This document shows positions 1 through 64,000 of a stretch of DNA of 64,000 nucleotides, piece by piece (the first letter of the stretch is position 1; each line of letters starts with the position of its first letter). Source of the stretch: Cohnella sp. AR92 (GTDB taxonomy: Bacteria > Bacillota > Bacilli > Paenibacillales > Paenibacillaceae); the NCBI RefSeq assembly GCF_003990975.1, contig NZ_RZJR01000007.1, positions 125,079 to 189,078 on the forward strand, written 5' to 3'. Made by a program: the position numbers and the translations under genes. The notes beneath the pieces were generated by a model that was not told the origin of the DNA, searched no databases, and saw nothing but the letters and a program-made list of their open reading frames with translations.

Positions 1-2
1 GC

Positions 3-263
3 GCACTCGACGTCGAGACCGAGAGGACGCTGTGGGAGCGGCTGTTCCGGGAACCGGACGTGACTTGCATCGCGGTATCGCATCGCCGGGCCGCGCTGGC
101 GCGGGCGGATCATATCCTGGTTCTGAAGGACGGCAGGGTGGAGGCCGAGGGCACGCTCGAAGAGCTGCTGGCGACGAGCGCCGAGATGCAGCTGCTGTGG
201 CAGGGCGAGGAAACCGCCGAGGAGAAGGAAGAGACAAGAAAGGCTGCGGAGAAGGTTCGATAA
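3..263 (+). CDS. ABC transporter ATP-binding protein, C-terminal fragment (cut by window edge)
   Basis: Only the last 86 residues are in the window. The fragment opens with the end of the Walker B/D-loop region (ALDVETE), followed about 20 residues later by the H-loop VSHRRAAL and the usual [16 protein letters not shown] strand-turn, so it is the end of an ABC nucleotide-binding domain. The tail after the domain is short and Glu/Lys-rich. The H-loop context resembles the exporter-type (permease-ATPase fusion) class, but substrate and partner genes lie outside the window. The family is clear; its role is not. Confidence 0.85.
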
Positions 264-574
264 CCTTCCCTGCAGCCTTATTCGTAGTAGTCATCGCTTG
301 ATCTTGATAACATTGGAGCACGTTTTCCAACGCACCTTCGCCAAATGTTCCAATCCGAATCTTACGGAAATCTGAGACCTTTACAGGCGCAGATTGGCGA
401 CTTTTTGATTTTAACGGAACTGGAAGCCCTTATTTTGACCTTAGCCACGCTCGTCGGGGCTAAAACACAATTTAAGCGTCGATTATTTCCGTAAGATTTC
501 AAAAAAGCACTTTTTCGAGGAGATAGCGGCTGTCATTTCCGTTAGCCGTAAGCCGATCCGATTTGGTTGGGAGC
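264..574. other. Non-coding stretch containing a MITE-like element
   Basis: No credible gene is seen between the ABC ATPase and the oxidoreductase stop. Most of the stretch is taken by the inverted-repeat element at 358-497, listed separately. A further copy of an end-like motif (ATTTCCGTTAG) lies at about 535-545. Confidence 0.6.
358..497. repeat. 140-bp element with perfect 14-bp terminal inverted repeats
   Basis: The ends are AATCTTACGGAAAT (358-371) and its exact reverse complement ATTTCCGTAAGATT (484-497). The interior is non-coding and contains a smaller inverted repeat, TTAGCC...GGGCTAA, around 440-462. This is the layout of a miniature inverted-repeat element. No target-site duplication is obvious at the flanks, and whether other copies exist cannot be judged from this window. 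Confidence 0.6.
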
Positions 575-1651
575 TTACAGGCTCCAGTCCAGCTTCACTT
601 CTCCGCCGGTACGGGAGGACTCGTAGATGGCGTCGATGATCAGGTTGCTGCGCAAGCCCGTCTCCGCCGAAGTCCAAGGTTCCTTGCCGTCCCGGACGCA
701 GTCCAGGAAGTGGCGGCTCAAGCGAACCCGCGCTCCCTCGTCTTCTTCCGGAGCGGACAGCTGAACATCGATAGCCTTATCGAAGCGCTCCGTCAAGTAC
801 TTGCCTTCGTTGCCGCGGAGGAACGCGCCTCCTTCCGTTCCCATCAGGTGCAGGAACGGAGTGCTGTCCGTGTCCATGTGGACCGCCCAGCTGACTTCGA
901 GCGTCAGCGAGGAGCCGTCTTCCATCTTGATGATCGCCGTCGCCAGGTCCTCGACATCGTAGACGCCGTTCCAATCCGGCTTGCCCCAATTGCCGATTCC
1001 CTTCTTGCGCGGACCGAATTCCGCGTAGGTCGAACCGTAGACCGAGACCGGCTTCGGCTCGCCCATCAGGTGGAAGGCAAGATCGAGCATATGAACGCCG
1101 ATATCGATCAGCGGGCCGCCGCCTGATTCCTCGTAACGGGTGAACCAGGTTCCCCAGCCCGGGATGCCCTTCCGGCGGTACCAGCCGGTCTTAGCCGTGT
1201 AGATCCGTCCAAGCTCGCCCCGGTCGATCTGCGATTTCACTTGCAAAGGGAGCCAGTCCCATCTCATCTGATGGGCGACCATGAGCTGCTTGCCGGAACG
1301 CTTCTGGGCGCGGACGATCTCCTTCGCCGCTTCCGCGTTCAAGCCCATCGGCTTCTCCAGCAGCACGTGCTTGCCGCTCTCCAGTGCCAGAATAGCCAGC
1401 GGAGCATGGCTCTTGTTCGGCACGGCCACGATGACCGCGTCCAAGTCATCGCGGGCGATGAGCTCCTCGGGAGTCCGAGAGACGGCGGAGATGCCGTATT
1501 CCTCCGCCCTGCTCTGGGCGAGCGGGAGGAATGCGTCCGTAATAGCGACGATCTCGCAGTCGCCCGCCAGCTTGCCGAATTCTTGAAGATGCACATTGCC
1601 GATGTTGCCCGCGCCGATCAGGCCGATGCGGATTTTGTTCGAGCTTGCCAT
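575..1651 (-). CDS. Gfo/Idh/MocA family NAD(P)-dependent oxidoreductase
   Basis: The 358-residue product starts with a Rossmann fold (IRIGLIGAGNIGNVHLQEF, residues 6-24) and carries the family EKPMGLN motif near residue 95, where the lysine is the conserved catalytic residue. The C-terminal half contains the alpha/beta domain with GGGPLIDIGVHMLDLA, typical of inositol- or sugar-dehydrogenase-like members. An upstream in-frame ATG at 1720 was rejected because GGAGG sits 10 nt before the ATG at 1651. It lies 120 bp downstream of pflA on the same strand but has no obvious functional link to it. The substrate is probably a sugar or cyclitol and is otherwise unknown. Confidence 0.85.
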   Translation of the reverse strand: MASSNKIRIGLIGAGNIGNVHLQEFGKLAGDCEIVAITDAFLPLAQSRAEEYGISAVSRTPEELIARDDLDAVIVAVPNKSHAPLAILALESGKHVLLEKPMGLNAEAAKEIVRAQKRSGKQLMVAHQMRWDWLPLQVKSQIDRGELGRIYTAKTGWYRRKGIPGWGTWFTRYEESGGGPLIDIGVHMLDLAFHLMGEPKPVSVYGSTYAEFGPRKKGIGNWGKPDWNGVYDVEDLATAIIKMEDGSSLTLEVSWAVHMDTDSTPFLHLMGTEGGAFLRGNEGKYLTERFDKAIDVQLSAPEEDEGARVRLSRHFLDCVRDGKEPWTSAETGLRSNLIIDAIYESSRTGGEVKLDWSL

Positions 1652-1771
1652 GATAGAATAGCCTCCGTTGCCGTTAGGATAGCGTGCCATTGCCTTATTG
1701 CGTTGATATACCGCTATCATACTGCATGGAGGGGGGCGAATCGATGTTCGATTTTGCCGTATTTATATTCC

Positions 1772-2518
1772 TCATGGGCATGCTTGCCGGACCGAACGTT
1801 CCGCCGCTTCCACGATGCTTCTCGCCCGGCGAACCTCTTCCTCGCCCGGAGACGGCACCCCTTCCAGCGGATATTCCTTGCCGAGCTGCGCCCACTTGTA
1901 GACTCCCATTCGATGGTAGGGCAGCAGCTCGAGCTTGGTCACGTTGCTCAGCTCGCCGATGAATCGGCCGAGCTTGGTCAAATCCTCGTAATCGTCCGTG
2001 ATGCCGGGAACGAGCACCCGGCGCACCCAGACTTCCCGCTTCCGTTCGGCGAGACTTCTGGCGAATGCCAGAATCCGTTCGTTCGGCTGGCTGGTCAGAG
2101 CGATATGGCGCTCGCTGTCCATCAGCTTCAGATCGAGCAGCACCAGATCCGTCGCGTCGAGCAGGCCTTCCGCGTGCCGAGGATCGCAGAACCCGGAGGA
2201 ATCCAGCGCCGTGTGAAGACCCCAGCGTCGCTTGCACGCCTCGAACAAGCGGGCGACGAACGGAGCTTGCAGCGTCGGCTCTCCTCCCGTCACGGTAATT
2301 CCCCCGCCCGACCTGACGTAGTACGGAACGTAGGGCTCGATCTCCGCGAGCACTTCTTCCACCGACAGCAAGGATCCTCCATCCGTGCTCCAAGTATCCG
2401 GATTATGGCAGTATCCGCATTGCAGGGCGCAGCCTTGCATGAACAGAACGAAGCGAATGCCGGGACCGTCAACGGTACCGAAGGTGTCTATCGAATGAAT
2501 GCGTCCCTTGGAATGCAT
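1772..2518 (-). CDS. pflA: Pyruvate formate-lyase activating enzyme (radical SAM)
   Basis: PflA uses S-adenosylmethionine and a [4Fe-4S] cluster to install the glycyl radical on PflB. The 248-residue length is normal for the family. The cluster-binding CxxxCxxC motif appears as GCALQCGYCHN around residue 30, preceded by the TVDGPGIR substrate-proximal motif of glycyl-radical activases. The TGGEPTL motif for SAM binding is also present. The start has GGGAG 5 nt upstream. It follows pflB by 65 bp on the same strand, the standard pflB-pflA arrangement, so co-transcription and anaerobic expression are expected. Confidence 0.96.
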   Translation of the reverse strand: MHSKGRIHSIDTFGTVDGPGIRFVLFMQGCALQCGYCHNPDTWSTDGGSLLSVEEVLAEIEPYVPYYVRSGGGITVTGGEPTLQAPFVARLFEACKRRWGLHTALDSSGFCDPRHAEGLLDATDLVLLDLKLMDSERHIALTSQPNERILAFARSLAERKREVWVRRVLVPGITDDYEDLTKLGRFIGELSNVTKLELLPYHRMGVYKWAQLGKEYPLEGVPSPGEEEVRRARSIVEAAERSVRQACP

Positions 2519-2583
2519 ATCGGCTCCCGTCCCTTCTCTTGCCTTCTCGCTCTATCTCCCCCGCCGCTCTTCAGCGGAGAAGA

Positions 2584-4869
2584 TTACGCTTGTGCTCCCC
2601 CGATGCTTCCATGGAACGTTCGGTTGATGACGTCAAGCTGCTGCTCTCTCGTCAGCTTGATGAAGTTGACGGCGTAACCCGAGACGCGGATCGTGAGCTG
2701 CGGGTACTTCTCCGGATGCTCCATGGCGTCGAGCAGCTGTTCCCGGTGGAACACGTTCACGTTCAGATGGTGGCCCCCGACGACCGAGTACCCGTCCAGC
2801 AGCGACACCAGGTTCTCCTGACGAGCCTCAAGCTCTTTGCCGAGCGCCTTCGGGATGATCGAGAACGTGTTCGAGATCCCGTCCCGGCAGCTCTCGTAAG
2901 GAATCTTGGCGACCGATCCGAGAGAAGCGAGCGCTCCCTTGCGGTCGCGGCCGTGCATCGGGTTCGCGCCCGGAGCGAACGGTTCTCCCGCCTGGCGGCC
3001 GTCCGGCGTGCTGCCCGTCTTCTTGCCATAGACGACGTTGGACGTAATCGTCAGCACCGACAGCGTCGGAACCGAGTCGCGATAGGTCCGATGCTTGCGC
3101 AGCTTGGCGATGAACGTCTCCGCCAGCCAGACGGCGATGCCGTCCGCCCTGTCGTCGTTGTTGCCGTACTGAGGGTAATCGCCCTCGATCTCGAAGCCCG
3201 TCGCGATCCCCTGCTCGTTGCGGACCGCCTTCACCTTCGCGTACTTGATCGCGCTCAAGCTGTCGGCGACGACGGACAGGCCCGCGATGCCCGTGGCCAT
3301 CGTCCGCACGATCTCCCGGTCGTGCAGCGCCATCTCGATGCGCTCGTAGCAGTACTTGTCGTGCATGTAATGGATGACGTTAAGCGTGTTGATGTACAGC
3401 TCCGCCAACCATTCCATCACCTCGTCGTAACGGCTCATGACTTCGTCGTAGTCGAGCGCGTCCGAGGAGAGCGGCGCCGTCTTCGGCCCGACCTGGATGC
3501 CCAGCTTCTCGTCGACGCCTCCGTTGATCGCATAGAGCAGGGCCTTTGCGAGGTTGGCCCGGGCTCCGAAGAATTGCATCTGCTTGCCGATCCGCATGGC
3601 GGAGACGCAGCAGGCAATGCCGTAATCGTCGCCGAATTCGGGGCGCATGAGCTCGTCGTTCTCGTACTGGATCGAACTCGTCTCGATCGATACCTTCGCG
3701 CAGTACCGCTTGAACGCTTCCGGCAGCATCTCCGACCAGAGCACCGTCAAGTTAGGCTCCGGCGCGGGGCCGAGATTGTAGAGCGTATGAAGGAATCGGA
3801 AGGAATTGCGGGTGACGCGGGTCCGTCCGTCCAAGCCCATGCCGCCGATCGATTCCGTCACCCAGGTCGGATCGCCGCTGAACAGCTCGTTGTAGTCCGG
3901 CGTTCTCAGGAACTTCACCAACCGCAGCTTCATGACGAAGTGATCGACCAGCTCCTGCGCCTCCTGCTCCGTCAGCGTGCCTTCTTTCAGGTCCCTCTCG
4001 ATATAAATGTCGAGGAAGCTGGATACCCGCCCCAGGCTCATCGCCGCCCCGTTCTGTTCCTTGATCGCCGCCAGATAAGCGAAGTACAGCCACTGGAACG
4101 CTTCTCTGGCGTTTGCGGCCGGAGCCGAGATGTCGAAGCCGTAAGAAGCCGCCATGCTCTTCAATTCCTGCAGCGCGCGGATCTGCTCGGAGAGCTCCTC
4201 TCTTAGGCGGATAACCTCTTCCACCATCGGGCCCGTTTCCGATTCGACCAAATCGCGTTTCTTCTCCTTGATCAACTTGTCGACGCCGTACAGGGCGACG
4301 CGGCGATAGTCCCCGATGATGCGCCCGCGTCCGTAGGCATCCGGCAGCCCGGTAATGATCGCCGCCTTGCGGGCATTCCTCATCTCCGCCGTATACGCGT
4401 CGAACACGCCCTGATTATGAGTCTTCCGAACCTCGGTGAACAGCCTTTCGATATCCGCCGGCAGCGTATAACCGTATGCCTGGCACGCATCGGCCACCAT
4501 CCGGATGCCTCCGAACGGCTGAATCGACCGCTTCAGCGGTTCGTCGGTCTGAAGGCCGACGACCGTCTCCAGATTCCGATCGATGTAGCCCGGCTCATGA
4601 GACGTTATCGTGGATACGCGATCGACATCGACGTCCAGCACGCCGCCGTTCTCCCGCTCCCGCCGCATCAGCTCGAGCACCTGCGTCCACAGCGCTTCCG
4701 TCGCCTCCGTCGGAGGAGCGAGGAAGCCCTCGTCTCCTGCATATGGAGTGACGTTCAGCGCGATGAACCCGGCGACGTCGGTCTTCTCCGTCCACGGACC
4801 TTCGGCAAACCCCCGCCATGGATTGCCTTCCGTAAGAATTCTTCTGACTTCATCTTCTAGCTTGGACAT
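2584..4869 (-). CDS. pflB: Formate C-acetyltransferase (pyruvate formate-lyase)
   Basis: PflB converts pyruvate and CoA to acetyl-CoA and formate without oxygen. The 761-residue product has the adjacent active-site cysteines (GIACCVSAM, about residue 410) and, near the C terminus, the glycyl-radical loop RVSGYAVNF. Length and both motifs match full-length PFL. The start is preceded by GGAGGAAGGTCGC. It lies between adhE (122 bp upstream) and pflA (65 bp downstream), all on the minus strand, forming a fermentative block. Expression probably depends on Fnr (encoded at 8685) and possibly on transcription from the adhE promoter. Confidence 0.97.
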
Positions 4870-4904
4870 GCGACCTTCCTCCTTCGCTCGAATCGTATGC
4901 GTTT

Positions 4905-5000
4905 AGCCTTGGCACTCGCTTCAGAACCTGTCTTGGAGCCTGCCTTGTGAATCGCTTTGCAACTTGCTTTAGAGCCTTCTTCGAGCCAACCTCAGAACCT
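4905..5000 (-). repeat. Degenerate 12-bp tandem repeat filling the adhE-pflB spacer
   Basis: Reading the plus strand from 4919, successive 12-mers (CTTCAGAACCTG, TCTTGGAGCCTG, CCTTGTGAATCG, CTTTGCAACTTG, CTTTAGAGCCTT, CTTCGAGCCAAC, then CTCAGAACCTGC) hold a 12-bp register and overlap the adhE stop. The units are clearly related but degenerate. Confidence 0.55.
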
Positions 5001-7598
5001 GCCGTAGAACGCGTCGCGATACACTTCCGCCAACTCGGTGACAAGCGGCATCTTCGGGTTGGCCGTCGTGCATTGATCCTCGAAGGCCCGATCCGCCAGC
5101 TCATCGACCCCTGCCTCGAACTCCGCCGGATCGAACCCCAGGTCGGCGAATTTCTCGGGGATTCCGAGCGAAGCGTTCAGCTTGCGGATCGCCCCGATCA
5201 AGCTGTTCACGCCTTCCTCCGTCGTCTTCGCGGGCAGCCCCAGCATGTGGGCGATCTCCGCGTAGCGAAGGTCGGCGATGTAGCGGCCGTACTTCGGGAA
5301 CGAGGCGAACTTGGTCGGTTTCTGGGCGTTATACTTGATGACGTGGGGCATCAGGATCGCGTTCGTCCGGCCGTGCGCCGTATGGTACCGTCCGCCCCAC
5401 TTGTGCGCGAGCGAGTGATTGATCCCGAGAAAAGCATTCGCGAAAGCCATTCCGGCAATCGTCGAAGCGTTGTGCATTTTCTCGCGGGCAAGCTTGTCGG
5501 CGGTATGGAACGAGCTCTCCAGATTGTCGAACACGAGCCGAATCGCCTGCAGCGCCAGACCGTCCGTATAGTCGTTCGCCATGACGGACACGTAAGCCTC
5601 GATGGCGTGCGTCAGAACGTCCATCCCCGTATCCGCGACCGCCGTCTTCGGCAGCGAGTAGACGAATTCCGGATCGATAATGGCCACGTCCGGCGTCAAC
5701 TCGTAGTCGGCGAGCGGGTACTTCGTATTGCCCTTGTTCTTGTCGGTGATAACCGCGAACGAGGTCACCTCCGAGCCCGTGCCCGAAGTCGTCGGAATCG
5801 CCACGAACTTCGCCTTGCGCCCGAGCCGGGGATACTTGTATACCCGCTTGCGGATATCCAGGAACTTCTGCTTCAGGTAATCGAAGCTGGTGTCCGGGTA
5901 TTCGTAGAACAGCCACATCGCCTTCGCCGCGTCCATCGGCGAGCCTCCGCCCAGAGCGATGATGCAGTCCGGCTTGAAGGAAGCCATCAGGGCCGTCCCT
6001 CTCTCCACCGTATCCGTCGAAGGGTCGGGCTCGACGTCGGAGAAGATCTCCAGATAGACGGGATTCTGCCGCTTGCGGAGATAATACTCGAGCTTCTCGA
6101 CATAACCGAGCTTTACCATCATCGGATCGGTGACGATCATGATCCTCGAGATGTCGGGCATTTTCTCCAAATACTGGGTCGCCCCTCTCTCGAAGTAAAC
6201 CTTCGGCGGAACCTTGAACCACTGCATGTTGACGGTACGCCTTGCCACTCTTTTCACGTTGATCAGATTGACCGCAGACACGTTCGAGGTCGTGGAATTG
6301 TGCCCGTAAGAACCGCAGCCCAGCGTAAGAGAAGGCAGGTTCGTGTTATAGATGTCCCCGATCGCTCCGTGAGTGGACGGCGCGTTGACGATGACGCGGC
6401 CCGTCTGCAATCGGGCGGCGAATGCCCGAATGACCTCCTCGTTGCCGCTGTGGATGACCGAAGAGTGTCCCATGCCGCCGTAAGCGACGACTTCGGCCGC
6501 CCTTGCGATGCCTTCCTCGGAATTCTTCGCTTTATAGCAGGCAAGCACCGGGCTCAGCTTCTCCGCGGACAGCGGGTACGCTTCCCCGACCCCCTTCAGC
6601 TCGGCCACGAGGATCTTGGTTCCCGCGGGTACTTGAATGCCGGCCAGCTCGGCGATCTTGGCCGCGGACTGGCCGACGATCACGGCATTGACCGCGCATT
6701 TCTCCGGATTGATGACGAGCTTGGAGACGGCCTCGATCTCCGCGGCGTTCAGGAAGTAACAGCCGTTCTCTCTCATCAGCTCCTTGACTCTTCCATAGAC
6801 GGGCTCCTCTACGATAACCGCCTGCTCGGAAGCGCAGATCATGCCGTTATCGAACGTCTTCGACAGAATCAGATCGGTCACCGCCTGCTCCAGGTCGGCA
6901 GACTTCTCGATATAGCAAGGCACGTTGCCCGGACCGACGCCAAGCGCGGGCTTGCCGGTGCTGTACGCGGCCTTGACCATTGCCGAGCCCCCGGTTGCCA
7001 GCACGAGCGCCACGCCCGGATGGTTCATCAGCAAGCCGGTCGCTTCGACGGAAGGAGTCTCGATCCACTGAATGCAATGCTCCGGAGCTCCCGCTTTGAC
7101 CGCCGCGTCCCGAAGCGTGCGCGCCGCTTCCGAGCTGGAGCGCTGCGCCGACGGATGGAAAGCGAATATGATCGGGTTGCGGGTCTTCGCCGCGATCAGC
7201 GACTTGAACATCGTCGTGGAGGTCGGATTCGTCACGGGCGTCACGCCTGCGATAATGCCGACCGGTTCGGCGACCTCTTGGTAGCTCTCGTAAGGGTTAT
7301 CCTCGATAATGCCGACGGTCTTGCTGTACTTAATGCTGTGGTAGATGTACTCCGTAGCGAACAGATTCTTCGTGATTTTGTCTTCGTATACGCCGCGTCC
7401 CGTCTCGAGAACCGCCATCTTCGCCAGCTCCATGTGCCTCTCCAGCCCGGCAAGCGCCATCGCTTGCACGACCGCATCGACCTTCTCCTGGTCTAGGGAC
7501 AAATACGCTTCCTTCGCCAACCTCGCTCTTGCTACCAGCGCTTCGACTTCTTCGGCCGCTGTGGACTTCATGGGGGCCGCGCTCTCTTTAATAGCCAT
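4992..7598 (-). CDS. adhE: Bifunctional acetaldehyde-CoA/alcohol dehydrogenase
   Basis: AdhE reduces acetyl-CoA to acetaldehyde and then ethanol, regenerating NAD+. The 868-residue product has an N-terminal aldehyde dehydrogenase domain with the catalytic cysteine in NGMICASEQ (about residue 245) and a C-terminal iron-dependent alcohol dehydrogenase domain with GGGSPMDAAK and the metal-binding histidines in NHSLAHKWGG and HTAHG. Family length is about 860-890. The ATG at 7598 is chosen because GGAGGAG lies 7 nt upstream; a longer frame begins at 7631. An FNR/CRP-type palindrome lies 138 bp upstream. With pflB and pflA it forms the anaerobic fermentation block. Confidence 0.97.
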   Translation of the reverse strand: MAIKESAAPMKSTAAEEVEALVARARLAKEAYLSLDQEKVDAVVQAMALAGLERHMELAKMAVLETGRGVYEDKITKNLFATEYIYHSIKYSKTVGIIEDNPYESYQEVAEPVGIIAGVTPVTNPTSTTMFKSLIAAKTRNPIIFAFHPSAQRSSSEAARTLRDAAVKAGAPEHCIQWIETPSVEATGLLMNHPGVALVLATGGSAMVKAAYSTGKPALGVGPGNVPCYIEKSADLEQAVTDLILSKTFDNGMICASEQAVIVEEPVYGRVKELMRENGCYFLNAAEIEAVSKLVINPEKCAVNAVIVGQSAAKIAELAGIQVPAGTKILVAELKGVGEAYPLSAEKLSPVLACYKAKNSEEGIARAAEVVAYGGMGHSSVIHSGNEEVIRAFAARLQTGRVIVNAPSTHGAIGDIYNTNLPSLTLGCGSYGHNSTTSNVSAVNLINVKRVARRTVNMQWFKVPPKVYFERGATQYLEKMPDISRIMIVTDPMMVKLGYVEKLEYYLRKRQNPVYLEIFSDVEPDPSTDTVERGTALMASFKPDCIIALGGGSPMDAAKAMWLFYEYPDTSFDYLKQKFLDIRKRVYKYPRLGRKAKFVAIPTTSGTGSEVTSFAVITDKNKGNTKYPLADYELTPDVAIIDPEFVYSLPKTAVADTGMDVLTHAIEAYVSVMANDYTDGLALQAIRLVFDNLESSFHTADKLAREKMHNASTIAGMAFANAFLGINHSLAHKWGGRYHTAHGRTNAILMPHVIKYNAQKPTKFASFPKYGRYIADLRYAEIAHMLGLPAKTTEEGVNSLIGAIRKLNASLGIPEKFADLGFDPAEFEAGVDELADRAFEDQCTTANPKMPLVTELAEVYRDAFYGRF

Positions 7599-7735
7599 GG
7601 CTTCTCTCCTCCAGAGAAAACAGAATGACAACCTCGGAACAAGCGCGCGCTTCTGTAACGTTGGCAGATCCGGATGCCGATCGGTCGGCGCTTCTCATTC
7701 CCACCTTCAGATTAGTGGCCTCTTCCTTCTCCAAC

Positions 7736-7751
7736 TATGACAAGGATCACA
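7736..7751 (-). promoter_or_regulatory. FNR/CRP-type operator upstream of adhE
   Basis: TATGA-N6-TCACA matches the Bacillus Fnr/CRP consensus TGTGA-N6-TCACA at nine of ten arm positions. It sits 138 bp upstream of adhE, and an Fnr gene lies 0.9 kb away. The redox regulator Rex binds a related TTGTGA-type palindrome and is the main alternative. Confidence 0.6.
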
Positions 7752-7794
7752 TTCGCGAAACTTAAGCTCCTGCCCGCCTTCATTCCGCCTCAAG

Positions 7795-8409
7795 CTAGAG
7801 ACTGGCCCCCCATCGCTTCTCGTCGGCGAACGGCGCAATAGGCGGAGCTTCGCCGCCGGCATGCTCCAGAAAGTCATAAGCAATCCCGTTCTGGACGAAT
7901 TCGCCCTCGGCGACTTCTCCCCACTCCAGGTGGAGAGGCAAGTCGGCGATCGTTGCCGTCCCCTCTTCGACCAGCGCGGCGATTCGCGGCGCGCATTCGC
8001 AGTCGTAGACGCCATGCAGCGGATGAGGCCCATCCTTGTCGGACGGCCAGACCGCCTCCAGCCTGCCGATAAGGCGCTTCAGCATGAGTCGCGCCGAGGC
8101 TGCGGACAGATTGGGCATGTCGCAGCCGACGACCCAGGCGTAGCGCTGCCGCGAGAGCGACAGTCCGGCCGCCAAGCCGCTAAGCGGCCCCCTTCCCGGC
8201 AGATAGTCGGAAACGATGCGAATCGGAGGGGACACGAGAGGCAGGTAGGACCGGGGCGAATCCGTCGCGATGATAATCTCCTGGCACAGCTCGCTCATGA
8301 TGCGGATTTGCCTCTCCAGCATCGTCTCTCCTTCGCATGGCATCAGCGCCTTGTTCCTTTGCCTCATGCTCCTGCCTTTCCCTCCGGCCAGAATGATTCC
8401 GCTCACCAT
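7795..8409 (-). CDS. mobA: Molybdenum cofactor guanylyltransferase
   Basis: MobA-type enzymes attach GMP to molybdopterin to form the guanine dinucleotide cofactor of enzymes such as nitrate reductase and formate dehydrogenase. The 204-residue product begins with the nucleotidyltransferase loop GIILAGGKGRSM followed by KALMP, and contains VVGCDMPNL, the metal-binding aspartate region. The P-loop lacks the common SRMG spelling (it reads RSMRQRNKA), so activity is inferred from the overall fold. The start at 8409 has GGGGAGG upstream. It is divergent from fnr, which fits anaerobic respiration. Confidence 0.85.
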   Translation of the reverse strand: MVSGIILAGGKGRSMRQRNKALMPCEGETMLERQIRIMSELCQEIIIATDSPRSYLPLVSPPIRIVSDYLPGRGPLSGLAAGLSLSRQRYAWVVGCDMPNLSAASARLMLKRLIGRLEAVWPSDKDGPHPLHGVYDCECAPRIAALVEEGTATIADLPLHLEWGEVAEGEFVQNGIAYDFLEHAGGEAPPIAPFADEKRWGASL

Positions 8410-8549
8410 GATCGACTTCGCCTCCCCATTCGCCCGAGCTTGCCTAAGACCGATCGATTCACGATAACCGCCGTCCTTTCTCCCCATTCTTTTGCTGAGC
8501 AGAATTGCGTTTGAATAGCTCTATTTAACGATGGCGTCCCCCCGCCGTC

Positions 8550-8565
8550 AGTGATTATTGTCATT
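8550..8565 (+). promoter_or_regulatory. Weak FNR-like site in the mobA-fnr divergent region
   Basis: AGTGA-N6-TCATT keeps the TGA/TCA core and spacing of the Fnr/CRP palindrome but matches only seven of ten arm bases. It lies between the divergent mobA and fnr starts, where autoregulation would be expected. A TATAAA at 8647-8652 could be the fnr -10 element. Confidence 0.3.
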
Positions 8566-8684
8566 CCTGTGTCCGCTAACGAGAAAATCAGGGAATTCCC
8601 CCGCGACATTCAGTCAATCCCCTCATAACCGTTCCGTGCCCGTTCCTATAAAATAGAATCATAAAGCCAAGGAGCGTGAATCGA

Positions 8685-9449
8685 ATGACCGCGATCGCCC
8701 AGAACGCGACTTTCCATAACCATAAGCAAGAGACCCGCCTCCCGGTATCCAACGAAGGCTTGCGCGGAACCGCCCGCAGCTTCTCCGCCGACAGCTTCGC
8801 CAAGCTCCAGGACATCATGTACCGCAAGCCGATCAAGAAAGGCACGGTGCTCTTCTGGGAAGGGGATCCCGCCGACAAGCTGATCTTCGTGCGCAGCGGG
8901 AGAGTTCGCATCACCAAGACCTCCGATGCGGGCCGCAACATGACGTTGTATCTGCTGCAACAAGGCGACCTGTACGGACAGCCGGAACCGTTCGCGAATC
9001 CGGTGCACGCCTTCAGCGCGGAAGTGCTCGAGGATGGGGAGATCGGGCTCATGCAGATGGCCGATTTGGAAGTGCTGCTCTGGCAGCATGGGGATCTTGC
9101 GATCGAGTTCATGAAGTGGATGGGACTCATGCATCGGATGACGCAGACCAAATTCCGCGATCTGATGCTGTACGGCAAGTCCGGAGCGCTTTGCTCGCTG
9201 CTTATCCGCCTGTGCAATTCCAACGGGGTCAAGGAGAAGGAAGGAACCTATATCACGCTGAAAATCAGCCACGCGGAGATGGCCGACATGATCGGAGCGA
9301 CGAGAGAGTGCGTAAACCGCATGCTGTCGGATCTGCGCAAGGAGAACGTATTGACCGTTCGCGACGGTCATATGCTCATCAAGGACATTCCGTACCTGCG
9401 CGGCGTCTGCCGCTGCGATCAATGCCCTCTGGAGATTTGCCGTCTATAG
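8685..9449 (+). CDS. fnr: Crp/Fnr family oxygen-sensing transcriptional regulator
   Basis: The 254-residue product has an N-terminal cyclic-nucleotide-binding-like domain, a long dimerisation helix and a C-terminal Crp-type HTH (ISHAEMADMIGATRECVNRMLSDL, residues about 199-222). After the HTH it carries CRCDQCPLEIC. The CxxC-x4-C spacing is that of Bacillus subtilis Fnr, in which three C-terminal cysteines plus an aspartate hold a [4Fe-4S] cluster. An in-frame GTG at 8676 is too close to the AAGGAG at 8669-8674, so the ATG at 8685 is chosen. It sits beside adhE/pfl and mobA, likely targets. Confidence 0.92.
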   Translation: MTAIAQNATFHNHKQETRLPVSNEGLRGTARSFSADSFAKLQDIMYRKPIKKGTVLFWEGDPADKLIFVRSGRVRITKTSDAGRNMTLYLLQQGDLYGQPEPFANPVHAFSAEVLEDGEIGLMQMADLEVLLWQHGDLAIEFMKWMGLMHRMTQTKFRDLMLYGKSGALCSLLIRLCNSNGVKEKEGTYITLKISHAEMADMIGATRECVNRMLSDLRKENVLTVRDGHMLIKDIPYLRGVCRCDQCPLEICRL

Positions 9450-9471
9450 GGCGATCTGCGAAAATAGGCAT

Positions 9472-9520
9472 AAAAAAAGCTCTCTACCTAGCCGACAGGC
9501 TACTATAGAGAGCGATTTTT
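9472..9520. terminator. Bidirectional terminator between fnr and folE
   Basis: Stem GCTCTCTA (9479-9486) pairs with TAGAGAGC (9506-9513), with a nested TAGCC/GGCTA. A run of seven A precedes it and five T follow, so it can end transcription from both converging genes. Confidence 0.85.
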
Positions 9521-10112
9521 ATTCTTTGATGAGAGCGAGGAACTCCGAACGGAGAGCCGAGCTGTTGCGGAAGTGCCCGCGCACCGCCGAGGTGACCGTC
9601 TTGCTTCCGGGCTTCTTCACGCCTCGGGAGCACATGCAGAGATGCTCGCCTTCGACGACGACCATCACTCCGTTAGGAGACAGCACTTCCTCGAGAATAT
9701 CCGCGATCTGGGAAGTGATCCGTTCCTGCACCTGAAGGCGCCTCGTAACGGCTTCGACCAGGCGAGCGAACTTGCTTAGTCCGGCGATCTTGCCGCTCGG
9801 AATATAACCGATGTGGATCTTGCCGAAGAACGGAGCCATATGATGCTCGCATTGGCTGTAATAGACGATGTCCTTCACGATAACGAGCTCTTCGTGCTTC
9901 TCGTCGAACGTGACGCCGAGCACTTCGCGAGGGTCCGCCTCGTAGCCGGCGAAGATCTCCTCGTACATTCTCGTTACGCGGGCGGGCGTCTCGAGCAAGC
10001 CTTCCCGCTCGACATCCTCGCCGATAAGCTTTAAGATCTCCCGAACGTGGTACTCAATCTTCTCCCGGTTGCGGTCAACCTTGGAATTCGAATAATCCTT
10101 CAAACCCGACAA
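9519..10112 (-). CDS. folE: GTP cyclohydrolase I
   Basis: FolE converts GTP to 7,8-dihydroneopterin triphosphate, the first step of folate synthesis and also the entry to preQ0/queuosine synthesis. The 197-residue product contains the zinc and active-site motif [10 protein letters not shown] (about residue 87) and the second zinc cysteine in [14 protein letters not shown]. The length is standard for the bacterial enzyme. The frame opens with TTG at 10112, preceded by a G-rich GGGGGG 6 nt upstream. The queuosine genes queG and yhhQ occur elsewhere in the window, so the product may feed both pathways. Confidence 0.96.
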
Positions 10113-10153
10113 AGGATTCCCCCCCTTAACGGCGAATGGCGCTCATGCGCGAT

Positions 10154-10378
10154 TTACTTGCGGCGAGGCTTGTTGAAATTCTGGTTCTGCATCATCTGCT
10201 GCGCCTTGTTCAACTGCTGCTTGTTCATGTTATAACCCATTTGCTTCGCCATCTTCTGAAGCATATCAGGGTCTTTCTGCATCTTGGTCAATTGCGAACG
10301 CAGATAGAATACGCCTGCGATAAAGCCGACGATGAGGCCTACAATCAGCGTCACGATCGGAATAATAACGCTCCACAT
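10154..10378 (-). CDS. yneF: YneF family small membrane protein
   Basis: The 74-residue product has one N-terminal membrane segment (IIPIVTLIVGLIVGFIAGVF) followed by a charged tail with KDPDMLQKMAKQMGYN, the hallmark of the YneF/UPF0154 family of Firmicutes. The length is normal. GGAGGG lies 10 nt before the ATG. The function of the family is not established; it is a single-pass protein with a cytoplasmic tail. It is followed by folE after 41 bp and may share its transcript. Confidence 0.9.
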   Translation of the reverse strand: MWSVIIPIVTLIVGLIVGFIAGVFYLRSQLTKMQKDPDMLQKMAKQMGYNMNKQQLNKAQQMMQNQNFNKPRRK

Positions 10379-10504
10379 GATCCCGATTCCCTCCGTACCT
10401 TAACAATAGCTAGCCGCGCCGAACGCATCCGTTAGGCGGCTGCTTACCTATGATAGCACGGCCCCGAGGCTTGGGCAAACTAGTTCATTATGGAACGACC
10501 GCCT

Positions 10505-11527
10505 TTAAGCGAGAACGGAGTCAATAAATACCGTCGTCTGCTTGGCGAGATCAAATTCGGAGGCGCCGACCGCCTCGTCCCCCGACTTGTCGATGACGCG
10601 AACGACCGGGCGCCCGGGAAGTCCTCTATGCTGGCCGACGACAACCCCCGTCTGCCGGTTGGACAATCTCACGGAGATTCCGTTCGGATAAACCGAGATG
10701 ATTCGCAGGAATTCGACGAGCACATCCCGGTCGAACATCGTTCCGGACATCGCGTTCAATCTCTCGATCGCTTCGTGAGGCAGAATGGGCCTTCCCTCGG
10801 ACAAGCCGGACACCATATTGTCGTAGGTGTTCGCTATCGCGGTTATCTTCGCGTACAGATGGATCTCGTCTCCTTTGATCCCCCGCGGCTTGCCGCTGCC
10901 GTCCACCGCCTCGTGATGCTGGAACGCGACATGGGAGATAAGCAGGCTGTACTCCCGTTTCAGCTTCAGCATCTCGAATCCGCGCCAAGAGTGATGGCTC
11001 CTGCCTTCCTGCAGCTCGGGAGCGCCTACCTTCCCGATATCGTGCAGCAAAGCGCCGATCGCCAGCTCCTTCAACTGGATCATATTGAGTCCCATATTCA
11101 CGCCGACTAGCGTGGCCATCATGCACACGTTCATCGAGTGAATGTAGGCCGCGTTATCCTCCGTGCGAATATCGGACAACTGAACGAGCACGTTCTGATT
11201 CTTCAGGACATCGTCCAGCAGCGAGTCCACCGACATGCTGATCGCTTTCGTATGGAAGCTCTTCCCCGAACGCAAGGCCTCGAACGATTCGGACATCTGC
11301 TGGATAACCGCTCTCTTCGTCGTTTCGGACAGCACTTCTTCGACCACGATGTCCTTGAACAACGGGTCCTCTATGTAAATCATCGTCACTCCGACTCTCT
11401 TGAGCGTGCTGATCATAAACACCGTCAGCTGCACTCCGGCGGACAACAGGATCGTTCCGTTCGCGGAGAAGATCGTTCTTCCCAAGATCTGTCCGGGTTC
11501 CACACTCTCAATATCGATAAGTCTCAA
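10505..11527 (-). CDS. HD-GYP-like domain protein (probable cyclic-di-GMP phosphodiesterase)
   Basis: The 340-residue product has an N-terminal region with no clear family assignment (1-110) and a C-terminal HD domain with HSMNVCMMA, GALLHDIGK and FQHHEAVDGSGKPRG. This is the HD-GYP layout, hydrolysing cyclic-di-GMP in characterised members, but the GYP triad reads GKP, so activity could be altered. The start codon is TTG with GGGAG 9 nt upstream. It is monocistronic, with a 265-bp gap to queG. A signalling role is likely; the stimulus is unknown. Confidence 0.8.
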   Translation of the reverse strand: MRLIDIESVEPGQILGRTIFSANGTILLSAGVQLTVFMISTLKRVGVTMIYIEDPLFKDIVVEEVLSETTKRAVIQQMSESFEALRSGKSFHTKAISMSVDSLLDDVLKNQNVLVQLSDIRTEDNAAYIHSMNVCMMATLVGVNMGLNMIQLKELAIGALLHDIGKVGAPELQEGRSHHSWRGFEMLKLKREYSLLISHVAFQHHEAVDGSGKPRGIKGDEIHLYAKITAIANTYDNMVSGLSEGRPILPHEAIERLNAMSGTMFDRDVLVEFLRIISVYPNGISVRLSNRQTGVVVGQHRGLPGRPVVRVIDKSGDEAVGASEFDLAKQTTVFIDSVLA

Positions 11528-11743
11528 CGATTCTCACTCCCGTCCTCATGTCGCGGCAACCTCGAATTCCTGCCTTTTCTTTATCGGCCGGCTTCGCACA
11601 TCCTTCTATCTTACTATCAAGTATCGGGTATATTCGACATCTGTACAAGCGATATTGCTCGATTCTTCTCGAAATGAGACTATTTTACCTTGGATTTCCC
11701 AGGAAATAATCGAAGAGAGACCGCGTTATCCCCCTTCGTTCAA

Positions 11744-11768
11744 CAAAAAAAGGGAGCGCTGCTCCCTT
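11744..11768 (-). terminator. Rho-independent terminator downstream of queG
   Basis: Minus-strand stem AAGGGAGC/GCTCCCTT (11750-11757 with 11761-11768) with a 3-nt loop, followed on that strand by a run of seven T. Confidence 0.85.
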
Positions 11769-11792
11769 CATTAAATGAACCTCTCTATTTCG

Positions 11793-13004
11793 TCAGTCGG
11801 CAGACGACACAGCCTTCTTCTTCCCCGTTCTTCGGGGCGGTCCCCCGGAACGGATAACTTCCAGGGCTCGGCCAATCGCCTTCAAAGCCTGCTCGTCCTT
11901 CTCCGTTCCGGCTGCCTGCAGAAGAGCGGCTTCCGCTTCGCCTCCTCCGATACGGCCGAGCGCCCACGCGGCCGTCGCCCGCAGCTCGAAGCGCGGATCG
12001 TCCCTAAGCACCTGCGCGATATCCGGCACGGAAGCTTCGTCCTTGAAGTTCCCTAATCCGATCAGGGCGTTGCGCTGGATCGGCTTGCGTCCACGCCAAG
12101 CGGCGGCGCTGGAGCCGAACTTCATCTTGAATTCCCGATTGCCCATCGTCAAGAGCGGAACGAGCAGGGGCTTCGCGATCTCCGGATCCGGCTGAAGCTC
12201 GGGATGGCGGCCGATATCGATGCCCCGGTTGACCGGGCAAACGATCTGGCACGTATCGCAGCCGTACAGTCGGTTGCCGATCGTCTCCATGACCTCTTCC
12301 TCAAGGATGCCTTTGGTCTGAGTAAGATAGGACACGCACAGTTGGGCGTTCAACTGCCCGGGACCGACCAAAGCGCCCGTCGGGCAAGCGTCGATACAGC
12401 GGGTACAATCCCCGCAGCTATCCTCGACCGGTTGATCGGGAGGAAGCGGCAGGTTGGTGATCATCTCCCCCAGATACGTCCACGTTCCTAACTCTCTGGA
12501 TAGGATAAAGCTGTTTTTGCCCGTCCAGCCGATTCCGGCCCTCTCCGCTACGGCCCGATCCGACAACGCTCCCGTATCCACCAAGGACAAGCCGCGCGCT
12601 TCGGGCACTCGGTCGGCGATCCAAGCCGCAAGCCGCTCCAGCCGATTGTTCAGCACATGGTGGTAATCCTCGCCCCAGGCGGATCGGGACAGGATTCCCC
12701 TGCGCGCTCCGGGCTCGGATACCGGCGGGTTCTTCATCTTGGACGGATAAGCCACCGCGATGGCGATAATCGATCTCGGTTCGTCGAAGAGGAGAGCCGG
12801 ATCCGTCCGCAGATCCAGATCCGGCTCTTCGAAGCCCGATTCATAGCCGAGCTCCCGATGCCGGAGCAGCCGTTCCTTCAGCTCGGCGAACGGATCGGGC
12901 GAGGCGATTCCGATCTTGTCGATGCCAAGCGAAGGCGCGGCCGCGATCAGTTCTTCCTTGAGCTCCCGCCAGAAGCCGGCATCTCTTGTCAACTCGCTGC
13001 CCAC
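11793..13004 (-). CDS. queG: Epoxyqueuosine reductase with C-terminal HEAT-like repeats
   Basis: QueG performs the last step of tRNA queuosine synthesis, reducing epoxyqueuosine with cobalamin and two [4Fe-4S] clusters. The 403-residue product has CGDCTRCIDACPTGAL and CDTCQIVCPVN, the two ferredoxin-type clusters, in the middle, and an alpha-helical extension with ALGRIGGGEAEAALLQA repeats at the C terminus, as in Bacillus-type QueG. Several GTGs are possible; GTG at 13004 is chosen because AGGAGG lies 8 nt upstream. It complements the preQ1-riboswitch transporter gene at 34945-35628. Confidence 0.95.
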   Translation of the reverse strand: MGSELTRDAGFWRELKEELIAAAPSLGIDKIGIASPDPFAELKERLLRHRELGYESGFEEPDLDLRTDPALLFDEPRSIIAIAVAYPSKMKNPPVSEPGARRGILSRSAWGEDYHHVLNNRLERLAAWIADRVPEARGLSLVDTGALSDRAVAERAGIGWTGKNSFILSRELGTWTYLGEMITNLPLPPDQPVEDSCGDCTRCIDACPTGALVGPGQLNAQLCVSYLTQTKGILEEEVMETIGNRLYGCDTCQIVCPVNRGIDIGRHPELQPDPEIAKPLLVPLLTMGNREFKMKFGSSAAAWRGRKPIQRNALIGLGNFKDEASVPDIAQVLRDDPRFELRATAAWALGRIGGGEAEAALLQAAGTEKDEQALKAIGRALEVIRSGGPPRRTGKKKAVSSAD

Positions 13005-13080
13005 CCCGTTCACCTCCTCTCGCGCGCAGGCACGAACGGGGGAACGCGGCCACGCTTTTCCGATTATTATCGTGCTTGTC

Positions 13081-13668
13081 TTACAGTTGCCCCCATCTCG
13101 AGATCGGCCAGATAATCAAATCCGCGCGGCCTTTAATCAGGCTCTCCGGCACTTCCCCGAAGGAGCGGCTGTCCTTGCTCGAATCCCGATGCCGGTTGTC
13201 TCCCATGACGAAGTAGTGCCCTTCGCTGACCGAGAACGGTTGGATATCGCCATCTTCGATATCGGCATCCGTATAGGCTTCCACCTGAAGCGTTCCGTTC
13301 ACATAAAGCTTCTTATCGCGAACCTCGAGCCGGTCTCCCGGCAAACCGACGATGCGTTTGACCAGAAGCGTCTTATGGCCCGGTTCGTCGCTGGGATCCT
13401 TCAGGATGACGACATCTCCCCGGGACGGATTCCCGAACTTGTACGAGATTTTGTTGATGAACAGCCATTGCTTCTCGTAGAGCGTCGGCTGCATCGAGAT
13501 GCTCTTGACCGTCGATAATTGGAAGACGAAAACCCTTAAGAGAACAACGATGATGAACGCTATAGCCAAGGCTCGAATCCAATCCCACAGCTCTTTGCGC
13601 CAGGCCGGTCGCTCGGGCTTAGCCGAACGGGACCTGCCGGATGGAATGGTGCCGGGAGCGTTGCTCAT
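13081..13668 (-). CDS. lepB: Signal peptidase I
   Basis: Type I signal peptidase cleaves Sec signal peptides at the outer face of the membrane. The 195-residue protein has one N-terminal transmembrane helix (ALAIAFIIVVLLRVFVF), the catalytic serine in SISMQPTL, the catalytic lysine in LLVKRIVGLPGD and the C-terminal box MGDNRHRDSSKDSR. Its size is typical of the short Gram-positive enzymes. It starts 8 bp after the DUF402 gene ends, so the two are probably one transcript. AAGGAG overlaps the end of the upstream gene. Confidence 0.96.
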   Translation of the reverse strand: MSNAPGTIPSGRSRSAKPERPAWRKELWDWIRALAIAFIIVVLLRVFVFQLSTVKSISMQPTLYEKQWLFINKISYKFGNPSRGDVVILKDPSDEPGHKTLLVKRIVGLPGDRLEVRDKKLYVNGTLQVEAYTDADIEDGDIQPFSVSEGHYFVMGDNRHRDSSKDSRSFGEVPESLIKGRADLIIWPISRWGQL

Positions 13669-13676
13669 GCAGGCTC

Positions 13677-14255
13677 TCAGTCTCCTTTGCCGCTAATATA
13701 GGCCTTCCAATCGGAATAATAGCGCTGAACCTCATCGTTGTCGAAAGGCTGGGCCCTCTCCTTCATAAGGGCATGCAGCCGAACCAAGCCTTCTTCCGCT
13801 TGCTGCCTCACCATCGGGTTGTAACGATATTCTTCTTTGTGCCGCTCGTATTCATCCCTGTCGAGATCGTAGTACGTTCCGTCCGGCAGCAGCACGACAT
13901 CCAGATCGTAATCGATGTACGTCAGTACGTTCGAATACCGGTAAGGAGGCGAAGCGATATTGCAGTAATATCGCGTTCCCTTCTCTTCCAGCAGGGCCAC
14001 GACGTTGAACCATTCTCCCGGAATGAAGAAGGACACCGCCGGAACCCGGCTGATCCATTCCTTGCCGTCCGCTTCCCGTATAACCGTATGATCGTTGACG
14101 AATACCATCATCGATTGTTCCGCATGGGAAGGATGCAGCAGAGGTTCGGGAATCTGCCAGTTCTCCATCCACACTCGATGCAAGGAGCCATTGTTTTTGA
14201 AGCTTTTGATGACGCAGCGTTCATAAGAATCGAAGCGTCGGGAATCGCTGCTCAT
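13677..14255 (-). CDS. DUF402 family protein (YgaC/Ntdp-like nucleoside phosphatase)
   Basis: The 192-residue product matches the UPF0374/DUF402 pattern of Firmicutes, with NVLTYIDYDLDVVLLPDG and YYDLDRDEYERH, acidic motifs that bind divalent metal. Related proteins in Staphylococcus and Bacillus hydrolyse nucleoside tri- and diphosphates. AGGGGG lies 8 nt upstream of the ATG. It precedes lepB by 8 bp, suggesting co-transcription without an obvious shared pathway. The family is clear; the substrate here is inferred. Confidence 0.85.
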   Translation of the reverse strand: MSSDSRRFDSYERCVIKSFKNNGSLHRVWMENWQIPEPLLHPSHAEQSMMVFVNDHTVIREADGKEWISRVPAVSFFIPGEWFNVVALLEEKGTRYYCNIASPPYRYSNVLTYIDYDLDVVLLPDGTYYDLDRDEYERHKEEYRYNPMVRQQAEEGLVRLHALMKERAQPFDNDEVQRYYSDWKAYISGKGD

Positions 14256-14405
14256 TGGTCACGCCCCCTGCCTGGCAGTCCTCTCTTTAAAGGTCCGATT
14301 TAATAGTCAATAATAGCAGCTGTCATTCCATTCATTATACCCTAATATCTCGAATCGCATAGGGTCATTGTGCAAGCGCGAGCTCGCGGGCCCAAAACAA
14401 GAAAA

Positions 14406-14464
14406 GCATATCTTATGGCCAAAAGCAGCCTGGTATCGGATGCCTTAGGGCTCGTAAGATATGC
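14406..14464. repeat. Inverted repeat, 10-bp arms 39 nt apart
   Basis: GCATATCTTA (14406-14415) and TAAGATATGC (14455-14464) are exact reverse complements. They lie in the 262-bp gap between the GNAT gene and the DUF402 gene, both minus strand. There is no T-run next to the arms, so a simple terminator is unlikely. Otherwise the gap appears empty. Confidence 0.45.
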
Positions 14465-14517
14465 CTTCCTCATGGCGGTTTATATTCTCAAGCCAGTCCG
14501 CCGAACAATCATACGTT

Positions 14518-14940
14518 CTAAATAGCCATTATGGACAGGGGCTTCGCAAGCTTGGCGAAATCCAGCGGCACCTCTCCAAGCGACTCGTAGAACGGAAGCA
14601 GCAGCTCGTTGTGCTTGTCTCCTGCGATCAGAACCTTGCTGACGTTCCGTTGACGGAACCTTACCGTCATCGCCGAGACGAGCGTCTTGCCGACTCCTTG
14701 GCGGCGGTAATCCGGATGGACGGCCAAGCGATACACATACCCCTTGTTCCGGTCGATCGTTCCGATCATCAATCCGACAATGGAATCTCCGCTCTCCGCG
14801 ATCAGCACCAACTCGCTGTCCCAGGACAATTGGCGAGCCAACGCTCCCATCGTCTCTTCGCAGCACTCCTCCGACAATGCGACCACCATCAGGTCTGCGA
14901 CAGACCGATAGTCCGAAAGCTGGAACGCACGAATGTTCAT
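14518..14940 (-). CDS. GNAT family N-acetyltransferase
   Basis: The 140-residue product is a single GNAT domain. The acetyl-CoA pyrophosphate loop appears as YRRQGVGKTLV (motif A, about residues 80-90), preceded by the strand YVYRLAVHPD. The C terminus has LPFYESLGE, where motif B is expected. ATG at 14940 is preferred over 14946 because GGGGAG lies 8 nt upstream of it. The neighbours sodA and the DUF402 gene give no substrate clue. Protein or small-molecule acetylation cannot be told apart. Confidence 0.82.
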   Translation of the reverse strand: MNIRAFQLSDYRSVADLMVVALSEECCEETMGALARQLSWDSELVLIAESGDSIVGLMIGTIDRNKGYVYRLAVHPDYRRQGVGKTLVSAMTVRFRQRNVSKVLIAGDKHNELLLPFYESLGEVPLDFAKLAKPLSIMAI

Positions 14941-15412
14941 CCTCATATCTCCCCGGCTGAGTTTATTGAATGCGAAGAAGCTAGTACTAAAGTGAAGACA
15001 AAGATAATATTACGACAACTTTTAGAAAAATTCTTCCCTTTTGTTAAGAAAACATAAAATATTTTTCGAGAAATCGTGCGAAAATCAATGAAAGCGCTTC
15101 TATTAAAGCGCTTTCTGTGGATTCACGTCAAAAAACCGCATTTTTCAGCTATATTCGCTCTTATTGGCCCATTCCATCCATGCATATATCAGGATTAGGT
15201 GGGCATTCTATCCTAGTCCGAACTTTGCCTGTATCATCGTCTTCGACTGCGCTTGCTTCTGCATTGACCCTCACGATTAAACGTGGTAATTCCGATGAGA
15301 TTAGTCAGAGGAAATGGCCGACTTTTTAAACATCCACGTTGATTTACTACCGAAAATCAGGGATAATAAGAAGCGAGCTACATATCTCAATTTTTGAAGG
15401 AGGATTTCAATT
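14941..15412. other. Divergent promoter region between the GNAT gene and sodA
   Basis: This 472-bp AT-richer stretch has no credible gene. It contains the inverted repeat at 15090-15115 and, just before sodA, AAGGAGGA at 15398-15405. An A/T-rich section at about 15000-15075 could hold promoters for either gene, but no single consensus promoter stands out. Confidence 0.5.
15089..15115. promoter_or_regulatory. Inverted repeat overlapping a cre-like (CcpA) site
   Basis: GAAAGCGCTT (15090-15099) pairs with AAGCGCTTTC (15106-15115) over a 6-nt loop. The left arm plus flanks (15089-15102) also matches the CcpA cre consensus TGWAANCGNTNNCA at all but one fixed position. It may be a CcpA site or a transcript hairpin. 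Confidence 0.45.
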
Positions 15413-16024
15413 ATGGCACACGTATTGCCACCGCTTCCGTACTCCAACGATGCATTGGAGCCGCATATTGACGCACTTACGATGGAGATCCATCACGACC
15501 GTCACCACAACACTTATGTTACGAACCTGAACAACGCTCTTGCCAATGCTCCCGAGCTGGCCGAGAAGAGCCTGAACGACCTGATCTCCGACCTGAACGC
15601 TGTACCGGAGAGCATTCGTACGGCCGTTCGCAACAATGGCGGCGGCCATGCGAACCACTCCCTGTTCTGGGAGATCATCGGACCGAACGCCGGCGGCGCG
15701 CCGAAGGGCGCTCTTGCTGCCGCTATCGACAGCGAGCTGGGCGGCTTCGACAAGTTCAAGGAAACGTTCGCCGCTGCGGCTACGACTCGTTTCGGCTCCG
15801 GCTGGGCGTTCCTCGTTGTCGGCAAGGACGGCAAGCTTAAGGTATACAGCCTGCCTAACCAAGACAGCCCGATCATGGAAGGCGAAACGCCGATCCTCGG
15901 CCTGGACGTTTGGGAGCACGCTTACTACCTGAAGTACCAGAACAAGCGTCCTGACTACATCGGCGCTTTCTGGAACGTTGTGAACTGGGACAAGGTGGGC
16001 GCTCTGTACGACGCCGCTAAGTAA
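15413..16024 (+). CDS. sodA: Superoxide dismutase (Mn/Fe type)
   Basis: SodA converts superoxide to peroxide and oxygen in the cytoplasm. The 203-residue product shows the metal ligands in [10 protein letters not shown] (first His), [11 protein letters not shown] (second His) and the C-terminal [11 protein letters not shown] (Asp and His). The GGGHANHS and DVWEHAYY contexts are those of Mn-type bacillary SODs. AAGGAGGA precedes the ATG by 7 nt. It stands alone with its own terminator at 16045-16070. Codon use is biased to abundant codons, fitting high expression. Confidence 0.97.
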
Positions 16025-16044
16025 TCTTTCCCGATTGCAGGAAA

Positions 16045-16070
16045 AGCTGCCCGAGAGGGCAGCTTTTTTT
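16045..16070 (+). terminator. Terminator of sodA
   Basis: GCTGCCC gaga GGGCAGC followed by seven T, 20 bp after the sodA stop. Confidence 0.93.
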
Positions 16071-16115
16071 GCGTTTCATATGCGTTGAGAGTAACCTTAT
16101 CGGCGAGCGCATTCT

Positions 16116-16326
16116 TGCGGCGGGAATTAGTCTCATGTGAGACTAATTCGGACGCGCGGCCACTCTTGCGGCGGGAATTAGTCTCATGTGAGACTAATTC
16201 AGCAGCGCGGCCACTCTTGCGGCGGGAATTAGTCTCATGTGAGACTAATTCAGCAGCGCAGCCCCTTTTGCGGCGGGAATTAGTCTCATGTGAGACTAAT
16301 TCAGCAGCGCGGCCACTCTTGCGCCA
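16116..16326. repeat. Hairpin array A1: four 51-bp units with 26-nt inverted repeat
   Basis: Four units start their palindromes at 16124, 16175, 16226 and 16277, exactly 51 bp apart. Each contains GAATTAGTCTCA, a TG spacer, then TGAGACTAATTC, a perfect 12-bp inverted repeat, followed by a GC-rich linker with GCGGCCACTCTTGCGGCGG. The linkers are nearly identical between units, so this is a tandem repeat, not a CRISPR. It lies between the 3' ends of sodA and the DUF2164 gene. Confidence 0.9.
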
Positions 16327-17010
16327 AGTAAATACTACCCAACTGACCGGCCGAACAGACGCTCAGGAGTGCCATATGAGTACTGGTTACTCAAATTACC
16401 GGCCGACTGCCACACGGGAGCGCCAAATGAGTACTGGTTACTCATATTACCGGCCGACTGCCGCACGGGAGCGCCATATGAGTACTAGTTACTCAAATCA
16501 CCAGCCGACTGCCGCCCGGGAGCGACAAATGAGTACTGGTTACTCAAATCATCAGCCGACTGCCGCCCGGGAGCGACAAATGAGTACTAGTTACTCAAAT
16601 CACCAGCCGACTGCCGCCCGGGAGCGCCAAACGAGTACTGGTTACTCATATCACCGGCCGAACAGACGCTCAGGAGTGCCATATGAGTACTGGTTACTCA
16701 AATCATCAGCAGAAAGACACTCGGGAGCGCCATATGAGTACTGGTTACTCAAATCATCAGTAGAAAGACGCTCGGGAGCGACAAATGAGTACTGGTTACT
16801 CATATCACCGGCCGAACAGACGCACGGGGGTGCTAAATGAGTATTGGTTACTCAAATTACCGGCCGACTGCCGCCCGGGAGCGACAAATGAGTACTGGTT
16901 ACTCATATCACCGGCCGAACAGACGCACGGGGGTGCTAAATGAGTACTGGTTACTCATATCACCGGCCGACTGCCGCCCGGGAGCGACAAATGAGTACTG
17001 GTTACTCAAA
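16325..17010. repeat. Hairpin array A2: thirteen 51/52-bp units plus one degenerate unit
   Basis: Units begin (ATGAG or ACGAG) at 16376, 16427, 16478, 16529, 16580, 16631, 16683, 16734, 16785, 16837, 16888, 16940 and 16991. Most carry TGAGTA-CTGGT-TACTCA, a 6-bp inverted repeat, and a linker with CCGGCCGACTGCCGCCCGGG or variants. A decayed unit at 16325 bridges to array A1. The 52-bp steps come from linker variants one base longer (CCGAACAGACGC or similar). No coding function is credible. Confidence 0.9.
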
Positions 17011-17042
17011 TATGTTCGGCGACCTACAGCTGGAGCGCTCCC

Positions 17043-17297
17043 TTACCGCCGCCGAATCGGAACCTCCAGGGAGTACAGCTCCTCTTCGAGCGAGGCGACT
17101 TTCTGGGTAAGCACGTGCCGCGCGTCCGAGAGCGCCTGATTGTACAGATGCGGCCCAAGCTCGCGAATCATGTGGTCCAGCAGCTGCTCCGCTCCCAGAT
17201 TGCCCAGCGTCTGGCCCAGTTCTTCCTCGAAATAGGCTTGTACGCCGCGAACCAGCTCTTCTCTGCGTTCCTTGGCTATTCGTACCGGTATCGTCAT
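17043..17297 (-). CDS. DUF2164 family protein
   Basis: The 84-residue product matches the DUF2164 pattern: IAKERREELVRGVQAYFEEELGQ followed by LGNLGAEQLLDHMIRELGPHLYNQAL, then a coiled tail. The ATG at 17297 was chosen over an upstream start at 17366 because it gives the family-typical N terminus (MTIPVRI) and has a G-rich stretch 9 nt upstream. It lies 17 bp downstream of mutY, probably in one operon. The family has no established function. The hairpin array A2 begins 33 bp after its stop. Confidence 0.8.
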   Translation of the reverse strand: MTIPVRIAKERREELVRGVQAYFEEELGQTLGNLGAEQLLDHMIRELGPHLYNQALSDARHVLTQKVASLEEELYSLEVPIRRR

Positions 17298-17314
17298 GCT
17301 ATCGTACCCCCCAA

Positions 17315-18559
17315 TTATTTGGAAGCGAAATGTTCGCTCAGTATGCTTCGGAACAGATTCGGCCAAGCCAGCTTCTCGAATTGCTCGAGATCGATCCAGC
17401 GATAGCCGTCTGGCAGTTCCTTCGCGCTTGTGCCTGCCTCGGCTGCTACAATCGCTTCCGCTCTTATGCCTTCCTCTGCTCCTACGCCCGCTTCCGCTCC
17501 TGCCGCCGCGCCTGCTCCCGCTTCATTAGCAGCCGCGCTCTCTTGTACGACTTGGTCCATATCGTCTCGAACCGAGCCGTCGAACGAGACCCGATCCGCT
17601 CCCCAGATTCGAACGAACCAATGCAGATGGGAGAATACATGCTCGGCCGAGCCGAGATATTCGGTCGTCCGGACATCCATTCCTTCCAGGGACAGCGTCG
17701 TCTTCAGCCATTCGGGAGCCGCGTCTTGGGACGACCACGCCTCGAAGGGGGCTTCGATGTGCGGAAGCTCCCACAGCTTGGCGAGCAGGCCTTGCTCGGG
17801 TCTCTGCCTCGCGAGCACCCGGCCCTCCGAATCCTCGATCAAGACCGCCAAGCGATGCTGAGGCTTCGGCTTCTTGGCCTTCGTCTTGATCGGCAGCTCT
17901 TCCTGCCGTCCCGCTAGCCGGGCCGCGCAGTGCTCCATGACGGGACAAGTCAGGCAGTGGGGAGAACGCGGCGTGCACACGAGCGCGCCTAGCTCCATCA
18001 ATGCCTGGTTGAAGTCTCCGGCCGCCCCTTCGGGAATCAGCTCCCGGGCAAGCCCTTCGATCCCGACCCGCGTCGCAGGCTTCGCGATATCGTCCTCCAG
18101 ACAGAAATAACGCGACAGCACGCGCATGACGTTGCCGTCGACGGCCGGCTCCGGAAGGTTAAACGCGATGCTTAAGATCGCTCCCGACGTATAAGGGCCG
18201 ACCCCTTTGAGGCCGCTGACGACCGTTTTGTCCGCCGGAATCATGCCGCCGTAATTGTCCGCGATCTCCCTGGCGGCAGCTTGCAGGTTGCGCGCCCGGG
18301 AGTAATAGCCGAGACCTTCCCACAGCTTCAGAACGTCCTCTTCCGGCGCCTCCGCCAAATCGCGTACGGTCGGAAACCTCTCGACAAAGCGATTGAAGTA
18401 AGGGATGACCGTATCCACCCTTGTTTGCTGAAGCATAATCTCCGATATCCAGATATAATATGGATTCTTCGTTCTGCGCCAAGGCAGATCTCGATTCCCT
18501 CTTCGATACCAAGCCACCAGCTCCTCGCTGAACACCTTGGCGGCTTCCGTCTCGTACAT
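17315..18559 (-). CDS. mutY: A/G-specific adenine glycosylase with low-complexity insert
   Basis: MutY removes adenine mispaired with 8-oxoguanine. The 414-residue product has the catalytic glutamate in ISEIMLQQTRV, the helix-hairpin-helix ending GLKGVGPYTSGA, the catalytic aspartate in VDGNVMRVL, the iron-sulfur cysteines CTPRSPHCLTCPVMEHC, and a C-terminal NUDIX-like 8-oxoG recognition domain. Within that domain, at about residues 338-381, lies an Ala/Gly/Glu-rich stretch made of imperfect EAG/AEAG repeats that normal MutY lacks. The rest is intact, so the enzyme is probably functional. Confidence 0.95.
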   Translation of the reverse strand: MYETEAAKVFSEELVAWYRRGNRDLPWRRTKNPYYIWISEIMLQQTRVDTVIPYFNRFVERFPTVRDLAEAPEEDVLKLWEGLGYYSRARNLQAAAREIADNYGGMIPADKTVVSGLKGVGPYTSGAILSIAFNLPEPAVDGNVMRVLSRYFCLEDDIAKPATRVGIEGLARELIPEGAAGDFNQALMELGALVCTPRSPHCLTCPVMEHCAARLAGRQEELPIKTKAKKPKPQHRLAVLIEDSEGRVLARQRPEQGLLAKLWELPHIEAPFEAWSSQDAAPEWLKTTLSLEGMDVRTTEYLGSAEHVFSHLHWFVRIWGADRVSFDGSVRDDMDQVVQESAAANEAGAGAAAGAEAGVGAEEGIRAEAIVAAEAGTSAKELPDGYRWIDLEQFEKLAWPNLFRSILSEHFASK

Positions 18560-18637
18560 CCGCTCCCCAACCTTCTGCAGCTTCCATCAGCCGCTGTATT
18601 CGTTTCTTCTCCTCGAATCCTCGATTCCTTTTCCCGC

Positions 18638-19501
18638 TTAGACCAATACCTCGCTTGAACCCGGCATTCCGGCCCCCATCTTCCGGTACTGGCTCGGCGT
18701 CATTCCCGTATGCTTCTTGAACATCCGCGAGAAGTAATAGATCTTCATCCCGATCCGGCCGGCGACATCCGATACGTTGCATTCCGGCTGAAGCAGCATG
18801 CTCCGGGCCATCTCCATCCTCCTTAGGTTGACGTACTGGATCGGCGAGCAGCCCATCATGCTCTTGAAGAATACGATGAAATAGTTCGGATGGAGGAAAA
18901 TAAGCTTGGAGAGCTCGTCCACGGTTATGTTATCGGCCAAGTGCTCGTCTATGTAACGAATGACTGCGTTGATCTTCTCCATGTCCTGGGAAGGAATCCC
19001 TTCCGATATCACGGTTAGAGGCTGAATGCCGTCCAGATACAAGCTGATGAGCTCCAGAATGGCGGCTTTGCATCGCATTCTCGACGTCAGGCTGTCCTCC
19101 GCCGCTCCGCGGATGACCTTGTCCATCAAGGAAGCCGCCTCGCCCTGCATGGCTGGAATCCCGATCGGCAAGCGCAGGCTGTTGTACCACTCCCGGTCTC
19201 CGAAGCTGGTCTTGAAGTGCACCCACTTGAGCTTGAGAGAACTTCCGGGGTTCGCTTCGATAGAATGGGAGGTGCCCGTGAGAATCAGCGCCAGCATTCC
19301 CGGAACCAGCGTCTCGCTATGCTGCTCCGTCTCCAGCTTCCCGCTTCCTTCCATTACATATAGGAAGCGATTGCAATCCATCGCCTTCCACTTACCGTTC
19401 GACACCGCAGATTCTTCCACGCCGGATTCCGCCGCGGCCACCGTCTCGATCTGCATATGTTCGAGGTTGTTCATCATTATGGTAAAATAGCTAGTAGTCA
19501 T
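18638..19501 (-). CDS. AraC family transcriptional regulator with N-terminal cupin-like domain
   Basis: The 287-residue protein has an N-terminal ligand-binding region with the cupin-like strand pattern FLYVMEGSGKLETEQHSETLVPGMLALI, and a C-terminal pair of HTH motifs (ITVDELSKLIFLHPNYFIVFFKS and VSDVAGRIGMKIYYFSRMFKKHTGMTPSQYR split over residues 195-275). GAGGAG lies 5 nt before the ATG. It diverges from the lipoprotein cytochrome c gene with 84 bp between starts and lies upstream of mutY. AraC proteins of this layout usually sense sugars; the ligand here is unknown. Confidence 0.88.
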   Translation of the reverse strand: MTTSYFTIMMNNLEHMQIETVAAAESGVEESAVSNGKWKAMDCNRFLYVMEGSGKLETEQHSETLVPGMLALILTGTSHSIEANPGSSLKLKWVHFKTSFGDREWYNSLRLPIGIPAMQGEAASLMDKVIRGAAEDSLTSRMRCKAAILELISLYLDGIQPLTVISEGIPSQDMEKINAVIRYIDEHLADNITVDELSKLIFLHPNYFIVFFKSMMGCSPIQYVNLRRMEMARSMLLQPECNVSDVAGRIGMKIYYFSRMFKKHTGMTPSQYRKMGAGMPGSSEVLV

Positions 19502-19585
19502 GTCCGCTCCTCATGCTGCGATAAATCCCTCACGTGTGTTGAACGTGTCGTCATCTTATTATAATCGAGCGAAGGTGAAGTTGAA

Positions 19586-19978
19586 ATGGTAAGAGTTCCA
19601 TCCTCCGGAGAGCGTCAATTCCGGAAGAAAACGCTTTTCGCGGCGGCTTCTCTGGTCCTTGCCGCGTCGATTCTGTCCGCTTGCGGCGGAGGCGGAGGGG
19701 ATAACCCGGCTGCTCCCCCCGCTTCGAGCAGCAAGCCGTTATCCGGACCGGAAGAGACCGTGAAGCTGTATCGCAACAACTGCATTTCTTGTCATGGCAC
19801 CGAGCTTCAGGGCATGATGGGCGATAAGTCCAATCTCCAGCAAGTCGGAGCGCGCCTGACCAAGGATGAGATCAAGGCCCAGATCGAGAACGGCGGAAGC
19901 CTCATGAAGCCGTTCAAGGATAAGCTGAGCGCGGAGGAGATTGAAGCTCTGTCGTCATGGCTCGCGGAGCATAAGTAA
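19586..19978 (+). CDS. cccB: Membrane-anchored lipoprotein cytochrome c (c551-like)
   Basis: The 130-residue product has a lipoprotein signal with lipobox LSAC (about residue 33), a Gly/Pro/Ser linker and a class I cytochrome c domain with the heme motif CISCHG (about residue 66) and a C-terminal methionine ligand in GSLMKPF. This is the layout of the small electron carrier CccB of bacilli, which passes electrons to terminal oxidases outside the membrane. GAAGGTGAAG precedes the start. It diverges from the AraC gene. Assignment to cccB rather than another c551 paralogue is by architecture. Confidence 0.85.
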   Translation: MVRVPSSGERQFRKKTLFAAASLVLAASILSACGGGGGDNPAAPPASSSKPLSGPEETVKLYRNNCISCHGTELQGMMGDKSNLQQVGARLTKDEIKAQIENGGSLMKPFKDKLSAEEIEALSSWLAEHK

Positions 19979-20007
19979 TGACGCGCATGGCAAGATACGC
20001 CGCATAG

Positions 20008-20044
20008 CAAGAGCCCGGAAGCCATGTGCGGCCCCGGGCTCTTG
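20008..20044. terminator. Bidirectional hairpin between the cytochrome gene and acpS
   Basis: CAAGAGCCCGG (20008-20018) pairs with CCGGGCTCTTG (20034-20044), an 11-bp stem between convergent genes. The T-runs are short, so the terminator role is inferred from position. Confidence 0.7.
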
Positions 20045-20052
20045 CTTGCTCC

Positions 20053-20445
20053 CTATTCTCGTTCGAAGACCGCCGTCGCGGCGGCCATGCTTCTCTCATG
20101 AGTGATGGCGACATGAAGGCGATGCCGCTCTTCCTTCAGCCCTAGCCGTTCCCAGGCTTCGGCGGATAATCGGCAGCAGGGCCGTCCCGAAGGATCGGGC
20201 AGCACCTCCATGTCCGCAAATCCGACGAGACGCCCGATTCCGCACCCGAGCGCCTTCACGATCGCTTCCTTCGCCGCATAGCGTCCCGCGACGAACTCCA
20301 CCGCCCGGCGGCCGGACAGCTCCCGGCATCGCGAACGCTCGCTCTCCGTCAGCACCCTCTCCAAGAACCGAGAGCCCGCGGAACCGGCGAGCAGCTTGTC
20401 CAGCCGCTCCAGCTCCACCATATCGATCCCGATTCCGACGATCAT
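20053..20445 (-). CDS. acpS: Holo-[acyl-carrier-protein] synthase
   Basis: AcpS transfers 4'-phosphopantetheine from CoA to acyl carrier protein, essential for fatty acid synthesis. The 130-residue product shows the magnesium-binding start GIGIDMVELERL and the second motif FVAGRYAAKEAIVKALG, both diagnostic of the bacterial AcpS group. The ATG lies 6 bp beyond the nadE stop, so the two are tightly spaced and probably co-transcribed, with only a weak ribosome site within the end of nadE. Length is normal for the family. Confidence 0.95.
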   Translation of the reverse strand: MIVGIGIDMVELERLDKLLAGSAGSRFLERVLTESERSRCRELSGRRAVEFVAGRYAAKEAIVKALGCGIGRLVGFADMEVLPDPSGRPCCRLSAEAWERLGLKEERHRLHVAITHERSMAAATAVFERE

Positions 20446-20451
20446 CGCCGC

Positions 20452-21261
20452 TTAGATTCCCGGGATCGGGGAGCGCTTATGCTCCGTGCGCAGATAATGG
20501 CGTTCGAGAATCTCGCGGGCGGAAGCCTCGATCTCCTTGCCTTCCAGGTAATCGCTGTTCGCTTCATAAGAAACCCCGAGCTCGTTCTCGTCCGTCTGGC
20601 CTTCCCAGAGCCCGGCCGTCGGCGCCTTGCCGATAACTTCCTCGGGAACTCCAAGTCTCGCGGCTACGGCGCGAACCTGGCGCTTGTTCAGGGAGCTTAG
20701 CGGCGTAATGTCGACCGCTCCGTCGCCCCACTTCGTATAGAAGCCGGTGAGCGCCTCGGAAGCATGGTCCGTGCCCACGACAAGAAGGTTCATATCGAAG
20801 GCCAGCGCATATTGAATGACCATCCGGGTACGGGCTTTGACGTTGCCCTTCCCGCCGCGGCTGATATGGCGCGGCGTGCCGAGAGCCTTGAATCCGTATT
20901 CGGTCTCCAGCACGATCTCGTTGACCGCTTCCTCGATGTTCGTCTCCACCTTGTGGGTCAGGTTGAACGCTTCGGCGACCGCATAACTATGGTCGATATC
21001 CTCTTGTTCCCCGTATGGCTGGAACACCCCGAGGGTTATGTATTCTTTGCCGGTCTCTTGAGAGAGCTCGTCCGTCGCTTGCTTGCAGAGGCCGGTTGCC
21101 ACCGCGCTGTCCACGCCGCCGCTGATCGCGATCAGAAGGCCCGTCGTCTTCGAGCTCTTCACGTATTCCTTCAGAAAATCGACCCGTCTTCTGATCTCTT
21201 GATCGACGTCGATCGTCGGCTTCACGCCCAGCTTCGCAATAATCTCCTGTTGAAGGCTCAT
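20452..21261 (-). CDS. nadE: Ammonia-dependent NAD+ synthetase
   Basis: NadE makes NAD+ from nicotinate adenine dinucleotide with ATP and ammonia. The 269-residue product has the ATP-pyrophosphatase loop LIAISGGVDSAVATGL (about residue 43) and the C-terminal substrate loop GKAPTAGLWEGQTDENELG. The length matches the short NH3-dependent form without an amidase domain. GGAG lies 8 nt upstream of the ATG. It is followed by acpS after 6 bp. Confidence 0.96.
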   Translation of the reverse strand: MSLQQEIIAKLGVKPTIDVDQEIRRRVDFLKEYVKSSKTTGLLIAISGGVDSAVATGLCKQATDELSQETGKEYITLGVFQPYGEQEDIDHSYAVAEAFNLTHKVETNIEEAVNEIVLETEYGFKALGTPRHISRGGKGNVKARTRMVIQYALAFDMNLLVVGTDHASEALTGFYTKWGDGAVDITPLSSLNKRQVRAVAARLGVPEEVIGKAPTAGLWEGQTDENELGVSYEANSDYLEGKEIEASAREILERHYLRTEHKRSPIPGI

Positions 21262-21350
21262 CCTCGTCTCTCCAATCCGCTCTAATTCTAGTTAAGCACG
21301 CGGGGCAGAGCCCCGGTTGTTAATCTTATCCAATCCATATGGCTAAAAAA

Positions 21351-21384
21351 ACTCCCGCAAGCTCACTTGCGAACCGGCGGGAGT
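21351..21384 (-). terminator. Terminator downstream of the bacilliredoxin gene
   Basis: Minus-strand stem ACTCCCGC/GCGGGAGT followed by seven T (plus-strand A-run at 21345-21351). Confidence 0.85.
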
Positions 21385-21399
21385 TGCCTTCCGTATCGA

Positions 21400-21834
21400 T
21401 TAACGGCAGAAGCGATCGAAGGCCGACGTCAGATCCGCCGCGATGTCTTCCGCGCTGCGGTTCTCGATCTGGTGGCGTTCGATGAAGTGAACCAGTTCTC
21501 CGTCCTTCATCAGCGCGATGGAAGGAGAAGACGGAGGGTAAGGCGCGAAATACTCGCGAGCCTTCGCCGTAGCTTCCTTGTCCTGTCCGGCGAATACCGT
21601 ATACAGGTGATCCGGGAGCACGTCGTGCTGCAGCGCTTCCGCTACGCCCGGACGGGCTTGCCCGGCCGCGCAGCCGCACACGGAGTTGACGACGACGAGC
21701 GTCGTTCCCTTCGCGTTGGGAAGAGCCTCTTCCACTTCCTCCGGCGTACGGAGCTCCTTGATTCCAACCCGCGTCAGATCGTCGCGCATCGGTTGAATCA
21801 TGTCGAACATGTATCTCTCAAATGACATAGACAT
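21400..21834 (-). CDS. BrxA/BrxB family bacilliredoxin
   Basis: Bacilliredoxins remove bacillithiol from S-bacillithiolated proteins in low-GC Gram-positives. The 144-residue product contains the CGC active-site motif in VNSVCGCAAGQARP (about residue 52) and the family C-terminal pattern HFIERHQIENRSAEDI. These are the features of the YphP/YqiW family. GAGG lies 8 nt before the ATG at 21834. Whether it is BrxA or BrxB cannot be told without alignment. It implies that the organism uses bacillithiol. Confidence 0.92.
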   Translation of the reverse strand: MSMSFERYMFDMIQPMRDDLTRVGIKELRTPEEVEEALPNAKGTTLVVVNSVCGCAAGQARPGVAEALQHDVLPDHLYTVFAGQDKEATAKAREYFAPYPPSSPSIALMKDGELVHFIERHQIENRSAEDIAADLTSAFDRFCR

Positions 21835-21937
21835 TCTATCATCCTCGCTTCCCGCTTGCGATTTGGCGGACCAATCCGCTTACTTTTTATTATAAGCTCT
21901 GACCGGATAACCGTCAAAAAAATGAACCCTGAACGCA

Positions 21938-22363
21938 TCAGGGTTCATCCAATACTTCGGGCACCGGGAAGTACGTCTCGTACTCCTCCTCCAGCTCCAA
22001 AGGGTTGTCCGCTATGCGGCTCAAGTCCGCCGTTTGGTGGGTCGGATGCATGAATGCACCCGGCTGCGGAGGGATGCCCTCTTCGAACAGATCGCGGTTC
22101 TCCTCCGTACGGAATCCGATATCCTTGAAGGGATGCACCCATTCGTCCCCGGCCATCACGGCGGGGTCCGTCTCCTCGCTCCATTGCTCGAGCGGAGAAT
22201 TCGGCGACTCGTAATCGTGATCTCCGATCACGACTCCATGCGAATTGATAAACGGTTCCCGCGGGCCCCTATTCTCGCGGAATTCCCGTTTGAACTCGAT
22301 CTCGAACGGATCGAGAGCCGGGTCGTCTCGACCGGCCGCCGAACTCGACTTGGGATCGGTCAT
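21938..22363 (-). CDS. DUF3905 domain-containing protein
   Basis: The 141-residue acidic protein contains EPFINSHGVVIGDHDYESPNSPLEQWSEETDPAVMAGDEWVHPFKDIG as successive short conserved blocks (residues about 36-85), which I recognise as the DUF3905 signature of spore-forming Firmicutes. The function is unknown. The ATG at 22363 has GGGAG 6 nt upstream; a TTG at 22381 is possible. It follows the 41-codon gene at 22384 by 20 bp, and the two probably share a transcript. The C terminus is Glu-rich and poorly structured. Confidence 0.75.
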   Translation of the reverse strand: MTDPKSSSAAGRDDPALDPFEIEFKREFRENRGPREPFINSHGVVIGDHDYESPNSPLEQWSEETDPAVMAGDEWVHPFKDIGFRTEENRDLFEEGIPPQPGAFMHPTHQTADLSRIADNPLELEEEYETYFPVPEVLDEP

Positions 22364-22383
22364 GTCGTTCTCCCGCTCCAAGC

Positions 22384-22509
22384 TCAGGTCGACGGCCGGT
22401 TCGGTCCGTCCAGCTTCTTGTCGAATCCCGGGGCCTCGGGTTGCTTGTTCTTGCCGTTCGAACCTGCGCTCTTGCGTCCGAGCGGAGCCGGACCTTGTGG
22501 ATTAGGCAT
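22384..22509 (-). CDS. Small Pro/Lys/Gly-rich protein, 41 aa
   Basis: The frame begins MPNPQGPAPLGRKSAGSNGK and ends DKKLDGPNRPST. An AAGGAGG lies 8 nt before the ATG, one of the best ribosome sites in the window, which is the main support for a real gene. It is basic, hydrophilic and lacks a signal peptide or membrane segment. It precedes the DUF3905 gene by 20 bp on the same strand. Composition is reminiscent of small spore proteins, but I do not recognise a family and assign no function. Confidence 0.6.
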   Translation of the reverse strand: MPNPQGPAPLGRKSAGSNGKNKQPEAPGFDKKLDGPNRPST

Positions 22510-22566
22510 GGGAGCATCCTCCTTGTCTGGATGATTCCCTCCTATTGTGATCCTTTGCAGCTTCGT

Positions 22567-24228
22567 TTATGCGCCTGCCGCCGCCATTCCCGCTTCGGTC
22601 TTGTAGAAGGAGACAATAAAGGTCGTCCCTTCGCCGATCTTCGACTCCACCTGGATCTTCCCGTGGTGGCGCTCGACGATGCTTAAGCATAAAGCGAGGC
22701 CGAGCCCGGTTCCGTTCGTCTTGGTCGTGAAGAACGGCTCGAACAGCCTCTCCAGCTTCTCCGGAGGAATGCCGACCCCGGTGTCCTGAACCCTAAGCTG
22801 AACGCAGTCGTCCAGATTCGACATCTCGATCCTCAGAACGCCTTTGTCCGACATGGCCTCCATCCCGTTGCGCGCGAGATTCAGGATCAGCTGCTTGATC
22901 TCTTTGACGTTCAGCTCCAGAGGCTCGATGTCTTCCTCGATGCTCAGCTCGACGACCAGCCCGCGCATGTTCGCGTCCGCCGAGATCAGCGGCATGAGAT
23001 CCTCCAGAACCTCGTTCAGCTTTCTGGTGTTCTTCTCCACGATCCGGTTCTGCGCAAGCGACAAGAAGTCGTTGATAATGTTGTTCGCCCGGTCCAGCTC
23101 CTGCAGAATGATGTGAAAATAGGAGTGGTGCTCGTTCGGGCTGCGCTCGTTCAGCAGCTGGATGAAGCCCCGGATGACCGCCATCGGGTTGCGGATCTCG
23201 TGCGTGATGCTCGCCGCCATCTGGCCGACCAGGCTGAGTCGCTCCATTTTGTCCACTTCGTCCTTCAATTGCTGCAGTTCGGTCATGTCGTGGGCGATCA
23301 GCACGACTCCCATCGCTTGATTGAATTCGTCCCTCCAAGCGCATACCGTCGTGTAATAAAGCCGTTGGCGGAACCTTATGACCTCCGACTCCCGTTCGAC
23401 ACCCTTCATGACCCTGGAGATCGATTCGAACAGAGTCTCGTTGCCGAACAAATTCCGCGCCGCCCAGTATTCCTGTCCGATCAGATCGCTGCGGCTGTAA
23501 GGAGCGAGAGTCTTGAGTGCCATCTCGTTCAACTGCGTAATCCTGCCCTCATTGTCGATAAAGATCGCCACAAGGGGAGAGATATCGATGAATTCCTGAA
23601 GCCTTTTTACTTCCTGGCGATAATTAGCGCTGACCTCCTGCAATTCGACCTGAAGCTTGAGCCGATCGATGGACAATTCGACAGCCTGGATGGAATACAG
23701 CAGAATAACCCCGGTGCCGAGCCCGAAGACAATCAAGTAAACCCAGTACCAGATATCCTTCGGTTCCGAGAAGCTGCTGACCGCGTTGGCCACGAAGAAG
23801 AGGCAGCCCGCCAGAAAGCACCGAAGAACGATTCGGAGCCTGACCCGAACACCGGATGATTGGAAGCGTTGAATTCGAGAGAATAAGTAAGGAACAAACA
23901 AGAGGAAGAACGCCCCGAGAAAAATAATCGAGACGGTAGAGGAGATCTGGTTTAAGCGCGCCGCCATGTAGAGTACCGTTAATAGCGATGCACCCGGAAT
24001 GCCGCCATAGAGAGAACCGATGATGTAAGGGACAAGCCGGAAGTTCAGGAAATTCTCGGGTTCGATCGGATTATGGCTCAACATTCCAAGAAGAAGGGAA
24101 ATTCCGCTGGCCGTGACGATTGCTGCAGACATGTTCTTACCGCGCTCAGGCTTCGTAAGCCATAAGAGCATAGCTCCTACCGGAAGCAATGCAATAAGAG
24201 TTTGCAGCAGAATGTATTCCCACGCCAA
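22567..24228 (-). CDS. Membrane PAS-sensor histidine kinase (sporulation-kinase type)
   Basis: The 553-residue protein has several N-terminal membrane helices (about 1-190) with the 5TM-receptor-like block GSLYGGIPGASLLTVLYM, then a PAS domain (about 205-320), a HisKA phosphoacceptor site in SITHEIRNPMAVIRGF (His about residue 341) and a HATPase domain with NLARNGMEAM, DTGVGIPPE and TNGTGLGLAL. This is the layout of Paenibacillus/Bacillus kinases feeding the Spo0 phosphorelay. No response regulator gene is adjacent, as expected for an orphan phosphorelay kinase. The start is TTG with TAGGAG upstream. A Spo0A-box-like sequence lies about 90 bp upstream. Confidence 0.88.
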   Translation of the reverse strand: MAWEYILLQTLIALLPVGAMLLWLTKPERGKNMSAAIVTASGISLLLGMLSHNPIEPENFLNFRLVPYIIGSLYGGIPGASLLTVLYMAARLNQISSTVSIIFLGAFFLLFVPYLFSRIQRFQSSGVRVRLRIVLRCFLAGCLFFVANAVSSFSEPKDIWYWVYLIVFGLGTGVILLYSIQAVELSIDRLKLQVELQEVSANYRQEVKRLQEFIDISPLVAIFIDNEGRITQLNEMALKTLAPYSRSDLIGQEYWAARNLFGNETLFESISRVMKGVERESEVIRFRQRLYYTTVCAWRDEFNQAMGVVLIAHDMTELQQLKDEVDKMERLSLVGQMAASITHEIRNPMAVIRGFIQLLNERSPNEHHSYFHIILQELDRANNIINDFLSLAQNRIVEKNTRKLNEVLEDLMPLISADANMRGLVVELSIEEDIEPLELNVKEIKQLILNLARNGMEAMSDKGVLRIEMSNLDDCVQLRVQDTGVGIPPEKLERLFEPFFTTKTNGTGLGLALCLSIVERHHGKIQVESKIGEGTTFIVSFYKTEAGMAAAGA

Positions 24229-24316
24229 GTAACTCAGCTCCTACGACTGCCATTATTCGACCCATATGCAATCTGATTAAAACATAAGTGAAGCAGGTTT
24301 ACAATAATAACCATCG

Positions 24317-24326
24317 TTTGTCGAAT
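24317..24326 (+). promoter_or_regulatory. Spo0A-box-like sequence between the kinase and flavoprotein genes
   Basis: TTTGTCGAAT contains the TGTCGAA core of Spo0A boxes. It lies in the 198-bp divergent region between the sensor kinase (start 24228) and the flavoprotein (start 24427), so it could regulate either. Confidence 0.4.
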
Positions 24327-24426
24327 TATCTAATGCAATCTTTAGCTTTCCGCTTCCCTTTCTTTTGGCTAAGACGCCAGCTACAATGGAAAGAGCGAAC
24401 GATTCGATTAAGAAAGGGATTTGTTT

Positions 24427-25704
24427 ATGTGGGACGTTATTGTGATTGGAGGAGGTCCGGCCGGCCTAATGGCGTCGATCGCGGCGGCAGAGGGCGGTGC
24501 CCGGACTCTTCTTCTCGATAAAGGGGACAAGTTGGGCCGCAAGCTCGGAATATCCGGCGGGGGACGCTGCAACGTCACCAACAACAAAGATACGCAGGAG
24601 CTGATCCGTTATCTCCCCGGCAACGGCCGGTTTCTTCACAGCGCCTTGTCGAAGTTCGGAAGCGGCGACATCATCTCCTTCTTCGAAGAGCTTGGCATCG
24701 CGGTGAAGGAAGAGGATCACGGACGAATGTTCCCGGTATCGGATAAGGCGAAGACGGTAGTAGATACGCTTGTGAATCGGGTCCGGGAGCTGGATGTGAC
24801 GATTCGGGTTCATCAGACGGTCGAAAAGGTTCTGTACGAGGAGGGGCGGGTAACCGGCGTTCGAGTCACCTCAGGAGCGGAGCTTAAAGCCCCGTGCGTC
24901 ATTCTCGCCACCGGCGGCAAGTCCGTTCCCCATACCGGTTCGACCGGGGACGGCTATGCTTGGGCGGAAGAGGCGGGACACACGATCACGGAGCTGTACC
25001 CGACCGAGGTCCCGATTACTTCGGACGAGCCTTGGATCGCGAACCGCGAGCTGCAAGGCCTCTCGCTGCGGGACAGCGTCCTGACCGTAATCGACGGCAG
25101 GGGCAAGAAGCTGGTCTCCCACGAAGGCGATATGATCTTCACCCACTTCGGGCTGTCGGGACCGGCGGCACTGCGCTGCAGCCAGTTCGTCGTTCGCGCC
25201 CTGAGGGCGGGTCAAGGACCGGTAACGGTATCGATCGATCTGCTGCCGGAGACGACGGCGGAGAGGCTCGCCGCGGAATGGGGAACGGCCTCCCGCTCGG
25301 AACCGAAGAAGGCGGCCAAGACGCTTGTCCGCCAGAAGCTGACCGAGCGGCTTGTCCCTCTCGTTCTTCGATTGGCGGAGATCGATCCGGACGAAGGCGT
25401 CGCGAACGTCTCGCGAGCAAGATGGGAGACGCTAGCCAACCTATGCAAGGGTCTTCCGGTCAACGCGTCGGGAACTCTTTCTATTGAAGAGGCCTTCATA
25501 ACCGGAGGCGGAGTCAGCGTCAAGGAAGTCGATCCCCGCACGATGGAATCCAAGAAGTGCGAAGGACTGTTTTTCTGCGGCGAGATTCTGGACATCCACG
25601 GCTATACGGGCGGATACAACATCACCGCCGCGTTCTCGTCCGGTCGCGCCGCGGGAACGGCGGCTGCCGAAGCGAGCGCGGCGGCCCGAGCGACGGCCGA
25701 ATAA
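24427..25704 (+). CDS. BaiN/HI0933-like flavoprotein (NAD(P)/FAD-dependent oxidoreductase)
   Basis: The 425-residue product starts with the FAD-binding loop VIVIGGGPAGLMASIAAAEGG followed by the family-specific LGRKLGISGGGRCNVTN, and ends with ILDIHGYTGGYNITAAFSSGRAAG, the C-terminal FAD motif of the HI0933/YhiN/BaiN family. The middle contains the family's extra domain (about 190-330). An in-frame TTG at 24421 is possible, but the ATG at 24427 has AAGAAAGGG at good spacing. The cellular substrate is not established for most members. A terminator follows directly. Confidence 0.9.
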   Translation: MWDVIVIGGGPAGLMASIAAAEGGARTLLLDKGDKLGRKLGISGGGRCNVTNNKDTQELIRYLPGNGRFLHSALSKFGSGDIISFFEELGIAVKEEDHGRMFPVSDKAKTVVDTLVNRVRELDVTIRVHQTVEKVLYEEGRVTGVRVTSGAELKAPCVILATGGKSVPHTGSTGDGYAWAEEAGHTITELYPTEVPITSDEPWIANRELQGLSLRDSVLTVIDGRGKKLVSHEGDMIFTHFGLSGPAALRCSQFVVRALRAGQGPVTVSIDLLPETTAERLAAEWGTASRSEPKKAAKTLVRQKLTERLVPLVLRLAEIDPDEGVANVSRARWETLANLCKGLPVNASGTLSIEEAFITGGGVSVKEVDPRTMESKKCEGLFFCGEILDIHGYTGGYNITAAFSSGRAAGTAAAEASAAARATAE

Positions 25705-25708
25705 GAGG

Positions 25709-25747
25709 AAAGAGGACATCGTCCCCTTGCGGGCCGATGTCCTCTTT
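25709..25747. terminator. Bidirectional terminator after the flavoprotein gene
   Basis: AAAGAGGACATCG (25709-25721) pairs with CGATGTCCTCTTT (25735-25747), a 13-bp stem between convergent genes. Confidence 0.85.
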
Positions 25748-25769
25748 GTTTGCGCAAGTAGTCCGCCGT

Positions 25770-26198
25770 CTATCTCGCCTCGAACGTATCGTACGTCTCC
25801 GAGTCGGGATGAAGCTCCCGGACCTCGGCTTCTTCCCGCTCCCATGAGGACAGCTTCCCGTTCCCCGGCGTTTCCGCTTTAGGGACAGCCGTCAACTCCT
25901 CGTCGGCAAGATCCTCATTGACGAGGTGAGCCGGAATCGGGATGCAGTCCAGCCCGTAATCGATCGAAGCCATCGTCTCGACCTCGGCCGGTGCCTGGCC
26001 CTGTTCGACCAATTCCCCGCCATGGCTCTGAACGATCTCCAGCGCCGAGGTCAGGTCCTCCCGAATGACGTGGATATGCAGCCTTCCTCCTTCGTGCAGC
26101 TGGGGATCGTAACCGAGCTCCTCCAGCGTGTCATAGGCGATTCTCGCCGCCTGCTCCTGCGGAAATTGGAACAGAATCGATGTATAGCTCATGCGCAT
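25770..26198 (-). CDS. Hypothetical protein with an acidic C-terminal tail
   Basis: The 142-residue product begins MRMSYTSILFQFPQEQAARI, then has LEELGYDPQLHEGGRLHIHVIREDLTSALEIV split across a predicted alpha/beta small domain (about 15-65), followed by an acidic region with many Glu and Asp to the end. There is no signal peptide or membrane segment. I do not recognise a characterised family. GGGAG lies 4 nt before the ATG at 26198 and 10 nt before that at 26192, so either could be used. Xylose genes lie upstream, separated by a terminator. Confidence 0.65.
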   Translation of the reverse strand: MRMSYTSILFQFPQEQAARIAYDTLEELGYDPQLHEGGRLHIHVIREDLTSALEIVQSHGGELVEQGQAPAEVETMASIDYGLDCIPIPAHLVNEDLADEELTAVPKAETPGNGKLSSWEREEAEVRELHPDSETYDTFEAR

Positions 26199-26280
26199 CT
26201 CTCTCCCGTCATGCCATTTGCTGTCTATCGTTCCCAAGACGGCAGGGAGCCTATACGCCTTCCTTGAAGCGGTCCGGCGC

Positions 26281-26333
26281 AAAGCAAAGAGCCCCCTCCG
26301 GTTACCGGCCGGAACAACGGGGACTCTGCTTTA
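26281..26333 (-). terminator. Putative terminator downstream of xylB
   Basis: Imperfect stem AAAGCAAAGAGCCCC against GGGGACTCTGCTTT with an inner CCGG-rich hairpin. On the minus strand it lies 60 bp after the xylB stop. Confidence 0.55.
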
Positions 26334-26396
26334 AAGGGAGGCAACCCCGGACATTCGAACGCGCCGAGTTACCTGCTTATATTTTATCGGATATTG

Positions 26397-27893
26397 TTAG
26401 TTTCGGAAAGCGGATAACGCTTCGTTCAGCTCTTTTGTCTTCCCGTAAACTTGTTGATAAATTCGGAACAGCTTCTCGTATTCCGCCGCATGCTCCGGAT
26501 TCGGAAGGTAGGACTTCGAGCGCTTCACGAATACGTCCGCGCAAGCGTCCAAAGTCGGGAACCATCCGCAGCCTGCCGCCGCCAGCATGGCTGCGCCGAG
26601 TCCCGGACCTTGCTCGTTCTCGAGCGCGACGACTTCCGCTTGGAAGATATCGGCCTGCATCTGAAGCCAGACCGGATTCTTCGCTCCGCCGCCGATCGAC
26701 ACGATCGTATCCACCGTCTTGCCCGCTTGACGGAACAGGTCGACCGATTCGTTCAGAGAGAAGGTGATGCCCTCCATGACCGCGCGGGTGAAGTGGGCTC
26801 TCGTATGGGCTCCGTCCATGCCGATGAAGCTTCCGCGAATGACCGCGTCCGGATGAGGGGTTCTTTCCCCTACGACATAAGGGGTGAACAGCAAGCCGTT
26901 CGAGCCCGGCTTGATCTCCCCGATGCCGGAGGTCAGCGCTTCGAACGACTCTCCCTTCGCGAACGTGTTGCGGAACCAGCTCAGGCTGTACCCGGCCGCC
27001 AGGGTGACCCCCATCGCGTAGAACGAATTCTCCTTGCCGTGGTTGAAGAAGTGCACTTTGCCTTCGTAGTCGGCGGAAGCGTCGGGCTCGTACGTCAGGA
27101 CGACGCCCGAAGTACCGATGCTGCACAAGGTTAAGCCCGGCTTCAGGATGCCCGAGCCGATCGCTCCGCAAGCGTTGTCAGCTCCGCCCGCGAATACCTT
27201 CGTGGAGGCGCTCAGCCCGACGGAAGCGGCGATATCGGCAAGGAGCGTTCCGGTCTGCGCGCTTGCTTCCACGAGCGGAGGGCAGAAGTCCGAAGAGAGT
27301 CCGAAGGCGGACAGCACTTCAGGGCTCCATTCCTTGCCCGCGACATCGAGAAGAAGCGTTCCGGCCGCGTCGGAGAGATCCATATGAATGGCTCCGTCCA
27401 AGCGGTAACGGACGTAATCCTTCGGCAGGACGAACTTGTCCGCTCTCGCGAAGGTTTCCGGCTCATGCTCGCGTACCCATAGAATCTTCGGAAGGGTGAA
27501 CCCTTCCAGCGCGGGGTTTCGGGTTACGGAGAGCAGCTTCTCTCCGAGCGTGCTCTCGATCTGACGGCACTGCTCGGTCGTGCGCGTATCGTTCCACAGC
27601 ATCGCGCGGCGAACCGGCTTGTTGTCTTGATCCAGCAGAACAAGGCCGTGCATCTGACCGGAGAAGCTAAGCCCTTCGATGTCTTGCGCGGACACGCCGG
27701 AGCTTGCCACCAGCTCCTTCAGCGCGGCCAGAGTACCGGCGACCCAGTCCTCCGGCTCTTGCTCGCTCCAACCCGAATGCTCGTGATAGAGCGGATATTC
27801 CTTGGTCGCCTCGGCCTTAACCTCGCCGGATTGAGAGACAAGCAGCGTCTTGACCGCGCTCGTTCCCAGATCGACTCCAATGACGTACTTCAT
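26397..27893 (-). CDS. xylB: Xylulokinase
   Basis: XylB phosphorylates D-xylulose to xylulose 5-phosphate. The 498-residue FGGY kinase begins with the phosphate-binding VIGVDLGTSAVKTLLV, has SGQMHGLVLLD (sugar-binding MHG motif) near residue 80, the catalytic aspartate in GGADNACGAIGSGI, and the ATP-binding IVSIGGGAKNPVWLQMQADIF. GAGGAG lies 8 nt before the ATG. It follows xylA by 95 bp, with a GC-rich hairpin in between. XylR and xylO upstream of xylA should control both. Confidence 0.96.
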   Translation of the reverse strand: MKYVIGVDLGTSAVKTLLVSQSGEVKAEATKEYPLYHEHSGWSEQEPEDWVAGTLAALKELVASSGVSAQDIEGLSFSGQMHGLVLLDQDNKPVRRAMLWNDTRTTEQCRQIESTLGEKLLSVTRNPALEGFTLPKILWVREHEPETFARADKFVLPKDYVRYRLDGAIHMDLSDAAGTLLLDVAGKEWSPEVLSAFGLSSDFCPPLVEASAQTGTLLADIAASVGLSASTKVFAGGADNACGAIGSGILKPGLTLCSIGTSGVVLTYEPDASADYEGKVHFFNHGKENSFYAMGVTLAAGYSLSWFRNTFAKGESFEALTSGIGEIKPGSNGLLFTPYVVGERTPHPDAVIRGSFIGMDGAHTRAHFTRAVMEGITFSLNESVDLFRQAGKTVDTIVSIGGGAKNPVWLQMQADIFQAEVVALENEQGPGLGAAMLAAAGCGWFPTLDACADVFVKRSKSYLPNPEHAAEYEKLFRIYQQVYGKTKELNEALSAFRN

Positions 27894-27918
27894 TCTTCTG
27901 GCTCCTCTCTCGCGAAAG

Positions 27919-27945
27919 CCGCCCCTCGGACATGCCGGGGGGCGG
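27919..27945 (-). promoter_or_regulatory. GC-rich hairpin in the xylA-xylB spacer
   Basis: CCGCCCC (27919-27925) can pair with GGGGCGG (27939-27945). With no T-run it is not a normal terminator; it may protect xylA mRNA or reduce read-through into xylB. Confidence 0.5.
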
Positions 27946-27988
27946 ACTTATTGGATGATGCTTCGCTTTGATGCGATTACCGGTTGTC

Positions 27989-29308
27989 TTAAACGCTGAA
28001 GATGACTTCGTTCAGCGCCGCGCGGATTTGCTCCAGACGGCCGGATTGGTTCTTGATCGGTTGTTGCTGCGTCAGCACGTATTGCTCAAGCGACTTCAGG
28101 CTTGCCTTGCCGGCGACGATCTCGGCGCCGATGCCTTCGCGGAAGCTGCCGTAGCGGGAGTCGATGACGTTGTCCAGAACGCGTTCTTCGATCAGCTTAG
28201 CTGCAGCCTTCAGGCCGTGAGCGTAAGCGTCGATGCCCGCGATGTGGGCGAAGAACAGATCCTCGTCCTCGAAGGAAGTACGGCGAACCTTCGCGTCGAA
28301 GTTGACGCCGCCCTTGCCGATGCCTCCTTCGTTCTTGAGGATCTCGAACATGGCGAGCGTCGTGCTGTACAGGTCGAACGGGAACTCGTCGGTATCCCAG
28401 CCGAGCAGGTAGTCGCCTTGGTTCGCGTCGATGGAACCCAGAGCGTTGTTCAGGCGGGCTACGCGGAGCTCATGCTCGAACGTGTGGCCGGCAAGCGTCG
28501 CATGGTTCGCTTCGATGTTCATCTTGAAGTAATCCTTCAGGCCGTACTTCTGCAGGAATTGCAGAGCCGTAGCCGTGTCGAAGTCGTATTGGTGCTTCGT
28601 CGGCTCTTTCGGCTTAGGCTCGATGAGGAATTGAGCGTTGAAGCCGATCTCCTTGGCATAATCGACAGCCATGTGAAGCATGCGTGCCAGGTTGTCGAGC
28701 TCGAGGCCCATGTCCGTGTTCAGCAGGCTTTCGTAGCCTTCGCGGCCGCCCCAGAAGACATAGTTCTCGGCGCCGAGTTCCTTGCCGACTTCCAGCATCT
28801 TCTTGATCGTCGCAGCGGAGTAAGCGAATACTTCCGCGTTGTTGGAAGTGCTGGCGCCGAATACGTAGCGAGGATTCGTGAACAGGTTAGCCGTGTTCCA
28901 GAGCAGCTTCTTGCCGGTCGCTTGCTGGAATTCCTTCAGCTTCGCGACGATGACGTCGATGTTCTTGTTCGTCTCCGCCAGGGTTGCGCCTTCCGGAGCG
29001 ATGTCGGCGTCATGGAACGCATAGTAAGGAACGTTCAACTTCGTGAGAAGCTCGAAGTTCGCTTCTACGCGAGCCTTGGAACGGTCAAGCGGGGACAGGG
29101 AGTCCCAGCTGCGAACGGCGGTGCCGGCGCCGAACGGGTCGGTGCCGTTCGCATTGAATGTATGCCAATACGCTACAGAGATTCGAAGATGCTCTTCCAT
29201 CGTTTTGCCGAGGATGACTTCCTTCGGGTTGTAGTGCTTGTAAGCGAACGGATTCTTGGAGCTGCGGCCTTCATACTTGATTTCAGGGACATTCGGGAAA
29301 AAGCTCAT
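27989..29308 (-). CDS. xylA: Xylose isomerase
   Basis: XylA interconverts D-xylose and D-xylulose. The 439-residue length is that of class II enzymes. The catalytic histidine is in YYAFHDADI (about residue 100), and metal ligands lie in [34 protein letters not shown] and [13 protein letters not shown] at 29308 is chosen over 29350 because TAGGAGG lies 10 nt upstream and the product then begins [10 protein letters not shown], typical of the family. It is first in the xylA-xylB operon and divergent from xylR. Codon use suggests strong expression. Confidence 0.97.
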
Positions 29309-29352
29309 GAATGGATGGCCTCCTAAAAGGGATTGTTGAATGTTGATCAAAC

Positions 29353-29366
29353 TGTAAGCGCGTGCA
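29353..29366. promoter_or_regulatory. cre-like CcpA site in the xylA leader
   Basis: TGTAAGCGCGTGCA matches the cre consensus TGWAANCGNTNNCA at all fixed positions but one. It lies 45 bp upstream of the xylA start, a suitable position for glucose repression. Confidence 0.5.
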
Positions 29367-29437
29367 CACTCCGACGAAACATAGTTCTTATCATTTCACC
29401 CGAGTGCCACTTGCCATGCATTAAGAATAACACTCAA

Positions 29438-29469
29438 AAGTTTGTTTGTCTATCCAATAAACAAAGTTG
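29438..29469. promoter_or_regulatory. xyl operator (XylR binding site)
   Basis: The near-palindrome has arms AAGTTTGTTTGTC and AATAAACAAAGTTG around TATCC. Its reverse complement contains TTTATTGGATA flanked by AAAC-rich arms, matching the well-known Bacillus xylO. It overlaps the -35 regions facing both xylA and xylR. Confidence 0.8.
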
Positions 29470-29494
29470 TCAACAAAATTTATTGTGGTATGAT
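29467..29494 (+). promoter_or_regulatory. Predicted xylR promoter
   Basis: TTGTCA (29467-29472), a 16-nt spacer and TATGAT (29489-29494) form a good sigma-A promoter whose -35 element touches xylO, suggesting autoregulation. A TTGACA on the opposite strand (29469-29474) could serve xylA. Confidence 0.6.
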
Positions 29495-29569
29495 GGGAGG
29501 AAGATTATCCTTAATAGGATCGGACGGCAATCTGTCCCCATTCTGCTACGACAAGGAGCCATGCCAGGC

Positions 29570-30736
29570 ATGACGAGAACAACGACGGGAGATCAGGCCC
29601 TGATCAAACGCATCAATACAGCCATCGTTCTGGAGGCTATTCTCCATGGGGAGCCCCTGTCCAGAGCCAAGATCTCGGAGCTTACCGGCTTGAATAAGGC
29701 CACCGTCTCTTCCCTTGTACAGGACCTGATCGATAACCGGTTGGTACGGGAGATAGGAACGGGCGTCTCCAGCGGGGGACGCAAGCCCGTGCTTCTGGAG
29801 TTCATCGCCACGGCCGGCTACGCGGTCGGCATCGATCTTGGCGTCAACTACTTGCACGGGGTTCTCACGGATCTGCGCGGAGCGATTATCGCCGAACGGA
29901 CGGCTCCGCTTGTCGACTCTGATCCGGATGACGTATTCAACGTACTGCGCCCTTTCATTCAGAACTTGATATCGGAAGCGCCCTCCAGCCCCTTCGGAGT
30001 CGTCGGCATCGGCGTCGGCGTCCCGGGACTGGTCGACTCCTCCGGATCGGTGCTGTACGCTCCGAACATGAACTGGAGAGAGGTTCCGCTCAAAGATGCG
30101 CTCAGCCGGGCATTCGGCATTCCCGTGCTAATCGATAATGAAGCCAATGTAGGCGCGCTCGGGGAGATGATGCACGGCAGCGGACGCGGCATCTCCAATA
30201 TGGTTTACGTCAGCGTCGGGATCGGCATCGGCACCGGCCTCATTCTTCAGCGAACGCTGTACAAGGGAGCTTCCGGGTTCTCGGGAGAGCTCGGCCATCT
30301 CTCGGTGGAAGCCCACGGCAAGCCCTGCCGCTGCGGCAATCGCGGCTGCTGGGAGCTGTACGCGTCCGAGCAGGCGCTGCTGGAGCAAGCAAGCGCGCTC
30401 GGTCGCGACGCGAACCTGGACGCTCTGCTCGCCGCGGCCGAGAGCGGGGACGAGACCGTTCGCCAGCTGCTCGCCGGCATCGGCGATTATCTGGGCGTAG
30501 GCATCGCCAATATCGTCAACATTTTCAATCCGGATGCCGTCATTATCGGCAATCGGATGAGCCGAGCGCAGCCTTGGATCGAGGAGACGGTCAGGCGAAC
30601 GCTGGAGGAACGGGCGCTAGGCTTCCACCTTCGCGGGGTCCAGCTGCTCTTCGCCGAGCTTGGCGGCCGTTCCGCCGTCATGGGAGCCGCCGAGCTGGCC
30701 ATCGCCGCTTTCTTCGATCGGCTGAAAGCGGGATGA
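29570..30736 (+). CDS. xylR: Xylose repressor, ROK family
   Basis: XylR represses xyl genes and releases DNA on binding xylose. The 388-residue protein has an N-terminal winged helix (LSRAKISELTGLNKATVSSLVQDLI) and a ROK sugar-binding domain with YAVGIDLGVNYLHGVL, DNEANVGALGE and the zinc motif CRCGNRGCWE. ATG at 29570 is preferred to 29561, since AAGGAG at 29553-29558 is too close to the latter. It diverges from xylAB across xylO. A hairpin with a T-run follows at 30751-30780. Confidence 0.95.
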   Translation: MTRTTTGDQALIKRINTAIVLEAILHGEPLSRAKISELTGLNKATVSSLVQDLIDNRLVREIGTGVSSGGRKPVLLEFIATAGYAVGIDLGVNYLHGVLTDLRGAIIAERTAPLVDSDPDDVFNVLRPFIQNLISEAPSSPFGVVGIGVGVPGLVDSSGSVLYAPNMNWREVPLKDALSRAFGIPVLIDNEANVGALGEMMHGSGRGISNMVYVSVGIGIGTGLILQRTLYKGASGFSGELGHLSVEAHGKPCRCGNRGCWELYASEQALLEQASALGRDANLDALLAAAESGDETVRQLLAGIGDYLGVGIANIVNIFNPDAVIIGNRMSRAQPWIEETVRRTLEERALGFHLRGVQLLFAELGGRSAVMGAAELAIAAFFDRLKAG

Positions 30737-30750
30737 ATAGGCTTATGGGA

Positions 30751-30780
30751 ACAGTCGCCTTTATCGGGCGGCTGTTTTTT
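30751..30780 (+). terminator. Terminator of xylR
   Basis: Stem ACAGTCGCC with GGCGGCTGT (one mismatch), followed by six T. Confidence 0.8.
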
Positions 30781-30837
30781 CTATGTCTCCGCTGCAATGG
30801 CAAGCCAATATGCCAGACAGGGCATCCAGTCCGTAAA

Positions 30838-30881
30838 AAAGCTGCCCCGGAGGTCGCGAAGACCTTGCCCGAGGCAGCTTT
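30838..30881 (-). terminator. Terminator of azoR
   Basis: Minus-strand stem AAAGCTGCC/GGCAGCTTT with inner AGGTC/GACCT, ending in six T. Confidence 0.85.
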
Positions 30882-30899
30882 CCATTTTGCTGTATTCGA

Positions 30900-31526
30900 T
30901 TAGAAGCCGGCTGCAACCTTAGCTGCTTGAGCGACTCCGTCCGCGATGATCTGTTGCGCGCGGTCCGGGAATTGGTTGTGGCCTTCGACGATAACCGTCT
31001 CGATGTCCTTGATGCCCCAGAAGCCGAGCGTGTTCTTCACGTAGTTAACCGACATCTCGAGGCCGGCCATCGGTCCTTCGGAGTAAACGCCGCCGCGCGC
31101 GTTCAGGATGACGACCTTCTTGTCGCCGGCCAGGCCGACTGGGCCCTCTGCCGTGTACTTGAAAGTCTTGCCCGCTTGGTTCAGGTAGAACAGGTAAGTC
31201 AGGAGCTGAGCCGGAATCGTGAAGTTCCAGAGCGGGAAGGCGAAGACAACCTTGTCCGCTGCCAGGAATTGTTCCAGGTATCCGTTAGCGATGTCGGCAA
31301 CCTTCTTCTCTTCGGCCGTAGGCTCGATTCCCTTGGACAGCTTGAAGAGGCCGGTCATCATATCGTTATCGTAGTAAGGAAGCTCCTTCTCGAACAGATC
31401 CAGTTCCGTGATCGTGTCGTTCGGGTTCTTCTCCTTGTAAGTGTTGACGAAAGATTCGTACAGCTTCACGCTGACCGCTTGGTCGGAAGGGCGGTTGTTT
31501 GCCTTGACGAACAATACATTAGCCAT
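30900..31526 (-). CDS. azoR: FMN-dependent NADH:quinone oxidoreductase / azoreductase
   Basis: AzoR-type flavoenzymes reduce quinones and azo compounds with NADH. The 208-residue flavodoxin-like protein starts MANVLFVKANNRPSDQAVS and has FAFPLWNFTIPAQLLTYL and ILNARGGVYSEGP, the FMN and dimer-interface motifs of the family. AGGAGG precedes the ATG. A strong promoter and two operator-like sites lie upstream, and an Rrf2 regulator gene lies upstream on the same strand. This suggests induction by electrophiles or redox stress. Confidence 0.94.
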   Translation of the reverse strand: MANVLFVKANNRPSDQAVSVKLYESFVNTYKEKNPNDTITELDLFEKELPYYDNDMMTGLFKLSKGIEPTAEEKKVADIANGYLEQFLAADKVVFAFPLWNFTIPAQLLTYLFYLNQAGKTFKYTAEGPVGLAGDKKVVILNARGGVYSEGPMAGLEMSVNYVKNTLGFWGIKDIETVIVEGHNQFPDRAQQIIADGVAQAAKVAAGF

Positions 31527-31553
31527 TATGCAATTCCTCCTAGGATGTAAAAA

Positions 31554-31576
31554 GTGTAAAAAATTTGCACAGTTAA
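31554..31576 (-). promoter_or_regulatory. Second operator-like site in the azoR leader
   Basis: On the minus strand ACTGTGCA-N7-TACACTTT repeats the arrangement of the perfect site at 31621-31643, with the same 7-nt gap and a partly diverged right arm. Confidence 0.5.
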
Positions 31577-31620
31577 ATCGATACGGAAAAGCTCATTGAA
31601 ACCAATACGATTTCCCACGA

Positions 31621-31643
31621 ACTGTGTAACGACTGTACACAGT
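31621..31643 (-). promoter_or_regulatory. Perfect operator-like inverted repeat at the azoR promoter
   Basis: ACTGTGTA (31621-31628) and TACACAGT (31636-31643) are exact reverse complements separated by 7 nt. The repeat overlaps the -10 element of the azoR promoter, so binding there would block transcription. Confidence 0.7.
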
Positions 31644-31670
31644 ATAAAATAGACTTAGAAACTTTGTCAA
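31641..31670 (-). promoter_or_regulatory. azoR promoter
   Basis: On the minus strand TTGACA (31665-31670), an 18-nt spacer and TATACT (31641-31646). The -35 is a perfect consensus. Confidence 0.7.
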
Positions 31671-31748
31671 TAACAGTTACTTACTTTTCGCCGCTTGTAC
31701 ACTTTTCCGGCAACCCAGCACAAAGCCGATTAAAAAGAAGGGAGTCCC

Positions 31749-32234
31749 TCAGGACTCGGCGACAATAGCCTTCCCGCAGTCGGCATACACCTTCTGCACC
31801 AGATCGGCGATCGTCTTCTTCTCCAGGAACTCCATCAGCAATTCTTCGGTATCCCTCATGATTCCGCTAAAGGCATCTTTGATATCCGTACCGATGATGC
31901 CGTTTCCACTTGCTGTTTCCATTAGGCCCGTGCAGAGAGGTTCCGACATCTCCAACGCCCGGTAAACCTCGGCAAGCGTGATCGAATCCGGCGATTTGCG
32001 CAAGTAATAGCCGCCGTCACGGCCTTCCCTTGCTTCCACGATGTTCGCTTTAGCCAGTCTGGCCAGAATTCGACGCATAAGCGTCGCTTCCGTGCTTACC
32101 TTCAGAGCGATCTCGCCGCTCGGACAACGAACGTCGTTCTCGACGTGATGAGCCAGATAGACAAGCGACTGCAAAGCATATCCGAACCATCGAGGCGTCG
32201 CGATCGTCGCCGCCGCGCATTTATCATTCCTCAT
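31749..32234 (-). CDS. Rrf2 family transcriptional regulator
   Basis: The 161-residue product has the N-terminal Rrf2 winged helix: WFGYALQSLVYLAHH, then PSGEIALKVSTEATLMRRILARLAKANIVEAREGRDGGYYLRKSPDSITLAEVYRAL in successive blocks. Cysteines occur at positions 6, 33 and about 92, but the three-cysteine cluster spacing of NsrR/IscR is not seen, so a non-cluster sensor is possible. ATG at 32234 is used because GGAGG lies 8 nt upstream. It lies 222 bp upstream of azoR on the same strand and may control it. Confidence 0.88.
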   Translation of the reverse strand: MRNDKCAAATIATPRWFGYALQSLVYLAHHVENDVRCPSGEIALKVSTEATLMRRILARLAKANIVEAREGRDGGYYLRKSPDSITLAEVYRALEMSEPLCTGLMETASGNGIIGTDIKDAFSGIMRDTEELLMEFLEKKTIADLVQKVYADCGKAIVAES

Positions 32235-32307
32235 CGAAGCGTCCTCCATTCCAGGATGTTTACGTTCGCAGCACTGCGTTATTCTCATCATTATAGCTCA
32301 TTGCGAC

Positions 32308-32322
32308 GGAATATCCTATTCC
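32308..32322. promoter_or_regulatory. Inverted repeat upstream of the Rrf2 gene
   Basis: GGAATA-TCC-TATTCC, arms perfect, 74 bp upstream of the Rrf2 start. It is a candidate autoregulatory operator. Confidence 0.4.
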
Positions 32323-32410
32323 AAAATCTATGGAAAAGAGCCCGAACAACTCCCCAAATAGCACGCAAGACTCTATAGCTGATTCCGATTGATTTGTACA
32401 TAATTTCCAA

Positions 32411-32436
32411 AAAAGATAGCCTGCGGGGGCTATCTT
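32411..32436 (-). terminator. Terminator of the MFS exporter gene
   Basis: Minus-strand stem AAGATAGCC/GGCTATCTT followed by a run of T (plus-strand A-run at 32409-32414). Confidence 0.85.
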
Positions 32437-32462
32437 AGGGCCGATCTAGGCATTCAAATCCG

Positions 32463-33686
32463 TTAAGCCGTCTTTTTCCTGTCCGAAGGAAGCAGCAGCG
32501 CCAGAAGGCCGATGAAGGGGAGAAAAGCGATGTTCTGCATCACGTTCGTCATCCCGAAGATATCCGCGGCTTTGCCCAGAACGACGGCGCCGATCGCCCC
32601 CATCCCGAACGCCAGCCCGGTCGTCAGGCCGGAGGCCAGCCCTACCTTGCTCGGCATCAGATGCTGGGCGTAGACGACCGCGACGGAGAAACCCGACAGA
32701 AGAATAAAGCCGAGCACCGCAATATCCAGATAAGACCAAGCAAGCGGCAGATACGGAAGCGAGAGGGAGAACGGGATGGCTCCGGCGATGGAGAGCACGA
32801 TCATTTTCTTCAGGCCGATCTTATCCGCGAACACTCCTCCGAAGTAGGTTCCGAGCACCCCGGTGATCAGGAAGATGAATACAGGCACCTGCGCCTCGCT
32901 CTTCGACAGCCCGTAATGGTCGATCATAAAGAACTGGTAGTAGTTGCTGATGCCCGTGTGATACCAAGAGCGTCCGAAGACGATAAAGACGAGCAGCCCC
33001 ATCGCCCATGCGACTTGCTTGCCGCTCAGGCTCATCGAAGAGACGACGGCCTTCTTCGCCGCCTTGGACTTGCCCTTCTCCCCAAGCTGCCTGCGATACC
33101 ACGGCAAGATAAAATATAGCATGGCCGCGATGGCCGCCGCAGCGAACAAGCATCCCCACAGGGCTCCGATCTGGCCTAGGGGAACGAAGATGGCGAGCGC
33201 CATCAGAGGGGCCAGGGAGCTTCCCGCATTGCCTCCCACCTGGTAAACCGATTGGGCGAAGCCTCGGCGATTGCCCGCTGCCAGATAGACCACCCTCGAA
33301 CCCTCCGGATGGAAAATCGCCGAGCCGAAGCCGATGAACATCGCCGCGACGAGCACGAACCAGAAGGACGGAGCGAACGCGATTCCGACCATGCCGAGGA
33401 AACTCAAGGTCATGCCGACGGTCATCAGGTAAGGCTTGGAGCTGCGGTCCGTGAAGGAGCCGACGACCGGCTGCAGCACCGAGGACGTCATGTTCAAGAC
33501 GAACGTAATCCAGCCGACCTGCACGTAGCTGAGATGGAGGGATTCCTCCAGCACGGTGTACAGGGCGGGTACGACCGCTTGCATGGAGTCGTTCATCATA
33601 TGGGAGAAGCTGATGGCGAGAAGAACGGGCATCACGGTAAGAGTGGCTGCCGTGGCCGCGTTTCTGCCTTCGGTGGTCGTTGACAT
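32463..33686 (-). CDS. MFS exporter, fosmidomycin-resistance (Fsr) type
   Basis: The 407-residue protein is a twelve-helix major facilitator. ISFSHMMNDSMQAVVPALYTVL near the N terminus, FIGFGSAIFHPEGSRVVYLAAG and the following FAQSVYQVGGNAGSSLAPL are the distinguishing motifs of the Fsr branch, which exports fosmidomycin in Escherichia coli. GGAGG lies upstream of the ATG. It is monocistronic, with a terminator at 32411-32436, and divergent from the YhdH-like gene. The natural substrate is unknown; drug efflux is only one possibility. Confidence 0.88.
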   Translation of the reverse strand: MSTTTEGRNAATAATLTVMPVLLAISFSHMMNDSMQAVVPALYTVLEESLHLSYVQVGWITFVLNMTSSVLQPVVGSFTDRSSKPYLMTVGMTLSFLGMVGIAFAPSFWFVLVAAMFIGFGSAIFHPEGSRVVYLAAGNRRGFAQSVYQVGGNAGSSLAPLMALAIFVPLGQIGALWGCLFAAAAIAAMLYFILPWYRRQLGEKGKSKAAKKAVVSSMSLSGKQVAWAMGLLVFIVFGRSWYHTGISNYYQFFMIDHYGLSKSEAQVPVFIFLITGVLGTYFGGVFADKIGLKKMIVLSIAGAIPFSLSLPYLPLAWSYLDIAVLGFILLSGFSVAVVYAQHLMPSKVGLASGLTTGLAFGMGAIGAVVLGKAADIFGMTNVMQNIAFLPFIGLLALLLPSDRKKTA

Positions 33687-33871
33687 CGTGGGTTAGCCTC
33701 CGATTGCACAGGCGCGCGAAGCGTCGTTTGTCAGTATCGCTAAGTTTAGAAGCGGTCTTCTTATTCGTCAACAGTCATTTTGTAAAATAGTTCGGATCGG
33801 CCAACCTTGGAAAAACGAGCATACGAGAGTATGATGAGGTGGACAAAGTTCAGGCAAAGGAGGGATCGACT

Positions 33872-34864
33872 ATGCGCAGCTACCGAGCATTGACCGTCGA
33901 TTGGAGAGGGGATTCGCTGGAGGCGGAGGTCCGCGAATACCGAAGCGAACAGCTTCCCGAAGGGGAGGTCACCATCCGGGTCGCTTATTCCGGAGTGAAT
34001 TACAAGGACGGACTCGCCAGCATTCCGGAAGGTAAGATCGTCCGCAGTTATCCTCATATACCCGGCATTGACCTGGCGGGGACTGTGGCGGCTTCGGCGG
34101 ATGCGAGATTTAAGGAAGGCGACGAGGTCCTGGTGACGGGATACGGGCTCGGAGTGTCCCATCCCGGCGGCTTCAGCGAGCTTGCCCGCGTGCCGGCGGC
34201 ATGGGTCGTGCCTCTGCCGAAGGGGCTGACGGCCTTCGAGGCGATGGCGCTCGGCACCGCGGGCTTCACGGCGGCGCTCTCCATTCTGCGCCTGGAGGAG
34301 AACGGCCTGAAGCCGGGCCAAGGTCCGGTGCTCGTCGGCGGAGCTACCGGCGGCGTCGGAAGCTGGGCGGTCGCGCTGCTGTCGCGTTCCGGCTACGAGG
34401 TGACCGCCAGCACGCGCAAAAGCGCGGAAGCCGGCTTCCTGAAGGAGCTGGGCGCTTCCGAAACGATCTCCCCCGAACAGCTCTTGCTTCCATCGGGACG
34501 GCCGCTGGGCTCCGAGAAGTGGGCCGCGGCCGTCGATCCGGTCGGAGGGGGCTACCTGCCCTCCCTGCTCGGAACCGTTCGTTACGGCGGCTCGGTCGCG
34601 CTCAGCGGGCTGACGGGCGGAACCTCCTTCGAGGGAAGCGTCCTGCCGTTCATCCTTCGCGGCGTTAATCTCTTAGGCATCGACTCCGTGCAATGCCCGA
34701 TGAACACGCGCCTCGAGGTATGGGAACGTCTCGGCGGCGAGTGGAAACCGGGGGGCGTCGCCGAAACGATCGCCCGCCGCATCACGCTGGCCGAATTGCC
34801 GGAAGAGCTTCGCCGCATCCTTCAAGGGCAAGCGAAGGGGCGAGCCGTCGTATCCCTTGAATAG
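33872..34864 (+). CDS. YhdH/YhfP-family quinone oxidoreductase (acryloyl-CoA reductase-like)
   Basis: The 330-residue zinc-independent medium-chain dehydrogenase has VAYSGVNYKDGLASIPEGKI and the IPGIDLAGTV block at the N terminus and the nucleotide loop VLVGGATGGVGSWAVALLSR in the Rossmann domain. This pattern is the YhdH/YhfP group; E. coli YhdH (AcuI) reduces acryloyl-CoA. AAGGAGGG at 33857-33864 selects the ATG at 33872. It is monocistronic with a strong terminator. The physiological substrate here is unproven. Confidence 0.9.
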   Translation: MRSYRALTVDWRGDSLEAEVREYRSEQLPEGEVTIRVAYSGVNYKDGLASIPEGKIVRSYPHIPGIDLAGTVAASADARFKEGDEVLVTGYGLGVSHPGGFSELARVPAAWVVPLPKGLTAFEAMALGTAGFTAALSILRLEENGLKPGQGPVLVGGATGGVGSWAVALLSRSGYEVTASTRKSAEAGFLKELGASETISPEQLLLPSGRPLGSEKWAAAVDPVGGGYLPSLLGTVRYGGSVALSGLTGGTSFEGSVLPFILRGVNLLGIDSVQCPMNTRLEVWERLGGEWKPGGVAETIARRITLAELPEELRRILQGQAKGRAVVSLE

Positions 34865-34877
34865 AAGAAGAACGCGG

Positions 34878-34932
34878 AATGCCCCGCTCCCGAACGCGCC
34901 ATGCGGGCGTCTCGGGAGCGGGGCATTTTTTC
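34878..34932. terminator. Bidirectional terminator between the YhdH-like gene and yhhQ
   Basis: A 16-bp perfect stem (AATGCCCCGCTCCCGA at 34878-34893 with TCGGGAGCGGGGCATT at 34912-34927) is followed by six T. Confidence 0.93.
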
Positions 34933-34944
34933 TCCAAGCCGAAA

Positions 34945-35628
34945 TTACGATTCTTCCTTGAACTTGAAGCTTCTTGCGATATAGATGATAGGCGTGGAAG
35001 CGACCGAGATCACGAACTTGAGCACGTAAGTCGTCAGCGCGATCTCCCACCAGACTTCCCACGAATATTCGCCGATGAAGGCGATCGAGGTGAAGACCAG
35101 CGTATCGACCATCTGGCTGAGAATCGTGCTTCCGTTGTTGCGAATCCACAGCTGTCCGCGTCCGGGATAAGCTTTCTTCAGCCGGCTGAAGATCTTCACG
35201 TCGAGGAACTGGCTGATGAAGTACGCGGCTACGCTTCCCAATGCGATTCTCGGCATGAGCCCGAAGATCGTCTCCAGCGATTCCTGGGCGAAATCCTCCG
35301 TGCCAGGCTTGAAGACCAGCACCATCTGCATCATGATGAGCGACATCAGCATCGTGAAGAAGCCGAACCAGACCGCCTTCCTCGCTTCCTTCTCGCCGTA
35401 CTTCTCGTTGAGCAAGTCCGTCGTCAGGTAGATCGTCGTGTAGATCGTGTTGCCGAGCGTCATCGCGATGCCGAACATCTCGATGTTCTTGACCACCTGA
35501 ATGTTGGCCAGAACCGTCGCGGCTCCGATCCAGGCGTACAAACCGTTTTTCCCCAGCAAGCGGTAGCAGGCCAGGAACAGGGCGAAGTTGACGAGAACGA
35601 AAAAGACGCCCCAGAAGAAATTAAACAT
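34945..35628 (-). CDS. yhhQ: Queuosine precursor transporter, YhhQ/VUT family
   Basis: The 227-residue membrane protein has about six hydrophobic segments, beginning FFWGVFFVLVNFALFLACYRL, and the family motif TTDLLNEKYGEKEARKAV in its middle. YhhQ proteins import preQ0 or preQ1 for queuosine in tRNA. The preQ1-I riboswitch directly before its ribosome site supports the substrate assignment independently of homology. QueG encoded at 11793 performs the last queuosine step. The operon contains only this gene. Confidence 0.93.
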   Translation of the reverse strand: MFNFFWGVFFVLVNFALFLACYRLLGKNGLYAWIGAATVLANIQVVKNIEMFGIAMTLGNTIYTTIYLTTDLLNEKYGEKEARKAVWFGFFTMLMSLIMMQMVLVFKPGTEDFAQESLETIFGLMPRIALGSVAAYFISQFLDVKIFSRLKKAYPGRGQLWIRNNGSTILSQMVDTLVFTSIAFIGEYSWEVWWEIALTTYVLKFVISVASTPIIYIARSFKFKEES

Positions 35629-35637
35629 GACAAATAA

Positions 35638-35677
35638 CCCTCCTAGTTTTGATAACGCGGGATGTTTACGAACCGCG
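35638..35677 (-). promoter_or_regulatory. preQ1-I riboswitch controlling yhhQ translation
   Basis: On the minus strand, P1 CGCGG (35673-35677) pairs with CCGCG (35656-35660) around the loop TTCGTAAACATC, followed by the A-rich tail TTATCAAAACTAGG that contains the ribosome binding site. The tail closely matches the known Thermoanaerobacter preQ1 aptamer. The tail pairs with the loop when preQ1 binds, hiding AGGAGG, so control should be translational. A TATAAT at 35704-35709 (minus) is the likely -10. Confidence 0.88.
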
Positions 35678-35815
35678 GTCCTTGGTTGCGGACAATGGAT
35701 AGAATTATATCATAGATTGCCGACAGGTCTAGCGAGAAGTTATGCCATTGGTTCGATTCACAACAATCCGGATCGCGATTGGCCGCGGCGTCTAATGATA
35801 GGGCAATGATATCGG

Positions 35816-36850
35816 CTAATTCTTGCCAAGAGGAACGACGGCTCCGAAAAATTCGATCGACTCGATCCGATCCGGCTGCAGAATCGGAAGAAACGGCTTC
35901 ACGACCATCATGTCGCCAAGCGAGGGATGCGCTTGCGCCATGCCCGAGAAGACGGAGGTCGTCTCCGAGGTTCCGTCCTTGTAATGGATCGTAACCGGGT
36001 AATCGTCCGAAGATCGGCCATCCGGGCCTATCTCCGTTCCGGATCGTCTAGCCTCCTCCCAGATCTCCTCGAGAGAATCGCTGCGGAGGAACAAGGTGAC
36101 GGAGATCGGCGAGACCGACAGGGCCTCCAGCGTCGCCTTATGGCCGTACAGCTGGACAGTCCGGTTCGCCTCGTACCTCTTCGAACCGTTCTTGAAGTCC
36201 AGCTTTATCGTAGTTTTCCATTCTCCCGGTTGAATCACCTCGTATTCGTCCGGGTAAGGCTCGGCCGCTTGCAGGTCCGTTACGGCTAATTCAGCCTCTT
36301 GCCCGGCCTCGGTGTTGTTGGCCTGGATGCTCATCACCAGGCAGATGCGGTTATCTCCCGGATTATCGTCCTCCAGCGAGTCGAAGCCGATTCCCGAAGA
36401 ATCCACGCCTTGCATTCGCAAGGAACCATGGAATCGATATCGGGCCGCGTCCAGAACCGTCCCTTCAGGAGCGGTAAAATCCATCAGGATGTAAAGAAGG
36501 TTGCTGTCTCCCATGATCTGCTTCACGTGCAGCGTTCCGTCTTGGTTGGCGACCGTTTTATCGACGACATAGGCGCCGTTGGCCAAATACCGTTCTTGCT
36601 CTCCGTCGGATATGCCCAGATACTTCAGCCATTTGACATCCAACCCGAGCTGCGCTGCGGAATAAGCGGAAGTGACGAATAAGCACAGGACCGCCGCAAT
36701 TGTTAGAATAATCGGCTTTGGGGATACTCGCGCGCGCTTCGGCTTGCCTCCCCCGCGATAAGCTTCCGCTATGTCGGAGAACAGTTTCTCCTTCCGGGCT
36801 TCCGTCGGCGTCAACTTCTCAAACAGTCCCTTCAGATCGCGCTCTTCCAA
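35816..36850 (-). CDS. DUF4179 membrane anti-sigma factor
   Basis: The 344-residue product has a cytoplasmic N terminus (about 1-45), one membrane helix (IILTIAAVLCLFVTSAY) and an exported domain (about 65-344). This matches DUF4179 proteins that pair with ECF sigma factors as anti-sigma factors. It starts with TTG and GGGGG 5 nt upstream, overlapping the end of the sigma gene by 32 bp, which points to translational coupling. The extracellular part presumably senses an envelope signal, not identified. Next downstream is a convergent-free gap before yhhQ. Confidence 0.82.
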   Translation of the reverse strand: MEERDLKGLFEKLTPTEARKEKLFSDIAEAYRGGGKPKRARVSPKPIILTIAAVLCLFVTSAYSAAQLGLDVKWLKYLGISDGEQERYLANGAYVVDKTVANQDGTLHVKQIMGDSNLLYILMDFTAPEGTVLDAARYRFHGSLRMQGVDSSGIGFDSLEDDNPGDNRICLVMSIQANNTEAGQEAELAVTDLQAAEPYPDEYEVIQPGEWKTTIKLDFKNGSKRYEANRTVQLYGHKATLEALSVSPISVTLFLRSDSLEEIWEEARRSGTEIGPDGRSSDDYPVTIHYKDGTSETTSVFSGMAQAHPSLGDMMVVKPFLPILQPDRIESIEFFGAVVPLGKN

Positions 36851-37319
36851 TCCATCCCCCTCCGATCTCTTTGCGAAGCCGCTCTCGCCCTTTGGCCAAT
36901 TGCGTCTGAATCGTGCTTTCCTTGCGCTGCAGCAGCCTGGAAATCTCTCTTACGGAATACTCCTCGTAATAGTACAGATACAGCACTTCCTTGTACTTGG
37001 CGGGAAGTCCGAGGAGCTTGGACAACAGCTCTCCTTCTCGGCCGCGAATCTCGCTATCGGCTGCCTCGGGAAGCTTCTCCAAATCCACCCGGCGCGATCT
37101 CCACCAGCTCTTGAGCATATCCTTGCAATGATTCTTGGCGACAACGATTAGCCAGGCCTTCTCGTGCTCCCGGTCTCTGAACTCGCGCTTGTCCCGAAGC
37201 GCCTTCATGAAGACGGACTGCACGGCATCGTCCGTATCGGCTCTATTCTTCAATAGAACGTAGCAGAGCCTGTACACCGTATCGACGTTGCGGCGATACA
37301 GCTCCTCGAATCCTTCCAT
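36819..37319 (-). CDS. ECF-type RNA polymerase sigma factor
   Basis: The 166-residue product has region 2 (FEELYRRNVDTVYRLCYVLL and DTDDAVQSVFMKAL, residues 4-45) and region 4 (LPAKYKEVLYLYYYEEYSVREISRLLQ, about 105-131, followed by TIQTQLAKGRERL). ATG at 37319 is preferred over an in-frame GTG at 37343; GGTGATG lies nearby. It overlaps the anti-sigma gene by 32 bp. No autoregulatory promoter was identified in the 190-bp upstream region. Confidence 0.92.
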   Translation of the reverse strand: MEGFEELYRRNVDTVYRLCYVLLKNRADTDDAVQSVFMKALRDKREFRDREHEKAWLIVVAKNHCKDMLKSWWRSRRVDLEKLPEAADSEIRGREGELLSKLLGLPAKYKEVLYLYYYEEYSVREISRLLQRKESTIQTQLAKGRERLRKEIGGGWIGRARSEGTV

Positions 37320-37390
37320 CTCATCACCGCCTGCTAGTAACACGATCCAACTTTTAGAAATATCTTATCGCGCCTAGCTTTTTTTGCGCA

Positions 37391-37426
37391 AAAAAAAGAA
37401 TCCGGCGAGATCGCTCGCACGGATTC
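37391..37426 (-). terminator. Terminator downstream of the ROK kinase
   Basis: Minus-strand stem GAATCCG/CGGATTC with nested GCGAG/CTCGC, followed by eight T. Confidence 0.88.
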
Positions 37427-37509
37427 CCTTCAGTAGCTGTGCCTAGGCGCGACATCCCCGCTCGTAAACCTAAAGCTTGAAGAACGCAGGAACGCGCGAT
37501 CGCAAGAAC

Positions 37510-38460
37510 TTAAGGACGCAGCATCAGAGCGGCGCCGACCGCCCCCGCCTGCGCGCCCAGCTTCGGCGCCGCGAACTTTACCCCGCGCCTCATCGGCTCG
37601 ATCGCATGGGCTTCCAGGTACTCCCGCATCGGCTCGAGCAGAGGCTCGCCGATATGGGAGGCGCCGCCGCCCAGAATGATCACCTCGGGATTCGCGATGT
37701 GGATCGCGCTGACCATGCCCGCGCCGAGGGCGCGTCCGGCGCGGCGGAGCACCTCCAGCGCCAATCCGTCGCCTTGCTTCGCCGCCTCGCTGACGTGCCG
37801 CGAGTTGATCTTCTCCGCGTCTCCTCCGGCGAGCTCGATCAGCTTGCCGCCCCGTGCCGGATCCGCCGCTGCCGCCTCGCGGGCCGACCGTCCGATCGCC
37901 GTGCCGGAAGCGTACAGCTCCAGGCAACCGACGTTGCCGCACAGGCACTTCGCCCCCTGCCAGTCGATCGTGATGTGTCCGAGCTCCGCCGCGCTCGCAT
38001 TGCGTCCGCGCATGAGCTTGCCGTCGCAGATAACGCCGCTGCCGATTCCCGTCGACACGGTGATGAACACGCAGTTGCGCGAGCCGATCCCCGCTCCCGC
38101 CTTCCATTCGCCGACGGCCGCCGCGTTCGCGTCGTTGTCGACGGTCACCTTGACGCCGAGCAGGCGTTCCAGCTCGCTTCCCAGCGGCACGTTCGTCCAG
38201 CCGAGATTCGAGGCGAACTCCACCGTTCCGGTATCCGGATCCAGCGTGCCCGCCGTCGCTACTCCGGCTCCCGCCAGCGAATAGTTGCCGCCCACCAGAA
38301 CGTTCACCATATCGGCCATGGTCGCGATGATCGCTTCATGTCCTCTCGACGCTTCGGTCGGCCGCTCCTCGGATGCCAGCACCCGTCCCTCTTCGTCTAC
38401 GATAACCGTCAATATTTTTGTCCCGCCGAGATCGATCCCCGCGTACACCTGCTTCAGCAT
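37510..38460 (-). CDS. ROK family sugar kinase (glucokinase-like)
   Basis: The 316-residue product has the ATP loop GIDLGGTKILTVIV, the catalytic aspartate in TVDNDANAAAVGEW, FITVSTGIGSGVI and the zinc motif CLCGNVGCLELYASG (CxCGxxGCxE). All catalytic elements are intact and no HTH is present, so it is an enzyme, probably glucokinase or N-acyl-hexosamine kinase. GGAGGGGG lies upstream of the ATG. It follows the ROK regulator by 31 bp on the same strand, so the pair is one operon. Exact sugar specificity cannot be read from sequence. Confidence 0.9.
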   Translation of the reverse strand: MLKQVYAGIDLGGTKILTVIVDEEGRVLASEERPTEASRGHEAIIATMADMVNVLVGGNYSLAGAGVATAGTLDPDTGTVEFASNLGWTNVPLGSELERLLGVKVTVDNDANAAAVGEWKAGAGIGSRNCVFITVSTGIGSGVICDGKLMRGRNASAAELGHITIDWQGAKCLCGNVGCLELYASGTAIGRSAREAAAADPARGGKLIELAGGDAEKINSRHVSEAAKQGDGLALEVLRRAGRALGAGMVSAIHIANPEVIILGGGASHIGEPLLEPMREYLEAHAIEPMRRGVKFAAPKLGAQAGAVGAALMLRP

Positions 38461-38491
38461 GCCTTATCTTCCCCCTCCAATAATGGCTGTC

Positions 38492-39688
38492 TCAACCTAG
38501 GCTCGGCGCCTTGAACAGCTGCTTCAGAATGAAGGTAGCCGCCCCGTATAACGGGCCGCTATCCCCGTATTTCGATACGAGCAGACGCTCCGTCGAGACC
38601 GGAACCGCGAACGGAATGCGCTCCAGCTCCTCCGAAACCCGGCGCAGGATCAACTGCGAGCTCCTCATCCAGCCGTCTAACACGACAACCTCCGGGCTGA
38701 CGAAGTTGACGGCCGTAGCGATCAATTGAGCGATCAGAGCGGCGCTTCGTTCGAAGAGCTCCCGGAATTCTCCGCTGCCCTCGCCAGCTTCGTATCTCGC
38801 GACGGCTTCCTCCGCCGAATTCGGGATCGGCCTGCCCAGCTTCCTTGCTTCCTGCCTGCTGCTCTCGAGAATGGCCGAAGAGGAAAGCTCCGTCTCCAAG
38901 CATCCTCTCTGCCCGCAGGAGCAGAGCTTGCCGTTGCGGAGAACGGGAATATGCCCGATCTCTCCTGCTCCTCCCTTGAAGCCTGCGAAAATCCGTCCAT
39001 GCAGGATCAGCCCCGACCCGACGCCGCCGCCGATAAGGAGGTATAGCAAGTGATTTCTCCCCCTGCCGACGCCGGCGTAATGCTCCGCGAAAGCGGCGGC
39101 GTTGGAGTCGTTCAGAATCCGAACCGGAATCCCCGGATAACGTTGTTCCAGCAGCGACTTGAGCCGAAGCTCCTTGAGGTTCAGATGAACCGAATAAACC
39201 AGCGTCTCATCCGCCTCGTCGATGATTCCCGGCACCGAGACGCCGATCCCTTTGAGCTCCCCCGCCTTAAGTTCGGCAGCCTTCTCCGAGCAGTCGAGCA
39301 TGGCCTCGCATATCCTGGCGGCTATCTCCTCGTTCCCGCTTCCTAGATTCGTTGTCTCATAGGACGCGATCAGCTTCCCGTGCATGTCCATGATGGCATA
39401 GCGAAGTCCTTCGCCGCTTAGAGACAATCCGGCCACATAACCTCCGGCGCCGTTGATTCGGAGCGCGATTCCTCTTCGGCCCGCACCGGCCGATGGCCTC
39501 TCTCCGACCTCGACCACCATTCGGGCGGCGATTAGCTCCTCCACCAGCGAGGAGACCGTCGTCGCGCTGAGCCGGGTGATCGTCTTCAGCTCGGCGCGCG
39601 ACAGCGTTCCCCGGCGATGAAGCTCGTTCAGGATGACGGCGCTGTTGATCTCCTTCATCAACTGGAGATTCCCTTTGATCTCCGACAC
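38492..39688 (-). CDS. ROK family transcriptional regulator
   Basis: The 398-residue protein has an N-terminal winged helix (GTLSRAELKTITRLSATTVSSLVEELIAARMVVE in blocks) and a ROK domain with YVAGLSLSGEGLRYAIMD, ILNDSNAAAFAE and the zinc motif CSCGQRGCLE. The first phosphate loop is altered (GLSLSGE rather than DxGxT), as in repressors. Start is uncertain: GTG at 39688 has a G-run 8 nt upstream, while ATG at 39721 has no clear ribosome site. It is co-transcribed with the ROK kinase. Ligand probably a hexose or its derivative. Confidence 0.88.
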   Translation of the reverse strand: MSEIKGNLQLMKEINSAVILNELHRRGTLSRAELKTITRLSATTVSSLVEELIAARMVVEVGERPSAGAGRRGIALRINGAGGYVAGLSLSGEGLRYAIMDMHGKLIASYETTNLGSGNEEIAARICEAMLDCSEKAAELKAGELKGIGVSVPGIIDEADETLVYSVHLNLKELRLKSLLEQRYPGIPVRILNDSNAAAFAEHYAGVGRGRNHLLYLLIGGGVGSGLILHGRIFAGFKGGAGEIGHIPVLRNGKLCSCGQRGCLETELSSSAILESSRQEARKLGRPIPNSAEEAVARYEAGEGSGEFRELFERSAALIAQLIATAVNFVSPEVVVLDGWMRSSQLILRRVSEELERIPFAVPVSTERLLVSKYGDSGPLYGAATFILKQLFKAPSLG

Positions 39689-39931
39689 CTGCCGATCCCC
39701 CCATTCCTTCTTTGTCCTCATCCTATCATAAAAAATAAGTCCAGTGAACAAATTAATTACCAGTTGGCAGCCGACAGCGAGCAAACCGGCGCAGGTTCGG
39801 GCATGCTCCCTCATGCCTTCTGACTTGAGGATTCACTGCCCTTCCCTGCGCCGCCTCGAATAATCGTTCATCGGGCCGTCTACCACGCCAAAACGGGTTC
39901 GACGCCTTCTAAAAACCAGCCAAAAACAGCC

Positions 39932-41611
39932 TTACAACAAATACACCAGAGCCTCGTACGGCTTCAGCCGAATGCCGGAGCTCAGCTTCGACCTCGTTCC
40001 CGGCTCGCGATAGTTGCCGATCAGCAGCTCGGCCTCCGAACCGACCGCATCCGCGGGAGGATTCCATTCCGGCTCCCCTCCGTAGAAGTTCAGCGCGATG
40101 AGCAGCTTGCGTCCGTCAAGCGAGCGGGTATAGGCCAGCACTTCGGGGTGATCCCAATCCAGCATGTCGAAATCGCCGTAGACGATAATGTCGTGCTTCT
40201 TGCGAAGCTCGATCAGCTTGCGGTAATAGTGGAAAATCGAGTCCGGGTCCGCTACGGCTTCGGCCGCGTTCACCGTTCCGTAGTTGGGATTGATCGCAAG
40301 CCAAGGAGCGCCGGTCGTGAAGCCGCCGTTAGGGGAGTCGTCCCACTGGAACGGCGTCCGCGCGTTGTCGCGCCCTTTGGCATGGATGGATCGCAAGACC
40401 GCCGCCTCGTCGGCGCCGCCCTCCATCGCTTCCCGGTAATAATTCAGCGTCTCGATATCCCGATAGTCCGCGATCGAAGGGAAGCGCACGTTCGTCATCC
40501 CGATCTCTTCGCCCTGATAGATATATGGCGTGCCTTGCTGCATATGAAGGAAGGTCGCCAGCATTTTGGCAGACAAGACGCGGTACTCGCCGTCATCTCC
40601 GAACCTTGAGACCATGCGCGGCTGGTCATGATTGTTCATATACAGGCTGTTCCATCCTCTTCCGTTCAAGGAATGCTGCCACTTGTAGGTGACCTCCTTG
40701 AGCGCCTTCAGATGCCAAGGACGGACATCCCACTTGCCGTTCCCCGAATCCAGATCCATGTGCTCGAACTGGAACACCATGTTCACTTCCCCGCGCTCCG
40801 GCGCCGTATAGAGAGCCGCCTCCTCGGGCTGGACCCCCGGCATCTCTCCGACCGTCATGCAGTCGTACTTGGAGAGCACTTCCCGGTTCATCTCCTGCAG
40901 GAATTCGTGAATGCGCGGCCCGTCGGCGAAGTACTGCCCTCCCCATTGGAATCGGGATTCCGAATGGGAAGGGGCGTCCGGGTAAGCCTCGTCCTTCGAG
41001 ATGTAGTTGATAACGTCCATGCGGAAGCCGTCGATCCCCTTGTCCAGCCACCACGTCATCATGTCGTACACTTCCTTGCGAAGCACGGGGTTATTCCAGT
41101 TCAGGTCCGGCTGCTTCCGGGAGAAAAGATGGAGGAAGTATTCGTCCGTCCGTTCGTCGTGCTTCCACGCCGAACCGCCGAACACCGATACCCAGTTGTT
41201 GGGCTCCGCTCCGTCCTTGCCCGGCTTCCAGATGTAATAGTCCCTCTTAGCGCTGATCTTGGACGCGCTCGATTCGACGAACCAAGCATGCTCGTCCGAG
41301 CTGTGGTTGACGACAAGGTCCATGATGAGCTTGATGCCGCGGGCATGCGCTTCCCTTAGGAACGTCTCCCAATCGGCCATCGTCCCGAACTCGGGAAGAA
41401 TCGCCCGGTAATCGCGAATATCGTATCCATTGTCGTCATTGGGAGAATCATACACGGGACTGAGCCAGATGACGTCGACTCCGAGCGTCTTCAAGTAATC
41501 CAGCTTGCTCGTCATGCCCGGCAGATCGCCGATCCCGTCCCCGTCGCTGTCCATGAAGCTTCTAGGGTAAATCTGATAAACGACGCTTTCCTTCCACCAT
41601 TGCCGATCCAT
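39932..41611 (-). CDS. malL: GH13 alpha-glucosidase / oligo-1,6-glucosidase
   Basis: The 559-residue cytoplasmic enzyme shows the GH13 motifs in order: DLVVNHSSDEHAWF, the nucleophile aspartate in GFRMDVINYISKD, the acid/base glutamate in TVGEMPG, and NNHDQPR with the transition-state aspartate. The QWWKESVVYQIYPRSF start and length are typical of subfamily 31 oligo-1,6-glucosidases. ATG at 41611 has GGAGG 8 nt upstream; the longer frame to 41659 was not chosen. It presumably trims isomaltose or maltose inside the cell. It stands next to the ROK pair. Confidence 0.94.
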   Translation of the reverse strand: MDRQWWKESVVYQIYPRSFMDSDGDGIGDLPGMTSKLDYLKTLGVDVIWLSPVYDSPNDDNGYDIRDYRAILPEFGTMADWETFLREAHARGIKLIMDLVVNHSSDEHAWFVESSASKISAKRDYYIWKPGKDGAEPNNWVSVFGGSAWKHDERTDEYFLHLFSRKQPDLNWNNPVLRKEVYDMMTWWLDKGIDGFRMDVINYISKDEAYPDAPSHSESRFQWGGQYFADGPRIHEFLQEMNREVLSKYDCMTVGEMPGVQPEEAALYTAPERGEVNMVFQFEHMDLDSGNGKWDVRPWHLKALKEVTYKWQHSLNGRGWNSLYMNNHDQPRMVSRFGDDGEYRVLSAKMLATFLHMQQGTPYIYQGEEIGMTNVRFPSIADYRDIETLNYYREAMEGGADEAAVLRSIHAKGRDNARTPFQWDDSPNGGFTTGAPWLAINPNYGTVNAAEAVADPDSIFHYYRKLIELRKKHDIIVYGDFDMLDWDHPEVLAYTRSLDGRKLLIALNFYGGEPEWNPPADAVGSEAELLIGNYREPGTRSKLSSGIRLKPYEALVYLL

Positions 41612-41785
41612 CGCAATCGCCTCCACTAAGAGGATAAGCGATGGATCGGGCGTCCGCAATGACAGATCCGCTCGGCTTTTCCGCTATTGTGTCATGGGCG
41701 AAAGCCCTGCAACCGATTGGTTCGGAGAATCGTCTAATGGAGTACATAGCTAGAATCCTACAACTAGAAGAAGGAGGTGGTTGCC

Positions 41786-43039
41786 TTGTCCCGAATGAGA
41801 TTGCCGAAGACAGGGCTTCTGCTTGCGCTTGCGGGGATGCTGATCGCATCCGGCTGTTCGAATTCATCCGGCAATTCCGCCGAGACCTCCTTGCCCCCTG
41901 CCAAGACTCCATCCGTTTCGTCCCCTTCGGCCGAGCCGACCGGGCAGGCTGCGTCCCCTTCCGGGCCTGCGGAGACCGGAGGGGGAGGAGCCGCTTCGAG
42001 CGAGCCTCCCGCCTCTCAAGTTCCTGCCACGGGGAAGATGGGGGAAGTAACGGCGCTAAGGCTGGCGGACGACCGGACCGGATGGGCGGGCGGCGAGGGA
42101 TGGATCGCTCGGACGGATGACGGGGGTGCGACCTGGAACCAGCAATACTCCGAGCCTTATCAAGTGGTGCAGATCTTCGCCCTCAATGACAGCAAGGTGT
42201 GGGCAACGCTGGACATCGGAAGCTCCAAGGGCCTGCGGCTCATTCATTCCTCGAACGGAGGAAAGTCGTGGAGCGAGGTCGGCGTCGTGCCGAATCGAGG
42301 CTTCCTTCACTTCCTGAACGACAACGACGGCTTCGTCGGCAACGCCCGGACGAAGGATGGGGGAGCGACCTGGATCCAGTTGAAGACGCCGGAGAATACC
42401 GTAGGGGATGTTTACTTCCATGACTTGAACAACGGCTGGGCTGTTCAGAAGGGTAAAGGGAAGTTCACTTTCCTCCACAGCGCGGACGGCGGCAAGAGCT
42501 GGACGAAGATTCTATCTCGAGAGACGGACGTCGATCCGACGGGAGTCGCGATCCGCTCGACGGGCAAGGACGACGCCTGGATCGAAGTGGTCGGCGATAC
42601 GGGCATGAATCAAACCTCCTACAGCCTGTTCCATACGAAGGACGGCGGCATGACCTGGACTCCCGCCATCGCCAAGGATACGGCCGGCGGGGGCCCGGCG
42701 CCCGGATTCACAGGCGACGCAAAGGGCAATTCCACGGGAACGGGCTCGAAGCCCGGGCAGCTGTACGCCGTCAATCCGTCCATCGCCTTCATGGGCGGCG
42801 ACTGCCCGGCCTGCGACAACGGAACGTCGATCATGGCCACGGCCGACGGAGGCAACAGCTGGACCGCGAGCAAGCAAGAGTTCTCCGGTTACGGAGAAGG
42901 GCAAATCGCCGCCGTCGATGCCAAGCATGTCTGGCTGATCGCGACGGACTATACGGAACCGTCCGTCCTGTACACCTCGGACGATGGGGGAGTCTCCTGG
43001 AAGAAGATTCACGAGTTCGACAAACCCGATCATAAGTAG
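41786..43039 (+). CDS. Lipoprotein with YCF48/sialidase-like beta-propeller repeats
   Basis: The 417-residue product has a lipoprotein signal with lipobox ASGC (Cys about residue 24), a Ser/Pro-rich spacer, then at least four repeats of the type TDDGGATWNQQ, SNGGKSWSEV, DGGKSWTK, DGGMTWTP, TADGGNSWTA and SDDGGVSWKK. These Asp-box turns mark a beta-propeller like YCF48 or sialidase-fold proteins. The start is TTG at 41786 with AAGGAGG 8 nt upstream; GTG at 41777 lies inside the ribosome site. It is anchored outside the cell; its ligand is unknown. It converges on the SLH gene. Confidence 0.85.
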   Translation: MSRMRLPKTGLLLALAGMLIASGCSNSSGNSAETSLPPAKTPSVSSPSAEPTGQAASPSGPAETGGGGAASSEPPASQVPATGKMGEVTALRLADDRTGWAGGEGWIARTDDGGATWNQQYSEPYQVVQIFALNDSKVWATLDIGSSKGLRLIHSSNGGKSWSEVGVVPNRGFLHFLNDNDGFVGNARTKDGGATWIQLKTPENTVGDVYFHDLNNGWAVQKGKGKFTFLHSADGGKSWTKILSRETDVDPTGVAIRSTGKDDAWIEVVGDTGMNQTSYSLFHTKDGGMTWTPAIAKDTAGGGPAPGFTGDAKGNSTGTGSKPGQLYAVNPSIAFMGGDCPACDNGTSIMATADGGNSWTASKQEFSGYGEGQIAAVDAKHVWLIATDYTEPSVLYTSDDGGVSWKKIHEFDKPDHK

Positions 43040-43042
43040 AAG

Positions 43043-43082
43043 AAAGCCGTACCTGGCCCAGGATGCCAGGTACGGCTTTTGC
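43043..43082. terminator. Bidirectional terminator between the propeller and SLH genes
   Basis: AAAGCCGTACCTGGC (43043-43057) pairs with GCCAGGTACGGCTTT (43065-43079), a 15-bp stem followed by a T. Confidence 0.88.
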
Positions 43083-43084
43083 CT

Positions 43085-45319
43085 TTATGCTTGGGGATCC
43101 GGAATCTCCGGGGCCGATTCCACGTGAATGATGTTGGACTGTCCGTCGTATTTTCCCCCATAGACAGTCATCTGTAGGTAATAGGGATCGCTCGTCGCGA
43201 AGGAAAGCCATAGCTCGAGCGTTACTTTGCCCGTCACGCTGTCCGTCACGGCGTCTTCCAGATAGGCATCCTTGTAATGGTCCCAGAAGGAATCCTCGCC
43301 CGGAATGCTCGCGCCATAGCCGATGTAGATCTCCCTCGCATCCGTCGGATAGGTGAAACGCACCTGCGCATAGCCTTCCGCCACGCTGATCACTTCCAGA
43401 TCATCGATCGGGCCGACGTAGTTGGCTTCGAGCGGAATGCGGAGTTCTCTCATGCGGTACAAGGCATGCGATTCCTCCGGCTGGTCGGCATCCGCGATCC
43501 AAACATGCACTTTGACCGTCTGCGCTTCCGTGAAATGCCCCAGGTCGAGGCCGTAGCCAACGGACGTATCCCAGCCGCCGATCAAAGGATACGGATCGTT
43601 AACCATACCGGTGCCATAAACGTAATGCTCCGGGAAATATCCGATGAAGTCATCGCTTGAGCCTGCCCGCTCCAAGTAGAAGCTGTCATATCCATCATTG
43701 TAGCTGCCGTAGATCTCGTCTCCGTCATAGTTCGGAACGGTTACTCTCACGCCGTTGATAACGTTGTCGATCGTTTCCCCCGTATTCGTGACATGAACGT
43801 TCAGGTTCAGCATCGTATCGTCCATCCCGATGGAATCGAGCTCCGGAATGAGCTGCACGGGAAGTTCGAGAGTGAAGCTTACCGTTGCGACATGGCCGCC
43901 TTTATCCGTCACCGTCAGCACATAGCTGCCGTTCTCGACGATCTCGTCGCCGAGCTCGTAGCCGTCTACGACCGCTTCGTCCTTCCGCAGCTCGACGCTC
44001 GCGATATCCTTGTCCGAGCTTCTCGGCGTTACGGCAACGGCATAATGGGCTCCATTCGCCACTCCCGTGACGACAGGCGCCGGATCCGGCTTGGGACCGC
44101 CGCCGCTGCCGCTCCCTCCGGAGCTGACTACCCCGGAGAAGTATTCGATGCCTTCGGCGGCTTCGATATTCTGCGGCCTGAGCTCCAGGGTCGAGCCCGA
44201 TACATAGAGGCGGGCGGTAACGATGATACCTTGTCCGGTTACCTTGACGATGGCGTGAACGGTCAGCGTCTCCACCTTCGCCCCGGATTCCACGACGAAC
44301 ACCGCGACGCTTCGGAACTCCGCCTGCGAGATCTGGGTCGTGCCTTGGGCGACGATCCGAACTTCTCCGCCTTCCTTGCTTACGATCAAGGAAGCGATGA
44401 CGGAGTCGATCAGATGAACGCTGTTCGCTCCTCCCCCGTTGACGAGCGTGTCGCCCTCTACCTTGACGTTCTCGAGGGTGACATCCCCTTCGCCGACTTC
44501 CTTCGTCAAGGTCAGGTCTCCTTTAATCGTGACATTCCGCAGGGTCACTCCGCCCGTCTGGATCATCGCGTCTCCGGAGATGACCTCCGATCCGCTATCC
44601 GGTCCGTAGGTTCCCGCTTGGCCATAGACGGTCGGCTTGTCAGGCTCGGATTCGGGCTTCGCCGCCAGAGCCTTCAGCCGCGCCAGTGCAACAACCGCCT
44701 CCGCGCGGGTAATCGGGCTGTTCGGCCGGAAGGTTCCGTCCGGGAAGCCCTTCAGGATCGCAAGCCCGGCCAGCGTCTTCACCGCCTCCGCGCTCCAGTT
44801 CCCGATGTCCGCTCCATCGGTGAAGCTGACGCCTTCTCCCTTGGCCGCTTCAGCGCCAAGGAGCTTCTGCGTCAGGCCGGCCAGCATCGCGGCCGTCTCC
44901 TGCCTCGTTACCTGCTCGTTCGGCCTCGCTGTTCCGTCCGGATAACCGGATACGTAACCGGCCTTCACGGCTATCGCGACCTCGGGCGCATACCATGCCG
45001 CCTGCGGGACATCCGAGAACGAGACCTCGGCCGTGTCCTTGAGGCCGAACGCGCGGTTCGCCAGCGCCATCAGCTCGGCGCGGGTGATGCGGCGATCCGG
45101 CGCCACCTTGCCGTTCTCGTCTCCGGTCAGCCATCCATCCTCGACCGCCTGCCGAAGAGACGCTTCCGCCCAATGCCCATCGATATCCTGGCCGATGGCG
45201 CTGCCGGAAGCAGCCGCGGAGGCAACGGAAGCTCCATCGAACGGCCCGCCGAACCACCCGGATACCGCCAGCAGGAACGCCAGCGCACATAAGCCTATTT
45301 TCCAACCCGATCTGTTCAT
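43085..45319 (-). CDS. Secreted protein with three SLH domains and beta-helix-like region
   Basis: The 744-residue product has a Sec signal (IGLCALAFLLAVSGWF), three S-layer homology domains at about residues 45-100, 105-160 and 165-220 (each with ITRAE/VTRQE and FPDGTFRPN-like turns), a repetitive region at about 240-390 with short beta-strand repeats (VTLRNVTIKGDLTLT, VTLENVKVEGDTLV), a Gly/Ser linker and a C-terminal region with Ig-like blocks. SLH domains bind secondary cell-wall polymer, so it is surface-anchored. ATG at 45319 is preferred to 45328 for ribosome spacing. The function of the central region is not recognised. Confidence 0.88.
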   Translation of the reverse strand: MNRSGWKIGLCALAFLLAVSGWFGGPFDGASVASAAASGSAIGQDIDGHWAEASLRQAVEDGWLTGDENGKVAPDRRITRAELMALANRAFGLKDTAEVSFSDVPQAAWYAPEVAIAVKAGYVSGYPDGTARPNEQVTRQETAAMLAGLTQKLLGAEAAKGEGVSFTDGADIGNWSAEAVKTLAGLAILKGFPDGTFRPNSPITRAEAVVALARLKALAAKPESEPDKPTVYGQAGTYGPDSGSEVISGDAMIQTGGVTLRNVTIKGDLTLTKEVGEGDVTLENVKVEGDTLVNGGGANSVHLIDSVIASLIVSKEGGEVRIVAQGTTQISQAEFRSVAVFVVESGAKVETLTVHAIVKVTGQGIIVTARLYVSGSTLELRPQNIEAAEGIEYFSGVVSSGGSGSGGGPKPDPAPVVTGVANGAHYAVAVTPRSSDKDIASVELRKDEAVVDGYELGDEIVENGSYVLTVTDKGGHVATVSFTLELPVQLIPELDSIGMDDTMLNLNVHVTNTGETIDNVINGVRVTVPNYDGDEIYGSYNDGYDSFYLERAGSSDDFIGYFPEHYVYGTGMVNDPYPLIGGWDTSVGYGLDLGHFTEAQTVKVHVWIADADQPEESHALYRMRELRIPLEANYVGPIDDLEVISVAEGYAQVRFTYPTDAREIYIGYGASIPGEDSFWDHYKDAYLEDAVTDSVTGKVTLELWLSFATSDPYYLQMTVYGGKYDGQSNIIHVESAPEIPDPQA

Positions 45320-45496
45320 CTCTATCATCCCTCTGATTTAATATCTCGAACTTCGATAGGATAATAGCTCAAAGTAGCACGGGAAACGATTCACTTTGGT
45401 TAACAAAAAGAAATCTTTTTCGACGGGGGCCGGCAAATTGCGATATATTGAAATTAACCGGTATACGATTTGAAAGCGGCAAGGAGAGAGGCTTAC

Positions 45497-48073
45497 GTGC
45501 ACACCCCCATTCTGCTCCAGACCAAAATCAAGATTCCCGTTCCGCGCAGCGGGGGCGTTCGCCGGCAGAGGCTGCTCGATCGCCTGAACCGGACAACGGA
45601 TGGGCGGCTTGCGCTCGTCTGCGCTCCGGCCGGCTTCGGGAAGACGACCCTGATCGGCCAATGGGCCGAACAGTCCTCCTCCAAGATCGCGTGGTATTCG
45701 CTCGACGAGACGGATAACGACCTTATGAAATTCTGGAGATATGCGATTCACGCGCTTCAAGCTCATCTGCCACCCGGATTCGGGGAGAGAATGGAGCCGC
45801 TGCTCCAGGCCTATCCGAATGTGGCGATGCCTACCATTCTGGATGCCCTCCTTCAGGAATTGGAGGAACGCGAGGAAGGCGGGCTTCTCACGCTCGTTCT
45901 CGACGATTACCATACCATCTCGGCGGCCTTCATTCACGACAGCGTCGGTTACCTCATCGATCACCTGCCGGAAGGAGTCCGGCTCGTCATCGCCAGCCGC
46001 TCCGAGCTTCCTCTGTCGACGACGTCCAAATGGCGCGTTCGAGGAAAGCTGATCGACATCGGGTCCCGGCAGCTCGAGTTCACGGAAGAAGAGACCCGCC
46101 GGTTCTGTCAGGATACGAGCGGCCTCCGGCTCTCCGACGAGAGAATCCAATTGCTGCAGAAATGGACGGAAGGATGGGCGGCAAGCCTTCAATTGCTCGT
46201 CTTGACTCTTAAGGAGCACGAAGATCCGGACCGATTCTTCCTCCAATATTCCGGCTCCGATCGCGGCCTGATCCAGTACCTTCTAGAAGAGGTTCTCGGT
46301 CAGTTGCCCGCGGATATCCGCCGCTTCCTGCTCCGGACTTCGATCCTCTCGCGCTTCGACGCCGAATGCTGCGAGGCGGTTACGCTAGGCAACGACAGCC
46401 GGGCGATGCTCGACCGGCTGCAGAGACTGAACCTGTTCCTGGTACCGCTGGACGACACGCAGGGCTGGTATCGGTACCACCATCTGTTCTCGATGTTCTT
46501 GAAGACGCAGCTCTTGAAGGAAGATCCCGAGCTCGCCGTCGCGCTTCACCGGCTGGCGGCCGATCATCTCGCGGGGCGTTCGCTGCTTGAAGAGGCGCTG
46601 GAGCATTCGCTCGAAGCAGGGGATATCGGCACGGCCATCGGGTTGCTGGGAGCTCAAATCTCCTCCGTTATCGAGAGAGGGGAATGGAGCACGCTGCTGC
46701 GTTGGATGAACCGCCTTCCCACGGAAGCCCTTCCGTTCCAGATAAGGCTCCTCTACGCATTCACGCTGATCGTAACCGGTCAGTTCGAGTCGGCTGCGGA
46801 AGAGCTGCGGAGGCTGGAGCGGTTCGCGGCGGATGCGGAGCCCGGAGAAGAGCGGCAGGAGATGCGGAGCAGCCTGTTCTTCGCGAAGATCAACCTGGCC
46901 TTCTCCTCCGGAGACTACGAACAATGGTATTCCTACGCCGACCGGATTCCCGACATGCTGCCGGAAAGTCCTCTGCTTTACCGTTTCAACTACAATACGA
47001 ACGAGCCGTTCGTCCGAAGAACGGCTTTCGGCTTGCGCGGCATGCAGACCCCCGAGACGGAGGCGATCGCGGGCAGGATCATCGGCATTCTGGACTCGCA
47101 CGGCTGGGGGCAGTCGCTGTTCACCCAATACATCGTCCAGTCGCTGGCCGAAGGATACTACGAATGGGATCGGCTGGGAGACAGCCGCCGCCTGTTGCGT
47201 CGAATCGAACCGATCGCGCGCAAGCATCGGATCGCGGGCCTGCTGGTGCCGAACCTCGTTGCCGCCGCGCGGCTTCAATGGGCGGAAGGCAGCGAGAAGG
47301 AGGCGCACCGAACGATCGAGGACACGATCGAGCTCGTTCGGGACGAGCTTCGGGAGCCTCGGTGGCTCGCCCCGCTTCACGCATTCCAGGCTGGCCTGCA
47401 TCTGCGGGCGGGGAATACGGCTCTGGCGGAGACGCTGCTCTCCTCGCTGAAGCTGGCCGCCCCGAACAAGCCCTCCCTCATGAAGAACCTGGAGTATCTG
47501 ACCTACGCCAGGCTGCTCGGCGCGAAGCGCAAGGAGAAGGACGCGCTCGGTCTGCTCGAGACGCTGAACCGGCTGAATCGCCGGGAAGGCTGTATCGTCG
47601 GCATCGTGGACGCGGAAGCGTTGCAGGCTTTGCTTAATGCGCAGAGAGGCTACCGAAGCGAAGCCTTCGCCCATCTGGGAGAAGCGCTCGCCCTCGGCGA
47701 GGCGAACGGCTATATACGCGCTTTCGTCGATGAAGGCGAGCCGATGCGTTCCTTGCTGATGCAATTCAAGGAGCAGCGGAATCGGGAAGAGCATCGCGGC
47801 ATCTCGGAGGAATATCTGGAACGGCTGATCGGCCGGTTCCCGCTTAAAGAAGCTCCTATGCCTTCGGAGCGCCTCATCGAGCCGCTCTCCCCGAAAGAGA
47901 GCGCCGTGCTGCTCGAAGCGGTTCGCGGAGCGGCGAACCGGGAGATCGCCGATAGGCTGCATCTGACGGAAGGAACCGTCAAGGTTTACCTGAGCCGGAT
48001 CTACGGGAAGCTCGGCGTGTCGTCCCGGATCCAGGCGCTTCGCAGGGCAGAAGAGCTGCAGTTGTTCGAATAA
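45497..48073 (+). CDS. LuxR/MalT-like large ATP-binding transcriptional regulator
   Basis: The 858-residue protein has a P-loop near the N terminus (CAPAGFGKTTLIGQW, about residue 45), a STAND/LAL-type NTPase region with VLDDYHTISAAF, a long helical TPR-like middle (about 320-770) and a C-terminal LuxR HTH (LSPKESAVLLEAVRGAANREIADRLHLTEGTVKVYLSRIYGKLGV in successive blocks). This matches the MalT family. GTG at 45497 has AAGGAGAG 8 nt upstream; TTG at 45470 has none. Its inducer and targets are unknown; maltose is not assured. Confidence 0.9.
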   Translation: MHTPILLQTKIKIPVPRSGGVRRQRLLDRLNRTTDGRLALVCAPAGFGKTTLIGQWAEQSSSKIAWYSLDETDNDLMKFWRYAIHALQAHLPPGFGERMEPLLQAYPNVAMPTILDALLQELEEREEGGLLTLVLDDYHTISAAFIHDSVGYLIDHLPEGVRLVIASRSELPLSTTSKWRVRGKLIDIGSRQLEFTEEETRRFCQDTSGLRLSDERIQLLQKWTEGWAASLQLLVLTLKEHEDPDRFFLQYSGSDRGLIQYLLEEVLGQLPADIRRFLLRTSILSRFDAECCEAVTLGNDSRAMLDRLQRLNLFLVPLDDTQGWYRYHHLFSMFLKTQLLKEDPELAVALHRLAADHLAGRSLLEEALEHSLEAGDIGTAIGLLGAQISSVIERGEWSTLLRWMNRLPTEALPFQIRLLYAFTLIVTGQFESAAEELRRLERFAADAEPGEERQEMRSSLFFAKINLAFSSGDYEQWYSYADRIPDMLPESPLLYRFNYNTNEPFVRRTAFGLRGMQTPETEAIAGRIIGILDSHGWGQSLFTQYIVQSLAEGYYEWDRLGDSRRLLRRIEPIARKHRIAGLLVPNLVAAARLQWAEGSEKEAHRTIEDTIELVRDELREPRWLAPLHAFQAGLHLRAGNTALAETLLSSLKLAAPNKPSLMKNLEYLTYARLLGAKRKEKDALGLLETLNRLNRREGCIVGIVDAEALQALLNAQRGYRSEAFAHLGEALALGEANGYIRAFVDEGEPMRSLLMQFKEQRNREEHRGISEEYLERLIGRFPLKEAPMPSERLIEPLSPKESAVLLEAVRGAANREIADRLHLTEGTVKVYLSRIYGKLGVSSRIQALRRAEELQLFE

Positions 48074-48118
48074 GGGCGCTCCGTAACCTGACTTTATCGG
48101 GTTGCGGCTCCATCACGA

Positions 48119-48153
48119 AAGGCGGCATCGGGAACATTCCCGAATGCCGCCTT
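48119..48153. terminator. Bidirectional terminator after the MalT-like gene
   Basis: AAGGCGGCAT pairs with ATGCCGCCTT around a nested CGGGAA/TTCCCG, with one bulged base. It lies between convergent genes. Confidence 0.85.
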
Positions 48154-48165
48154 ATTGCGTTCTGA

Positions 48166-49089
48166 TTACGCATAGACCCGGAACAAAATATCCTGGGCAT
48201 AGTTGCCGAACGCTTCGCCGTAGATCGTCAAGCCGCCGACATGCTCGGCGGTGTCGGGCACCTCGAAGCGGATCGTCCAATCGTTCCGCGACATCGGCAC
48301 GTCCGCGAGCGTCACCTCCGACAGCTTCTGCCCATCCACGTACGTTCCGTCCTCGCCGATCCGAATCATTTTGAGCCAGCCGTATTGGTTCAATTCGTTC
48401 TTCCACCATGCGGGCGTGAGCAGCCCGCGGCCGTCTCCGCTGTCGCCGGGACTCGTCCAGATGCCCAGGCATACCCCGTTAAGATAGAAATGGATATCCG
48501 ACGGCCAATTCTTGTTGATCTGGGGAGCCTCCGAACCGATCTCCACCGAGAGCTCGATCTCCTTCGCTCCCTGCCCGGCCACCAGGTAATTCGGAATCTG
48601 GTACTCGACGAAGCCCTTGCCGAACCAGAGAATCTGCGCGTTCATCCGCTCCGGCTCCAGAAAGTAGCGAGGATCGTCGAACTGGCCGATCAGCTTGTCC
48701 CGCGAGGCTAGCCCGCAGGTCGGGTGTATCTCGTAGCGCGTGTAATGGCCGACGGGAATCGATACCTCTTGAATGATTCTCCGCTCCGCCGATACGGCGG
48801 GAAGAGGAAAAGTCACCTCTACTCCGTCCGTCGCCAGGGAACACATTTTGTGCGTTCCGCCTTCCTTGCGCACCATCTGCGTCCGGATCAGCCCGCCTTC
48901 CTCCAGCTTGCGGATGTGCATCGTCATGATCGGAGCGCTGAGCTTCATCGCTTGAGCCAGCTCCTTCACGTTCATCTCCCGGACGGCCAGCAGCTCGAGA
49001 ACGCCCAAGCGGACCTCGCTGGCCAACGCTTCATATGTAGGAAGCCACTTGCGCTCCGTATTGGCTTGTAGAATCGCCGATCCCTCCAT
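48166..49089 (-). CDS. ArsR-type regulator with large C-terminal domain, divergent from abfA
   Basis: The 307-residue protein has an N-terminal ArsR/HTH_5 winged helix (about 13-85: LASEVRLGVLELLAVREMNVKELAQAMKLSAPIMTMHIRKLEEGGLI in blocks) and a 200-residue C-terminal region that is absent from small metal-sensing ArsR proteins. That region has WFGKGFVEYQIPNYLVAG and WPSDIHFYLNGVCLGIWTSPGD, beta-rich segments resembling a carbohydrate-binding fold. It diverges from the arabinofuranosidase gene across 218 bp, so it likely regulates that gene. ATG at 49089 is preferred; an in-frame start at 49125 is possible. Confidence 0.82.
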   Translation of the reverse strand: MEGSAILQANTERKWLPTYEALASEVRLGVLELLAVREMNVKELAQAMKLSAPIMTMHIRKLEEGGLIRTQMVRKEGGTHKMCSLATDGVEVTFPLPAVSAERRIIQEVSIPVGHYTRYEIHPTCGLASRDKLIGQFDDPRYFLEPERMNAQILWFGKGFVEYQIPNYLVAGQGAKEIELSVEIGSEAPQINKNWPSDIHFYLNGVCLGIWTSPGDSGDGRGLLTPAWWKNELNQYGWLKMIRIGEDGTYVDGQKLSEVTLADVPMSRNDWTIRFEVPDTAEHVGGLTIYGEAFGNYAQDILFRVYA

Positions 49090-49207
49090 CTCGCATGCCC
49101 GCCGAATTATTGCACCCAGTACCACACTTCAGCTCGTTCCCCCGCTTCGGAGCCGAGCAGATGCTTTGCGTTGGTATCAGATGGGATGAGTCATTTCGGC
49201 AACCTTA

Positions 49208-49221
49208 AAAAAACGTTTACA
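49208..49221. promoter_or_regulatory. cre-like site upstream of abfA
   Basis: AAAAAACGTTTACA matches the cre consensus TGWAANCGNTNNCA except at the first two positions. It is 87 bp upstream of the abfA start. Confidence 0.35.
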
Positions 49222-49277
49222 GAATTGCGAGTAGCGTGTTATTAATATAATAGATAATATTTCTATAATCCGATTAA

Positions 49278-50816
<1,539 letters not shown>

Positions 50817-50834
50817 ACGCGCAAGCAAGATCAG

Positions 50835-50879
50835 CCCTGGGATCGTCCGGAAGAGTCCGGACGTTTCCCGGGGTTTTTT
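50835..50879 (+). terminator. Terminator of abfA
   Basis: A long imperfect stem (CCCTGGGATCGTCCGGA against TCCGGACGTTTCCCGGGG) followed by six T. Confidence 0.85.
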
Positions 50880-51009
50880 CATCTTATAACCAGTCGCTGC
50901 TAGGCCTCGCTGTTCCATTGCTCCGAGATTTGACCGTGGATGTTGCTCTACATATCCAGCTTCAGCTCGAGATGCCGTACAGCACTATTGTCCTCTTCAG
51001 CCTGTAGAG

Positions 51010-51145
51010 AAACTGATAGTCTCGGATGAGACTATCTCGGCGGGTTGAACGGTGTTTGTTCCGGAGATAGTCTCGGATGAGACTATCTCGGCGGGTTGAA
51101 CGGTGTTTGTTCCGGAGATAGTCTCGGATGAGACTATCTCGGCCG
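51010..51145. repeat. Hairpin array B: three 51-bp units
   Basis: Palindromes start at 51015, 51066 and 51117, exactly 51 bp apart. Each has AGTCTC-GGAT-GAGACT, extended in the latter two to GAGATAGTCTC/GAGACTATCTC, an 11-bp stem. The linker GGCGGGTTGAACGGTGTTTG is identical in the first two units. The direct repeats TGCCGTACAGCACTAT (50973-50988) and TGCCGTACGACACTAT (51174-51189) flank the array. Confidence 0.88.
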
Positions 51146-51313
51146 CCACAGTGCCAATTCCCTCGCCAGATGTTGCCGTACGACACTATCTCAACCGCAG
51201 CCAGTTAAGCTCCCAACTCTTATGCGAATTAAGGTCAACGACACGGGACATACTTCCCAAGGAAGCAATTGGTTATGGCTGCGATGCAGATGCTTACGGA
51301 AAGGAGCACATTC

Positions 51314-51403
51314 ATGTCTCGCCAATCGAAGAAGAACAACAACGGAAGACGAACCCCCGGAAATAATCAGGACTCCGAAGTTGCGGGTTCCAACAAAAAA
51401 TAA
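51314..51403 (+). CDS. Small basic protein, 29 aa
   Basis: The frame begins MSRQSKKNNNGRRTPG and ends AGSNKK. AAAGGAG lies 8 nt before the ATG, a good ribosome site. It is basic and Asn-rich with no hydrophobic segment. It precedes the 59-codon gene by 30 bp on the same strand, so the two are probably a single transcript ending at the hairpin at 51624-51655. Composition is similar to tiny spore-associated proteins, but I do not recognise a family. Confidence 0.55.
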   Translation: MSRQSKKNNNGRRTPGNNQDSEVAGSNKK

Positions 51404-51433
51404 GCTCACGGAATTTTAGGGGAGGGAAACGCG

Positions 51434-51613
51434 ATGTCATCAAGCCGGAATCACCAAGGCGCGTTGGGAAGCGGACAAATTGAAGAACAATTGCAAGAGC
51501 AGGCCGATGCGGCACAGGCCATCCAAGGCGGAAGCGAAGTAGACCGCGAAATCATGGAGGCCGCTAACCGCGATCCGCATACCTCGTTGGACGAGCTCGT
51601 GGAAAGCGAATAA
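51434..51613 (+). CDS. Small acidic, Gln/Glu-rich protein, 59 aa
   Basis: The frame begins MSSSRNHQGALGSGQIEEQL and ends with the acidic SLDELVESE. AGGGGAGGG lies 8 nt before the ATG, strong evidence of translation. The middle (EEQLQEQADAAQAI) is probably helical. It has no signal peptide or membrane segment. A clear terminator follows 10 bp after the stop. The 29-codon basic gene upstream probably shares the transcript. I do not recognise a family and give no function. Confidence 0.65.
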   Translation: MSSSRNHQGALGSGQIEEQLQEQADAAQAIQGGSEVDREIMEAANRDPHTSLDELVESE

Positions 51614-51623
51614 CGGGATAAGA

Positions 51624-51660
51624 ATACAGGCTGCCGGATTATCGGCAGCCTGTATGGTTA
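51624..51660 (+). terminator. Terminator of the small-gene pair
   Basis: ATACAGGCTGCCG (51624-51636) pairs with CGGCAGCCTGTAT (51643-51655), a 13-bp stem followed by a T-rich stretch. Confidence 0.85.
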
Positions 51661-51701
51661 TTTTCATACCTTCGTTCCTGAACCGAACCCGAGGCCCTCC
51701 C

Positions 51702-52232
51702 TCAGAACAAAATAATCCCCGTCAGCCCGGAAGCGACGATAATGAGCACCGGATGCAGCTTGCTGCGCAGCATGGCGTAAACCGAACCTCCGATGATCAA
51801 GACGGTGGCGATCGCGGTCCAGTCGGTGATGGAAGCGGAGTTCACCCCGAGCAGCTTGATCGCCGCATATAGAATCAGCATCGTGATGATGGGACGAAGG
51901 CTGTACAGTACGTATCTCATCCACTTGCTCTCCCGCATCCGGTAGAAAAAAATCGCGATCAAGATGGTAATGGCGACCGAAGGCAGAATAATGCTGACCG
52001 TAGACAGGAGCGCCCCGGGAACCCCATCGATCCGGTAGCCGATCAAGGAGGCGATATTGGTCGCAATGGAACCGGGGGACATCGCGGCGATGGATACCGT
52101 GTGGGCGAGAGCCGATTCGTCGAGCCACCCATGGCCCTCCGCCTCCGAGTGAATAGCCGGGATAACCGCATACCCTCCGCCGAAAGAGAGCAGCCCGATT
52201 TTCAGAAAGGTTAGAATCAATGATTCCAGCAT
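51702..52232 (-). CDS. Short-chain chromate transporter, second subunit
   Basis: The 176-residue membrane protein is a half-length CHR domain with FLKIGLLSFGGGYAVIPAI, the signature glycine motif, and AAMSPGSIATNIASLIGYR. In short-chain CHR systems two such half proteins together make one transporter that exports chromate, or may carry a related oxyanion. ATG at 52232 has GAGGAG 9 nt upstream, preferred over TTG at 52238. It begins 14 bp after the partner gene at 52247-52885 ends, so they are co-translated. Confidence 0.9.
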   Translation of the reverse strand: MLESLILTFLKIGLLSFGGGYAVIPAIHSEAEGHGWLDESALAHTVSIAAMSPGSIATNIASLIGYRIDGVPGALLSTVSIILPSVAITILIAIFFYRMRESKWMRYVLYSLRPIITMLILYAAIKLLGVNSASITDWTAIATVLIIGGSVYAMLRSKLHPVLIIVASGLTGIILF

Positions 52233-52246
52233 GCGCAACCGCTCCT

Positions 52247-52885
52247 CTAGATGTAATATTCCGGATAGTAGACCTCAGGCTTCCTCTTCGCCTTCCGTCG
52301 GCTCTCCGTCGCGATGCGGCGGCCCAGCTTCTCTTCGATGAAGAGGTAGGCCACTCCAATGACCGTTCCGCAGACGATGACCAGCAGGGGGTTCAGATGA
52401 AGGATCGTTAGGCCCAGCAGCGACACGCAAGCGAGACCGATCGTCATTTTATCGAAAATGGCCGTCTTGGACATGCGGTATGCGGTCGTCAGCATAAGGC
52501 CGATGACCGCCCCGTGAATGCCTTTGAGCGCGGCTTGCACCTTGACGTTGTCTTCCAGCAGCGAATAGAACACGTAGAACAGCAAGCCCATGATCAGCGT
52601 CGGAATCGTGATGCCGACCACGGCCGCTATCGCCCCGAGCACTCCCGCTCTCCGGTAGCCGACGAACGCCGCCGCGTTCACTCCGACTCCGCCTGGAGCG
52701 GAACTCGCGATGGAGAGCATGTCGTCCATCTCTTTGGCATCCAGCCACGCCCGCTTGGTCACGACCTCTTCGGTGATCAACGGAATCATGGCGAAGCCTC
52801 CCCCGAAGGTCATCGGGCCGATCCGGGCAAAGATAAGCAATAGCTCCGCCAACTCGCTCGTTTTTCCTCTGTTGTTCTTCAGCAT
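52247..52885 (-). CDS. Short-chain chromate transporter, first subunit
   Basis: The 212-residue half-length CHR protein has FARIGPMTFGGGFAMIPLI and SSAPGGVGVNAAAFVGYR, the paired CHR motifs, with about five membrane helices and a charged C-terminal tail. GGGGGG lies 8 nt before the ATG. It is the first gene of the two-gene unit with 51702-52232. Related pairs in Bacillus subtilis (YwrA/YwrB) export chromate. An inverted repeat overlaps its predicted promoter, described separately. Confidence 0.9.
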   Translation of the reverse strand: MLKNNRGKTSELAELLLIFARIGPMTFGGGFAMIPLITEEVVTKRAWLDAKEMDDMLSIASSAPGGVGVNAAAFVGYRRAGVLGAIAAVVGITIPTLIMGLLFYVFYSLLEDNVKVQAALKGIHGAVIGLMLTTAYRMSKTAIFDKMTIGLACVSLLGLTILHLNPLLVIVCGTVIGVAYLFIEEKLGRRIATESRRKAKRKPEVYYPEYYI

Positions 52886-52932
52886 AGCTATTTCCCCCCT
52901 AAAGCAAATCCTATCTCTACTATATCACCTTT

Positions 52933-52947
52933 ATTCCATTTTGGAAT
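52933..52947. promoter_or_regulatory. Inverted repeat at the chromate-transporter promoter
   Basis: ATTCCA-TTT-TGGAAT, perfect arms, overlaps the -35 position of a minus-strand promoter with TATAGT at 52919-52924. It is a candidate operator. Confidence 0.45.
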
Positions 52948-53163
52948 TAAGTTGTGAGCAAAACGATCATAAGACTTTGTTATTCGAAGAAAATCTTTTG
53001 TTTATACCGGCGAATCCGAGCGGAATCATGCGGTATGGGGGGGGGAATGGGGTGGAACGGCGGCACCAAGAGGGGTGGACTAGCCATATGATGGCATGTC
53101 CTCTATAATAAGAATCGGCTGTTAAACCCTATCATTTTGATCGGCTTAAAGGAGGGAACACGC

Positions 53164-54363
53164 ATGAGTCCTCTGTCCGTCACGCCTGCTCCTACTGCTA
53201 AGAAAAGAGTCTTCGATCGGGTTCTGGATAAGGGAATCGTCTCCAAAGGGGAGCTCATGGACGCGTTATCCCTCACGAGCACCAGCATGACCCGGCTGTT
53301 GGAGGAGATGATCTCGGAGAACGTGCTTCAGCTTAGCGGGCACGGCGACTCCACCGGAGGCCGGAGGCCGCTCCTGTATCGGTTGAATCCCGAATACGGT
53401 TACGCCGTCGGACTGGAGATCTCTCGGATCTTCTCCTCCATCGCCTTATTCGATATGAATATGAACAAGCTTGTTTCCGAACGCTGGAGAATGGACGACC
53501 GAATGACCCCTGAAGCGTTGATCGATCGGGTCGAAGCCTTCCTCGATCGCGCTCGTAAGGAACGGGCCATCCCACCGGAGAGGATCATCGGCATCGGAAT
53601 CGGCGCCGTCGGCCCGCTACTTCCGGGCGAGGGCCTGATTCAAAAGCCGCTGTACTTCCCGTCGCCGGGTTGGACGAACGTGCCGATCACTCGTCTTCTT
53701 GAAGAACGGATCGGCATTCCGTGCACGCTGGAGAACGGCGCGAACATGGCTCTGCTCGGCGAACATTGGGCGATGCGGGACGAGAACATCCGGCATATGC
53801 TCTATGTCAGCGTCGGCTACGGCCTCCGCTCGGCGGTCATGTCCGGCGGCCAGATCGTCTACGGCGCCACCGATATGGAAGGCTCCATCGGCCAGATGAT
53901 CATACAGGTCGACGGCCCAAGGCTTCAAGGCAGAGGCAATCCCGGGGCGTTGGAAGCCTTCGCTTCCATTCAAGCCCTGGAGACGCAGTCCCGGGCTCTA
54001 TTGAAGAGCGGAAGTTCCTCTATTCTGAGCGAGCTCTCCAACCCGGAAGACCTCGATTTCGACGACCTGCTCGAAGCAATGGCGAAGGGGGATCCCCTCG
54101 TTCAAGAGCTGTTCGACCGCTCCGCCTCTTACCTGGGAGTCGGCCTTGCGAATCTGGTCAACGCTCTGCACCCGGAGAAGGTCATTCTTGGCGGCGCCTT
54201 ATTGTCGGCTTATGAAGGTGCCTTCTCCATTGCCGCCGATGCCGCCTTGCGCAACGTGTACCACTCGGATGAATACCGGCCGGCATTCAGCAAGGGAGCC
54301 TTGCAGGAGGACGCCGTCGCCTTCGGCGCCGCGCTCCTGATCTACCGCCGGATGATCGTCTAA
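53164..54363 (+). CDS. Degenerate ROK family transcriptional regulator
   Basis: The 399-residue protein has an N-terminal winged helix (SKGELMDALSLTSTSMTRLLEEMI) and a ROK-fold body (AVGLEISRIFSSIALFD, ERIIGIGIGAVGPLLPG). The zinc motif CxCGxxGCxE is replaced by GRGNPGALE, the phosphate loop DxGxT is lost, and the catalytic DxN is ENGAN. It cannot be a kinase, and zinc-dependent sugar binding is lost. AAAGGAGGG precedes the ATG by 7 nt. It stands alone and may sense something other than a free hexose. Confidence 0.85.
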   Translation: MSPLSVTPAPTAKKRVFDRVLDKGIVSKGELMDALSLTSTSMTRLLEEMISENVLQLSGHGDSTGGRRPLLYRLNPEYGYAVGLEISRIFSSIALFDMNMNKLVSERWRMDDRMTPEALIDRVEAFLDRARKERAIPPERIIGIGIGAVGPLLPGEGLIQKPLYFPSPGWTNVPITRLLEERIGIPCTLENGANMALLGEHWAMRDENIRHMLYVSVGYGLRSAVMSGGQIVYGATDMEGSIGQMIIQVDGPRLQGRGNPGALEAFASIQALETQSRALLKSGSSSILSELSNPEDLDFDDLLEAMAKGDPLVQELFDRSASYLGVGLANLVNALHPEKVILGGALLSAYEGAFSIAADAALRNVYHSDEYRPAFSKGALQEDAVAFGAALLIYRRMIV

Positions 54364-54375
54364 AGATTCAAACAA

Positions 54376-54420
54376 GAAGAGGCAGCTCCCAAGGGTCGAT
54401 GACCCCGAGGCTGCCTCTTC
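54376..54420. terminator. Putative bidirectional terminator between the ROK gene and lspA
   Basis: GAAGAGGCAGC (54376-54386) pairs with GCTGCCTCTTC (54410-54420), with an inner GGGTC/GACCC. T-runs are weak on the plus strand. Confidence 0.75.
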
Positions 54421-54430
54421 GGGCTTCCGC

Positions 54431-54898
54431 TCATGGCAAATGCTTGGCTGGTGCGCGGTGTTTCTTCCGGCCGACGAACATCGCGATCAGAAGCACGATC
54501 AAGCCGATGTTGAGGCAGATGTCCGCGACGTTCATGACCCCGCCTTCGCCCTTCAGCTTGATGAAGTCCGTGACTCCGGAGTAAAGCACGCGATCGATCG
54601 CGTTGCCTACGGCCCCGGCGACGAACAATCCCGTTCCGACCTGCATCCACGTCGACTTCAATCTTCCCTGGTAACGGCTGTACAGCACGAACGCGAGGAC
54701 GACCACGGCAACCGGGACGAACCACACTCCATAGCCCTGGAACGAGCTGCCCGCCGCTCCCGTGTTGTTCAGATGGACGAGATGAACCGTGCCGCCCCAG
54801 ACCGTCGTCGCTTCGCCGGGATCCAGGTTCGACCTCACCCATATCTTGGACAGCTGATCGGCTGCCAGCATAACTGCCGCGATTAGATAGAATAGCAC
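54431..54898 (-). CDS. lspA: Lipoprotein signal peptidase (SPase II)
   Basis: LspA removes signal peptides from prolipoproteins. The 155-residue protein has four membrane helices, the conserved DQLSK after the first, NNTGAAGSSF, and the two catalytic aspartates in VGNAIDRV and NVADICLNIG. GTG at 54898 is preferred over TTG at 54919 because GGGAGGG lies 9 nt upstream and the product then begins MLFYLIAAVM, usual for the family. It is not beside rluD or pyrR, the common neighbours, so a second copy elsewhere is possible. Confidence 0.92.
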   Translation of the reverse strand: MLFYLIAAVMLAADQLSKIWVRSNLDPGEATTVWGGTVHLVHLNNTGAAGSSFQGYGVWFVPVAVVVLAFVLYSRYQGRLKSTWMQVGTGLFVAGAVGNAIDRVLYSGVTDFIKLKGEGGVMNVADICLNIGLIVLLIAMFVGRKKHRAPAKHLP

Positions 54899-55032
54899 GT
54901 TTGAGAGCCCTCCCGACAAAAAGTTCCAGACTCTTGATTCTATATGATTTTATACGATTTCGCCGCGGATTACCAAGCGAATGATAGGGAATAAGGTCGT
55001 AAGCGTCGATCTAGCCTGGGCAAGCCCCTCCC

Positions 55033-55359
55033 TTACGATGTGACCACATAAACGAGAAGCGCGATTAACGGAAGCAGCCAGAGAAGCGGAATCTGGTTCA
55101 CCCACACGGCCGCCTTGAATTTCTTAAGATGGTAAAGTGCCCAGCTTACCCCGCAAGCAACAAGAAGAGCGATCGGATAAAGCCAGTTGACGATATATAG
55201 CGACATAAACCAGAAATAAGAAGCCGATTCCGTATCGGGATTGTCGAAGCCCATCGTCGCCATGACGGCGACGAACAGCCAGGGAATTCCCATCAAGACA
55301 TAAACGATCTGCGAGATCAATAGATAGGCATTCGCTTTGCCGTTCTTAACTCTGCTCAT
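55033..55359 (-). CDS. Small integral membrane protein, 108 aa
   Basis: The product has about three membrane helices (ISQIVYVLMGIPWLFVAVMA, FWFMSLYIVNWLYPIALLVAC and IPLLWLLPLIALLVYVV) with a short charged N terminus (MSRVKNGKAN). No catalytic motif is seen and I do not recognise a family. GGAGGAG lies 10 nt before the ATG. The gene is flanked by lspA and a GNAT gene on the same strand, with gaps of 134 and 29 bp. A role as a small membrane accessory is only conjecture. Confidence 0.7.
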   Translation of the reverse strand: MSRVKNGKANAYLLISQIVYVLMGIPWLFVAVMATMGFDNPDTESASYFWFMSLYIVNWLYPIALLVACGVSWALYHLKKFKAAVWVNQIPLLWLLPLIALLVYVVTS

Positions 55360-55388
55360 AAACGTCGGACTCCTCCGCAGCTTCAGCT

Positions 55389-55955
55389 CTAGCCTTTGTC
55401 GGTATACCCCCGATAGGCACGAGAGTGAAACTTCGATATGTGTTTAAACAGCTTTTTGCCGTCCGCGGGAAGAGGCTTCGCCGGATCGAACGACAAGATC
55501 ATGGCCCGGTAAGGCTCCGGAACCCAGGTGTACGCATGAACGTACTCCGTCAGCTCGAAGCCGCAGCTTAACCAGAAGCGGATGCGGGCAAGATTATCCG
55601 GCGTCTCCTCGGCCTCTACCTCGATCAGCAGTCCGTCCAGCTTCCTCCGCCGCGCTTCTTCTTCGATCTCTTCCATCAGCTTACCGCCGAGTCCGCGCCT
55701 TCTCTCGGAAGCCCGGACGGCGATGTAGTCGATCAGCAGCACGTTCGCTTCGGGCAGCACGCCGGCGAATGCGAAAGCGGAGACGCCGCCGCTCTCTTCG
55801 GCTAACGCGAACAGCAATCCTTGTCCTTCGCCGAACATCCGCTCGATAACCCGGTCCGGCTTCCTTCCCTTCGGGTCGGGGAAAGCCTCATGGTAGATCT
55901 CCAAAGCCGCAGGCCACGCTGCGCGGTCCGGATGATCCAATGCTAGAAATCTCAT
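55389..55955 (-). CDS. GNAT family N-acetyltransferase
   Basis: The 188-residue GNAT domain has the acetyl-CoA loop RRRGLGGKLMEEIEEEA (about 97-113), preceded by VLLIDYIAVR, and a C-terminal extension (FDPAKPLPADGKKLFKHISKFHSRAYRGY). The conserved RFWLSCGFELTEYVHAYTWVPEPYRAM is the motif B region. ATG at 55955 has GGGGAGG 11 nt upstream and is preferred over 56009. It precedes the membrane-protein gene by 29 bp and may be in the same unit. The substrate is unknown. Confidence 0.85.
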   Translation of the reverse strand: MRFLALDHPDRAAWPAALEIYHEAFPDPKGRKPDRVIERMFGEGQGLLFALAEESGGVSAFAFAGVLPEANVLLIDYIAVRASERRRGLGGKLMEEIEEEARRRKLDGLLIEVEAEETPDNLARIRFWLSCGFELTEYVHAYTWVPEPYRAMILSFDPAKPLPADGKKLFKHISKFHSRAYRGYTDKG

Positions 55956-56162
55956 GCTGTCGTTCGCCTCCCCTGATGCGTGCATCTTCCCATTGGAGCC
56001 TTTTCCCACTTAACGGAACCGATGTCCCGCCCCTTGCAACATTCATTCGCACATTCGCGCATTCGCACAATCGCTTTATTCGCGTTCTCGCTTCCTTCGC
56101 AGGAAGGCCGCCGTCCAACCTGCATGATCGGAAAGCGGCCCTGCCATCTGCGCCTATCGGTC

Positions 56163-57236
56163 TTACTTGCTGTGCATCTTGAATTCCAGGAAAAGCTCGT
56201 TGTAGTGAACGAGCATCTTCTTGCCGAGGTTGTCGTAAACTTCGAGCTTGCTTGTAAGCTCGTCGTTCGGGTAGAAGCGTTCGTCTTCCGAGATCTCGGC
56301 CGGAAGCAGCTTGAGCGCCTCCCGGTTAGGAGTCGAATAGCCGACATACTCCGCGTTCCGCTCCGCGACCTCCGGATCGAGCATGAAGTTGATGAACTGA
56401 TGGGCAGCGTCCAGGTTCTTGGCCGTTTTCGGGATGACCATGTTGTCGAACCACAGGTTGGAGCCTTCCTTCGGCACGACGTAATCGAGCTTGTCGTTCT
56501 CGCTCAGAATCTCCGAAGCGTCGCCCGACCAGACAAGGCCGACCGCCGCTTCCTCGTTCGCGAGCAGCATCTTGATCTCGTCGCCGACAAGCGCCTTCAC
56601 GTTGGGCGTCAGCGTCTTCAGCTTCTTGAGCGCTTCCTGGAGGTGATCCTCGTTCTTGTCGTTGAGCGAATAGCCCAGGCTGTTAAGCCCCATGCCCATC
56701 ACCTCGCGAGCGCTGTCCACGAGAAGGATTTGATTGCGAAGCTCCGGACTCCATAGATCGTTCCAGCTGTCGAACGTCAGGTCTCCCACGAGCTCCGGAT
56801 TATAGACGACGCCTACCGTGCCCCAGAAATAAGGGACGGAATACACGTTGCCCGGATCGAAGCTGAGGTCCATGAATCGCGGATCAATGTTCTTCAGGTT
56901 CGGAACCTTGGAATGATCGATCGGGAGCAGCAGGTTATCTTCCATCATCTTGCTGATCGCATAGTCGGACGGAACCGCGACGTCGAAGGTCGTGCCGCCT
57001 TGCTGGATCTTCGTCATCATGGCTTCGTTGGAATCGAAGGTCTGGTAGATGACCTTGACTCCCGTCTGTTCTTCGAATTCCGCGATCAGGTCGGGGTCGA
57101 TATAGTCTCCCCAGTTATAGACGGTGAGCGTATTCCCGCCGGAATAGCCCTGCTCGGAATTCAGGTACTTGGTCAGGTACATCAAGGCGAAGGCGACGAC
57201 CAGAATCCCGATGCCCAGCCTTACGAGCTGCTTCAT
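56163..57236 (-). CDS. potD: Spermidine/putrescine-binding protein of an ABC transporter
   Basis: The 357-residue extracellular binding protein has LTVYNWGDYIDPDLIAEFEEQTGVKVIYQTF split in the first lobe, the PotD signature, and VPYFWGTVGVVYNPELVG. The N terminus is a hydrophobic helix (LGIGILVVAFALMYLT) without the usual lipobox cysteine, so it is probably tethered by an uncleaved signal. It overlaps potC by 4 bp. The operon order potA-B-C-D on the minus strand is canonical. Confidence 0.94.
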   Translation of the reverse strand: MKQLVRLGIGILVVAFALMYLTKYLNSEQGYSGGNTLTVYNWGDYIDPDLIAEFEEQTGVKVIYQTFDSNEAMMTKIQQGGTTFDVAVPSDYAISKMMEDNLLLPIDHSKVPNLKNIDPRFMDLSFDPGNVYSVPYFWGTVGVVYNPELVGDLTFDSWNDLWSPELRNQILLVDSAREVMGMGLNSLGYSLNDKNEDHLQEALKKLKTLTPNVKALVGDEIKMLLANEEAAVGLVWSGDASEILSENDKLDYVVPKEGSNLWFDNMVIPKTAKNLDAAHQFINFMLDPEVAERNAEYVGYSTPNREALKLLPAEISEDERFYPNDELTSKLEVYDNLGKKMLVHYNELFLEFKMHSK

Positions 57237-58042
57237 AGACGCGCACCCGCTTCCTGAATGCGACCGCTGCGCCGGTTGATGAAGTAGTAGCCCACGACGA
57301 GCAGGATCGTGAACAGGAAGAGCAGCGTGGACAAGGCGTTGATGCTGAGCGCGACTCCTTGGCGGGCGCGGGAGTAGATCTCGACGGACAAGGTCGAGAA
57401 TCCGTTGCCGGTCACGAAGAACGTCACGGCGAAGTCGTCAAGCGAATAGGTCAGCGCCATGAAGAAGCCCGCGAAGACCCCCGACTTGATGTACGGAAGG
57501 ATGACCTTCGTCAGCACGTTCCAGCCGTTCGCTCCGAGGTCCCGGGCCGCGTCCACAAGGGAGGCGTTCATCTCCTGCAGCTTGGGCAGGATCATGATAA
57601 CGACGATCGGAACGCTGAAGGCGATGTGCGAGATCAACACGGAACCGAAGCCAAGCTTCAAACCGATCATCGTAAAAAGAATAAGGAACGACGCGCCGAT
57701 GACCACATCCGGATTCACGATAAGCACGTTGTTGAGGGACAGCAGCGCGTTCTTGGTCCGCTGCTTGCGCACCCGGTGAATCGCGATCGCTCCGATAATG
57801 CCCAGAATCGTCGAGATGAGCGAAGAGAACAACGCGATAACGAACGTGTTCAGCACGATGATCAGAAGCCGGGTATCGGAGAACACCTCTCCGTACCATT
57901 CCAACGTAAAGCCGTCATACCCGTGCATCGTTCCCCCGCTGTTGAAGGAGTAGGCGACCAGATAAAATATCGGAGCATACAGCACGACGAAGACGAGGAT
58001 CAGGTACAGATGCGACCACTTCCAGCCTTGGCTGCTTTTCAT
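57233..58042 (-). CDS. potC: Spermidine/putrescine ABC transporter permease PotC
   Basis: The 269-residue inner-membrane permease has about six helices and the EAA-loop MNASLVDAARDLGANGWNVLTKVILPYIKSG in blocks (about 150-180), the ATPase docking site. The N terminus (HLYLILVFVVLYAPIFYLVAYSFN) and the C-terminal loop with ALSINALSTLL are typical of PotC. It overlaps potB and potD by 4 bp each, so expression is translationally coupled. Together with PotB it forms the channel. Confidence 0.94.
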   Translation of the reverse strand: MKSSQGWKWSHLYLILVFVVLYAPIFYLVAYSFNSGGTMHGYDGFTLEWYGEVFSDTRLLIIVLNTFVIALFSSLISTILGIIGAIAIHRVRKQRTKNALLSLNNVLIVNPDVVIGASFLILFTMIGLKLGFGSVLISHIAFSVPIVVIMILPKLQEMNASLVDAARDLGANGWNVLTKVILPYIKSGVFAGFFMALTYSLDDFAVTFFVTGNGFSTLSVEIYSRARQGVALSINALSTLLFLFTILLVVGYYFINRRSGRIQEAGARL

Positions 58043-58842
58043 CGCGTCCCCCTCCTTTTGCGGCCGGTAATGACCATGATGATCGCCATCACGATGACGA
58101 GGAACACCGCGATGGTTGCGCCCATGCCCCAGTCCTGCGTGACGAGGAAGTGCTGCTCGATCGCCGTGCCCAGCGTGATGACGCGGTTACCCGCGATCAG
58201 ACGGGTGATCATGAAGAGCGACAGAGCCGGAATGAATACCGCTTGGCAGCCGGACTTCACGCCATCGATCGTCAGCGGAATAACGACTCTGCGAATGGTC
58301 GTCCAGGCGGACGCTCCCAGATCGCGCGCCGCGTGAATCAGCGACGGATTAAGCTCTTCCAGCGAGTTGTAGATCGGCAGCAGCATAAACGGGATAAAAA
58401 TATAGACCGATACGAACACGAAGCTGAAGTCGGTGAACAGGATCTGTTGGCGCCCGATTCCGACCGCCTCGAGCAGCTCGTTCGTCAGCCCGTAGGTGCC
58501 GAACAGCCCGATGAAGGCATACGTCTTGAGCAGCAGGTTCACCCAGCTCGGCACGATGATCAGCAGGAGCCAGAGCTGCTTGTGCTTCGTCTTCGTTAAT
58601 AAATAAGCGGTAGGATACGCGATAACGAGCGAGAAGAACGTGATCAGCAGCGCGTACCAGAACGAGCTGATCGTCATCTTCAGATAGACGGAGGTGAAGA
58701 AGTTGGCGTAGTTGCTCAGCGTCCAACCGCCTTCGACATCCTGGAATGAGTAATACACGATCAGCAGGATCGGAGCCGCCACGAACAGGATGATCCAGAG
58801 CAGATAAGGCGCCAGGTAATAGTTGCGCGACCTAGTCCTCAT
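58039..58842 (-). CDS. potB: Spermidine/putrescine ABC transporter permease PotB
   Basis: The 267-residue permease has about six helices, beginning [24 protein letters not shown], and the EAA-loop [31 protein letters not shown] in blocks (about 165-195). It overlaps potA by 11 bp and potC by 4 bp. These overlaps and the fixed order show a tightly coupled operon. Its partner is PotC; PotA binds its EAA helix. No internal promoter or terminator is seen. Confidence 0.94.
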
Positions 58843-59941
58843 CGCCGCTCACCTCGGTGAATTCTTCGATCCGCCGGTCGAACTCTTCTTCCGTCTCGTT
58901 GAACCTCATGATATGTATCGCCTCGGGATCGAAGTCCAGCCCGATCTCTTCGCCGACGGCCGCTTTGCGCGTCGAATGGACCAGCCACCGGCTGCCCGAT
59001 TCGTCGATGCCGACGATCTCGTAGTGAACGCCGCGGAACAGCTGCGAATCGACGCGGATCTTCAGCTTGCCTTTCTCGGGAGACGTGATCTCCAGGTCCT
59101 CCGGGCGAATTACGACCTCGACCGGCTCCCCGTCGTGGAAGCCGCCGTCCACGCAATCGAACGACTTGCCGGCGAATTGCACCAGGTAATCGCGAACCAT
59201 CGTGCCGGGAAGAATGTTGGACTCCCCGATGAAGTCCGCGACGAAACGGTTGATCGGCTCGTCGTAAATATCCGTCGGCGTGCCGCTCTGCTGGATGGTT
59301 CCCTTGTTGAGCACGAAGATCTCGTCCGACATCGCGAGAGCTTCCTCTTGGTCATGCGTGACGAAAATAAACGTAATGCCGAGCCTCCGCTGCAGCTCGC
59401 GAAGCTCCGACTGCATCTCGGTACGCAGCTTCAGGTCAAGCGCCGACAGGGGCTCGTCCAGCAGCAGCACCGCCGGCTCGTTCACGATCGCCCGCGCGAT
59501 GGCCACCCGCTGGCGCTGGCCGCCGGACATCTCGCCTATCTCCCTGCGCTCGTAGCCGGACAAGTTGACGAAGCGCAGCGCTTCCGTCACCTTCTTCTCG
59601 ATCTCGGCTTGCTTCAGCTTCTTGATGCGAAGACCGAACGCCACGTTCTCGAACACGTTCAGATGAGGGAACAACGCGTAATCCTGGAACACCGTGTTCA
59701 CCTGGCGCTTGTTCGCCGGAACGTCGTTGATCCGAACGCCGTTCAGGTAGATATCGCCCTCCGAAGGCGTGAGGAAGCCCGCGATCAGCCTTAGGATCGT
59801 CGTTTTGCCGCAGCCCGAAGGACCGAGGAGAGTGTAGAACTTCCCCGGCTCGAGCTCGAAGCTCACGTCTTTAAGGATCGCGTCGTCGCTGTCATACTTC
59901 ATGGTCACGTTATTAAACTGAATAATGGTCTTGGTCGACAT
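58832..59941 (-). CDS. potA: Spermidine/putrescine ABC transporter ATPase
   Basis: The 369-residue ATPase powers polyamine import. It has Walker [10 protein letters not shown] (about residue 38), the Q-loop [11 protein letters not shown], signature [14 protein letters not shown], Walker [12 protein letters not shown] and the H-loop [10 protein letters not shown], then a C-terminal TOBE-like regulatory domain (about 240-369). GGGAGG lies 6 nt before the ATG. It is the first gene of potABCD. No regulatory gene such as a HTH-cupin is adjacent. Upstream is the 830-bp non-coding region with arrays C and D. Confidence 0.96.
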
Positions 59942-60228
59942 ATCCGTCCTCCCTTGTCAAAAGCTTCCGTATCGCGTTATTCGTCTAGCTTGAATCCACT
60001 TCCGTTCTTCTATACCCCTAACCGTCCGAAACGAAGAAGTCGGTATTAGTTTAAACACGCTAACCCGAGCTTTCAACAGAAATTTGTTAATTTCCCTCGG
60101 TTTTTCGGCGGAAAATGATGATTTGCGGCGAAATGCGGCGTAAGAGTGCGATCAGGGGGGGCTATAGGCGTATAGGAGCTTTGGGCGAATAGTTGGGTCT
60201 ATTGATCACATTGGCCATCCCTCGCGCA

Positions 60229-60490
60229 CCGCACGCTGAACCCTCTCTCTCACCGAGTTATTGCCATTTGTTCAATAACTCCGCACGCTGATCCCTCTCT
60301 CTCACCGAGTTATTGCCATTTGTTCAACAACTCCGCACGCTGACCCCTCTCTCTCATCGAGTTATTGCCATTTGTTCAATAACTCCGCACGCTGATCCCT
60401 CTCTCTCACCGAGTTATTGCCATTTGTTCAATAACTCCGCACGCTGATCCCTCTCTCTCACCGAGTTATTGCCATTTGTTCAATAACTCC
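60229..60490. repeat. Hairpin array C: five 52-bp units
   Basis: Units starting CCGCAC at 60229, 60281, 60333, 60385 and 60437 (and a partial at 60489) are exactly 52 bp apart. Each ends with the inverted repeat GAGTTATTG-CCATTTGTT-CAATAACTC (first at 60255-60281), 9-bp arms and 9-nt loop. Two units have one-base changes in the loop-side arm (CAACAACTC) or linker. It is a tandem repeat with conserved linker CACGCTGATCCCTCTCTCTC. Confidence 0.88.
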
Positions 60491-60515
60491 GCACTCGCGC
60501 AGCTTTACCTGCTTC

Positions 60516-60670
60516 CTCCGGCCAGTCTGTCACGCTCTGTTAGTCGATTTCTTCGACTATCTCGCTTCTCCGGCCCGGCTATCACGCTCCGTTAGTCGAT
60601 TTCTTCGACTATCTCGCTTCCCCGGCCCGGCTATCACGCTCCGTTAGTCGATTTCTTCGACTATCTCGCT
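60516..60670. repeat. Hairpin array D: three 52-bp units
   Basis: TTAGTCGA starts at 60540, 60592 and 60644, exactly 52 bp apart. Each palindrome is TAGTCGA-TTTCT-TCGACTA, 7-bp arms and 5-nt loop. The linker TCTCGCTTCYCCGGCCCGG and a CTATCACGCTCC block are conserved, and a diverged partial linker precedes the first unit. It follows array C after 50 bp of unrelated sequence. Confidence 0.85.
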
Positions 60671-60732
60671 TCCCCAACTCTGTCTCGCTGCCCCGCTTCC
60701 CCAACGCCGCACTTTCCCCCGCAAAGCAAACA

Positions 60733-60758
60733 ATCCGCCCCCGGCAAGAAGGGCGGAT
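60733..60758 (-). terminator. Terminator of scrK
   Basis: Minus-strand stem ATCCGCCC/GGGCGGAT followed by a T-rich GTTTGCTTTG. Confidence 0.75.
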
Positions 60759-60771
60759 CTCCAACAAACGA

Positions 60772-61650
60772 TTATTTGTTCTTCCAAGCCTGAAGCCCAA
60801 GGGCGATCGAGCCGCACAGGCCCGCGTTGTCGCCGAGTCCCGGCGGCACGATGTAGTCGGCGATGCCTTCCGCGATCGCCTTGGCGCTCACGTAGCCGTT
60901 CAGGTTCTTGCGAACCTCCGCGTGGATGAGCGGGAACAGCTGCATCTGGTGCATGACGCCTCCGCCGAGGATGATCTTCTTCGGAGAGAGCGTCAGGATG
61001 GCGTTGCCCAACGCTTGGCCGATATAGAACGCCTCCATCTCCCAAGCCGGATGGTCGACCGGCAGCTCGCTGCCCTTCACTTTCCAGCGGCGCTCGATGG
61101 CCGGACCCGCCGCGATGCCTTCCAAGCAGTCGCCGTGGTACGGGCAGAAGCCTTCATAGGTATCCTCCGGATGGCGCCGGGTAAGCACGTGCCCTCCTTC
61201 CGGATGCACGAGTCCGTGAACCATTTTCCCCTCGGCATAAACGCCGACGCCCACGCCCGTTCCGATCGTATAGTACAGGACGCTGTCGAGACCCTTCGCC
61301 GCGCCCCAAGTCGCTTCTCCGAAGGCAGCCGCGTTCACGTCTGTATCCCAGCCGAACGGCACGCCGAACTCCTTCTTGAGCGTGTCCAGGAACGGATAGT
61401 TCGCCCAGCCCGGCTTCGGAGTCGTCGTCACGTACCCGTAGGTCGGGCTCGACGGATCGATATCGATAGGACCGAAGGTTCCCACCCCGATCGCTTCTAC
61501 CTGCTTATCTTTAAAGTACGAAATGACTTGTCCCAGCGTCTTCTCCGGCTGCTCCGTCGGGAAGCTGACCCGATCCAGTACCGTGCCGTTCTCGTCGCCG
61601 ACGCCGCAGACGAACTTCGTTCCCCCGGCTTCAATCGCTCCAATCCTCAT
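60772..61650 (-). CDS. scrK: ROK family fructokinase
   Basis: The 292-residue kinase has the ROK ATP loop GAIEAGGTKFVCGV, the catalytic aspartate in DTDVNAAAFGEATW, and YTIGTGVGVGVY. The zinc site is of the fructokinase type (HVLTRRHPEDTYEGFCPYHGDCLEG: His and cysteines spaced as in Bacillus YdhR/GmuE), which differs from the CxCGxxGC form of other ROK proteins. ATG at 61650 has GGAGG 7 nt upstream. The flanking genes are potABCD and lrgAB, so it is an isolated unit; the sugar source is not indicated. Confidence 0.9.
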   Translation of the reverse strand: MRIGAIEAGGTKFVCGVGDENGTVLDRVSFPTEQPEKTLGQVISYFKDKQVEAIGVGTFGPIDIDPSSPTYGYVTTTPKPGWANYPFLDTLKKEFGVPFGWDTDVNAAAFGEATWGAAKGLDSVLYYTIGTGVGVGVYAEGKMVHGLVHPEGGHVLTRRHPEDTYEGFCPYHGDCLEGIAAGPAIERRWKVKGSELPVDHPAWEMEAFYIGQALGNAILTLSPKKIILGGGVMHQMQLFPLIHAEVRKNLNGYVSAKAIAEGIADYIVPPGLGDNAGLCGSIALGLQAWKNK

Positions 61651-61705
61651 TGCCCTACCTCCACTTTCCATCATCTAGTCCACGTTCTATTGTACTGGCA
61701 ATCGC

Positions 61706-62401
61706 TCACGATAACCAGATAGCGAGCGGAATCCCCAGGATGCTCATGATCATTCCCGCCAAGCTCATCGCGAACCCGCTTATGCCGGCTTGCGCTTCGG
61801 ATTCCCTCGCCAGCCTTCCGGTGCCGATGCCATGCGCCGACGTGCCCACCGCCGCCCCGATCGCCAGATCGCTCCGAATGCGGAACAGCTTCAGCAGCGC
61901 GGGACCGAACATGCTTCCCAGCAGGCCGGTCAGCACGGTAAAGACGCCGGTAAGCTGCGGACTGCCTCCCAACTGCCTCGACAGCTCGATCGCGATCGGG
62001 GTCGTGACCGACTTCGGGAGCAGCGTGACGAGCAGCTCCTTCGAGCCTCCGAAAGCCATGACGATCAGCGAGGAGACGCACAGCCCGGCCACGGACCCGA
62101 GCGTCACCCCGATGGCGACCGCCTTCAGGTGCTTCCTCATCGACAGAAGCGACTTATAAAGCGGCACCGCCAAGGCCACCGTCGTCGGCCCGAGGAAGAA
62201 GGTGATCAGGTCCCCGCCTTCCGAGTAGCTCTCATAGGGAATATCCGCAGCCAGCAGCAGAACGATCAGAACCCCCGTGCAGGCAAAGAGAGGATGCAGC
62301 CACTTCCATCGCCGATTCAAGCGGAGAGCCAGCACGTACGCGCCTAGCGTGAGCGAGATTCCGAAGATCGGCTCGCCCGTCAGATCGCTCCAATTAGACA
62401 T
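61706..62401 (-). CDS. lrgB: LrgB family membrane protein
   Basis: The 231-residue protein has about seven hydrophobic segments and the LrgB core FFLGPTTVALAVPLYKS, LPKSVTTPIAIELSRQLGG and GTSAHGIGTGRLARESE. LrgB/CidB proteins act with LrgA/CidA in murein-hydrolase control and are also implicated in pyruvate or acetate uptake. It overlaps the LrgA-like gene by 8 bp, so the two are one unit. No LytSR-type two-component genes are near. Confidence 0.93.
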   Translation of the reverse strand: MSNWSDLTGEPIFGISLTLGAYVLALRLNRRWKWLHPLFACTGVLIVLLLAADIPYESYSEGGDLITFFLGPTTVALAVPLYKSLLSMRKHLKAVAIGVTLGSVAGLCVSSLIVMAFGGSKELLVTLLPKSVTTPIAIELSRQLGGSPQLTGVFTVLTGLLGSMFGPALLKLFRIRSDLAIGAAVGTSAHGIGTGRLARESEAQAGISGFAMSLAGMIMSILGIPLAIWLS

Positions 62402-62789
62402 GTTCCGCCTCCTCCGCGTCGTCCCGTCGGGCCAGCTTCCCCGTCGCCCAGCCGGTAACGAGAAGCACCGAGGCCATGCTGACGATCAGATTGATCGCGA
62501 GGAGCGGCCAGCGCCCCCCGATCTCGGAGAAATAAGCGATAACCCCGACAATCGTCGGAGCAAAAAAGAGCATCATATGCTTAAGCAGGAACTGAGCGGA
62601 TTCCTCCAGCCATCTCAGCTTTACCCAACCCAGCAGGAGCGATAGGGTCAGCAGCAGCATCCCGAGCACGTTGCCCGGAAGCGGAACATGCAGAAGCTCA
62701 TGCAACGCCGTTCCGATCAAGTTATAAAGAAGTAAGATTGCGATCCCGGCCATTCCGATTCCCCCTAACAACGCTAACCCAAACATCAT
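62394..62789 (-). CDS. lrgA: CidA/LrgA family holin-like membrane protein
   Basis: The 131-residue protein has four hydrophobic segments and the family motif NLIGTALHELLHVPLPGNVLGMLLLT, split by the conserved LPGNVLGM. It is the first gene of the lrgA-lrgB pair and overlaps lrgB by 8 bp; GGAGGCGG in its 3' end serves as the lrgB ribosome site. ATG ATG at 62789 and 62786 are both possible starts; an internal ATG after GGGGG is a weaker alternative. The Cid/Lrg split cannot be decided from sequence alone. Confidence 0.88.
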   Translation of the reverse strand: MMFGLALLGGIGMAGIAILLLYNLIGTALHELLHVPLPGNVLGMLLLTLSLLLGWVKLRWLEESAQFLLKHMMLFFAPTIVGVIAYFSEIGGRWPLLAINLIVSMASVLLVTGWATGKLARRDDAEEAEHV

Positions 62790-62840
62790 ACCTCAAATCG
62801 GCCGTTTGCGGGCCGCTAATCTGAGGCAAAACGGGCAAAC

Positions 62841-62883
62841 AAAAAAACGGATTCCCTCTCGGCAAGCTGCCTGGAGAATCCGC
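62841..62883 (-). terminator. Terminator of the NlpC/P60 gene
   Basis: Minus-strand stem CGGATTC/GAATCCG with an inner hairpin, ending in seven T. Confidence 0.82.
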
Positions 62884-62925
62884 TTCTATTGCTTCGCGTT
62901 CGCTTTTGCGCCGAGCCCGGCTTCC

Positions 62926-63405
62926 TTACAGAATCCGCCTCGCCGTCACGTAGCTGTTTTTCCAATAGGTGCTGTTCAGGTTCGAGATCGTCACTCCCGA
63001 GCTGCTCGCCGCGTGGAGGATCTTGCCATCGCCTGCGTAGATCGCCACGTGAGAGATCCAACCGCCGCCCGTCCGGAAGAAGACGAGGTCGCCTACGCTC
63101 AGGTAAGCCTTCGAGACCGGCTCGCCCATGTAAGCCTGCTCGACCGAGGTTCTCGGGAGCGAGATGCCCAACTGGCGGAAAACGAATTGCGTGTAAGAGG
63201 AACAGTCGAACGAAGTGCCGTTAATGCCCGAAGCTCCGTAAACATAAGGGGTTCCTATGTAATCCTTGCCGAAGGAGAGCAGCTCCAGCGATTCGGCCGT
63301 AGCCGCGCTTGTCGTGGACGAGTGGCTGGCCGCCATTCCGAACCAACCGATCCCCGTCAATAGTCCAACCATAAGTAGCTTTTTCCTGATGCCGCCGAAT
63401 TTCAC
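62926..63405 (-). CDS. Secreted NlpC/P60 family peptidoglycan hydrolase
   Basis: The 159-residue protein has a Sec signal (LLMVGLLTGIGWFGMAAS) and an NlpC/P60 domain with catalytic cysteine in TSFDCSSYTQFVFRQ, histidine in WISHVAIYAGDGKILHA and the third residue in HAASSSGV. Such enzymes cut D-Glu-mDAP bonds in cell-wall stem peptides. GTG at 63405 has GGGAGGG 6 nt upstream. There is no extra wall-binding domain, so it is a minimal enzyme. A leader hairpin overlaps its ribosome site (63416-63461). Confidence 0.93.
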   Translation of the reverse strand: MKFGGIRKKLLMVGLLTGIGWFGMAASHSSTTSAATAESLELLSFGKDYIGTPYVYGASGINGTSFDCSSYTQFVFRQLGISLPRTSVEQAYMGEPVSKAYLSVGDLVFFRTGGGWISHVAIYAGDGKILHAASSSGVTISNLNSTYWKNSYVTARRIL

Positions 63406-63415
63406 TGTGTGCCCT

Positions 63416-63461
63416 CCCAACGTCCCTCTGCGATAGAGCGAACCGTGTCGTTGTCGTTGGG
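63416..63461 (-). promoter_or_regulatory. Leader inverted repeat at the NlpC/P60 ribosome site
   Basis: CCCAACG (63455-63461 on the minus strand) can pair with CGTTGGG (63416-63422), which abuts GGGAGGG. A TATAGT lies just upstream. The leader is too short for a c-di-AMP riboswitch. Confidence 0.45.
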
Positions 63462-63610
63462 TAAACTATAGCACACCTGCAATGCCCTATTTTTTTCCAA
63501 GGTGAAGCGGAATCCCCATGACCCAACGGATCGAGACGCTTTCTTAGAAAAGAATGAGAAAATACTCATGTTTGCAACCTTGACTTCTCATAAATCGTTG
63601 CCTAGGTATT

Positions 63611-64000
63611 TTAGCGTTCATTTTGCTCCTCTTCCGCGGGCTTTTCTCCCGAATTCTCGCTCATTTGCCGTCTATATTGCTGCGGGCTCATCCCGACGGT
63701 CGCCTTGAAGAGTCGGCTGAAGTGCGCCAGATGGCCGAACCCGACTTCCCTGGAGACGGCCGAGACCGAGCGGAACGGCTCGAAGCGGAACAGGATCTTC
63801 GCTTGGTTGATTCGTCGATTGTACAGGTACTTGAACACGGTCGTCCCGGTCACCCTTCGGAACAGGTTGGACAGGTACGGCTTGGTCAGATGGAGCGCGT
63901 CGGCAATCCGATCCAGCGTCAGGTCTTCCTTATAATGCTCTTCCAAGTAAGAGATTACCCCTTGGACATGCTCCTCTTGCTGCGGACGCTGGCGGCTCTC
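63611..64000 (-). CDS. AraC family regulator, C-terminal part (cut by window edge)
   Basis: At least 129 codons are open to the window edge. The two AraC HTH motifs are present: LTLDRIADALHLTKPYLSNLFRR and SVSAVSREVGFGHLAHFSRLFKATVGMSPQQYRR, in blocks, followed by a hydrophilic Glu-rich tail. The part before them (GVISYLEEHYKE) is the usual linker. The sensor domain lies outside the window, so neither ligand nor full length is known. It is transcribed toward the NlpC/P60 gene after a 205-bp gap. Confidence 0.9.
   Translation of the reverse strand, partial: ESRQRPQQEEHVQGVISYLEEHYKEDLTLDRIADALHLTKPYLSNLFRRVTGTTVFKYLYNRRINQAKILFRFEPFRSVSAVSREVGFGHLAHFSRLFKATVGMSPQQYRRQMSENSGEKPAEEEQNER

Follow-up and report, generated by a model that had tools for sequence, protein, structure and literature searches.

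The intergenic repeat arrays of Cohnella sp. AR92 are best read as rows of sites for a putative cooperative DNA-binding protein, set between transcription units with an effect like that of BIMEs, a reading to which we give a probability of roughly 0.4. Within a palindrome type the spacing of these arrays is strict, a core is conserved while the linkers drift, divergent gaps are almost free of them, and they turn over at orthologous gaps. From these features we infer that such a factor exists, that it is cooperative and that it serves as an insulator. Cooperative binding by a dimeric protein, one of the options raised in the earlier note on this DNA, accounts best for the evidence, and no such protein was found.

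Each array would be a row of recognition sites for a genome-specific, sequence-specific and probably dimeric factor, which would assemble along it at a 50-52 bp step dictated by its own geometry. A step fixed in this way would explain why linkers hold their length although their sequence drifts. Only gaps between transcription units, very commonly those separating convergent genes, would receive or tolerate arrays, and the resulting nucleoprotein row may, as BIMEs do, act as an insulator of supercoiling, of read-through or of contacts within the nucleoid.

Arrays of the window

The window, the whole stretch of 64,000 nucleotides that was analysed, holds the features collected in Table 1. The five arrays of the earlier note are real, with TRF periods of 51, 51, 51, 52 and 52, and the lengths it had given for their inverted repeats were recovered. 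In array B two linkers separate three palindromes of type I, and the 12 spacings of A2 are of 51 (9/12) or 52 (3/12).

Table 1. Arrays, single repeat units and neighbouring genes in the window.
Feature	Position	Strand	Description
Fe/Mn superoxide dismutase (SOD) gene	15413..16024	+	Pfam PF02777/PF00081; 3' end faces A1/A2
SOD intrinsic terminator	16036..16074 (approximate ends)	+	terminator scan; between stop codon and A1
Array A1	16113..16323	.	TRF period 51, x4.1; 4 units; type I palindrome GAATTAGTCTC-ATGT-GAGACTAATTC; polar 'canonical' strand minus; inverted repeat GAATTAGTCTCATGTGAGACTAATTC, 26 nt
Array A2	16346..17011	.	TRF period 51, x13; ~13 units; type II palindrome GAGTACTGGTTACTC; inverted repeat TGAGTACTGGTTACTCA, 17 nt
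Small called ORF	17043-17297	-	mutY side of SOD/mutY gap
mutY-like gene	17315..18559	-	Pfam HhH-GPD and NUDIX_4; convergent with SOD
Type E unit, single	50969..50990	.	left of array B
Array B	51015..51143	.	TRF period 51, x2.5; inverted repeat GAGATAGTCTCGGATGAGACTATCTC, 26 nt
Type E unit, single	51169..51192	.	right of array B
Array C	60229..60494	.	TRF period 52, x5.1; 5 units; type IV palindrome GAGTTATTG...CAATAACTC; inverted repeat GAGTTATTGCCATTTGTTCAATAACTC, 27 nt
Array D	60511..60675	.	TRF period 52, x3.2; 3 units; type D palindrome TAGTCGA...TCGACTA; adjoins array C; inverted repeat TAGTCGATTTCTTCGACTA, 19 nt
ROK-family gene	60772..61674	-	Pfam PF00480; ends just right of arrays C/D

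None of 300 shuffled units equals the palindromes of A1, B or C; 2/300 equal that of D and 48/300 that of A2, which is convincing only because it is common to other arrays too. A palindrome in every unit, as described earlier for the window, is in a larger set of arrays frequent but not universal, beating shuffles (p<=0.05) in 29/44 arrays of the AR92 genome and in 18/32 arrays of other Cohnella. That roughly one array in three lacks a significant palindrome counts against the DNA-factor reading.

Spacing and the scarcity of indels

In 1.26 Mb of the 6.02-Mb Cohnella genome, 48 of the 61 strong tandem arrays have a period of 51, 52 or a multiple, in a sample of which 18/60 stretches were picked for having arrays; the 'contiguous' sample is made of contigs chosen after matches on them were already visible. 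Palindrome-to-palindrome distances are 50-52 in 223/230 cases (51 TRF arrays), a count restricted to TRF rows with a period of 48-54. When sites were sought without regard to spacing, a search that avoids TRF's low-indel bias, successive distances of up to 80 bp fell at 50-52 in 107/109 cases for type I, 18/18 for type IV, 23/23 for type D and 23/23 for type II. Each palindrome type keeps its own value (50, 51 or 52) across loci, and some arrays of the genomes G004 and G019 have 50-bp units.

The wide spread of periods that the earlier note associated with coincidence is absent among Cohnella noncoding arrays. The off-period ones number six (25, 27, 33, 43, 66 and 73 bp), excluding three more without gene calls; the only Cohnella arrays of 42 and 63 bp seen fall inside called genes, the 43-bp array being noncoding. 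Other Paenibacillaceae have noncoding arrays of 37-45 bp alongside those of 51-52, in a comparison of periods up to 75. The counts cover arrays above a minimum TRF score, set between 90 and 150 according to the analysis.

Adjacent array units differ by 13.7 substitutions per indel event (1775/130), a figure partly biased because TRF prefers arrays with few indels, against 2.4 (2245/937) in array-free orthologous intergenic DNA and 5.8 (371/64) in four control pairs of >90% identity, which share genomes. A constraint on spacing is supported by the strict 50-52 bp found in the spacing-blind search and by indels being fewer than in the controls. The further suggestion that the palindromes sit on one helical face is only approximate, as each type has its own step and most adjoining arrays are out of phase with each other. 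Two arrays of different type often lie side by side, and of 20 junction distances one is 50-52, 12 lie within 42-62 and the remainder extend up to 309. The helical-face argument is in any case weak, since four or six turns would serve equally.

The constant length might also arise from mutation itself, with slippage or repair at palindromes duplicating ~51 bp per event and the product not being under selection. Independence of length from sequence, unrelated arrays of equal length at orthologous gaps and the existence of some arrays without a palindrome would all fit such a ruler. It is nonetheless improbable, given that diverged arrays retain their length and are poor in indels, that each type has its own length across loci, and that stems are better conserved than linkers. 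Nor is the hairpin nuclease SbcD lacking; loss of SbcCD was rejected because SbcD was matched in 37/37 genus genomes (36/37 above the cut-off).

Conserved core and drifting linkers

In the type I core TAGTCTC-N4-GAGACTA, 14/14 columns hold one base at 92-100% (array-weighted; 18 arrays, 127 units), a conservation that is partly by construction because the sites were searched with 2 mismatches in 14 allowed. For these figures array L010 was kept whole, giving 18 arrays, 17 of them with 51-bp units, and the strands of arrays L177 and L183 depended on tie-breaking. Type I sites per array track TRF copy numbers. The linkers reach a mean identity of 38% in register vs 30% rotated, and in 8/136 type I array pairs they are 65-83% identical in register. 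The earlier view that duplication alone can hardly explain the arrays therefore needs dividing: same-type arrays do share descent, but their length and core outlast the drift of the linkers.

A similar picture emerges from the 25 arrays with a significant palindrome, where diversity rises from 0.040 in stems through 0.116 in loops to 0.164 in linkers, the linkers exceeding the stems in 23/25. Nearly all type I sites (127/131) have a neighbour within 60 bp; the four isolated ones comprise one exact site, adjacent to an array of a different type, as well as three two-mismatch matches, where chance expects 2-6.

The arrays might instead act as RNA, being transcribed as strings of hairpins and then processed, or serving as small RNAs or as elements of 3' UTRs. 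In favour of this, stems change on both sides between species while loop and feet are kept, A-rich loops recur with different stems, and arrays of B. coagulans have been reported as transcribed (PMC8625621). We nevertheless hold a role as RNA to be very unlikely. No sign of a strand-specific RNA constraint is seen in the AR92 genome: type I arrays in tandem gaps are 5 sense and 6 antisense, types IV and D, pooled, are 7 and 4, and tandem-gap arrays mostly lie past a terminator. In type I units G-T does not exceed A-C (38 vs 45). The type I feet, CGARW / AYTCC, have two degenerate pairs that are Watson-Crick at 0.46 vs 0.44 expected and 0.73 vs 0.66 expected; these pairs vary independently and without covariation, which fits the dyad of a protein site better than a base-paired stem. 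Rfam gave no match at the arrays scanned (window and three loci, gathering thresholds), and a known RNA family was rejected on that ground. RNA processing, an option of the earlier note, is thus disfavoured in the AR92 genome by the lack of strand preference and of a G-T excess.

The array units are polar. Complementarity is avoided just outside the type I feet (1/18 vs 6.4 expected) and likewise at the centre of the spacer (0/18 vs 4.9 expected); polarity and avoidance may both be inherited, since common descent links the 18 type I arrays. Unit polarity counts against a simple symmetric dimer, which needs none.

Gene context

Among 50 array-bearing gaps, with arrays at stretch ends excluded, 24 are convergent (~5.2 expected), 26 tandem and none divergent (~13.1 expected); in a looser array-level tally that includes four selected G004 stretches, divergent gaps hold 3/55 arrays. 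Of the arrays in tandem gaps 18/28 follow a terminator, vs 162/547 array-free 3' ends, and these arrays lie about equally far from the next start codon (median 142 bp) and the preceding stop (median 132 bp). At convergent ends terminators are neither rarer nor commoner beside arrays (21/68 vs 53/152 array-free), and a replacement of intrinsic terminators was rejected for this reason. Gene and terminator calls came from simple scripts and are uncurated. The location of the arrays could be mere tolerance.

In the window, A1 and A2 sit inside the convergent SOD/mutY gap. The terminator scan found none between the small called ORF and A2, and found one between the stop of the ROK-family gene and array D. 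A role as stop-codon barrier was rejected, as ORF 16085-16840 traverses A1 and most of A2. The mutY-SOD gap carries a 50-52 bp array in 11/34 loci with both genes mapped, the window being one locus, and 11/35 other convergent gaps of genus loci carry an array; the shares being equal, a special hotspot at mutY-SOD was rejected.

Distribution, turnover and spread

Exact type I core sites, sought in 198 genomes of the order, number 94 in the AR92 genome (G000), 10 in its relative G004, one each in two further genomes and none in the other 194. Within the 37 genomes of the genus, type I is confined to G000 and G004. A core private to so few genomes implies a genome-specific trans-acting factor. 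Between species both halves of the stem are altered, whereas the feet, the period and either the length or the sequence of the spacer are retained: the stems GGARTTAGTCTC-N4 of G000 and GGARTTAGTTCG-N4 of G014 both have period 51, and TAGTCTC-TGTGG of G004 and TAGCGGCA-TGTGG of G019 both have period 50. A-rich loops recur paired with different stems. The two-sided stem changes would be explained by a paired hairpin too and count against the DNA-factor reading.

At orthologous gaps arrays have been gained, lost or replaced, and such gaps can carry arrays of unrelated sequence but equal length. In G019, sites of one type (50/51 sites listed) form 7 arrays lying 0.26-1.40 Mb from dnaA (greatest possible distance 2.39); an origin-terminus pattern was set aside, 7 arrays being too few.

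This turnover would also be expected of non-autonomous mobile or selfish REP-like repeats, spread by a palindrome-recognising enzyme, with no host role and surviving only where promoters are absent. Same-type arrays at many loci with residual linker homology, their gain, loss and swapping, and species-specific palindromes agree with such an origin, as does the occurrence of published REPs between unidirectional and convergent genes (PMC3733652). Against it, the REP enzyme family Y1_Tnp (PF01797) has 0 matches in the AR92 genome, being present in 16/60 genomes searched, and a REP/RAYT origin was rejected on this absence; in contrast to REPs, hardly any true single units occur; and strict length persists long after spread. 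A single query against each of three collections, of plasmids, phages and viral contigs, gave no match, by which spread through viruses or plasmids was rejected. On balance we consider mobile or selfish repeats unlikely, though a serious alternative.

Returning to the DNA-binding factor, a bolder version, which we regard as doubtful, is that each Cohnella genome has one or a few fast-evolving factors with private palindromes, polymerising at 50-52 bp and insulating convergent units, with adjoining two-type arrays recruiting two factors. Fast co-evolution of factor and sites, which may be likened to meiotic-hotspot or partition systems, would explain the long-noted constancy of length with variability of sequence.

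Relation to known repeats

Repeats of constant length and variable sequence are a published puzzle without a function, and the class itself has already been described (Subirana and Messeguer 2021, PMC8161180). That paper describes noncoding tandem repeats of Firmicutes, of constant 52-nt length (unit 51-53 bp), variable in sequence, species-specific and without an assigned function, from Bacillus and Paenibacillus, being particularly abundant in the latter. A genome may hold several same-length families of different sequence, short characteristic sequences 'often' share a repeat with their own reverse, conservation between strains is partial, and the search was set to arrays of at least four repeats. 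The Cohnella arrays are likewise noncoding with a 51-53 bp unit, some G004 and G019 arrays having 50 bp, and form several sequence-distinct, species-specific families of the same length; the AR92 palindrome share given above corresponds to a sequence with its reverse, and A1, A2 and C reach four repeats while B and D are shorter. The words Cohnella, convergent, intergenic and palindrom- are absent from the retrieved text of that paper, relative to which the setting among genes, the contrast of core and linker, the indel test, the lengths specific to each type and the pairing of arrays are new. A core conserved amid drifting linkers, the scarcity of indels, the setting among genes and the lack of strand preference all point to a DNA-binding factor acting in trans, and through a core-specific factor the puzzle of repeat function becomes testable.

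REPs and BIMEs (GTAG and CGTC families) are clustered species-specific palindromes between tandem and convergent genes, the published CGTC families likewise lacking a dedicated Y1 transposase (PMC3733652). Gyrase binding is a further property of REP/BIME elements. The Cohnella arrays have this species-specificity, clustering and location in common with them. They differ in that the AR92 genome is without a Y1 tyrosine transposase (RAYT), in that the GTAG/CGTC foot tag is not in the type I consensus (the feet of other types were only inspected), and in their strictly constant spacing; REPs and BIMEs occur as singles, dimers and clusters, whereas type I is practically without free singles. If the insulator reading is true, the arrays would represent a BIME-like separation of transcription units in Firmicutes without a REP transposase.

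CRISPR arrays, which have cas genes beside them, are alike in alternating a palindromic element with a linker of constant length, but Cohnella linkers repeat within an array, rather than being unique spacers, and there are many arrays per genome. The half-site of the Cohnella arrays resembles TTAG...CTC / GAG...CTAA of the CIRCE/HrcA operator. CIRCE has a 9-bp spacer and occurs singly at heat-shock promoters, whereas in Cohnella the spacer measures 4 bp and the sites form rows, away from divergent promoters.

Extent of the arrays

The five arrays of the window, which the earlier note had described as repeating every 51-52 bp, gave TRF periods of 51, 51, 51, 52 and 52, and their inverted repeats were the same as those listed there. 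The window corresponds to positions 125079-189078 of contig C35 in G000, the genome under study (6.02 Mb, 36 contigs). G000 belongs to Cohnella; among named genomes, Cohnella zeiphila and C. nanjingensis have the mutY loci nearest to its own. In 864 kb of this genome (the window plus 40 stretches, TRF score of at least 150), 20 of 31 tandem arrays have a period of 51, 52, 104 or 152. After 20 further stretches were added, 18 of them picked because they bear arrays, 48 of 61 have a period of 51, 52 or a multiple. The 40 stretches by themselves hold 15 arrays covering 5.9 of 800 kb, and density is uneven among contigs (nine in 120 kb of C35, five in 280 kb of C6, one in 200 kb of C12, none in 200 kb of C18). 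Counts in this draft genome may be low because arrays may break assemblies; C35 itself starts inside one, of 104-bp period (table). The other 36 genomes of the genus were sampled in stretches, and 21 of them show one or more arrays with a period of 48-54 (TRF score of at least 130).

According to the accessible part of PMC8161180, about 30% of the Bacillus species surveyed there carry 52-nt repeats whose length is strict and whose sequence varies. These repeats are species-specific, particularly abundant in Paenibacillus, and often contain a characteristic sequence together with its reverse; the paper suggests nucleoid proteins or small RNAs and leaves the function open. Repeats of this type are transcribed in B. 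coagulans, according to the portion of PMC8625621 available. Among the literature matches listed, we found no description of such repeats in Cohnella, or with an analysis of gene context or palindromes. The Cohnella arrays are a real and strong feature and belong to this published, unexplained repeat class; what is new here is evidence pointing to a putative trans-acting DNA-binding factor.

Positions of single units and other features (L-numbers are individual stretches examined)
Feature	Sequence	Position
Single type E unit (around GCYGTACRGC), one side of array B	window	50969-50990
Single type E unit (around GCYGTACRGC), other side of array B	window	51169-51192
ROK-family gene	window	29570-30736
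ROK-family gene	window	37510-38460
ROK-family gene	window	53164-54363
ROK-family gene	window	60772-61674
Array of 104-bp period, start of C35	L005	10-1389
Glycine riboswitch matches	L176	14290-14865
41-bp noncoding array	L125	7531-8160
41-bp noncoding array	L093	20530-20763
41-bp noncoding array	L099	4190-4286

Unit structure and spacing

Each unit consists of a palindromic or partly palindromic core and a linker of about half its length, the palindrome beating shuffles in 29 of 44 arrays of G000 and in 18 of the 32 from other Cohnella. Within 25 arrays, diversity is about four times lower in stems (0.040) than in linkers (0.164). In type I, to which arrays A1 and B belong, a single base reaches 92-100% in every core column (18 arrays, 127 units), while spacer and linker vary. 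The unit is polar (CGARW-TAGTCTC-N4-GAGACTA-AYTCC): when the outer C sets the orientation, A is the first spacer base in 14 of the 17 arrays. Between type I arrays, linker identity is 38% in register and 30% when rotated, and 8 of 136 pairs reach 65-83%; arrays of one type therefore share descent, their linkers drifting while length stays.

Array unit length is under constraint after array birth. When palindrome sites were searched without regard to spacing, the step between neighbouring sites no more than 80 bp apart was 50-52 bp in 107 of 109 cases for type I and in every case for types IV (18/18), D (23/23) and II (23/23). Each type holds its own step, nearly always 51 for I (100/109), 52 for IV and nearly always 52 for D; in the relative G004, where the type I core has a 5-nt spacer, the step is 50. 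Between adjacent units of 77 arrays, 1775 substitutions stand against 130 indel events, a ratio of 13.7. The ratio is 2.4 in array-free orthologous intergenic DNA (2245 and 937) and 5.8 in the four control pairs above 90% identity (371 and 64). TRF prefers indel-poor arrays, which partly biases this comparison, but the spacing-blind distances agree with it.

Arrays of two types are often neighbours, and two or more TRF arrays occur at 12 of 36 loci. Type I adjoins E at eight loci in the part of the genome examined (lone E units counted), II in the window (A1/A2) and D at one locus; IV adjoins D at three, and II or III adjoins F or G at four. Of 20 junction distances, between motif centres that are only roughly comparable for unlike types, one falls at 50-52 bp, 12 lie within 42-62 bp and the rest reach up to 309 bp.

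Gene context and turnover

Genes were called with our own caller, and array-bearing gaps of at least 100 bp were tallied against expectation by gap length. The contiguous G000 sample gave 4 convergent (1.0 expected), 8 tandem and 0 divergent gaps (2.6 expected); array-selected stretches gave 9 (2.3), 12 and 0 (4.7), and 36 mutY loci of the genus, mutY-SOD gap excluded, 11 (1.9), 6 and 0 (5.8). A tally by array, which takes in the mutY-SOD gaps that had been chosen and four G004 stretches that had been selected, counts 55: 29 in convergent gaps, 19 in tandem gaps, 3 in divergent gaps and 4 at the ends of stretches. A terminator separates stop codon and array at 18 of 28 ends in tandem gaps versus 162 of 547 array-free ends, and precedes the array at 21 of 68 versus 53 of 152 in convergent gaps. 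In the window, the SOD terminator lies ahead of A1 and another between D and the ROK gene, one of four ROK-family genes there; a terminator scan between A2 and the small mutY-side ORF found none.

Of the 34 loci with both genes mapped, 11 carry an array of 50-52 bp in the convergent mutY-SOD gap, with differing units. Against the closest relatives, G033 and G035, the gap at 102.5 kb of C35 holds 14 type I units in G000 and is 150 and 194 bp long, respectively, in the relatives, with no TRF array and, by eye, one unit-like stretch kept in G033. At 129.9 kb, G033 has a 51-bp array and G000 none; at 88.1 kb, G000 has types I and E and G035 an unrelated 52-bp array. Among 198 genomes of the order, four contain the type I core (94 sites in G000, 10 in G004, one each in two others).

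Possible mode of action

The type I core persists in 18 dispersed arrays whose surroundings drift, and it is private to G000 and one relative. Such a core needs a reader in trans, a putative trans-acting factor. Rows with practically no single sites, and a fixed step, suggest that it would assemble cooperatively along the sites. The arrays could instead act as hairpins. In this regard, stems differ on both sides between species while the rest is kept: G000 and G014 (period 51) have the same spacer length, feet and period, and G004 and G019 (period 50; L168-L170, L157) have in common the foot TAG..CTA and a TGTGG-like spacer, the latter pair being the best hint of hairpin-level constraint. Tandem gaps show no strand bias (5 sense and 6 antisense for type I, 7 and 4 for IV and D), type I mispairs no G-T excess (38 G-T versus 45 A-C, about equal) and its degenerate foot pairs no covariation (0.46 versus 0.44 expected; 0.73 versus 0.66); with tandem arrays mostly past terminators, these sequence patterns suggest that the arrays act on DNA. 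REP elements, in the part of PMC3733652 available, share their gene context with the Cohnella arrays and are set apart by their tag, single units and transposase. On this evidence, RNA, RAYT-driven and purely mutational origins are each less favoured than a putative trans-acting DNA-binding factor. The nucleoprotein row would insulate transcription units from each other, a role proposed from location only.

Other repeats

The constant repeat length may differ by lineage, with 41-bp and 38-40-bp arrays elsewhere. The 41-bp noncoding arrays occur in some Paenibacillus (table), and those of 38-40 bp, in L061 and L062, have a good palindrome, AGGTTTGC..GCAAACCT. The glycine riboswitch matches form two back-to-back pairs on opposite strands. 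The mutY-SOD gap of G008 (L133) holds ATGTG-TTTTT-CACAT units and, seen by eye, short repeats of about 15-24 bp, which recall the 20-21-nt class in the accessible part of PMC8161180.
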